Below, piece by piece: positions 1 through 30,589 of a stretch of DNA of 30,589 nt. Source of the stretch: Halomonas sp. (GTDB lineage Bacteria > Pseudomonadota > Gammaproteobacteria > Pseudomonadales > Halomonadaceae); NCBI GenBank assembly GCA_003560175.1, contig PWIZ01000062.1:1-30589 (forward strand). The letters run 5' to 3'. The notes beneath the pieces were generated by a model. The model had not been told where the DNA came from. It searched no databases and saw only the letters and a program-made list of their open reading frames with translations. Numbering within the stretch: the first letter of the stretch is position 1; the number at the start of each line of letters is the position of its first letter. A program made the position numbers and the translations under genes.

Positions 1-773
<773 letters not shown>

Positions 774-777
<4 letters not shown>

Positions 778-1535
778 ACCTGCAGTCCGTGAAGACCCTC
801 TATCTCGCCGAGATGGCGCGCAGCCTGCGTACCGTGCTGCAAAGCATCGTCTCGCCGGTGATCTCCACCTCGCTCTACTTCGTGGTATTCGGCGCGGCCA
901 TCGGCACGCGGATCAGCGAGGTGAACGGCGTGAGCTACGGCGCCTTCATCGTGCCGGGGCTGATCATGCTGATGCTGCTGACCCAGAGCGTTTCCAACGC
1001 CTCCTTTGGCATCTTCTTTCCACGCTTCTCGGGCTCGATCTACGAGATACTGTCGGCGCCCATCTCCTACTGGGAGATCGTGATCGGCTACGTGGGAGCA
1101 GCCGCCACCAAGTCGATCATCCTGGGGCTGATCGTGCTGGCCACCGCCCGGCTGTTCGTGCCCTACTCCATCGAGCATCCGCTGATGATGGTAGTGTTCC
1201 TGCTGCTCACCGCGGTGACCTTCAGCCTGCTGGGCTTCATCATCGGCATCTGGGCCGACGGCTTCGAGAAGCTGCAGCTGGTGCCGCTGCTGGTGATCAC
1301 CCCGCTGACCTTCCTCGGCGGCACCTTCTACTCCATCGACATGCTGCCGCCCTTCTGGCAGGCAGTGACCCTGATCAACCCGGTGGTCTACCTGGTGAGC
1401 GGCTTCCGCTGGAGCTTCTACGGCATCAGCGATGTGAGCCCGGTGGTGAGCCTGGGCATGATCCTGCTGTTCCTGACCGTGTCGATTGCGGTAGTGGAGC
1501 GAATCTTTCGTACGGGGTATCGCCTCAGGCCCTGA
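774..1535 (+). CDS. ABC-2 type transporter permease (YadH-like)
   Basis: Inner-membrane permease of 253 residues that pairs with the ATPase just upstream, whose stop codon it overlaps by four bases. About six hydrophobic segments are visible. The signature stretch [18 protein letters not shown], followed by [13 protein letters not shown], is characteristic of the ABC-2 family and strongly resembles E. coli YadH as I remember it. The length is normal for the family. The end of the gene, including the stop, is embedded in a near-perfect palindrome that may serve as part of the terminator facing the convergent minus-strand operon. The transported substrate is unknown. Confidence 0.93.
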
Positions 1536-1562
1536 GGCGCACAGGCCGCCGTTGTCGGCGGC
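1521..1562. terminator. Hairpins between convergent genes
   Basis: Two inverted repeats lie at the convergence point. The first is CGCCTCAGG, one base, CCTGAGGCG (1521-1539), a perfect 9-base match that spans the stop codon of the permease. The second is GCCGCC, six bases, GGCGGC (1545-1562). A weaker GCCC/GGGC pair follows at 1572-1584. None is followed by a clear T run on either strand, so intrinsic termination is only inferred from position and symmetry. Confidence 0.4.
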
Positions 1563-1586
1563 TCGTGCGTTGCCCATGACGGGCGG

Positions 1587-2096
1587 CTACTCCTCCCGAA
1601 CCAGTTCCACATCGAAGGTGACGTCGATCTCCACGACGTTGTCATGGTCATGTTCCGTCATCATCGACTCCACGTAGGCCAGCGAAGTGGCAACACGCCC
1701 CTTGACCCGGCCGGTTTCGCCATCGAACTCCAGCACCTCGAGTTCGATGGGCACGTCCTCCTCGGTGCCGAAGTGCGGGGTCATTCCGCTCTCATGAAAG
1801 TAGGTCACCGAGGCGTTGCCAGGTTGCCCCTGCATCACCATGAAGCCGATGCTCAGCGTGCCCTGGGTCTCGAACTTCTCCTCCCGATGGCTCTGGATGG
1901 TAACGCTGAGCATGCCGGGCATCAGCTCGTGGTAGCTGGCCGTCGAGCCCTGGGAATGGGTGACGACATGCCACTCCCGCGGCTCGCCGTCCAGGGTGCC
2001 GCGGACCTCGCTGGCCATGGCCTGGCCAGCAGATAGTCCCAGGCCGGTCGCTATCAGGACACCGGTGATCATATGTCGGAGCTGCTTGGGTCTCAT
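1587..2096 (-). CDS. Exported protein of unknown function, last gene of the cluster
   Basis: A 169-residue protein with a clear Sec signal peptide: positive MRPKQLR, a hydrophobic core, and a probable cut after AMA at about residue 28. The mature part of about 141 residues is rich in alternating beta-type patterns and acidic residues and ends in a charged tail (VELVREE). I chose the ATG at 2096 because an AAGGA ribosome-binding site sits 7 bases upstream; a GTG ten codons earlier has no such support. The start lies 26 bases after the stop of the second giant VWA protein, so the two are probably co-transcribed. I do not recognise a family. It may be an accessory or partner of the VWA protein, which is inference from position only. 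Confidence 0.85.
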   Translation of the reverse strand: MRPKQLRHMITGVLIATGLGLSAGQAMASEVRGTLDGEPREWHVVTHSQGSTASYHELMPGMLSVTIQSHREEKFETQGTLSIGFMVMQGQPGNASVTYFHESGMTPHFGTEEDVPIELEVLEFDGETGRVKGRVATSLAYVESMMTEHDHDNVVEIDVTFDVELVREE

Positions 2097-2122
2097 TGTG
2101 CATTCCTTCTTCGGGTTGTTGT

Positions 2123-5100
2123 TCACTCCAGGCGGAGCTCGAGATGCCCACCAGGCATCACCTGGATTGTCTGTCGGTGCGCTTCCCCTTGCGTTTGCAC
2201 CACCAACTCATGCTCACCGACCGGCAGCGTGACGGCGTCACCGTCTACCCGGCCCGTCGCCAGTCTATCGCCATTGCCATCGAGGATATGCCACTCTGCG
2301 GCCAGCGCCGACGAGAGCCCCTCGACCAGCTCGCGATCGTTACGGCTGTCGAAATAGTCCCCTCCACCCAGCGTGGCCAGGCGGGCAAATTCACCCTGCA
2401 GCCCTGGGTCATCGATATGGAAGCCGACGATGTTAAGCCTGACATCGATGCCCTCCTCGGCCAGGGACGCTACGGCGGCCTCCAGATCGCCCTCGCAGGT
2501 CTCCTTGCCGTCGGTCAGCATCACCACCAGACGCGGCTGATCGGCAAACTCGGCCAGATCCCCCTGCACGGCCGCAAGCGAATCCGCCAGGGGGGTACGC
2601 GCCAGGTTGATGGCACGGATGTCATCCACCATCTGTCGTACCTCGTCATGATTGCCGATGGTGGGCTCGACCAGCAGCTCGGTGGCGCAGCTGTGTGGCT
2701 CGGTATGCCCGAACGCACGCAGCGCCACGGGGACATCCGTCGGGACGCGCTCATCGAGCACCTGGGTGACGATGCGGCGAGCCACCTCGATGCGGCGACC
2801 GCCCTCCATGGCTTGAAGCATTGAGCCCGAGGCGTCGAAGATCAGCTGAACCACTCCTGCCCCCATCACCGGTTCCTCGCCGCTGACCACGCGCAGGGTC
2901 CCCGGCTCCGGGGGCGCCTGCCAGCGCTGGGCCGCCGACAGCACATAGTCGGTGGGCCGGCGAAGTTTCCGCATGCTCGCCTCGAAGGCGGCAATCAGGT
3001 CATTGCGACCCGTAGCGTAGGCATAGTGCCCATCACCGCCCCTCGTCCAGGCATGCATCAGATCCTGGTACCAGCGAAGCTCATCGGGATCACGAACGCC
3101 ACCGTGACCCAGCGACATGGTGAAGATGCGCGGCTTGACCCTGGCCAGAGCCTCCCAGGCGCCGAGGTCACGGCCGACCTGCTCGGCATCGGTGATCAGG
3201 AAGATCACCTTCTCGCCATCGCGCTGCTCCAGGGCATGGCTGGCGAGGCGCAGCGAGGGTTCGGCGTCGGAATCGAAGTAGCGCATGTCGTAGTGCCCCA
3301 GCGCCATGGCCATCGCCGCCAGGGACTCGCCCCAGCCATCGATCAGCAGGGGGCCTCCCATAGCCATCAGATTGACCACCTCGCGGCCGGGACGAAGCCC
3401 TTCGGCGAAGCGCACCAGCGCCTGATGGATGGCTGGCTGGTGCCTGCCGACACTGCCGCTGCCGTCCCAGATGAAGACGATGGAGCGAGGGGGCTCGGCC
3501 AATGTCAGCCGGTATTCCCCCGGCGTGAGCCCCAACGCCTCTGCGCGACGCCCACCCGGCTCGGTGCGCCACTCAAGCGCCACTTCCTCGCCCTTGGGGT
3601 CGGTCAGGGTCGCGCTCAGCCTGCCCCGCAAGGTCTCCGCCAGGAAGAGTGACAGGGAGTTGTTGCCCTCCTCGAGGTGAATCGAATACGCCTCGCTCTC
3701 TCCCGGCGCCTCGAATCGGCCTTCGCCGAGACGCTCGCCTGCCGGCGGCGTTTCCAGACCGGCCAGCGCCTCGAATGAGCCGTCCTCAAGCTCGGCAGCC
3801 TCCCCCTTCAGGTGGGCCTCGAAGGGTCCCCGGTTATGATCGAGGCCCCAGTACGCCAGTATCGACTCCCCGCTCGCCAGATCGCTCGCCTCGATCGCCT
3901 GCAACCCCGCCGGAATTCGCCAACGGGAGTCGTGCTGCTCGGGATCGGCGGGCTCGTCAAACAAGAGCCGCAGGTAGCGCGCCCAGGGTGCATCCGCCAG
4001 GTCGAGGCGGGCCACACCCTCAGCATCACGCTCGAGTTTCCAGCTGGCCTGCTGCCGCCAGGGACCTACCGGGCCTTCTGTCGAGGTGTAGACCCGCACC
4101 CGCTCCACCGGGATGCCCTGCCAGTCGAGGTCGTCGATCCAGCGCAGTTCATCGATACGTGCCGCCCGCTGGTTGAGGAAGCCAAAGACCATCTCGATGT
4201 TGCGACCGCGGATGCGCTCGCCCTGGCGCACCTGGCTCTCGACCTGCCGGCCCTGGTTGCCCAGGGTGTGACGCTGCCCCACCAGGCCATGCAGGGAGCG
4301 CAGGTCCGGCAAGGTATAGAGCCAGTGGCCGCCATGGGCGGGGTCCAGCAGGTCGTGGCGACGTTCGGCCAGGACCTCAGCGGGATCGCCCAGGGCACGG
4401 AACATGCCGCTCCCGGTAATGGTCCCTCGCGGGGGTTCGCTGCCCCAGGTGGTGCGTGGCGTCAGCTGGACATAGCGTGCCCGCCGGGGCGCCTCGAGGG
4501 GGAACAGCTGCTCACCGTCCCGGGCATCGAGCTCCACCTCGATCAGCGGGGCGAGACTGTCCGGTGAGTCTCCCACGGCAACCTCCACATGGCGCCAGCG
4601 GTTGGCAACGGAGTGATAGGAGCGCTGGTTGAACAGCAGGGCGTGAACCTCGCCGCCCTCACCCGCCAGGCGGATCGGCGGCAGGGGATCGCCCCATTCG
4701 CGCCAGTGCAGGGCACTGGCCGAGCTCAGTCCGTCGAGCAGGGCACGCAACTCGCGATTGCGGACCTGCCAGCTTTCCCCCACGTCATCACCGCTGTCGG
4801 GATCGACAAAGGTGGCCCCCAGGCCCGCCCAGGCGAGATCTACCAACCCATGGTAGGCCTCGACCTCCGAGGGCCAGGGCTCGGGGGAGCGTGCTGTCGC
4901 CCCTCGCTCCACCGTGATGTCGTGCCGCGTGTCATGGTCACCGGCGCGCACGAAGAGACTGAGAGTCTCCCCTTCCGGCAATTCGGGAGGCGCCACCAGC
5001 GCCAGGGGCAGACGGCGGGCCTCGCCGGCTTCCAGGTGGACCGCCTCGGGCAGGCCCTCCAGCCTTGCCCCGCTGTGGCTCAGGTGAGCCTCCAGGGAAA

Positions 5101-7546
5101 GCCGCTGATCGACGGCCAACGGGTTCTCCAGCCGCAGGGAAAGGGGTGCGGTCTGGCCCTCGCCGACGAAGGCGGCCAGGAGTGAATCTTCATCCTCGAT
5201 AAAGATCGCAAGCGGCGGCGGTTCGGGCCTCGCCTCGTCGATGACCTCGACCACCTGGGTACCATGCCCGAAGGCCACCTTTATCAACATCTCCTCACCG
5301 GCCGGGAGCTGTGCGCGATAGTCCTGTCGCGCAGCCACCGTCTCGATGGGTATCGTTTCACCACCAGCGGTGCTCAAGGCGACCGACGTCATGCCGCCGC
5401 GCAGGACCGCTTCCGGGGTGACGACGTGCCCCAGCAGCCTGAGCTCACGCGGGGCATCGGCGGACGGCAGACGCAGGAACCCCGAGTCGACGGCCTCGCC
5501 CTGGAGCCCCCGACCGACCCGAGTACGCCTGGGGAGCAGGGGCGCCTGCTCGGGGGAATCGGCGGGCGTGGCACCATCGCTCAGGTCCCAGGGCGGGATC
5601 AGCTCGAGGCGTATCCGATAGTCGTCAGCGGCGGCCTGCTGGCCACGCAGCCAAAGCGTCATGTCGCCGGGCGACAGCCAGAAGGCGGCACTCGCCGCTT
5701 CACCCAGGGCACTCAGGGAGAGATGCTCGTTCTGGAGGCGGGTTTCACCTTCCCACTGCAGCCTGGCATCGGCCTGGCCCCCCTCCGGCGGGTCCAGGTG
5801 AAGCCTCGCCCGATTCCAGCCCGGCACACGAAACTGGAACATGTCGATGTCGTGGAGCCGATGAAATCCACCACGAATCTCCTCGCCCAGCCACAGCGGG
5901 TTGGCCTGGCGGAGCAGGTCGTTGGGCTCGATCTCGTGACCCGGCGACAGCGCCTCCCCCGGGCTGACGTTCAGGCGATAGTCGGTGTCGCTTCCGCTGA
6001 GCTTCACCAGGTAGCGGCCGGGGAGAAGCCGAAGGTGGTCGAGCCGCAGCGACTGGGCGTTACGCCCGCTGACGGCGAGCTCCCGATTCTCGCCCGGCCG
6101 CAGGGCGGCAAAGGTCAGGGTGTCCATCGCGAGGTCTGCCGGCCGGTAGAGGGCCAGGTTGGAGAGGCGCTTGCCGTCCTCAGCGGTCGCCTCGAGTTGC
6201 CACTGCTGCACCTCGGGTCCGACCGTGAAGGCGAACCAGGCATCTCCCTCATCGGCAAAATGCCCCTGACGCGGCTCTCCCGGCGCGATGGGGTAGGCCC
6301 AGCCGGCAGCCTCGTTGGGCCGATCGACCCAGCCTTCTGGGGGCACGCTGCCCTCGCTCAGCGACAGCCTCGCCGGGAAGGGGTCCTCCCGGTGCGGCGG
6401 GACCAGCTCTATCCGGTAGTCACCGGCCGGCAGTTGCAGGTTTCGAAACAGATCGGGGCCAGGCCCCAGCCGACACGCCTGATCGTCACGTCGGTCATCG
6501 ACCCAGCAGAGGCTGACAGGCTCATCCGCATCGCTGGCGAGGCCCAGCGATAGCGGCAGCGAGGCTTCCGGCACCCGAAAGGCAAGGCGCTCGCGTGAGC
6601 CAGGCTGCAGGGTCAGGTCGACGGGCTCGCCCACCTCCACCCAGGCAGGTGGTGCCTGGGGTTCCGCCTCACGAGGCCGGCGACGGCCATCTTCCTCGAG
6701 CCTGAGCAGGACTCGCCCGGCCGGCACCCCTTCCGGCTGACGCACCTGCAGCCTGGCCCCTGGTTCCAGGGCCTGGCGGCCAAACCTTGCTGCGCTGCCT
6801 GTTTCGGCGGGCCCCGATACCCGCTCACCCTCGGCATCGGTCAGCCAGATATCGAGTGGCGACCCCAGTTCGCTACTGGCGGTGACGGCCCAGAGCAGAT
6901 CCTCGCTCTCTTCCTCTAGCGCCAGGGGCAGGGAAGCCTCGGCGCCATCCAGGTGGTAGAGCCAGTCACGCCCGGGGAGCACGGCCTGGGGTTCACTGTC
7001 GCCGGAAAGGCGCTCATGGAGGGTGAGCGGTGCCTCGCGTGACAGGACCAACTGATAGGCTCCCCCTCCCTCCTGACCGGCAAGGCGGATCAGGTAGTCA
7101 CCGCCGGGGATCAGCAGGCCCTCTTCCACAACCAGCGGATGTTGAGGGAAAGCCGAAAGTGCCAGCAGCGGCACCGGGGCCGGTTCGAGGCTTTCGGGCT
7201 CGGCCACGCTGCCGAAGGTGGCGATACCGGCCTGGGCCTTAGGCTGTATGGAGAAAGGCTCGACTTCCAGACTGACACCCGCGCCGTCATCGACCAGCAG
7301 CTCGACCCGCCACAGATGATCGACATCGTCATCGTCGAGACGCCAGCGGAACAGGTCGAGATCCTCACCCCAAACCTCGCCGATCAGGCGCGCTTCACCA
7401 CGAAATGCATGGGCGGTGTCCGGCGTATCATTCGACTCTTGCTCCAATGTCAGCCGGGGAAAGGCCTGAACTTGCTGTAATCCCGGCAAACCCGGTCCAC
7501 ACCAGAACAGCAGGGCTACGCCTGCCAGCACCCTTCCCATCGCCAT
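2123..7546 (-). CDS. Giant secreted protein with two VWA domains (paralog A)
   Basis: An 1807-residue exported protein with a signal peptide probably cut after VQA (residue 28). The N-terminal two thirds looks like a chain of beta-sandwich modules. Several resemble bacterial pre-peptidase C-terminal (PPC) domains, with ESNDTPDTA...DLDLFRW near residue 35 and EPNDLLRQA...DIDMFQF near 540. Residues about 917-1220 hold two discoidin/F5-8C-like jelly-roll regions ending in RYVQL and RYLRL. VWA domain 1 begins near 1355 with the metal-site motif DGSGS. VWA domain 2 begins near 1565 with DASGS, then TPLADS and LTDGKETC, including two conserved cysteines (HSCATEL, ETCEGD) that probably form a disulfide. 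A short beta domain closes the protein. I chose the ATG at 7546, preceded by GGAGGG, over the TTG at 7567. It is closely paralogous to the protein at 18103-23529. VWA domains usually mediate metal-dependent protein binding; the ligand here is unknown. Confidence 0.9.
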   Translation of the reverse strand: MAMGRVLAGVALLFWCGPGLPGLQQVQAFPRLTLEQESNDTPDTAHAFRGEARLIGEVWGEDLDLFRWRLDDDDVDHLWRVELLVDDGAGVSLEVEPFSIQPKAQAGIATFGSVAEPESLEPAPVPLLALSAFPQHPLVVEEGLLIPGGDYLIRLAGQEGGGAYQLVLSREAPLTLHERLSGDSEPQAVLPGRDWLYHLDGAEASLPLALEEESEDLLWAVTASSELGSPLDIWLTDAEGERVSGPAETGSAARFGRQALEPGARLQVRQPEGVPAGRVLLRLEEDGRRRPREAEPQAPPAWVEVGEPVDLTLQPGSRERLAFRVPEASLPLSLGLASDADEPVSLCWVDDRRDDQACRLGPGPDLFRNLQLPAGDYRIELVPPHREDPFPARLSLSEGSVPPEGWVDRPNEAAGWAYPIAPGEPRQGHFADEGDAWFAFTVGPEVQQWQLEATAEDGKRLSNLALYRPADLAMDTLTFAALRPGENRELAVSGRNAQSLRLDHLRLLPGRYLVKLSGSDTDYRLNVSPGEALSPGHEIEPNDLLRQANPLWLGEEIRGGFHRLHDIDMFQFRVPGWNRARLHLDPPEGGQADARLQWEGETRLQNEHLSLSALGEAASAAFWLSPGDMTLWLRGQQAAADDYRIRLELIPPWDLSDGATPADSPEQAPLLPRRTRVGRGLQGEAVDSGFLRLPSADAPRELRLLGHVVTPEAVLRGGMTSVALSTAGGETIPIETVAARQDYRAQLPAGEEMLIKVAFGHGTQVVEVIDEARPEPPPLAIFIEDEDSLLAAFVGEGQTAPLSLRLENPLAVDQRLSLEAHLSHSGARLEGLPEAVHLEAGEARRLPLALVAPPELPEGETLSLFVRAGDHDTRHDITVERGATARSPEPWPSEVEAYHGLVDLAWAGLGATFVDPDSGDDVGESWQVRNRELRALLDGLSSASALHWREWGDPLPPIRLAGEGGEVHALLFNQRSYHSVANRWRHVEVAVGDSPDSLAPLIEVELDARDGEQLFPLEAPRRARYVQLTPRTTWGSEPPRGTITGSGMFRALGDPAEVLAERRHDLLDPAHGGHWLYTLPDLRSLHGLVGQRHTLGNQGRQVESQVRQGERIRGRNIEMVFGFLNQRAARIDELRWIDDLDWQGIPVERVRVYTSTEGPVGPWRQQASWKLERDAEGVARLDLADAPWARYLRLLFDEPADPEQHDSRWRIPAGLQAIEASDLASGESILAYWGLDHNRGPFEAHLKGEAAELEDGSFEALAGLETPPAGERLGEGRFEAPGESEAYSIHLEEGNNSLSLFLAETLRGRLSATLTDPKGEEVALEWRTEPGGRRAEALGLTPGEYRLTLAEPPRSIVFIWDGSGSVGRHQPAIHQALVRFAEGLRPGREVVNLMAMGGPLLIDGWGESLAAMAMALGHYDMRYFDSDAEPSLRLASHALEQRDGEKVIFLITDAEQVGRDLGAWEALARVKPRIFTMSLGHGGVRDPDELRWYQDLMHAWTRGGDGHYAYATGRNDLIAAFEASMRKLRRPTDYVLSAAQRWQAPPEPGTLRVVSGEEPVMGAGVVQLIFDASGSMLQAMEGGRRIEVARRIVTQVLDERVPTDVPVALRAFGHTEPHSCATELLVEPTIGNHDEVRQMVDDIRAINLARTPLADSLAAVQGDLAEFADQPRLVVMLTDGKETCEGDLEAAVASLAEEGIDVRLNIVGFHIDDPGLQGEFARLATLGGGDYFDSRNDRELVEGLSSALAAEWHILDGNGDRLATGRVDGDAVTLPVGEHELVVQTQGEAHRQTIQVMPGGHLELRLE

Positions 7547-7655
7547 CCCGCCTACCCTCCCTGGCAACTATCTAACCTTCTATCGGACTTGCCGCATCCC
7601 GGGCTCACGCGCCTGGACTGTCAAACACCCCGACCACCGCAGCCGGGGAATCCGA

Positions 7656-8285
7656 TCAGCGAGCGGCCTGGTCGCGCACGGCATCCAGATCCCAGGCCTT
7701 GAGCAGTTCCACGGCGGGCGCCTCGGATTCCAGTCCCTGGCCGTTGACCTGCACCAGGATGCGACCATCCATCAGGAAGGACACTTCGGCGTTGCCCCGC
7801 TCGGCTTCCCACTTGAGCAGCGCTGAGTCACGGCCGATGCGGATACGCTCCATATTGGGTTGAGCGGCGATCATCGCCGGATTGCTGAACATCGCCGACA
7901 TCGCCTGAATCATGGGATTGTCGATCATCAGCTTCGCCGTCAACCTGCCATTTCCCGACTCCTGGCGATACTCGCGTTCCAGCATGCTGCCACCGCCGCC
8001 GAACATCGCCGCGGCACCGCCGCCACCCCCGGCGGACTCCACCGTGCCGGCGCTCCAACCTTCGGGCGCCTCGGGGAAGGTCTCGGCGATGCGTCCGGTC
8101 ATCAACTTGCGAATATCGTTGATCGCGAACTCCAGCTCGGTGATGGCCGCGCCGTATTCCTGCTCCTGATACAGTTCCAGGCCCAGCTCGACCTGCTCGA
8201 CCACCTCGTCGGCCAAGGCCGCGGTGACCGGCAGCGTCAATGCCACGCTCATCAGGGCGACACCCAGGGTGCGCTTGCTTTGCAT
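7656..8285 (-). CDS. Exported protein of unknown function with glycine-rich loop
   Basis: A 209-residue protein with a signal peptide cut probably after ALA at residue 25. After it comes a helical, TPR-like segment (about 26-65: ELYQEQEYGAAITELEFAI), then a conserved-looking FPEAPEGW, a glycine-rich run at about 84-100, and a beta-rich C-terminal half. The pattern resembles small proteobacterial periplasmic proteins that I know only as hypothetical. The start at 8285 has GAGGAG upstream; the longer open frame to 8426 lacks a credible site and would bury the signal peptide. It lies 55 bases after the lipoprotein gene and 109 bases before the giant VWA gene, in the same direction. Function unknown. 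Confidence 0.85.
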   Translation of the reverse strand: MQSKRTLGVALMSVALTLPVTAALADEVVEQVELGLELYQEQEYGAAITELEFAINDIRKLMTGRIAETFPEAPEGWSAGTVESAGGGGGAAAMFGGGGSMLEREYRQESGNGRLTAKLMIDNPMIQAMSAMFSNPAMIAAQPNMERIRIGRDSALLKWEAERGNAEVSFLMDGRILVQVNGQGLESEAPAVELLKAWDLDAVRDQAAR

Positions 8286-8340
8286 CGTTGTTCTCCTCGT
8301 TCTCATCGGTTTGCAGACGGCAACCGGACAGGTCACCAAC

Positions 8341-9354
8341 TCATTCCTCTTCCAGCGTGAACCAGCGCAATTCCCCGGCCAGCTCAATGTCATCCTCGCC
8401 GCTGGCGGCGATGTTGATCTCGGCATCGTAACGCTCGCCGTTGGCTGCCAGCGTCAATTCACCGCTGATTTCCTCGACCTCATGGCGGGTGAATCTGGCA
8501 CGCACGCTGTCTTCATCACGGCTCCCCCGGATCGGATAGCTTCCCGCCGCCACAGCCGAGGGCAGGGTGAGATAGATGCCATTACCAATGATCAGGGTGT
8601 TATCGTGATTGCTGATACGGGCAAGGCTGGATTCGGTTTCGCCGTTGACGGTCAAGTCATATTCCGCCTCGGCCTGCAGCGTCAACGCCAGATCTCTGAC
8701 GGCCCCATCGCTGTGCACGCGGCTGGCATCTTCACCGCGTCCATCAGCGGCTTCGAACTGCCAGGCGGCGGTGACACTGTCGCCCAGGGCGTCCAGATAG
8801 ATGCTGCCCGACACCTGGTGCGCGAAGGTCCAGGCCATGCCGTCACCGCGGACATGGGCCTGCGTCTGGTCGTCCTCGGCATCGGCAAAGCTCGCCACCG
8901 CGTAGCGATTGCCCGCCGCGGCGCCCTTGGGCAATACCAGGGTCGCCCAGGCACGCACGACATTATCCGGCTGGTCCTGGTGAGTGGCATCGGTGTAGAT
9001 CGTGATGGCGTAGGGTCCCTCGGCATTGCTGCCACGACGGGAGGCGCCACCGCCCAGGGAAGGCCGGAAGATATCGTGACTGACCCCGCCATAGCGCGGA
9101 TCATTCGCCGTGGTGTATTCGCCGGTGGATGTGACGCTGTCGCTGAGAGAGAGCATGGATTCGCCGCTTTCCAGGCCCTCCAGCAGGTCGGCAAACTCAC
9201 CTCCTCTTCCAGGCGGTGCTGCCGCTTGCGACAACACGTCATCGCTTTGTTCGGCACTGGAACCGGAGTCGTCACCACATGCCGTCAACAATCCCAGGCC
9301 GACAAGCGTCAGGCTTGCCAGCCTTATGCCTTGGTGTTGTGTTGTTATCCTCAT
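8341..9354 (-). CDS. Secreted lipoprotein of unknown function
   Basis: A 337-residue lipoprotein. The N-terminus has a short basic region, a hydrophobic core and the lipobox LTAC with Cys26 as the lipidation site, followed by GDDSGSS, a flexible acidic linker usual in outer-membrane-directed lipoproteins. The rest is beta-rich, acidic and without motifs I recognise; the last 90 residues (EEISGELTL...AEINIAASG) look like a small beta-sandwich. I chose the ATG at 9354 because it places the lipobox normally and has AAGG six bases upstream; an ATG eight codons earlier is possible. It follows the membrane-protein gene by 67 bases and precedes the 209-residue exported protein by 55, so it probably belongs to the same operon. 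Confidence 0.87.
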   Translation of the reverse strand: MRITTQHQGIRLASLTLVGLGLLTACGDDSGSSAEQSDDVLSQAAAPPGRGGEFADLLEGLESGESMLSLSDSVTSTGEYTTANDPRYGGVSHDIFRPSLGGGASRRGSNAEGPYAITIYTDATHQDQPDNVVRAWATLVLPKGAAAGNRYAVASFADAEDDQTQAHVRGDGMAWTFAHQVSGSIYLDALGDSVTAAWQFEAADGRGEDASRVHSDGAVRDLALTLQAEAEYDLTVNGETESSLARISNHDNTLIIGNGIYLTLPSAVAAGSYPIRGSRDEDSVRARFTRHEVEEISGELTLAANGERYDAEINIAASGEDDIELAGELRWFTLEEE

Positions 9355-9421
9355 AACCCACCTTGCTGCCTTGTCCATGTCAATCTTGCCTTCCCAGCGA
9401 CTTGTCCAACGAGACACGCGG

Positions 9422-10402
9422 TCACTGAGTCACTTCCGTGCCTTGCACATCGCTGCCAGTCGTTTGCCGAGTGGCACGCTGCTTGAGCCTGCGGAACTTC
9501 TTGGACATGCCATCTAGCTTGGCTTCCCATGCGGGATCGGGCCGTTGTCCCTCGATGGTCGTGAAATAGGCCTGCATCAGGCAGGTAACGGCGAAGGGCT
9601 CGAGCAGGGCCACCTTGACGCTCCAGGCAAACAGTAGCGCCACGATCACCCCGCTGGCGGACCATCCACCGGGAATCAGATAGACCACCAGCGCCGCCGG
9701 GGCCAGCATGATCAGGAACACCACAAAGGAGAGGCCATAGACGATCAGCGCCAGCCAGGCGGCGTTCTTGAGCATCGGCTTGGCATTCTGGCCGTACAGC
9801 ACGAGCGCATCACGGGACGAGGCCCAGGCGTTGTCGGAGCGGATGCGAATGCAATACGCCAGGATCACCTCATCGATGAATCCCACGGCGATCTTCAGAA
9901 AGGCCTCGAGAAGACGAATGAACTGCCGCGCGCCGGGAATCGGCAGCAAACCGAAGATCCCGCGCATGAGACCGGTGATGGTGCGCAGCACCCCCTTGAT
10001 CAGCTGGTCGACACCGAACAGCAGGCTGGCCTGGCCGAAACGCGCCTTGACGACCGTCTTGGCATGGGCGATCTGACCGCGCCCCTCGGGCAAGGTCTGA
10101 CCCTCGAGCAGTTCCACCAGCACGGCGATATGGCCCGCCTTGACGATATACAGCAGGTACTCGCGCATCACATACATCACGGCACCGACGATGCCGAAAC
10201 CCACGACCCCGCCCCAGAAGGTAGAGGCGGCACGAAAGCCCTCGTCACCGAAGCCACCGATCCCCCAGCCCACCCCGGCACCTGCCCCTGTCATCAGCAC
10301 GTAGGCCAGAGCCACGCCAAAATAGACGGCCAGGCGGAAGAGAATGAAAGGCATTGTCTTGAGCATCAGGCCCAAGGCCTGGCCGATCTTGAAATCCCAC
10401 AT
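9422..10402 (-). CDS. Multi-pass inner-membrane protein of unknown function
   Basis: A 326-residue protein with about six hydrophobic segments: near residues 12-40, 60-95, 130-150, 170-190, 225-255 and 265-290. These are followed by a basic, hydrophilic C-terminal tail of some 40 residues (KKFRRLKQR) expected to face the cytoplasm. There is no cleavable signal peptide. The ATG at 10402 follows AGGGGG by five bases; the extra 16 residues of the longer frame are unlikely. It is the first gene of the unit that ends with VWA paralog A. The 144-base gap upstream carries the 23-bp element shared with the other VWA operon. It is the only clearly integral membrane protein of the cluster, so it may anchor or export other members, which is inference. 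Confidence 0.88.
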   Translation of the reverse strand: MWDFKIGQALGLMLKTMPFILFRLAVYFGVALAYVLMTGAGAGVGWGIGGFGDEGFRAASTFWGGVVGFGIVGAVMYVMREYLLYIVKAGHIAVLVELLEGQTLPEGRGQIAHAKTVVKARFGQASLLFGVDQLIKGVLRTITGLMRGIFGLLPIPGARQFIRLLEAFLKIAVGFIDEVILAYCIRIRSDNAWASSRDALVLYGQNAKPMLKNAAWLALIVYGLSFVVFLIMLAPAALVVYLIPGGWSASGVIVALLFAWSVKVALLEPFAVTCLMQAYFTTIEGQRPDPAWEAKLDGMSKKFRRLKQRATRQTTGSDVQGTEVTQ

Positions 10403-10460
10403 AGATCCCCCTGCTGAGTGATAGTGGTTGTCAAATGCTGGTGCATTCAATTCTGTTGAT

Positions 10461-10510
10461 CAGGGTAGCCAGCTTGCGGCGTCGAAACCCCGTTCGTTTG
10501 CAGGGGGTTG
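10461..10510 (-). promoter_or_regulatory. Shared promoter/operator-like element, copy 1
   Basis: On the plus strand CCCCGTTCGTTTG, then C, then AGGGGGTTG occupies 10488-10510. The same 23 bases with one change (A for C) occur upstream of VWA paralog B. Read toward the downstream gene (minus strand), both copies also share GAC at +5, GCTA at +19 to +22 and CTG at +25 to +27, counted from the final G of the element. The element ends 85 bases before the start codon at 10402. Conserved phasing over about 50 bp suggests a common promoter or activator site. Confidence 0.55.
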
Positions 10511-10546
10511 GCGGAAAGCTGCCATTCGCGCCGACAGTCGCCGCGA

Positions 10547-11632
10547 TCAAAGGCAGAGGCGAACGGTCCATTCGTCCGGCTCGGTGGGCCCTCGCCAGCA
10601 CTGCTGCTGACGTCCTACCTGGGTAAGGTTCCAGCGGCCGTCACTCTGCGCAGTGAAGTGCAAGCGATAGAGCAGGGCGCGGACCGAATCATCCTTGAGG
10701 TTGTCAAGCATGAGGTCGATCTCGATGTTTCCCGAATCGAGCATTCGTTGGCTCACCGTTTCCGATGTCACCGGATTGAATTCCTTCAGTCCGTATAGCT
10801 CACGAGCCTGGGCCACGGGGTCCCGGGTGTCACTCACTTCAGGAACGTCCAGGGAGAGGTAATCCTCCAGGAGCTTGACGGTGCTGGCGCCCTCGCCCGC
10901 CTGCCAGAGACGCACCAGCGCAAAGGGAAAGGTCATCGGCTTGCCAGCCCAGGCCAGCTGCCTGCCATCCGCGCTCAAGGCAAGCGCATGATCAGGGCCC
11001 TGCCGTGGCATCGGCAGGGCATCCGATGCGGCTTTGGCTTCAGGCTCATGCTGCAATTCGGCGGGAAAGCGCTTAGCCCGCTCGGCGATACGGCCCGTAC
11101 CCAGCATATAGCGCTGCACGTCACTGCCACAGGCCGCCCAGACGCTTGCGCCATCGGCGGCAAAGGCGACCTCGCGACAGCCCTGTCCTCCCGCCAACGC
11201 TTGAAAGAGCTCCCCCGAGTTCATGTCCCACAGCTTGAGCGACGCATCGGCCGCCACCCCGGGATTCCAACTGGTGCTTGCCAACATCTCGCCATCGGGA
11301 CTGAAGGCCAACCCTGTGACCGGCAGTGGCCGGTCCACCTCCGGCGAGCGGTGGCCCCCCAACCGAAGGCGCGGCTCGGCGAAGGGCAGATCGCGAACTT
11401 CCAGCCGGCCACTGACGGCGATTGCCATGTGGGTGCCTTCCGGGGAAAGCGCGAGCTGCTCTACACTTTCCCCATCCGCCTCGAACTCATACAGCAGCTC
11501 GGCACCTGTCCAGTCCGCTGGCGCAGACGCCATGGCGAAGCCAATACAGCCACTCAGTACCCAACCGAGCACACATGCCGGGCGCCATCTCCACATACGC
11601 AGCGATATTTCATATGACTTGCGATGCGACAT
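10547..11632 (-). CDS. Exported WD40-like repeat protein
   Basis: A 361-residue exported protein. The N-terminus carries a hydrophobic stretch with a possible lipobox (LSGC) and, alternatively, a signal-peptidase I site after MASA, so it is either a lipoprotein or a soluble periplasmic protein. Residues about 45-260 contain four or so beta-propeller blades with the diagnostic SPDG/SADG turns and LKLWD, which is fewer than a full seven-bladed ring. The last 110 residues form a separate domain with DNLKDDSV, YRLHF, GRWNL and VGRQQQC, and a final cysteine pair (345 and 360) that probably forms a disulfide. I recall similar tails on other secreted proteobacterial proteins. The start at 11632 follows GGAGGAG directly. 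It sits 72 bases after the 256-residue exported protein. Probably a scaffold for protein contacts. Confidence 0.87.
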   Translation of the reverse strand: MSHRKSYEISLRMWRWRPACVLGWVLSGCIGFAMASAPADWTGAELLYEFEADGESVEQLALSPEGTHMAIAVSGRLEVRDLPFAEPRLRLGGHRSPEVDRPLPVTGLAFSPDGEMLASTSWNPGVAADASLKLWDMNSGELFQALAGGQGCREVAFAADGASVWAACGSDVQRYMLGTGRIAERAKRFPAELQHEPEAKAASDALPMPRQGPDHALALSADGRQLAWAGKPMTFPFALVRLWQAGEGASTVKLLEDYLSLDVPEVSDTRDPVAQARELYGLKEFNPVTSETVSQRMLDSGNIEIDLMLDNLKDDSVRALLYRLHFTAQSDGRWNLTQVGRQQQCWRGPTEPDEWTVRLCL

Positions 11633-11704
11633 CTTCTCCTCCGACGACGTCGGTGATCACGCCTTCCATCTCGCTTTCAGGTACTCTCTTTCAAGTTCTC
11701 GATC

Positions 11705-12475
11705 TCAAGCTCCCAGGCCGAGACCAAATTCCAGCTCTACAACCTGATGAAACGACCGTGTCTCGGGTAACATCACCTCGAGGGTGACATCGCTCCGACC
11801 TCCGACCACCACCAGATTGGTCTCGGGGTGCGAAGGCTCGGGCGTTTCGTCCTGGTCAGGGGCAGTGATGCCCAGCAAGGACCCTCCCCGCAGGAAGCAG
11901 AAGAGCTCAAGCGGCTGATCTTCGGGTCGTTCTCGGCGGTCATCGCGACACGTCATGGTCTGGCCATCCACGTCGATATCCACCCCCCAGCCCGGGACAT
12001 CACTGAAATCGACGTTCGCTATCTCCACGCGGCGAACGTCGTCACTGGCGAGGAAAAGGTCCAGCTCCAGCTCCATGCGGATCGAGGTCGCCTCCCGATG
12101 CGGTACGTCCGGGGAAAATACCGGAACTCGCAGCCAGCCTTCTTCAGCATTGGCATTGACCTGGTGATCCATCAAGAAGCCCCTTTCGGCAGGGTCGAAA
12201 CCAAATAGCGCTTGTGGTGACCCCTCTATTTCCAACAGGTTATTTCCCTGATCATCCGTGAGCGAGACAACCCTCGCCTCATCTCCCAGGCTGGCAATAC
12301 GGGGCAATGCAATCCACAGATCGACCATCATATGCTTGTGCTCGGCATCGGTCGGAGTGGTGGGTTGGGAGATCATCAACCGTTCGACTCGCACATCCGC
12401 TGCCTCCGCCAGTGCTACGCTGGCGGAGAGTGCCAACAAGCTTCCCGCTGCAAGATTCGTGATCTGCTTTCGCAT
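11705..12475 (-). CDS. Exported protein of unknown function
   Basis: A 256-residue protein with a standard signal peptide (MRKQITN, hydrophobic core, cut near ALA-EAA around residues 24-26). The mature part is acidic and beta-rich, with two cysteines (TMTCRDD and LELFCFL) likely to pair in the periplasm. No family is recognised. The ATG at 12475 follows GGAGGAG by six bases and is preferred to an ATG five codons upstream that lies within that ribosome-binding site. A 143-base gap separates it from the upstream gene, so it may start its own transcription unit together with the WD40-like protein. No convincing sigma-70 promoter was found in that gap; a TTGACC lies there without a good -10 partner. 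Confidence 0.85.
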   Translation of the reverse strand: MRKQITNLAAGSLLALSASVALAEAADVRVERLMISQPTTPTDAEHKHMMVDLWIALPRIASLGDEARVVSLTDDQGNNLLEIEGSPQALFGFDPAERGFLMDHQVNANAEEGWLRVPVFSPDVPHREATSIRMELELDLFLASDDVRRVEIANVDFSDVPGWGVDIDVDGQTMTCRDDRRERPEDQPLELFCFLRGGSLLGITAPDQDETPEPSHPETNLVVVGGRSDVTLEVMLPETRSFHQVVELEFGLGLGA

Positions 12476-12618
12476 GTACGTCTCCTCCATATTTTGCTGT
12501 CACCATCACCGGTCGCTTCCAGACTCGCCTAGTGAATGGCGTCGTTTTCAACGGTCAAATTATTGATTAAAGATGAGCATTCAGACCATGATTCACACGA
12601 TCGTCAGCCTGTCCCTGC

Positions 12619-14061
12619 TCATTGCAAGGCATCGTCATCCAGCACGAGGCGGAACCGTTCGTTCACCGAAACTCCGCCATACTCGAAGTCGTAACTCTCG
12701 GCGGTAGATTCGAAACGGTAGAGCAGCATGAAATGGCGCGGTTCATCATCAGCAGGCAGCCAGAAGGGTTCCTTAAGCGCGAGTGGCCCACGCTGATAGG
12801 CTGCGACAAGCTCACCTTCGGGTACTTGTAAGCTGAGACGTTGACTCACTGCCATCATTCCCCCCACCTCGCTGAGATTGGTCATGGATGCCTCTATGAG
12901 TAGCAGGCTCTCGCCCTCCTCGGCGCGATGACCAGCGAACGACGGAACATAGCTGGCTCGGTGCAGTGTCAGGGGGGTAGGCACATCCTCGATCAGGGCG
13001 AGCGGCTCTCCCTGAGGTGAAGGCACGCCCCCCTCGCGCAAAGGAAAGCGCAGGGTGGGACGGATCTCTGACGAGATGTTGCCCCCGCTGAACTTGGGCA
13101 TATAGGCAACGAGCTCAAGTGTTTCAGCATCTTTCGGCACGGGAAACACCGCTTGGCCTCCCGCCCAAACTTCAGGCAGCAAGGGTGGTTCTTCCTCAAG
13201 GGTGCTCTGTTCAAGGTCGCGCACGTAAGCGTGACGGTTATCCACTACTACCTGAAGCAGGCCGGGCGCCTCGACGTATTCCATGACCCGGCGCAACGCG
13301 GCCTTATCTTCCAGGTCCGCCGAGGCAGCCAATGCCCTGGCATCCACCGAGGTGGTCCACTCACCCTCGCCACGCAAATCCACTACCAACCACTGCATAC
13401 CTTCGAGTGCCGGCTTTCCCTGCCACTGATCGTGCAGGGCAAATTGCTGCACACCGAGAGAAAGCAGGTCGTGCCCGTCGGCCTGAAGCGCTTGCTCGCG
13501 AAGTGCTGAAGGCGACTCTTTCTCGTCCAACAACGTCACTACAAGAGGGGCGTATTGGTCGTGGTAATAGCGAAGCGAGAGGGAGGAAAGCTCCTGCTCT
13601 GGCACGGCAAAGGCGACCCGGACTTCCTGCATTGTTCCTGTCCTTGGCAGCACGAATCCATCATCCAGATCTGAGTCACCGAACACCCTGGCACGCACCA
13701 CCAAACGATTATCCACCAGCAGATATAGCTGGCGTGCAAGCGTGGCCACCAGCAGCGGTTCCGGATAGCCAAGGCCAAACAACAGGTCACTGGGCATCCA
13801 GCTTTCGAAGCGTATTTCCAGCGTCAACCAGCGCTGGCCAGGGGGTGGCGATTGACCCTCCAGCTCGTCCATGAAGTCAATGGACTCCACGTGCAGGCTG
13901 AAGGCGCGGTTGCAGCCGGAGGCCGGCAACGATGATCTGACAACTTCGCTGCAGGTTCCTGCTGCCAGCAACTTAACGCCAGATACACTCGTCAACGCAG
14001 CGAGTATTATTGCCATCATCCAGACGAAACGAATGGCACTGGGGGTCTTGAGCACTTTCAT
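12619..14061 (-). CDS. Exported protein with three similar beta domains
   Basis: A 480-residue protein with an N-terminal hydrophobic segment (residues about 10-35) that is either a signal peptide or a membrane anchor. What follows looks like three copies of one beta-sandwich plan. Each copy has a G-x-x-W/L-L strand near its start (PPGQRWLTLEI, EGMQWLVVDL, EGESLLLIEA), a strand such as YLLVDNRLVV or LQVVVDNRHA, and a final L-x-L-Y-type strand after a VP turn. The general style recalls DUF4352/telokin-like modules, but I cannot assign a family. The ATG at 14061 overlaps the TGA of the transglutaminase-like gene (ATGA), so the two are translationally coupled and their products probably act together. 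A GTG two codons upstream is a less likely start. Confidence 0.85.
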   Translation of the reverse strand: MKVLKTPSAIRFVWMMAIILAALTSVSGVKLLAAGTCSEVVRSSLPASGCNRAFSLHVESIDFMDELEGQSPPPGQRWLTLEIRFESWMPSDLLFGLGYPEPLLVATLARQLYLLVDNRLVVRARVFGDSDLDDGFVLPRTGTMQEVRVAFAVPEQELSSLSLRYYHDQYAPLVVTLLDEKESPSALREQALQADGHDLLSLGVQQFALHDQWQGKPALEGMQWLVVDLRGEGEWTTSVDARALAASADLEDKAALRRVMEYVEAPGLLQVVVDNRHAYVRDLEQSTLEEEPPLLPEVWAGGQAVFPVPKDAETLELVAYMPKFSGGNISSEIRPTLRFPLREGGVPSPQGEPLALIEDVPTPLTLHRASYVPSFAGHRAEEGESLLLIEASMTNLSEVGGMMAVSQRLSLQVPEGELVAAYQRGPLALKEPFWLPADDEPRHFMLLYRFESTAESYDFEYGGVSVNERFRLVLDDDALQ

Positions 14062-16514
14062 GAGCACCCCACTGCGCTAGTCGCCGCACCAGCAATGACA
14101 CCCCCTGCCCGCCCGGCGACATTGCCGACGGCAGCCTCATTCAGCTTTCGAAAGGTGCGCCCATGGACAATGCTACGACCTATGACAAGATTGACACGCT
14201 GAGCATGGGCAGCGGCCGCCAACCCCTTGCCCGCCATCTTTGTGATGGCCGCGTTGGCAGCGGCTGTCCGCGTACAGCAGTGGGGGTCGTCTGAGGTTAG
14301 CAGACAGTCCCAGATAAGCTGCACCATCTGGACAGCCCCCATCGCGGCGTCGGTGGCATGCATCAACATGAGGAGACCTTCGACAAACTGACCGCGCCTG
14401 TCCGGCCCGTAGCCCAGAAGATCGCCGGTGCCAGGATCGAGCTGCCACCAGGTAGGGACGGCACCATCTGTCAGCGCATTTGGTACCACCAGGGTATGCC
14501 CCTGGGCCAGAACCGCCTTAAAATGGGCGTTCAGATCGGCACCTGGTTGCCAGTCAAGCGCTTCCACGGCATCGACATGATCAATATGTTGCCAGTGTCT
14601 TTGCTGGGCCAGGTCATGGCCAAAAGCCGTAGCGGCATTGCTTCTTGGCGCCGTCTCTGCGGCAAGCAGCTCGGCCTCCAACAAGGTATCGAGCACCCCT
14701 TGAGCCAGCTTGGTCGACGACACAGACTCACCCGAGGGCACTTCCACACGGTTATCGAGAATATCGAACCCCTCGCGTCGCTGTAGCGTGCCATCCTGAT
14801 AGTCGACCAGGCTGACATAGCCGAGCAGGTTGAGGCGTGTCAGTGCGATATCTTCCAAGTAAGGGCTGTATGCCAAACGCAGACCTGCCAACTGGTCAAG
14901 CTCTATGCGACGCTGCGCTCGGGATTCCAGGGTATCGCCCATGAAACTGAAGTCGCCATGCGTCGCGGCATAGGCTACACCCAGCGAAGCCTGGCGGTTT
15001 TCAAGCAACATTTCATAGCGCCAAGCCGCCTGCTGACTGGGCGTTAACCACGATGTCTGTCCCAGCAACTCGAATGTCCCCAGCAATGCCGCAGCGCGCT
15101 GTTCGCGCATGGATGATGTAACCTCGAATCCATTGCCCCCTGCGGCGCGCTGCCCCGGCCCCAGCAGGTCCATCATCGGCCGCTCGAAAGTGTCCTTGCC
15201 GCGCCCGGGCGCCTCGACATGAAAGCGGGCCATCACGGCCGTGAGTTCGGCAGGAGCCGACGCCTCCCGCGTGCGCCCCGTGAGGCCGATCTCGCCAAGA
15301 GCGCTTGAGGCTTCACCGAAGGCGGCAGAGGTCCCGGTCTGCTGTCTGGGATCCTCGACACTGCCATCGGCATTGATGAGCTTCTGGCGCTCGAGGCTGT
15401 CACCGAAACGCAGATAGGGGAGCCATTGTTCCTCCTCCAGCAGTTGCGACGTCAGCGATGTCAACGCCTCGCCGCCATCCAGCAACGACTGCTGAGAAGG
15501 CAGATTTAGCGGGTGGGTTTCCAGTTGTAGCTGCTGCCCCATCAGTTCGGTGGCGGGAAGGCGATGGGAGAAGGCGACCTCCTCCTGAAGGCGACCATCC
15601 TCGAGGCGCTCGGCCACTACCTCGATGGTCAACCAGTGGCGAACCTCCTCAGGCAAATCTTCAGGGTAGTAATGGGACCTTTCACTTCCCATCACCAGCA
15701 GGTCGCCAAGAGCGTGATCCGGTAATGCCGGATCGAGACTGATCCAGCCTTCTTCGGAACGCCATTCAACCCACCAGTGGTCGATGACCCTATCTCCCGC
15801 GACTATCTCACCTACTGTTTCACCTACTGACTCTCCTGGCGACTCCTCCAAATCAGGCCGCAACGCTTCCCGCAATGCGGCGTGCTGACGGAGTGTCTGT
15901 TCCTTCAAGCGTTCTGCGAGCTGTTCGTCTAGGTCATTCTGCTGGAAGTAGTCCGCGGAGAGCTCATCGGTGTCTAGATCGAAGCGCTGCGCGACTTGCT
16001 CGATAGCTTTGCGCTCTTCGGCGACGTCCAGGTCCCGTTCTGGGCGGGTAGCCACCGGCTGGTGTGACCAGGCCCGGTGAAGCGCCACCCTGGCCTCGTC
16101 AGTCATCGCAGACCTGGCCAGACGCACCGTCTGGCCGGCCTCCTCCATCAGGGCCACCAACAGCAGGGCGCGGTCCAGGCTGGAACCCGAGCGGTCTTGC
16201 ATCACCCCCTTCGCACCGCGCAGTGCTCCGGCATAGGGAAGCCAGCGAGTCTGGTCGCGCACCCATTCGAAAATGACGCCAGGGTCTCTACCCAGCGCCT
16301 GCTGTGCCTGGCCAACGTGCAGTTCCTGCCAAGGCAACTCGGAATAGGCCTGCCGAGCTTCACGATCAAGCATGACGACCTGCTGTTCCAGGTAGCGTGC
16401 ATGACTCTCATCCACACCCGGGGATCCCAGGCACATCAGGTTAGCCGAGGCCAATGGACTCAAGGCCATCATTGCCGCCAGCCACGTTGTTAACCACAAG
16501 AGTCTAATCGTCAC
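14058..16514 (-). CDS. Exported transglutaminase-like protein lacking the catalytic cysteine
   Basis: An 818-residue exported protein with a signal peptide probably cut after ASA (residue 24). Residues about 75-265 resemble the transglutaminase/papain-like core: DPGVIFEWVRDQTRW, LPYAGALRGA, then GSSLDRALLL, with the later His in DHWWVEW (about 246) and Asp in SLDPALPD (about 260). Where active enzymes have G-x-C-x-D, this protein has Ser112, so the Cys of the triad is missing. The remaining 550 residues are unassigned; near the end come WWQLDPGTGDLLGYG, a short cysteine cluster (DPHCCTR) and a Gly/Ala-rich hydrophobic tail. I chose the GTG at 16514 because GGAGG lies six bases upstream and it gives a clean signal peptide, although the frame is open to 16694. 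It may be a binding or scaffold module rather than an enzyme. Confidence 0.86.
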   Translation of the reverse strand: MTIRLLWLTTWLAAMMALSPLASANLMCLGSPGVDESHARYLEQQVVMLDREARQAYSELPWQELHVGQAQQALGRDPGVIFEWVRDQTRWLPYAGALRGAKGVMQDRSGSSLDRALLLVALMEEAGQTVRLARSAMTDEARVALHRAWSHQPVATRPERDLDVAEERKAIEQVAQRFDLDTDELSADYFQQNDLDEQLAERLKEQTLRQHAALREALRPDLEESPGESVGETVGEIVAGDRVIDHWWVEWRSEEGWISLDPALPDHALGDLLVMGSERSHYYPEDLPEEVRHWLTIEVVAERLEDGRLQEEVAFSHRLPATELMGQQLQLETHPLNLPSQQSLLDGGEALTSLTSQLLEEEQWLPYLRFGDSLERQKLINADGSVEDPRQQTGTSAAFGEASSALGEIGLTGRTREASAPAELTAVMARFHVEAPGRGKDTFERPMMDLLGPGQRAAGGNGFEVTSSMREQRAAALLGTFELLGQTSWLTPSQQAAWRYEMLLENRQASLGVAYAATHGDFSFMGDTLESRAQRRIELDQLAGLRLAYSPYLEDIALTRLNLLGYVSLVDYQDGTLQRREGFDILDNRVEVPSGESVSSTKLAQGVLDTLLEAELLAAETAPRSNAATAFGHDLAQQRHWQHIDHVDAVEALDWQPGADLNAHFKAVLAQGHTLVVPNALTDGAVPTWWQLDPGTGDLLGYGPDRRGQFVEGLLMLMHATDAAMGAVQMVQLIWDCLLTSDDPHCCTRTAAANAAITKMAGKGLAAAAHAQRVNLVIGRSIVHGRTFRKLNEAAVGNVAGRAGGVIAGAATSAVGCS

Positions 16515-16629
16515 CACCCACCTCCAGCGTCCAATTCTCACGGGGCCAAGCTTCAAGGCCTTGCAGTGCTCCCCACTCTGCTTCTCCACGACACACTCGA
16601 CTTCACTCAAGTACCGCTGCCGTGGACCA

Positions 16630-17025
16630 TCAGAAGGCGCCCAGCGCCGCCTCGGCGACGGGGCTGAAATCCGGGTCACCGTGATCCCTGACACGCCTCA
16701 GGAAATCAACCCAGTCGGCTTCGGCCTGGGGATCTCGGGCAAGCCAGCCGAGCCGGGCCGTCATTACGTTGGCCAATGCGTCCGGCGGGAAGGGAGCATG
16801 CCAACCGGAAGCTGGCTGGAAAATAACCGGCTCAAGAATGCCGATAAGTCCATCCACGATGTTGTACTCGAGGGCGGCCAGGGCGCCACCGCCGCGGTTG
16901 CTCATGAAGTGGTCACCGATGTGCGCAAAATCGGCCACGGGATTGACCAGAATCCGCCCCATTTCACGGGACGCTAGCTCGCGAGTCGGCGAGCGTTCCA
17001 ACCCCGGCGTCAGGCCCGAGCTCAT
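16630..17025 (-). CDS. Small orphan protein inside the exported-protein operon
   Basis: A 131-residue predicted protein without a signal peptide, unlike its neighbours. It is predicted mostly helical, with a hydrophobic middle (ALEYNIVDGLIGILEPVIF) and an acidic C-terminus. No family is recognised. The ATG at 17025 has only a weak upstream site, and a second ATG at 16962 is possible. The reading frame has biased, gene-like codon use and no overlapping alternative on this strand, so I think it is real. It follows the helical-repeat protein by 16 bases, or by 8 if that gene is frameshifted near its end as discussed separately, and precedes the transglutaminase-like gene by 115 bases. Confidence 0.65.
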   Translation of the reverse strand: MSSGLTPGLERSPTRELASREMGRILVNPVADFAHIGDHFMSNRGGGALAALEYNIVDGLIGILEPVIFQPASGWHAPFPPDALANVMTARLGWLARDPQAEADWVDFLRRVRDHGDPDFSPVAEAALGAF

Positions 17026-17041
17026 CAGGACGCCTACTGTC

Positions 17042-18106
17042 TTACCAATTCGGAGGTGTCGTCCCGCTCCAGGGCGGACCCAGAGTCATTGCCGGGGGTG
17101 TCCGGGGGTGACGCTGCTGGTGCCTAACCAGACGCTGGAGACCGACCAGTCGATGATCGTCGCTTTGGCCCTGCTCGAGCAGTGACGCCATGGCTGCGAT
17201 AAAGCGGCTCCTGGCCACCTCTGCCAAGGGCGAGGTGTCGGGACCGGCAGCACCGTTGGAAAGTTCTCTTGCGAAATTTTCCATGAGATTGGCCAGGTGA
17301 GCCGACGCCGGCCGGGATATCTCGTCGCGCAGGGCATCCCGGGTGCCGATATCCGCCAGCGCTGCCAGCACCTCTCCGGGGTTCTCCTTCGCCAGACCGG
17401 CATGGTCACGCACATAGGCAAGCCAGCTGGCATCATCGACAACGTCAAGCTCACCCATCTGCGAAAGGAAGAAGCGGCTCGCGGTCGCGCCATGCTCCTG
17501 ATGAAAGAGTGCCTCGGCGAGGGAATGCAGGACCATCTCGGGCAGCACCTCGGTGGCCATCAAGCGTGCCGCATGGGCGCCATCCTCATCCGCCAGGGCG
17601 AGCATATCCGCAGGCAGGGTAGCCTCATCAATACCCATTTCCACGGCACCGAGAACCAGGTGTCGATAGATGGACGAATGCTCACTGAACGCCGGATCAA
17701 GGATCGCCTCTCGCAACAACGCCTCGGCCTCCGGAGCCTGCATTGCGAAAAGGGTCTTAAGTGCCGCCACCCGCACTCGATCGAGCTGGCGCGGTGCCAG
17801 GCCTTCGGTGTCGCCCTGTTCAAACACATAGCGCACCGCATCCCGAGCCGGCAGAGCATCGACGCCAATTTCCTGCAGCCGCTCAAGCGCGAGAATCCGC
17901 TTAAGCCGAGAAGGCTCGATCAGCGCCTCGGCATGTTCCATGGCTGTCTTGCCGCGATAGGTGGCATCCGCCTGGTGTTCCGGCAACGGTTGGCGGGCCA
18001 TGGCATCCGGGTCCGGAGCGGCGACCGAGAGGGGGCTGGTTAGTGCCATCCCCATCAACAGCACCACGAGTAGTGGTCGAGAGATCAGGCAGAGGCGCTT
18101 GGTCAT
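17042..18106 (-). CDS. Exported helical-repeat (HEAT-like) protein
   Basis: A 354-residue exported protein with a signal peptide cut probably after VAA near residue 30. The mature region is almost entirely alpha-helical, with repeated amphipathic helix pairs (ILALERLQEIG, VRVAALKTLFAMQ, YRHLVLGAVEMG, AARLMATEVLPEM) in the manner of HEAT or armadillo repeats, a fold that usually supports protein contacts. The start ATG at 18106 overlaps the TGA of VWA paralog B, so translation is coupled and a physical partnership with the VWA protein is plausible. The last 20 or so codons (ending GTTPPNW) have weak third-position GC compared with another frame, which suggests a frameshift close to the C-terminus. 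Confidence 0.87.
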   Translation of the reverse strand: MTKRLCLISRPLLVVLLMGMALTSPLSVAAPDPDAMARQPLPEHQADATYRGKTAMEHAEALIEPSRLKRILALERLQEIGVDALPARDAVRYVFEQGDTEGLAPRQLDRVRVAALKTLFAMQAPEAEALLREAILDPAFSEHSSIYRHLVLGAVEMGIDEATLPADMLALADEDGAHAARLMATEVLPEMVLHSLAEALFHQEHGATASRFFLSQMGELDVVDDASWLAYVRDHAGLAKENPGEVLAALADIGTRDALRDEISRPASAHLANLMENFARELSNGAAGPDTSPLAEVARSRFIAAMASLLEQGQSDDHRLVGLQRLVRHQQRHPRTPPAMTLGPPWSGTTPPNW

Positions 18107-21100
18107 GGGGATGGCTCCGAAAGGGCGTCGCTCAAGCGGATTTGCTTGGCCTGGCGCGGCGCGAGGCTGAAAGTGTGATCGCGATCGCCCTCCTGGGCCT
18201 CCACCACCAGGGTGTAATCGCCGACCTCGAGTTCAATGGCCTCGCCATCGACACGCCCACGGGCAACGGTGCTGCCGGACGCATCCCGCACCCGCCAGGG
18301 TGCCGCCAGGGCGCCAGCCAGGCCCTCAACCAGTTCATCACCATCGTGGCTGTCGAAGTATTCGCCGCCACCCAGCTCGGCGAAACGCTCGAACTCGGCC
18401 TGCAGACCAATCTCGTCGATATGGAAGCCGACGATATTCAGGCGTACGTCGAGGCCTTCCTCTACCAGGTCCGCCACCGACTGCTCCAGGTCGCCCTCGC
18501 AAGTCTCCTCGCCATCGGTGAGCATCACCACCAAGCGGCGCTGTCCCTCGTAATCTGCCAGGTCATCGAACACGGCATCCAAGGAATCGGCCAGCGGAGT
18601 GCGCGCCAGGTTGATGGCCTGAAGGTCCTCGACGGCACGCTGCACCTGGGCATGATTGTCGTCACTGGGAGGGACCAGCAACTCGGTGGCACAGCTGTGT
18701 GGCTCGGTATGACCGAAGGCACGCAGCGCCACCGGCACGTTCTCGGGAATCCGCTCGTCGAGTACCTGCTGCACGATGCGACGCGCCACCTGGATCCGTC
18801 GCCCACCTTCCATCTGGCGCAGCATGGAGCCGGAGGCGTCGAAGATGAGGTGTACGACACCCGCGGCAACCACCGGTTGATCGCCACTGGCCACCCAAAG
18901 GCTGCCCGGTTCCGGGGGCTCCTGATAGCGGCGATCGACGTCGAGGGCAAAGGTGGTGGGCTGGCGCAGCTCACGCATGCCCGCCTCGAAGGCGCGAACC
19001 AGGTCACTGCGCCCCGTGGCGTAGCGATAGTTGCCACCGCCCACCTGCGCCCAGCTGAGCATCTGGTCCTGATACCAGCGGTACTCTGCGGTCTCGTTCC
19101 TTCCGCCATGGGCAATCTCGAGGGTAAAGATCCTCGGCCGGACAGTCTCGAGGTCATTCCATACCGACATGTCACGACCCAGTTGCTCGGCATCGGTGAT
19201 CAGGAAGATCGCCTTCTCGCCCGCCTGGCTCGCCAGGGCACGGGTGGCACGTTTCAAGGCCGGCTCGGAATCGGAACTGGAGAAGCGGCCACTGTAGCCA
19301 TTCAGGGTCTGGGCCACCTGACTGGGCGACTCGGCCCAGCCATCGATCAGCAGGGGGCCACCCAGCGGCAGCATGTTGAACACTTCTCGCCCGGGCTGAA
19401 GCCCCTCGGCAAAACGATTCAATGCTTGATAGATGGCCGGCTGGTGACTGGCCACGCTGCCACTGCCGTCCCACAGGAAAACCACTGAACGGGGTGGTTC
19501 GGCAACGGCAAGTCGGTATGTGCCCGGCTCGAGATCCACTGCTTCTGCCACGCGCTTGCCGCCTTCGACATCCCGCCAGGTTAGCGGGACCGCGCTGCCT
19601 TCGGGGTCCGTGAGGCTCGCCTCAAGCCTCCCGCGCATTGACTCCTGCAGCGCGAACGCCAGGGTATTGTCACCTTCCTCCAGCTCGATAAGGTAATGAC
19701 GCGAGTCCAACGGCTCCTCAACCCTGCCGGTGATTAGCGACTCCAGCATCAGCGGCTGGCCAGCATGGCTATCGGTGTCCTCGACGTCGGCCAATACCAG
19801 TTCGTCGGCGGACTGCTCGGCCTCCAGTGGTCCACGGGAGTGGTCCATGCCCCAGTGGCCGAGAATCGAGCGCCGGCTGGCCAAGGTGTCGGCCTCGAAG
19901 GCACGCAGCCCCTTGGGGATACGCCAGTTGGCCCTGCGCTCCCCCTCGGGAATCTCGGGCTCGTCGAAAACCAGCTTCAGGTAGCGCACCCGAGGGGAAT
20001 CGGGGAGTGACAGGCTGGCCACGCCGTCGGCGTCTCGCGCCAGCTCCCAATCAGGCTGGGTTTCCCAGGGACCCACCGGGCTCTCGGTGGCGGTATAGAC
20101 CCTCACCCGCTCCACGGGCAGGCCTTCCCAGTCGAGGTTCTCGACCCACTCGAGCTCGTCGATACGTGCCGCGCGCTGATGCAGAAAGGCAAAGACCATC
20201 TCGATGCGGCGACCCCGTATTCGCTCCCCGCGTTGGGCCTCGCCCATGACGCCTCTCGCTGTAGAGCGCTGCCCCTGGAGGCCATACAAGGAAGAGTGAT
20301 CAGGGCGCGTATAGACCCAGTGGCCACCCAGCGAAGAGTCAAGCAGATCATGGCGCCGTTGGGCCACTTGGCCTGTCGGCTCACCCAGCACGCGCAGCAG
20401 GCCGCTGCCATGGGTCCGACGGCGGGCCTCTTCATGGTCCCAGACGCCAAGGGGCCGCAGCTGAATATAGCGTGCTTCACGGGGTGACTCGAACTCGAAG
20501 AACTGCTCGCCGTCGCCGGAAGCGAGCGTCAAGGTCTCCACCACCTCGAGCGCGTCGTGGCTGTCCCCCAGGGCAATCTCCACTTCTCGCCAGCGATCGC
20601 CGTGATCGTGACTGGAGCGCTGATTGAAAACGATGCCGCGAACCAGCCCGCCCTGGTCGGCCAGGCGTATCGGCGGCAGTGCCTGCCCCAGGTCGCTTGA
20701 CACCTCGATCGAGCTGCCAGCGCCGGCCATGCCATCGATGAGGAAGTCGGGATGACTCCTCCCTCGCCCCGGCAAGGAATCGATGGGGTCGCCGCTGCGG
20801 GCATCGACGAAGGTGGCACCCAGGGCATTCCAGGCCAGGTCGGTCAGCCCCTGCAACGACGCGGGCACATCCGGCACGGTGAAGGGATCCACCGCCGGCG
20901 CCAGAGGATCCAGCGCCAGGTCCTTGTGCAGCACCTGATCACCGGCCCGCACGAACAGCGACAGCGGCGCACTCTCCAGCATGTTGGGCGGCAGTGTCCA
21001 GGTCAGCGGCAGTTCTGTCCCCTCTCCCGCCGCGAGCTCGATCTCCGCCGGCAGCCCGGCTATCGAGGCGCCGTCATGGCTGATATGGGCCTCCAGTGTC

Positions 21101-23529
21101 ACTCTCTGGGGTTCGTCTTCGGGATTCGCCAGGCTGAGGGACGAGGCGAGACGCTGGCCCGTGGGTGCAAAGGGAGGCAGGCGCTGGGCTTGCGTTGCCA
21201 GGTTCAGTTCGAGTTGCGGCGGTGCCGGCAACGGGTAGGCCGGGTCCGAGAGTGTCACGTCCCGGCCAGCGCGTCCGAAGGAGACCTCAAGCGTCGTCGC
21301 TTCGCCTGCCGGTATCGTGACGACATGGCGACCGCGCCCTTCGGCATCCCGCATCTCCAACACGTCTCCGACATCGGTGCGGAACTCGAGGCCGGTATAG
21401 GCACTACCCAGTGAATCGACACGACCTTCGAGATAGACATCCCGATCGCCCCTGGTCACCGGCAGGCGAAGAAAGCCACCGCTGCCGCTTGCCCCCGCCA
21501 TAGCACTGCTGATGACGGCATCTTCTGGCAGCAGCGGTGCTTCTTCACGGCGTAGGGCCGGAGCGGGCATGTCCACATGGGACCAAGGGTCGGCGATGGT
21601 AACGCGAGTGCTATAGCGGGCCAGAGACGCCTCGTCACCCTCAAGCACCAGCACATAGTCTCCCGGTGGCAGTACCGGATCCAGCTGTAGGCTTTCTCCC
21701 ACATCCGAGTGCCTGAACCATGTCTCGCCCTGCCACTCCAGCCGCACGTCCATCTCGCCACCATTGGGCGGTTCCACTTCCATCAGGACCCGGTTGCGAC
21801 CCGGTAGGTGGAAGTGAAAGCGGTCCTGGTCACGCGAGGAATGGAAGGAACCCTGGACCGTTTCCCCCAGCCAGAGGGGATTGGCATCACGGTCTTCATC
21901 ATTGGGCTCCTGCTCGACACCCGGTTCGGGCTGGCCGGTCGGCGCAGCGAGAAGCCGATAGCCCCTCGCTTCACCCATCAAGCGCACCAGGTAGCGCCCC
22001 GGCAACAGCCGAACGTGCTCAAGCCAGGGGTGGCTGCCACCCCTGGGACGTTGGTGCGCCAATATCAGTGAGTCGTCCCCGGCATGGTAGAGCTCCAGTC
22101 GCTCCAATGGGTCCTCACCCTCGGTGGTAAAGGCCCACTGCTGGACTTGGTCGCCGACCTGCAGCTCGAACCATGCCTCACCGCTCCCTTCGAAGCGGCC
22201 ATGGATTGGCACATCCGCCAGCAGCGGCAGTGCCCATTCGCGGATATCATTGGGCCGATCGACCCAGCCGTCTGGCACCGGCTCATCTTCGTCAAGGCGC
22301 AGGGTAAAGGTTACTGGCTCGTCGCCACTAGCGCGGCTTCGCAGCATCAACGCGTAGTCACCTTCGGGCAGTGACATCCGAGAAAACAGGGTATCGCTCA
22401 GACCGATACGACAGACATCATGACGGGTGCCGATCGGTTTCAGGCAGACCTCCAATTCTTGCGTCATATCATCTGCTATGGCACCCAGCGTCCATGCCGT
22501 CTGGCCCGATCCAATACGGAAGCCCAGGTAGCGTCGGTCGTTACGCTCGATCGTCAGCGAGATCGTTTCCCCGGCGTCGAGCCAGTGGCGCGACTCGGGA
22601 GAGCCGGCGAACTGCACTTCCTTTTCTGCCACATCCTCAGCCACGTCCTCAGGCGTCTCATCAGTGACGGTCGGCTCCTCCGGGCGTATTCCGTCTTCGC
22701 GAACACTGGCCCCCAGGCGACCGATGGCCTCGCCATGGGCATGACGCAAGTGCAACCGACTCCCCTCGGGCAGATCGAGCCGGCCCCAGTTTTGTTGCAG
22801 GGGGGATCCTTCGGCGGCCTCGACGATGACCTCGCCATCTGCGTCTGTGATCCAGGCCTCGAGCGACGCCCCCAGCTCACCAACAAGAGCCAATCGCCAA
22901 AGCTGGCGGGAATCACCCTCAAGGATGAGCGGGATTGTGACGTCGGGCACGTTAAGCTGAAAAAACCATTGCCGACCCGATTCGACAGAGATGTTATCGG
23001 CATCGTCAGGCCCCACGGTGCCGCGGATATTGATTCGGTCGCCGGTGGTCAGGGTCAATCGATACTCACCGCCTGTCTCTTGGGTCAGAAAGCGGATCAG
23101 GTGCTCTCCCGGTGGCACGATGACGGCTGCCGGTTGAGCTTGGTCACGGCGCGGGGAAGCCTGGAGGGTCAGCAGGGTAGTTTCTTCACTGGCCTCGGCT
23201 TGCGGTTCGGCACCGAAAGTGGCAACGCCCGAGGTGCTGGCCGCTTGCTCGCCGGGCCAGAAGAGTTCGGCATCCAGGCTAGCCTCGCCATCACCCTGCA
23301 GTTCCAGATGCCACAGCCGGTCGGTTTCATTGTCATCCAGTACCCACCGGAAAAAGTCGCGATCATTTCCCGACACCTCGCCCACGAGGCGGGCTTGACC
23401 ACGGAACGTCTGCGCCTGCTCCGGTGTATCGTTTGGCGCCTGCTCGAAAACCATCCTGGGGAAGGCAAATGCACTGCCAGCCAAAAGCAGAGCCAGCATA
23501 CTGGCGACTGATGTAACCGTAGTTCTCAT
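18103..23529 (-). CDS. Giant secreted protein with two VWA domains (paralog B)
   Basis: An 1808-residue exported protein with a signal peptide cut after AFA (residue 22) and the mature start FPRMVFEQ, nearly the same as paralog A (FPRLTLEQ). The architecture matches module for module: PPC-like sandwiches (APNDTPEQA near 30, EPNDEDRDANPLWLGE near 540), two discoidin-like regions, VWA 1 from about 1347 (LWDGSGS) and VWA 2 from about 1558 (FDASGS, TPLADS, LTDGEETC). The HSCATELLV and TCEGDLE cysteine motifs are conserved. The C-terminal beta tail differs most between the two. It is the first gene of the minus-strand cluster and carries the shared 23-bp element 60 bases upstream. VWA 2 resembles the domain of bacterial Ca-activated-chloride-channel-like VWA proteins. 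It is probably a large extracellular or periplasmic adhesion or assembly protein; the ligand is unknown. Confidence 0.91.
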   Translation of the reverse strand: MRTTVTSVASMLALLLAGSAFAFPRMVFEQAPNDTPEQAQTFRGQARLVGEVSGNDRDFFRWVLDDNETDRLWHLELQGDGEASLDAELFWPGEQAASTSGVATFGAEPQAEASEETTLLTLQASPRRDQAQPAAVIVPPGEHLIRFLTQETGGEYRLTLTTGDRINIRGTVGPDDADNISVESGRQWFFQLNVPDVTIPLILEGDSRQLWRLALVGELGASLEAWITDADGEVIVEAAEGSPLQQNWGRLDLPEGSRLHLRHAHGEAIGRLGASVREDGIRPEEPTVTDETPEDVAEDVAEKEVQFAGSPESRHWLDAGETISLTIERNDRRYLGFRIGSGQTAWTLGAIADDMTQELEVCLKPIGTRHDVCRIGLSDTLFSRMSLPEGDYALMLRSRASGDEPVTFTLRLDEDEPVPDGWVDRPNDIREWALPLLADVPIHGRFEGSGEAWFELQVGDQVQQWAFTTEGEDPLERLELYHAGDDSLILAHQRPRGGSHPWLEHVRLLPGRYLVRLMGEARGYRLLAAPTGQPEPGVEQEPNDEDRDANPLWLGETVQGSFHSSRDQDRFHFHLPGRNRVLMEVEPPNGGEMDVRLEWQGETWFRHSDVGESLQLDPVLPPGDYVLVLEGDEASLARYSTRVTIADPWSHVDMPAPALRREEAPLLPEDAVISSAMAGASGSGGFLRLPVTRGDRDVYLEGRVDSLGSAYTGLEFRTDVGDVLEMRDAEGRGRHVVTIPAGEATTLEVSFGRAGRDVTLSDPAYPLPAPPQLELNLATQAQRLPPFAPTGQRLASSLSLANPEDEPQRVTLEAHISHDGASIAGLPAEIELAAGEGTELPLTWTLPPNMLESAPLSLFVRAGDQVLHKDLALDPLAPAVDPFTVPDVPASLQGLTDLAWNALGATFVDARSGDPIDSLPGRGRSHPDFLIDGMAGAGSSIEVSSDLGQALPPIRLADQGGLVRGIVFNQRSSHDHGDRWREVEIALGDSHDALEVVETLTLASGDGEQFFEFESPREARYIQLRPLGVWDHEEARRRTHGSGLLRVLGEPTGQVAQRRHDLLDSSLGGHWVYTRPDHSSLYGLQGQRSTARGVMGEAQRGERIRGRRIEMVFAFLHQRAARIDELEWVENLDWEGLPVERVRVYTATESPVGPWETQPDWELARDADGVASLSLPDSPRVRYLKLVFDEPEIPEGERRANWRIPKGLRAFEADTLASRRSILGHWGMDHSRGPLEAEQSADELVLADVEDTDSHAGQPLMLESLITGRVEEPLDSRHYLIELEEGDNTLAFALQESMRGRLEASLTDPEGSAVPLTWRDVEGGKRVAEAVDLEPGTYRLAVAEPPRSVVFLWDGSGSVASHQPAIYQALNRFAEGLQPGREVFNMLPLGGPLLIDGWAESPSQVAQTLNGYSGRFSSSDSEPALKRATRALASQAGEKAIFLITDAEQLGRDMSVWNDLETVRPRIFTLEIAHGGRNETAEYRWYQDQMLSWAQVGGGNYRYATGRSDLVRAFEAGMRELRQPTTFALDVDRRYQEPPEPGSLWVASGDQPVVAAGVVHLIFDASGSMLRQMEGGRRIQVARRIVQQVLDERIPENVPVALRAFGHTEPHSCATELLVPPSDDNHAQVQRAVEDLQAINLARTPLADSLDAVFDDLADYEGQRRLVVMLTDGEETCEGDLEQSVADLVEEGLDVRLNIVGFHIDEIGLQAEFERFAELGGGEYFDSHDGDELVEGLAGALAAPWRVRDASGSTVARGRVDGEAIELEVGDYTLVVEAQEGDRDHTFSLAPRQAKQIRLSDALSEPSP

Positions 23530-23562
23530 CTGCTTACCCCATCAGTCTTTTTTATTATTAAC

Positions 23563-23612
23563 CAGCCTAGCTACACTAACTTGTCATCGCCCCGTTCGTT
23601 TGAAGGGGGTTG
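23563..23612 (-). promoter_or_regulatory. Shared promoter/operator-like element, copy 2
   Basis: On the plus strand CCCCGTTCGTTTG, then A, then AGGGGGTTG at 23590-23612 matches copy 1 (10488-10510) at 22 of 23 bases. Toward the gene at 23529, the bases GAC, GCTA and CTG recur at the same offsets as in copy 1. An AT-rich stretch (TTAATAATAAAAAAG, minus strand) follows closer to the start codon. The element also lies between the divergent genes starting at 23529 and 23664, so it could affect both. Confidence 0.55.
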
Positions 23613-23663
23613 CCACCACGCCTCTCATGTTTTCTTTCTAACCAGAGCGTCGAGGAGCTCGCC

Positions 23664-24176
23664 ATGAAGAAGCCTTGCCTTACCTGCCTGTGCCTCTCTA
23701 CTGCCATGCTGATACCGGCCATGCAGGCGATTGCCGACAGGCTGCCTGTCCCCGAAGGCAAGGTACTGCTGCGCGTGAGTGGCGAAATCGACAGGACCAA
23801 CGTCGACGATCAGGCCCATTTCGACCACGCGATGCTCGACCACCTGCCGAGGCAGACCCTGCACACCTCGACCGTCGTCACCGATGGGATAAATCGCTTC
23901 GAGGGCTTCCTGATGAGTGACCTGCTCGAATGGGTCGGCGCCGAGGGCGACACCGCCGCCGCCCTGGCACTCAATGACTACCTGATCGAGATTCCCATGC
24001 AGGACTTCTCTGACTATGACGTCCTAGTAGCCGATACCATGGATGGCCAACGCTTGACAGCGCGCGACAAGGGTCCGCTTTGGATCGTCTACCCGAGAGA
24101 TGAGCATCCCGAGCTGCAGGATATTCGCTACGACTATCGCTGGGTCTGGCAGCTTCATCACCTAGAGATTCAATGA
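23664..24176 (+). CDS. Small periplasmic molybdopterin-oxidoreductase-fold protein
   Basis: A 170-residue protein with a signal peptide (MKKPCLTCLCLSTAML) cut probably after AIA at residue 24. The mature 146 residues fit the short oxidoreductase molybdopterin-binding (sulfite-oxidase-like) domain: LLRVSGEI at the start, FEGFLMSDLLEWVGAEG, then LNDYLIEIPMQDF and KGPLWIVYPRD in the second half. No cysteine remains in the mature protein, so the usual cysteine ligand of molybdenum is absent. The start at 23664 follows GAGGAG; the longer frame has no signal-peptide logic. The stop overlaps the histidine-kinase start (ATGA). Genes of this type next to a kinase suggest a sensory or accessory role in the periplasm rather than catalysis, which is inference. 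Confidence 0.8.
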   Translation: MKKPCLTCLCLSTAMLIPAMQAIADRLPVPEGKVLLRVSGEIDRTNVDDQAHFDHAMLDHLPRQTLHTSTVVTDGINRFEGFLMSDLLEWVGAEGDTAAALALNDYLIEIPMQDFSDYDVLVADTMDGQRLTARDKGPLWIVYPRDEHPELQDIRYDYRWVWQLHHLEIQ

Positions 24177-25594
24177 TGCAGCCACGGCGTCCCGCCTTTG
24201 TGCTGCCTGGCCTGGCGATTCTTGCCTTCGCCACCTTCCTGGGCTTCGCCCTGGTGAGAATGGCTCAGGTCGAGCAGGATATGCGGATTAATGTGGACGA
24301 GAACATGCTGTGGGTGATCACCCAGGCCCAGGTGGCCAGTCATCGCCTGGATAGCGCCGTTCACCGTCACCGACTGGGCTACCCCGAGGCCGACCCTCAG
24401 TTGCGTTACGACATTCTTAGCAGTCGCATGGTATTGCTGGGTGAGGGACCTCAGCGTCGTTATCTGGAACGGCTGGGCTTCGCCGAGACCCTGGAGGATC
24501 TGTTCATCCGCTTGCACACCATTGAGGCGAGCATGGAGACGCTCACACCGCTGAACCCCGCAGCGAGCGAGGCGATTCAAGAAGCGCTGGCCCCCATGGC
24601 GGGACAGCTCAACCGGATCGCCAATGCCGTCATGGTGGAGGAGTGGGAAGCCCTCGGAGCACGACTCGACGCCCACCGCGACGGCATGGTGCAGGCGATC
24701 GCCTCGGTGCTGGGCATACTCGTCAGTGGCCTGTTACTGGTGGCCCTGCTGATCATCAACTTGCGCCAACGGCGTACCGCTCAGCATGAACTCGCCAGCC
24801 ATCGGGACCAGTTGGAGGAAGAAATTAGCCGTCATATCAGCCGCTACAAGGAGACTGCCGATGCCCTGGCCCGCTCCTTGGATCGCGAACGCGGCGTCAG
24901 CGAGTTCTACCGCAGCTTCGCTGCCATGATCTCACACCAGTTTCGGACCCCGCTGGCGGTGATCGATTCGGGACTGCAGCGGCTGCTTCGCCGTGGCGAC
25001 CGGATGACACCGGAGGATCGACAACAACGCTATCCCCGCCTGCGTAATGCCGTGGCGCATATGACCCGCCTGGTGGAAAGCGCCCTGACGGCGGCGCAAC
25101 TGGATGGGGGCCAGGTAGCGGCGACGACCACCTCCTGCGACCTGGCGTCAATCGCCCAGCAGGTGTGCCAGTTCCAGACGGAAGCCGCCGGCACCCGGCG
25201 TATCACCCTGGACCCCGCGGACTCACCGCCACTGAACGTGGTGTGTGACCGCGCTCTGCTCGAACAGATTCTCGCCAACCTGGTGTCCAACGCCGTGAAG
25301 TATTCGCCACCGGATACGCCTATCACGGTTCGACTCGACCACGACAACGAAAACGCCAGCTGTCAGGTTCAGGACCGCGGCATCGGCATACCCGAGGAAG
25401 ATCTGCCTCGGCTGTTCGAACGCTTCTTTCGCTCCCATAACGTCGAGCAGGCACCAGGCATCGGCCTGGGCCTTAACATCGCCCGACACCTGGCGCGTTT
25501 ACACCGCGGCGATATCCGGGTGGCCTCCCGGGAGGGAGAGGGCACGCTATTCACCCTGACACTTCCCCTCGCCGCGCAAGGAGCCGAGCCATGA
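24173..25594 (+). CDS. Membrane sensor histidine kinase
   Basis: A 473-residue inner-membrane sensor. Transmembrane helices are at about 10-30 and 176-197, enclosing a mostly helical periplasmic domain of about 145 residues with no recognised ligand fold. A coiled-coil stretch (205-240) leads into the HisKA domain with the H box ISHQFRTPL (His255 as phosphorylation site). The ATPase domain carries the N box LEQILANLVSNAVKYSP (about 363-379), G1 DRGIGIP (401-407) and G2 GIGLGLNIA (429-437). Both ends overlap neighbours by ATGA, with the periplasmic molybdopterin-fold protein upstream and the response regulator downstream, so the three are one unit. The upstream protein may modulate the sensor domain. 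Confidence 0.93.
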   Translation: MMQPRRPAFVLPGLAILAFATFLGFALVRMAQVEQDMRINVDENMLWVITQAQVASHRLDSAVHRHRLGYPEADPQLRYDILSSRMVLLGEGPQRRYLERLGFAETLEDLFIRLHTIEASMETLTPLNPAASEAIQEALAPMAGQLNRIANAVMVEEWEALGARLDAHRDGMVQAIASVLGILVSGLLLVALLIINLRQRRTAQHELASHRDQLEEEISRHISRYKETADALARSLDRERGVSEFYRSFAAMISHQFRTPLAVIDSGLQRLLRRGDRMTPEDRQQRYPRLRNAVAHMTRLVESALTAAQLDGGQVAATTTSCDLASIAQQVCQFQTEAAGTRRITLDPADSPPLNVVCDRALLEQILANLVSNAVKYSPPDTPITVRLDHDNENASCQVQDRGIGIPEEDLPRLFERFFRSHNVEQAPGIGLGLNIARHLARLHRGDIRVASREGEGTLFTLTLPLAAQGAEP

Positions 25595-26679
25595 CAGAAC
25601 AGACGCCAGCCCCGCATGCCCTACCGGCACTGATACTCTGTGCCGAGGATCATGCTGAACTGCGCAGCGATATCTGTGAGGAGCTGAGAGAGACCGGCTA
25701 TGGGGTGATCGAGGCGGCCGACGGCGACGAGACACTGCGCCAGATCAACGCCGTGGCCCCGGATCTGATCCTCTGTGATATCAACATGCCGGGCTGCAAC
25801 GGCTACGAGGTGCTGCGCCAAATTCGCCGTTCGCGACCGGACCTGGCCGACATCCCCTTCGTCTTCCTCACCGCCCTGAGCGACCCTCGCGAAGTCGTGG
25901 ACGGCAAGCGGCTGGGTGCCGACGACTACCTGGTCAAGCCTATAGACTTCGACCTGCTGCTGGCGACCATCGATGCACGGCTGCGCCAGGTTCGACGCAT
26001 GCGCGACAAGGCCAACGACGAGATCAGCGAACTGCGTCAGGCGATGAACGACCTGCGCCAGGAAGCCAGCAGCCAGGCCTTCGTCGGCGCCACTCGCGCG
26101 CTCGACCTGGTGGCGCCCGGCATGGTCCTGCTGGGAAGGGACGGGCAGATTCTCTTTGCCAACCGAGCAGCCCATCGGTTGTCGCGGGGCACCGATCAGT
26201 TGGCATTCGACCTGGGGCTATCCATGACCGGCAGCAACAAGGACCTGCGCAAGACCCTTCGGACTGCGCTCGAGCACAGCCGAGAGGGGGTGGAGAAGGT
26301 GACCTGCCTGCGGCTCGATCGCCAGGGCGAGCGTCGTGATCTGCTGGTGCTGGCCTGTTCGCTGGGCCATACCGACGGCTCGCTTCATGAGCCGGCGGTC
26401 GTTGTCCTGCTCTCGGACCCGGAACAACGCGCCCAAGTCCCTCGACAGATACTGGCCAGCCTGTTCGGTCTTACACCCAGCGAAGCCCGCATCGCACTGG
26501 CCCTGGCCGAAGGGCTGCGCAGCGAGGAGATTGCCGAGCGCATGTCGATTTCCACCACCACGGTCGCCTTCCACCTGCGCAACCTCTTCCAGAAAACCGA
26601 CACCCACCGACAAGCTGAGCTGATCACGCTGATCCTGGCCGGTTCCATGACAGTGGCACTGGAGGAGAACAAGGCCTGA
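25591..26679 (+). CDS. LuxR-type response regulator with a central PAS-like domain
   Basis: A 362-residue response regulator, longer than the usual 210-residue NarL type. The receiver domain (14-135) has the acidic pair AED at 18-20, the phosphoacceptor Asp63 in LCDINMPG, Thr94 and Lys116. A helical linker follows, then a PAS-like region (about 175-290: MVLLGRDGQILFANRAAHRLS), and a C-terminal LuxR helix-turn-helix (294-351) with LTPSEARI, the recognition part ISTTTVAFHLRNLFQKT and TDTHRQAEL. It overlaps the kinase stop by ATGA and is surely its partner. Target genes are not visible; the neighbouring VWA cluster is a candidate because of proximity, which is inference. Confidence 0.92.
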   Translation: MTEQTPAPHALPALILCAEDHAELRSDICEELRETGYGVIEAADGDETLRQINAVAPDLILCDINMPGCNGYEVLRQIRRSRPDLADIPFVFLTALSDPREVVDGKRLGADDYLVKPIDFDLLLATIDARLRQVRRMRDKANDEISELRQAMNDLRQEASSQAFVGATRALDLVAPGMVLLGRDGQILFANRAAHRLSRGTDQLAFDLGLSMTGSNKDLRKTLRTALEHSREGVEKVTCLRLDRQGERRDLLVLACSLGHTDGSLHEPAVVVLLSDPEQRAQVPRQILASLFGLTPSEARIALALAEGLRSEEIAERMSISTTTVAFHLRNLFQKTDTHRQAELITLILAGSMTVALEENKA

Positions 26680-26722
26680 TGCCACCCGCGGGGAGAGCCA
26701 CTACCATCTGCGGGGCTCGGAC

Positions 26723-26749
26723 GGGTATCATCGCCGCCCTCTTATACCC
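26723..26749. repeat. Small inverted repeat upstream of ndpA
   Basis: GGGTAT at 26723-26728 and ATACCC at 26744-26749 form a six-base inverted repeat separated by 15 bases, 15 bases before the ndpA start. It could be a weak operator or simply chance. Confidence 0.2.
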
Positions 26750-26764
26750 ACCCAGGGAGGCCTC

Positions 26765-27790
26765 ATGCCGATCCTCAACGCCATCGTTCACCGCCTCCAG
26801 AAGAAGGGAGACGCTCCGGCCAGGCTGGAGCCTGCTCAAGCCCCGCTACCCCAGGCCGAGACCCTGGATGCTCTGCTGGAGGGGCTCAACAAGGCCTACC
26901 ACGCCAAGAGCAAGGCGTGGGGGCACTTTCCTGACACTGAAGCGGGCCCCGAGGAGGCCAGCCAGGGCAGTGAACCGGTCTCGCCGCTGCCCGGGGAACT
27001 CGCCGACTATCTGGCCGATCGCCGCGACTTCACGGCCCTGACCCTCGGCATCGCCGAGCGCCTCACGGCCCTGCTCGACGCCCATCTGTCGGTGTCCGGC
27101 GACCTGATCGTTCTCGACACCCGCTTCGGTGACGGACGTTTCCTCACGCTGGCCCTGCTGCATCATCGCGAAGGCTTTGCGGTGGACGAACACCTGGCAG
27201 TGGTGCCCGCTCGTCAGCTCAACCTGGCACAAATGAGCCTCGCGGCGCGTATCGACCTGACTCAGTGGCAGGCCGGCGACTCGCGCCAGTACCTCTCTTG
27301 GACCCGGGACCGCGGCGGCAAGGCACTTGCCGAAGGCTTTTCTGCTCTGCTCGGCGCCGTGGAAGGGGTGGACGCCTCCGGCGAGACCCGCACCCTGCTG
27401 CGAGCCTTCAGCGACTACGTCGAGAAGGAGAACCTGCCCGAAGAGGCGAGCCGCGAGAAGACCGATGCGCTGATCGACTACGCCAGCGGTCAGGCCAGCC
27501 GCGGCGAACCGATCACCCTGGAGGAACTCTCCGAGGTGCTCGATGAGCAGCAGCCAAAGGCCTTCTATGACCATATCCGCAATACCGACTACGGCCTGTC
27601 GCCGGAGATCCCGCCGGACCGGAAGACCCTCAGCCAGTTTCGTCGCTTCGCCGGACGGTCCGGCGGCGTCTCGATCAGCTTCGACTCACATCTGCTGGGT
27701 TCAAGCGTCGAGTATGACGAGGCCGCCGATCGCCTGATCATCAAGCAGGTACCCAAGCAGTTGAAAGATCAACTCAAAGGAAAAAATTGA
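26765..27790 (+). CDS. ndpA: Nucleoid-associated protein, YejK/NdpA family
   Basis: A 341-residue cytoplasmic DNA-associated protein, close to the 335 residues of E. coli YejK. Matching stretches from memory of the family include LNKAYHAKSKAWG near residue 40, ARIDLTQW near 160, GGKALAEGFSALLGAVEGVD near 185, KTLSQFRRFAG near 290 and a closing QLKDQLKGKN. The ATG follows GGAGG by four bases. The role of the family is poorly defined beyond nucleoid association. It stands alone between the response regulator, 85 bases upstream, and the diguanylate cyclase, 208 bases downstream. Confidence 0.93.
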   Translation: MPILNAIVHRLQKKGDAPARLEPAQAPLPQAETLDALLEGLNKAYHAKSKAWGHFPDTEAGPEEASQGSEPVSPLPGELADYLADRRDFTALTLGIAERLTALLDAHLSVSGDLIVLDTRFGDGRFLTLALLHHREGFAVDEHLAVVPARQLNLAQMSLAARIDLTQWQAGDSRQYLSWTRDRGGKALAEGFSALLGAVEGVDASGETRTLLRAFSDYVEKENLPEEASREKTDALIDYASGQASRGEPITLEELSEVLDEQQPKAFYDHIRNTDYGLSPEIPPDRKTLSQFRRFAGRSGGVSISFDSHLLGSSVEYDEAADRLIIKQVPKQLKDQLKGKN

Positions 27791-27810
27791 TTTAACAAGG
27801 ATGAGAAAAC

Positions 27811-27848
27811 CCAATCTAATAGACTGATTATTAAGACCAATCTAATAG
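27811..27848 (+). repeat. Direct repeat CCAATCTAATAG upstream of the cyclase
   Basis: The 12-base sequence CCAATCTAATAG occurs at 27811-27822 and again at 27837-27848, 26 bases apart start to start. Between them TAATA and TATTA form an inverted pair (TAATAGACTGATTATTA). The region is AT-rich in a GC-rich genome, fitting a promoter or a regulator-binding region for the cyclase gene. It lies in the longest gene-free stretch of the window (27791-27998). Confidence 0.4.
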
Positions 27849-27849
27849 C

Positions 27850-27865
27850 GTAAGCCTTGGCTTAC
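27850..27865. promoter_or_regulatory. 16-bp palindrome upstream of the cyclase
   Basis: GTAAGCCTTGGCTTAC is symmetric over 14 of its 16 bases (GTAAGCC and GGCTTAC around TT). It starts two bases after the second CCAATCTAATAG repeat and lies about 133 bases before the cyclase start. There is no T run, so an operator is likelier than a terminator of ndpA. Confidence 0.35.
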
Positions 27866-27998
27866 AGATAATGTAGGTAAAGAATGACAGCTGGCAGAAG
27901 TGGCTGGCATCCCGTTCGATTCAGGCCCAAGCTGCAGCAGATATCCAAGCGATAAGCGTTCTGAGCTCGTTACGAGCCGAGCACACGAGGGATCTGGC

Positions 27999-29330
27999 AT
28001 GCGGAAAGTAGTAGGAGAGGCTGGGCTGCTGAACTGGCAGGCCGAGTTCAGAGACCCCGCTATGGAGGCACTGTTCAAGCGCACGATACTCGATTACAAC
28101 GCCTGCCAGTTGCGCCTGGCGCTTTGCCTGATTGCCGGACTGTTTCTGGTCTTTGCCTTGGCCGACTATAGCGTACTGGGATCGGACAGTGCCTTTGCCA
28201 TGCTACTTGCCATTCGCCTGATCACCGTAGCGATCTGCCTGCTGGTGGCTCTGGCAGTCTGGCGGCGGCCGGCGGTGGCCTACATGGTATTTCCCATCAA
28301 CTTGGTCTATCTGCTGTGCCTTTCCACGATACTGCTGGCCCTACTGCTGCGCCCCCTGGATGTGGGTATTCACGTCGCCTCACTGATGGTGGCCAGCATA
28401 GCGCTCTATCTCTTCCTGCCCAACCGCCTACCCTGGATGCTGGCCGGCAATGCCTACCTGATCGCAGGCTTCCTGACAGTTTCGCTCGTTGGCTCGAGAC
28501 TGCCACCGATACTGGTGATGACCAGCCTGCTGCTGCTGATGTTCGTCAACCTTCTCGGCTGGATGACCATCACGCGGATCAAGTGCCTCAAGCGCGAGCA
28601 ATTTACCCTGCTGCTGGAGGAGCGCTCGGTGAATTGCCGCCTGAAGGAGGAGATCCACGAGCGCGAGGAGCTGGAGGCGCGGCTTCGCCACATGGCCTGC
28701 ACCGACGAACTGACCGGCATTGCCAACCGCCGCCACTTCTTCGAGCTGGCCGAACAGGAGCTGCGCCGTGCCCGTCGAGACGGGACCCCCCTGGCGCTGT
28801 GCATGGTCGACGTGGATCTCTTCAAGCAGCTCAATGATCGCCACGGCCATGGGGTGGGTGATGCGGTGCTCGCCACCGTGGCCGGCTGCTGCCAGTCCGT
28901 ACTGAGGGAATCCGACGTGCTGGGCCGCTATGGCGGCGAGGAGTTTGTGATCGCCCTGCCCCTCGCCGACCTCGACACCGCCGCGGTCATCGCCGAGCGG
29001 CTACGCGACAGAGTCAGCGCGCTCAAGCTGCCGATGCTCGACGACAAGACACCCTTGACCGTCACCGTGGGCATCAGCCGCATCGAATCAGGAGATTCGC
29101 GGCTGGAACCCGCCCTGCTGCGCGCTGACAAGGCGCTCTACGATGGCAAGGCACGGGGGCGCAACTGCGTGGTGGTAGCCCCCCGGCCATTGCCGGCTGC
29201 CCATTGGGCGGTCGGCAGCCCCGACTGGGCCTCCTGTCTCATGACGATGCCAGATGTGGACGCAACCACTGACGCAGCTGGGATCCTTGCAGCACCCCAG
29301 GCTGGCGGGCCAACTCCCGACCGTTCCTGA
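27999..29330 (+). CDS. Membrane diguanylate cyclase (GGDEF)
   Basis: A 443-residue enzyme that makes cyclic di-GMP from two GTP. The N-terminal half has about six transmembrane helices (residues 38-190), a short coiled-coil (200-230) and then the GGDEF domain (about 235-395) with the active-site motif GGEEF (312-316). The inhibitory I-site RESD (303-306) lies five residues ahead, so product inhibition is expected. The start at 27999 has GAGG eight bases upstream; a GTG at 27900 would add 33 unlikely residues. After the domain a low-complexity Pro/Ala-rich tail of about 50 residues runs into the convergent trxC gene and overlaps it by 92 bases. No sensory family is recognised for the membrane part. 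Confidence 0.92.
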   Translation: MRKVVGEAGLLNWQAEFRDPAMEALFKRTILDYNACQLRLALCLIAGLFLVFALADYSVLGSDSAFAMLLAIRLITVAICLLVALAVWRRPAVAYMVFPINLVYLLCLSTILLALLLRPLDVGIHVASLMVASIALYLFLPNRLPWMLAGNAYLIAGFLTVSLVGSRLPPILVMTSLLLLMFVNLLGWMTITRIKCLKREQFTLLLEERSVNCRLKEEIHEREELEARLRHMACTDELTGIANRRHFFELAEQELRRARRDGTPLALCMVDVDLFKQLNDRHGHGVGDAVLATVAGCCQSVLRESDVLGRYGGEEFVIALPLADLDTAAVIAERLRDRVSALKLPMLDDKTPLTVTVGISRIESGDSRLEPALLRADKALYDGKARGRNCVVVAPRPLPAAHWAVGSPDWASCLMTMPDVDATTDAAGILAAPQAGGPTPDRS

Positions 29331-29682
29331 ACACGATCAGAGTCGGAATGCTGCGGATGCCGAAGCGCCCGGCCAGAGCCTGCTCTGCCTCGGTATCGAG
29401 CTTGGCAAAGCGGAGTCGGGGCTCGAGTTCGCGGGCCGCCTCGGCGAAGATCGGCGCCATCATCTTGCAGGGGCCGCACCAGCCGGCCCAGAAATCCACC
29501 ACCACCGGCAGCTCGCTGCGCTCCACCAGTGAATGAAAGTTAGCTTCGGTCAGCGCCACCGGTTCACCGGTGAAAAGCGCCTGCTTGCACTTGCCGCACT
29601 TGGGGACGTCGTTCAAGCGCGCCTGGCTGACACGGTTGATGGCACCGCAGTGCGGGCAGCCAAGGGTCAGGGATTCGGACAT
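29239..29682 (-). CDS. trxC: Thioredoxin 2 (TrxC)
   Basis: A 147-residue cytoplasmic disulfide reductase. The N-terminal zinc ribbon typical of TrxC is present (CPHC at 9-12 and CGKC at 29-32), followed by a thioredoxin domain with the active site WCGPC (Cys69 and Cys72), the cis-proline loop SIPT and FRNG. The length fits E. coli TrxC (139). The start has GGAGG five bases upstream. It is transcribed toward the cyclase gene, with which its 3' end overlaps by 92 bases, and away from the ABC exporter. In other gammaproteobacteria TrxC responds to oxidative stress; no OxyR site was identified in the 173-base upstream gap, where I see nothing else firm. Confidence 0.96.
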   Translation of the reverse strand: MSESLTLGCPHCGAINRVSQARLNDVPKCGKCKQALFTGEPVALTEANFHSLVERSELPVVVDFWAGWCGPCKMMAPIFAEAARELEPRLRFAKLDTEAEQALAGRFGIRSIPTLIVFRNGRELARQPGVLQGSQLRQWLRPHLASS

Positions 29683-29855
29683 AGGTGCCTCCGGGTCACC
29701 GTTTACAGAACTCGAATATGGCGCCTGTCTCCTCCCCCTTCAAGCGACATCGCGTCGCGCCAGCAGGCTCGACGACATCCATGCCATGCAGCGGCCTTGC
29801 CGGACTGCTATCGTCGGCGCATGCTCCGTTTCTTTCCTGCCTGTCGAGATCCGCG

Positions 29856-30589
29856 ATGAGTTCACGCCCCGACCCGCGGGTGCTGCTGCGCCTGCTGGGC
29901 CTGCTGGCCCCCTACCGATGGCGCCTGGCCCTGGCGGCACTGGTCCTGCTGGTGGCCTCGGGCAGCGTCCTGCTGCTCGGCCAGGGGCTGCGGCTGGTCA
30001 TCGACCGCGGCTTCATGGCCGCCGACAGCGCCGCCCTGGGGCGCGCCTTGGGCCTGATGCTCGCCGTGGTCGCAGTGCTGGCCATGGCCTCGGCGCTGCG
30101 CTACTACCTGGTGACCTGGATTGGCGAGCGGCTGGCCGCCGACCTGCGCCGCCGGGTCTTCGACCACCTTCTGACCCTGGAGCCCGGCTACTTCGAGAGC
30201 GCCCAGGCGCCCGGCCAGGCCGCCGGCGAGATCACCTCCCGGCTCACCGCCGACACCAGCGTGCTGCAGAGTCTGTTCGGCTCCTCGGTCTCGCTGGCCC
30301 TGCGCAATCTGTTGATGCTGATTGGCGCCGTGGCCCTGATGCTGCTGACCCAGCCCTGGCTCTCAGCCATCGTGCTGCTGGGCATCCCCGCCACGGTGCT
30401 GCCGATCCTGTGGTTCGGGCGGCGGGTGCGGCGGCTATCCCGCACCAGCCAGGACCGGGTGGCCGAGCTCGGCCGCTATGCCGACGAGGCGCTCTCCGGC
30501 ATCCGCACCGTCCAGGCCTTCACCCATGAGCCGCTCGACCGGCGTGACTACGCGGGCCGCGTCGAGGAGGCCTTCGTCAGCGCCATCGA
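29856..30589 (+). CDS. MsbA-like ABC exporter, membrane domain (3' end missing)
   Basis: The first 244 residues of an ABC exporter half-transporter, cut by the window edge before the ATPase domain. The frame is open to the last base. At least four hydrophobic helices are visible (near 20-45, 65-90, 145-165, 168-190). Characteristic loop sequences are YLVTWIGERLAADLRRRVFDH, GEITSRLTADTSVLQ, RVAELGRYADEALSGIRTVQAF, all diagnostic of the type IV exporter (MsbA/HlyB) membrane domain. The ATG at 29856 is preferred for its fit to the family N-terminus (LLAPYRWRL). The most likely relatives are MsbA-related exporters of lipids or drugs. It is divergent from trxC. Confidence 0.92.
   Translation, partial: MSSRPDPRVLLRLLGLLAPYRWRLALAALVLLVASGSVLLLGQGLRLVIDRGFMAADSAALGRALGLMLAVVAVLAMASALRYYLVTWIGERLAADLRRRVFDHLLTLEPGYFESAQAPGQAAGEITSRLTADTSVLQSLFGSSVSLALRNLLMLIGAVALMLLTQPWLSAIVLLGIPATVLPILWFGRRVRRLSRTSQDRVAELGRYADEALSGIRTVQAFTHEPLDRRDYAGRVEEAFVSAI

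Follow-up and report, generated by a model that had tools for sequence, protein, structure and literature searches.

A stretch of Halomonas sp. DNA (the window, 30,589 nucleotides) carries a run of minus-strand ORFs from 1587 to 23529, about 22 kb, in which nearly every product appears to be exported. The locus raises the question of whether these genes form a single dedicated extracytoplasmic assembly, as an initial annotation had proposed, or whether only some of them belong together. The ORFs, beginning with the upstream end of the cluster, are as follows.

L, 18103..23529, minus strand: giant Sec-exported protein of 1808 aa; Pfam VWA_2 at 51.5 bits, in two stretches
K, 17042..18106, minus strand: N-terminal part of an exported protein of about 612 aa; frame broken in the window
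J, 16630..17025, minus strand: tail of the K protein, corresponding to residues 474-612 and out of frame with K; in G005 and G025 K and J share one frame
I, 14058..16694, minus strand: exported transglutaminase-like protein; Transglut_core sub-threshold; true start probably later
H, 12619..14067, minus strand: exported protein homologous to the N-terminal part of certain L-type proteins
G, 11705..12490, minus strand: small exported protein, accessory; 51% in G025; without a Pfam family
F, 10547..11632, minus strand: WD40-type exported protein, resident; WD40 at 31.6 bits, cut-off 27
E, 9422..10450, minus strand: multi-pass membrane protein, resident; five hydrophobic segments
D, 8341..9417, minus strand: lipoprotein, accessory; lipobox by eye; 67% in G025
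C, 7656..8426, minus strand: small exported protein, resident; true start probably downstream
B, 2123..7567, minus strand: second giant VWA protein, paralog of L; 49% identity; two Pfam VWA stretches
A, 1587..2126, minus strand: small exported protein; 10 of 58 genomes have a family member

Some of the junctions are coupled or nearly so, with overlaps of 4 bp between L and K and 10 bp between I and H, and B/A (4 bp overlap) and E/D (4 bp gap) are also tight. The flanks are on the plus strand and comprise an ABC transporter ATPase (g01) and g03-g07; no RNA families or tRNAs were found in the window. A hydrophobic segment close to the N-terminus was computed in B, C, F, G, H, I, K and L. The segments of C and I lie 50-60 residues in, so the true starts of these two proteins are probably later. 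In D a lipobox (LTAC) and in A a signal-like start were recognized by eye; both fell below the hydropathy cut-off used. Together with the five segments computed in E, this recovers the ten export signals and one multi-pass membrane protein counted previously. The reported absence of MoxR and DUF58 was also confirmed, with zero matches among the 19 window ORFs scanned, and the WD40-like blades of F score above the cut-off.

The number of genes had to be corrected. In G005 and G025 the K and J sequences form a single 612-aa ORF, and since J is the tail of K the cluster, though indeed on one strand, has eleven genes and not twelve. Window K covers only residues 1-260 and 296-386 of the 612-aa query, with stretches missing and the frame changed, and the window copy is either a broken gene or the result of a fault in the MAG assembly. 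HEAT-like helices, suggested earlier, could not be established in K, as HEAT_PBS gave E 0.11 and the full-length G005 relative had no Pfam match. The description of the cluster as bracketed by two giant VWA paralogs is correct as to the paralogy of L and B but not as to the ends, because A lies beyond B. A phage or plasmid origin was rejected since the matches were almost all confined to the last VWA domain: a single phage record matched, in that domain only, and the best 20 of 72 plasmid records comprised one long match (Indioceanicola) and 19 to the last VWA domain only.

Next to an assembly, the arrangement could reflect no more than unrelated exported genes that are adjacent by chance and share no function. 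For much of the set this is true. F, E and C are found at the same spot without VWA genes in a genome of the same genus (G007, two contigs at 99% completeness, in which L had no match), and F adjoins E without VWA genes in G031 as well. Of the 58 genomes compared, seven (own included) have a strong match to E, four of these being without a full-type L, and seven of the ten with A-like genes likewise have no full-type L; in G005 the A-like gene is on another contig. Among 369 gammaproteobacteria, 22 have C-like genes, and 20 of these have no full-type L. D and G come and go between loci; neither had a match in the G005 locus, the search for these two genes having covered fetched loci. C was also rejected as a constant partner of I: the two are adjacent in G356, where C is directly upstream of I, but no tblastn matches to I or L were found near C in the 12 neighbourhoods read of the 20 other C genomes. 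The twelve genes are therefore not one unit, given F-E-C without VWA genes in G007 and the C and A families occurring mostly without the other genes. Independent occurrence, which had been named beforehand as refuting the assembly, was thus found for F, E, C and A, but not for L, K/J, I and H. For these genes chance adjacency fails, since full-type L, K/J, I and H are found in the same three of 58 genomes (own included), I and L occur together in five distant genomes, and an H-like part is fused to L. We consider it unlikely that adjacency by chance accounts for the locus.

The core recurs in a compact form. All eight genomes with a full-type L that were read have an I-type gene next to it or with K/J alone in between. 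The order L-K/J-I-H is seen on a contig of Billgrantia montanilacus (G005), and in G025, which has at least three L-type copies, the association of I with L is on one contig only (C104). In five further genomes (Indioceanicola, L028, L030, G356 and G361) the I-type gene directly precedes the L-type gene; on the plasmid of Indioceanicola (Azospirillaceae) the two overlap by 4 bp, and L028 and L030, which both carry the pair, are labelled as an alphaproteobacterial and a Caldilineaceae MAG. The I+L pair is very rare. Among 369 gammaproteobacteria six match the L profile and three of these are full-type, window included, and in two further surveys of 301 and 289 genomes the starting genome was the sole match, although these surveys for L and I took no more than two candidates from each genome and their counts may be too low. 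The distances among I copies correlate with those among L copies when G005 is left out (r 0.72, reached by 4 of 720 permutations), and more weakly when it is included (r 0.58, 199 of 5040 permutations). Not every relative of L has an I gene, since the shorter tandem-VWA/discoidin proteins of G216 and G058 (1127 and 1137 aa) are without one; these align with L over both VWA domains and have discoidin-like and PPC-like parts by eye. Of the dedicated extracytoplasmic assembly without a known name, the extracytoplasmic character and a real core remain, but the core has two to four genes and a dedicated twelve-gene set is not supported. Full-text searches found no description of the I+L pair; a paper on M. 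album lists a transglutaminase-like protein as changed, with no link to L.

L and B, each of about 1810 aa, share 49% identity along almost all of their length, and the VWA domains assigned to them earlier are secure, with PF13519 scores of 51.5 bits for L and 43 for B against a cut-off of 27, in two stretches each. The N-terminal half of L is PPC-like and beta-rich and is followed by an Ig-like segment; further parts are two CBM32/discoidin-like domains, a second PPC-like domain and the tandem VWA domains, with predicted metal sites at residues 1354 and 1564. Both VWA domains show the DxSxS motif and, following it, the presumed S/T and D without exception in all seven aligned sequences, the S/T column of the first VWA being our own choice. 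An AF2 model of the C-terminal 929 aa had a mean pLDDT of 73.8 and a pTM of 0.40. Profile and fold searches with L matched the PTMP1 tandem VWA, CBM32-type domains, BatB, ITIH and pilus VWA proteins; the VIA-align rows mostly probe the last VWA domain, so that folds absent from them may still be present. For the discoidin-like parts the F5/8C Pfam score is sub-threshold (12.3 bits in L and 26.5 in Indioceanicola, cut-off 28.2), but the assignment is supported by the relatives and by profile and fold searches, including profile matches to F5/8C-CBM32-type structures at E 3.5e-5. A Gemmatales contig (L029) gave a short match.

The best solved match of L, by profile as well as by Foldseek, was PTMP1 of the mussel byssus (4cn8/4cn9), which like L has two adjacent VWA domains with metal sites. 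It is however a eukaryotic protein, and the shared fold shows no function; to our knowledge PTMP1 has neither PPC or CBM32 parts nor partner genes. BatA/BatB-type and MoxR-associated VWA proteins share the VWA fold with L (BatB, 3ibs), but L differs as a large exported multidomain protein with no MoxR or DUF58 match among the window ORFs scanned.

H resembles the N-terminal part of certain L-type proteins, which it matches by BLASTP at 2e-7. The N-termini of the Indioceanicola, L028 and G356 proteins are mutually homologous (E 5e-33 or better), and hhalign of H against the three together gave a probability of 96.8, against single N-termini 94.0 (Indioceanicola), 75.4 (L028) and 0.4 (G356). The L-type proteins of Indioceanicola, L028 and, via those two only, G356 thus begin with an H-like part, which was not found in the N-termini of the G361 and L030 proteins. 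Four controls and the N-terminus of window L gave 0.2 or less, the controls being single sequences against the three-row target and so of a depth unlike that of H. The G025 copy of H is only 30% identical.

The transglutaminase-like module of I does not reach the Transglut_core (PF01841) cut-off of 23 bits, with 18.4 bits in the window and 19.4 and 21.8 in two other copies, but relatives as well as profile and fold searches support it; a homologous protein from L084 scores 64.3 bits. I also has a conserved C-terminal domain of the WWxxDPxTG type. The model of I (pLDDT 48) was too poor for a structure search, and the fold therefore rests on sequence. The column of the catalytic Cys, positioned from 3isr through a homolog, corresponds to Ser172 in the window copy, and Cys is absent in all eight I copies read, the column being S, H or A (seven copies and the G025 fragment). 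The His and Asp columns are retained in six of seven copies, L030 having Y and H. Between the window and G005, I is 40% and L 81% identical; the G025 copy of I is 28% identical to window I.

The combination of a transglutaminase-like protein with a neighbouring giant VWA protein resembles in kind that of LapG with its adhesin; on this reading I would be a periplasmic transglutaminase-like cysteine protease cutting or releasing L. According to PMC13090378, LapG-type proteases share the transglutaminase-like fold and LapA/LapG and DvhA/DvhG likewise combine a giant adhesin-type protein (VWA-bearing in DvhA) with such a partner, but LapG and DvhG retain the C-H-D triad. This reading is improbable: I lacks the Cys in all copies read, L and B have a hydrophobic Sec-type N-terminus with zero matches to the RTX pattern, whereas the adhesins of LapG-type pairs bear RTX repeats for type I secretion, and Pfam lists no family for I other than Transglut_core. 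No outer-membrane route was seen for L. About equally improbable is that I uses a different nucleophile to modify L enzymatically, for instance by cross-linking it. The retained His and Asp columns and a weak profile match (E 0.04) to the His/Asp part of 6g49, a protein-glutamine gamma-glutamyltransferase, are in its favour, but the nucleophile column varies among S, H and A, and L030 has lost the His and Asp. A role in phage defence or conflict, of the kind in which MoxR-VWA or ternary systems use VWA, is very improbable, since in spite of the fast divergence of I and the co-occurrence of the terms VWA domain and transglutaminase-like in two publications on bacterial conflict or immunity, PADLOC returned 0 families at E 0.01 for the six cluster proteins tried, no MoxR or AAA match was found in the cluster ORFs scanned, and the parts are exported.

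The explanation that we put forward, with about even confidence, is that the stretch is a mosaic in which a recurring core lies beside the resident F-E-C genes, the core being an exported complex for metal-dependent binding in which one partner is a pseudoenzyme. It builds on what can be read from the sequences, namely composition, co-occurrence, the fusion of an H-like part to L, the lost cysteine and the kept VWA metal-site residues. The complex would consist of L (with its paralog B), I and H, joined by K/J in Halomonas-type genomes. L would be a metal-dependent binding protein of the periplasm or cell surface, whose tandem VWA domains may grip a ligand through divalent cations, whose CBM32-like parts may grip glycans and whose PPC/beta parts could form a stalk. 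By means of its degenerate transglutaminase fold, I would bind to L or to the complex during its growth; its role would be that of a scaffold, a specificity factor or a maturation partner without enzymatic activity, not that of a cross-linker or protease. The output of the core would likely be adhesion or envelope/matrix assembly. More tentatively, and with somewhat less than even confidence, we suggest that I and L, which occur together in two phyla, constitute a so far undescribed two-protein extracytoplasmic system: a giant tandem-VWA binding protein would have as its dedicated partner a transglutaminase pseudoenzyme that evolves fast.

Proteins comparable to I exist outside the pair. A further 18 of the 369 gammaproteobacterial genomes encode transglutaminase-like domains, which lack the Cys in the stretches read. 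Large Cys-less proteins of about 1000 aa share the transglutaminase-like core and the C-terminal domain with I, and at four of five loci a large beta-domain protein (826-2056 aa) adjoins them or is one small ORF away, the fifth locus being a 5.4-kb contig. Unlike L, these partners have CarboxypepD_reg, MG2, He_PIG, PKD or toroid domains and not tandem VWA domains. If the proposal is true, I/L would form the VWA branch of a broader class. In this class transglutaminase-like proteins lacking the Cys would stand beside giant secreted proteins of the beta-domain or RHS type, or be fused into them, and perhaps serve as folding, display or specificity factors of their giant partners. We know of no agreed role for such domains. 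The compact recurring pair, with one giant partner and present in a named species, Billgrantia montanilacus, makes the role of Cys-less transglutaminase-like domains directly testable, and in place of a twelve-gene system there is now a core open to searches and gene deletion.

The window's genome is fragmentary (2.63 Mb in 439 contigs, 72% complete; the window is its contig C177), and Billgrantia montanilacus (NZ_QPII01000014.1, taken to be the surveyed genome G005) is the nearest named relative found to share the locus. The cluster occupies 23529 to 1587 of the minus strand; several of its genes overlap or sit close together, and plus-strand genes flank them on both sides.

Features of the locus
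18103..23529, minus strand: L, giant exported tandem-VWA protein
1587..2126, minus strand: A, last gene of the cluster
Plus strand, flank on one side: g01, ABC transporter ATPase
Plus strand, other flank: g03-g07, molybdopterin-oxidoreductase-like protein, histidine kinase, LuxR-type response regulator, nucleoid-associated protein and diguanylate cyclase

The proposal that almost all products are exported was borne out: a hydrophobic segment close to the N-terminus was computed in eight cluster proteins and five such segments in the membrane protein E, and inspection by eye showed a lipobox in D and a signal-like start in A. The count of twelve genes was reduced to eleven, since J is part of the K reading frame in relatives, and one of the eleven is broken or mis-assembled. 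K and J form a single 612-aa reading frame in B. montanilacus and in a Halomonas MAG (G025). The window K/J aligns to this protein as three pieces (residues 1-260, 296-386 and 474-612), the other parts being absent; at 16630-18106 it is frame-broken and is without stretches that the two relatives have. Either a true pseudogene or a fault in MAG assembly would account for this.

The cluster had also been proposed to be one dedicated assembly. This did not hold, as the F-E-C group and the A and C families occur without full-type (long) L. The survey covered 58 genomes, counting that of the window: three (the window, B. montanilacus and G025) have full-type L, and eight more match L solely at its last VWA domain. 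K/J and H are each confined to the same three genomes. E is strong in seven of the 58, four of them without full-type L, with one further, very weak match; A-like genes occur in ten, seven without full-type L, and in B. montanilacus on a different contig. G007, a genome with no match to L, carries in sequence ABC transporter genes, C, E and F, a gene for an OmpA-domain protein, and g03-g07. Since C, E and F are present there without L, F-E-C are resident genes of the locus; L-K/J-I-H-G occupy the spot where G007 holds just the OmpA-domain gene. Of 369 gammaproteobacteria, 22 have C-like genes, and full-type L accompanies them just in the window and G356; G191 combines a C-like gene with a match to the PPC part of L alone. 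Among the 20 others, 12 C neighbourhoods were read, and tblastn matched neither I nor L in any of them. The C family (L115-L126) is a ~200-aa exported protein with no common neighbour noticed among these 12 loci, and the window copy has no Pfam match. Among the loci fetched, D and G occur outside the window in G025 alone. In G002 another kind of VWA protein, of 666 aa (L047:13936-15936; VWA plus repeated units), lies between the ABC transporter and C, where B and A stand in the window.

An association of L with I, the transglutaminase-like exported protein, persists in distant genomes. I adjoins L, or only K/J intervenes, in all eight readable genomes with full-type L. Of the 369 gammaproteobacteria, six matched the L profile; apart from the window, only G356 and G361 gave full-type proteins, and in each of them I immediately precedes L. 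A survey in the opposite direction, starting from I, matched 21 of the 369, and its strong full-length matches were exactly the window, G356 and G361. On a plasmid of Indioceanicola profundi (Azospirillaceae) the I-type and giant VWA genes overlap by 4 bp. A scan of genome contigs gave five loci.

Loci from the genome-contig scan
1: Billgrantia montanilacus
2: 3994-base Halomonas MAG contig
3: uncultured alphaproteobacterium
4: Caldilineaceae MAG (Chloroflexota per its title)
5: Gemmatales MAG, short match

In the third and fourth the I-type gene directly precedes the L-type gene. In searches of genomes around the Caldilineaceae genome (301) and the alphaproteobacterium (289), the starting genome alone matched; the surveys for L and I scored no more than two candidates per genome. 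The pair is rare, and its distribution patchy. The Caldilineaceae L-type protein (L030:9890-15222) is split by a frame change between its two VWA domains. Shorter L relatives of 1127 and 1137 aa (L054:6067-9450, L055:6920-10333) have tandem VWA, discoidin-like and PPC-like parts, with no I gene nearby. In the fragmented G025, I follows the final part of an L-type gene on one contig, and other contigs read L-K/J-L and L-L; this genome therefore has three or more giant L-type copies, partly in tandem (L016, L022, L023, L004 = C104, C460, C434, C58), pointing to copy-number expansion.

H belongs with this core through gene fusion in other genomes. The L-type proteins of Indioceanicola, the alphaproteobacterium (L028) and G356 have mutually homologous N-termini (32-52% identity, E 5e-33 or better), and BLASTP matched H to the Indioceanicola protein (E 2e-7; 1e-6 in a small database). 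A profile of three H copies matched the three N-termini jointly with probability 96.8 (E 2.5e-10, 374 columns) and singly with 94.0 (Indioceanicola), 75.4 (L028) and 0.4 (G356); the controls, for which the N-terminus of the window L and four further exported proteins of the window were used, gave 0.2 or less. No H-like part was found in the G361 or Caldilineaceae L-type protein.

Pfam transglutaminase matches to I fall just below threshold. A ~1000-aa homolog family has the same core and C-terminal domain, and the one member scanned gave Transglut_core at 64 bits. Its alignment to solved structure 3isr (E 2e-5; also E 0.03) places the GVCRD cysteine opposite the S of GNSLD. The nucleophile column reads S, H, A, A, A, A, S in seven copies of I (H in the G025 fragment); His and Asp are kept in six of the seven, the Caldilineaceae copy being without all three residues. 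The stretches read of the ~1000-aa homologs are Cys-less too. Judged by sequence, I is a transglutaminase-like protein lacking the enzyme's nucleophile. Nine regions were read from eight of 18 further genomes matched by I. Stand-alone ~1000-aa homologs occur in five: in four of these a large beta-domain protein of secreted type (826-2056 aa) adjoins the homolog or is separated from it by one small ORF, and the remaining region is a 5.4-kb contig. Three more regions have the domain inside a long reading frame of 1211-2050 aa. Cys-less transglutaminase-like proteins form a broad family, encoded next to large beta-domain proteins of secreted type or RHS-like proteins, or fused into them (L084, L085, L087-L091).

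Between the window and B. montanilacus, identity is 81% for the L core region, 40% for I and about 55% for H; I and H (window 12619-16694 vs L020:5044-9013) have changed much more quickly than L (81%), E (82%) or J (85%). Within L, the last 300 residues are 90-93% identical and the first 500, 68-79%. If I served in specificity or recognition, a conserved binding head and a fast-changing partner would be in keeping with that; alternatively, the two I genes may be paralogs. Across genomes, I distances correlate with L distances at r 0.72 (4/720 permutations) without B. montanilacus and 0.58 (199/5040) with it, giving weak support, from few genomes, to shared inheritance.

By analogy, the chief alternative is a LapG/LapA-type pair, in which a transglutaminase-like protease is reported to cleave a giant adhesin that can bear a VWA domain (PMC13090378); this reading fails here because I is without the catalytic cysteine and the RTX pattern is absent. 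No defence-system model matched the six cluster proteins tried. Full-text search on the domains of the I+L pair, with subscription journals thinly covered, gave no paper that describes it in its title or abstract opening; the individual parts are familiar, and their combination and its distribution seem not to have been described. Most likely, I together with H/L forms a putative exported binding complex of the periplasm or cell surface. In it, L would grip through its VWA domains, in a metal-dependent way, and through CBM32-like contacts; I would work by binding, not catalysis.
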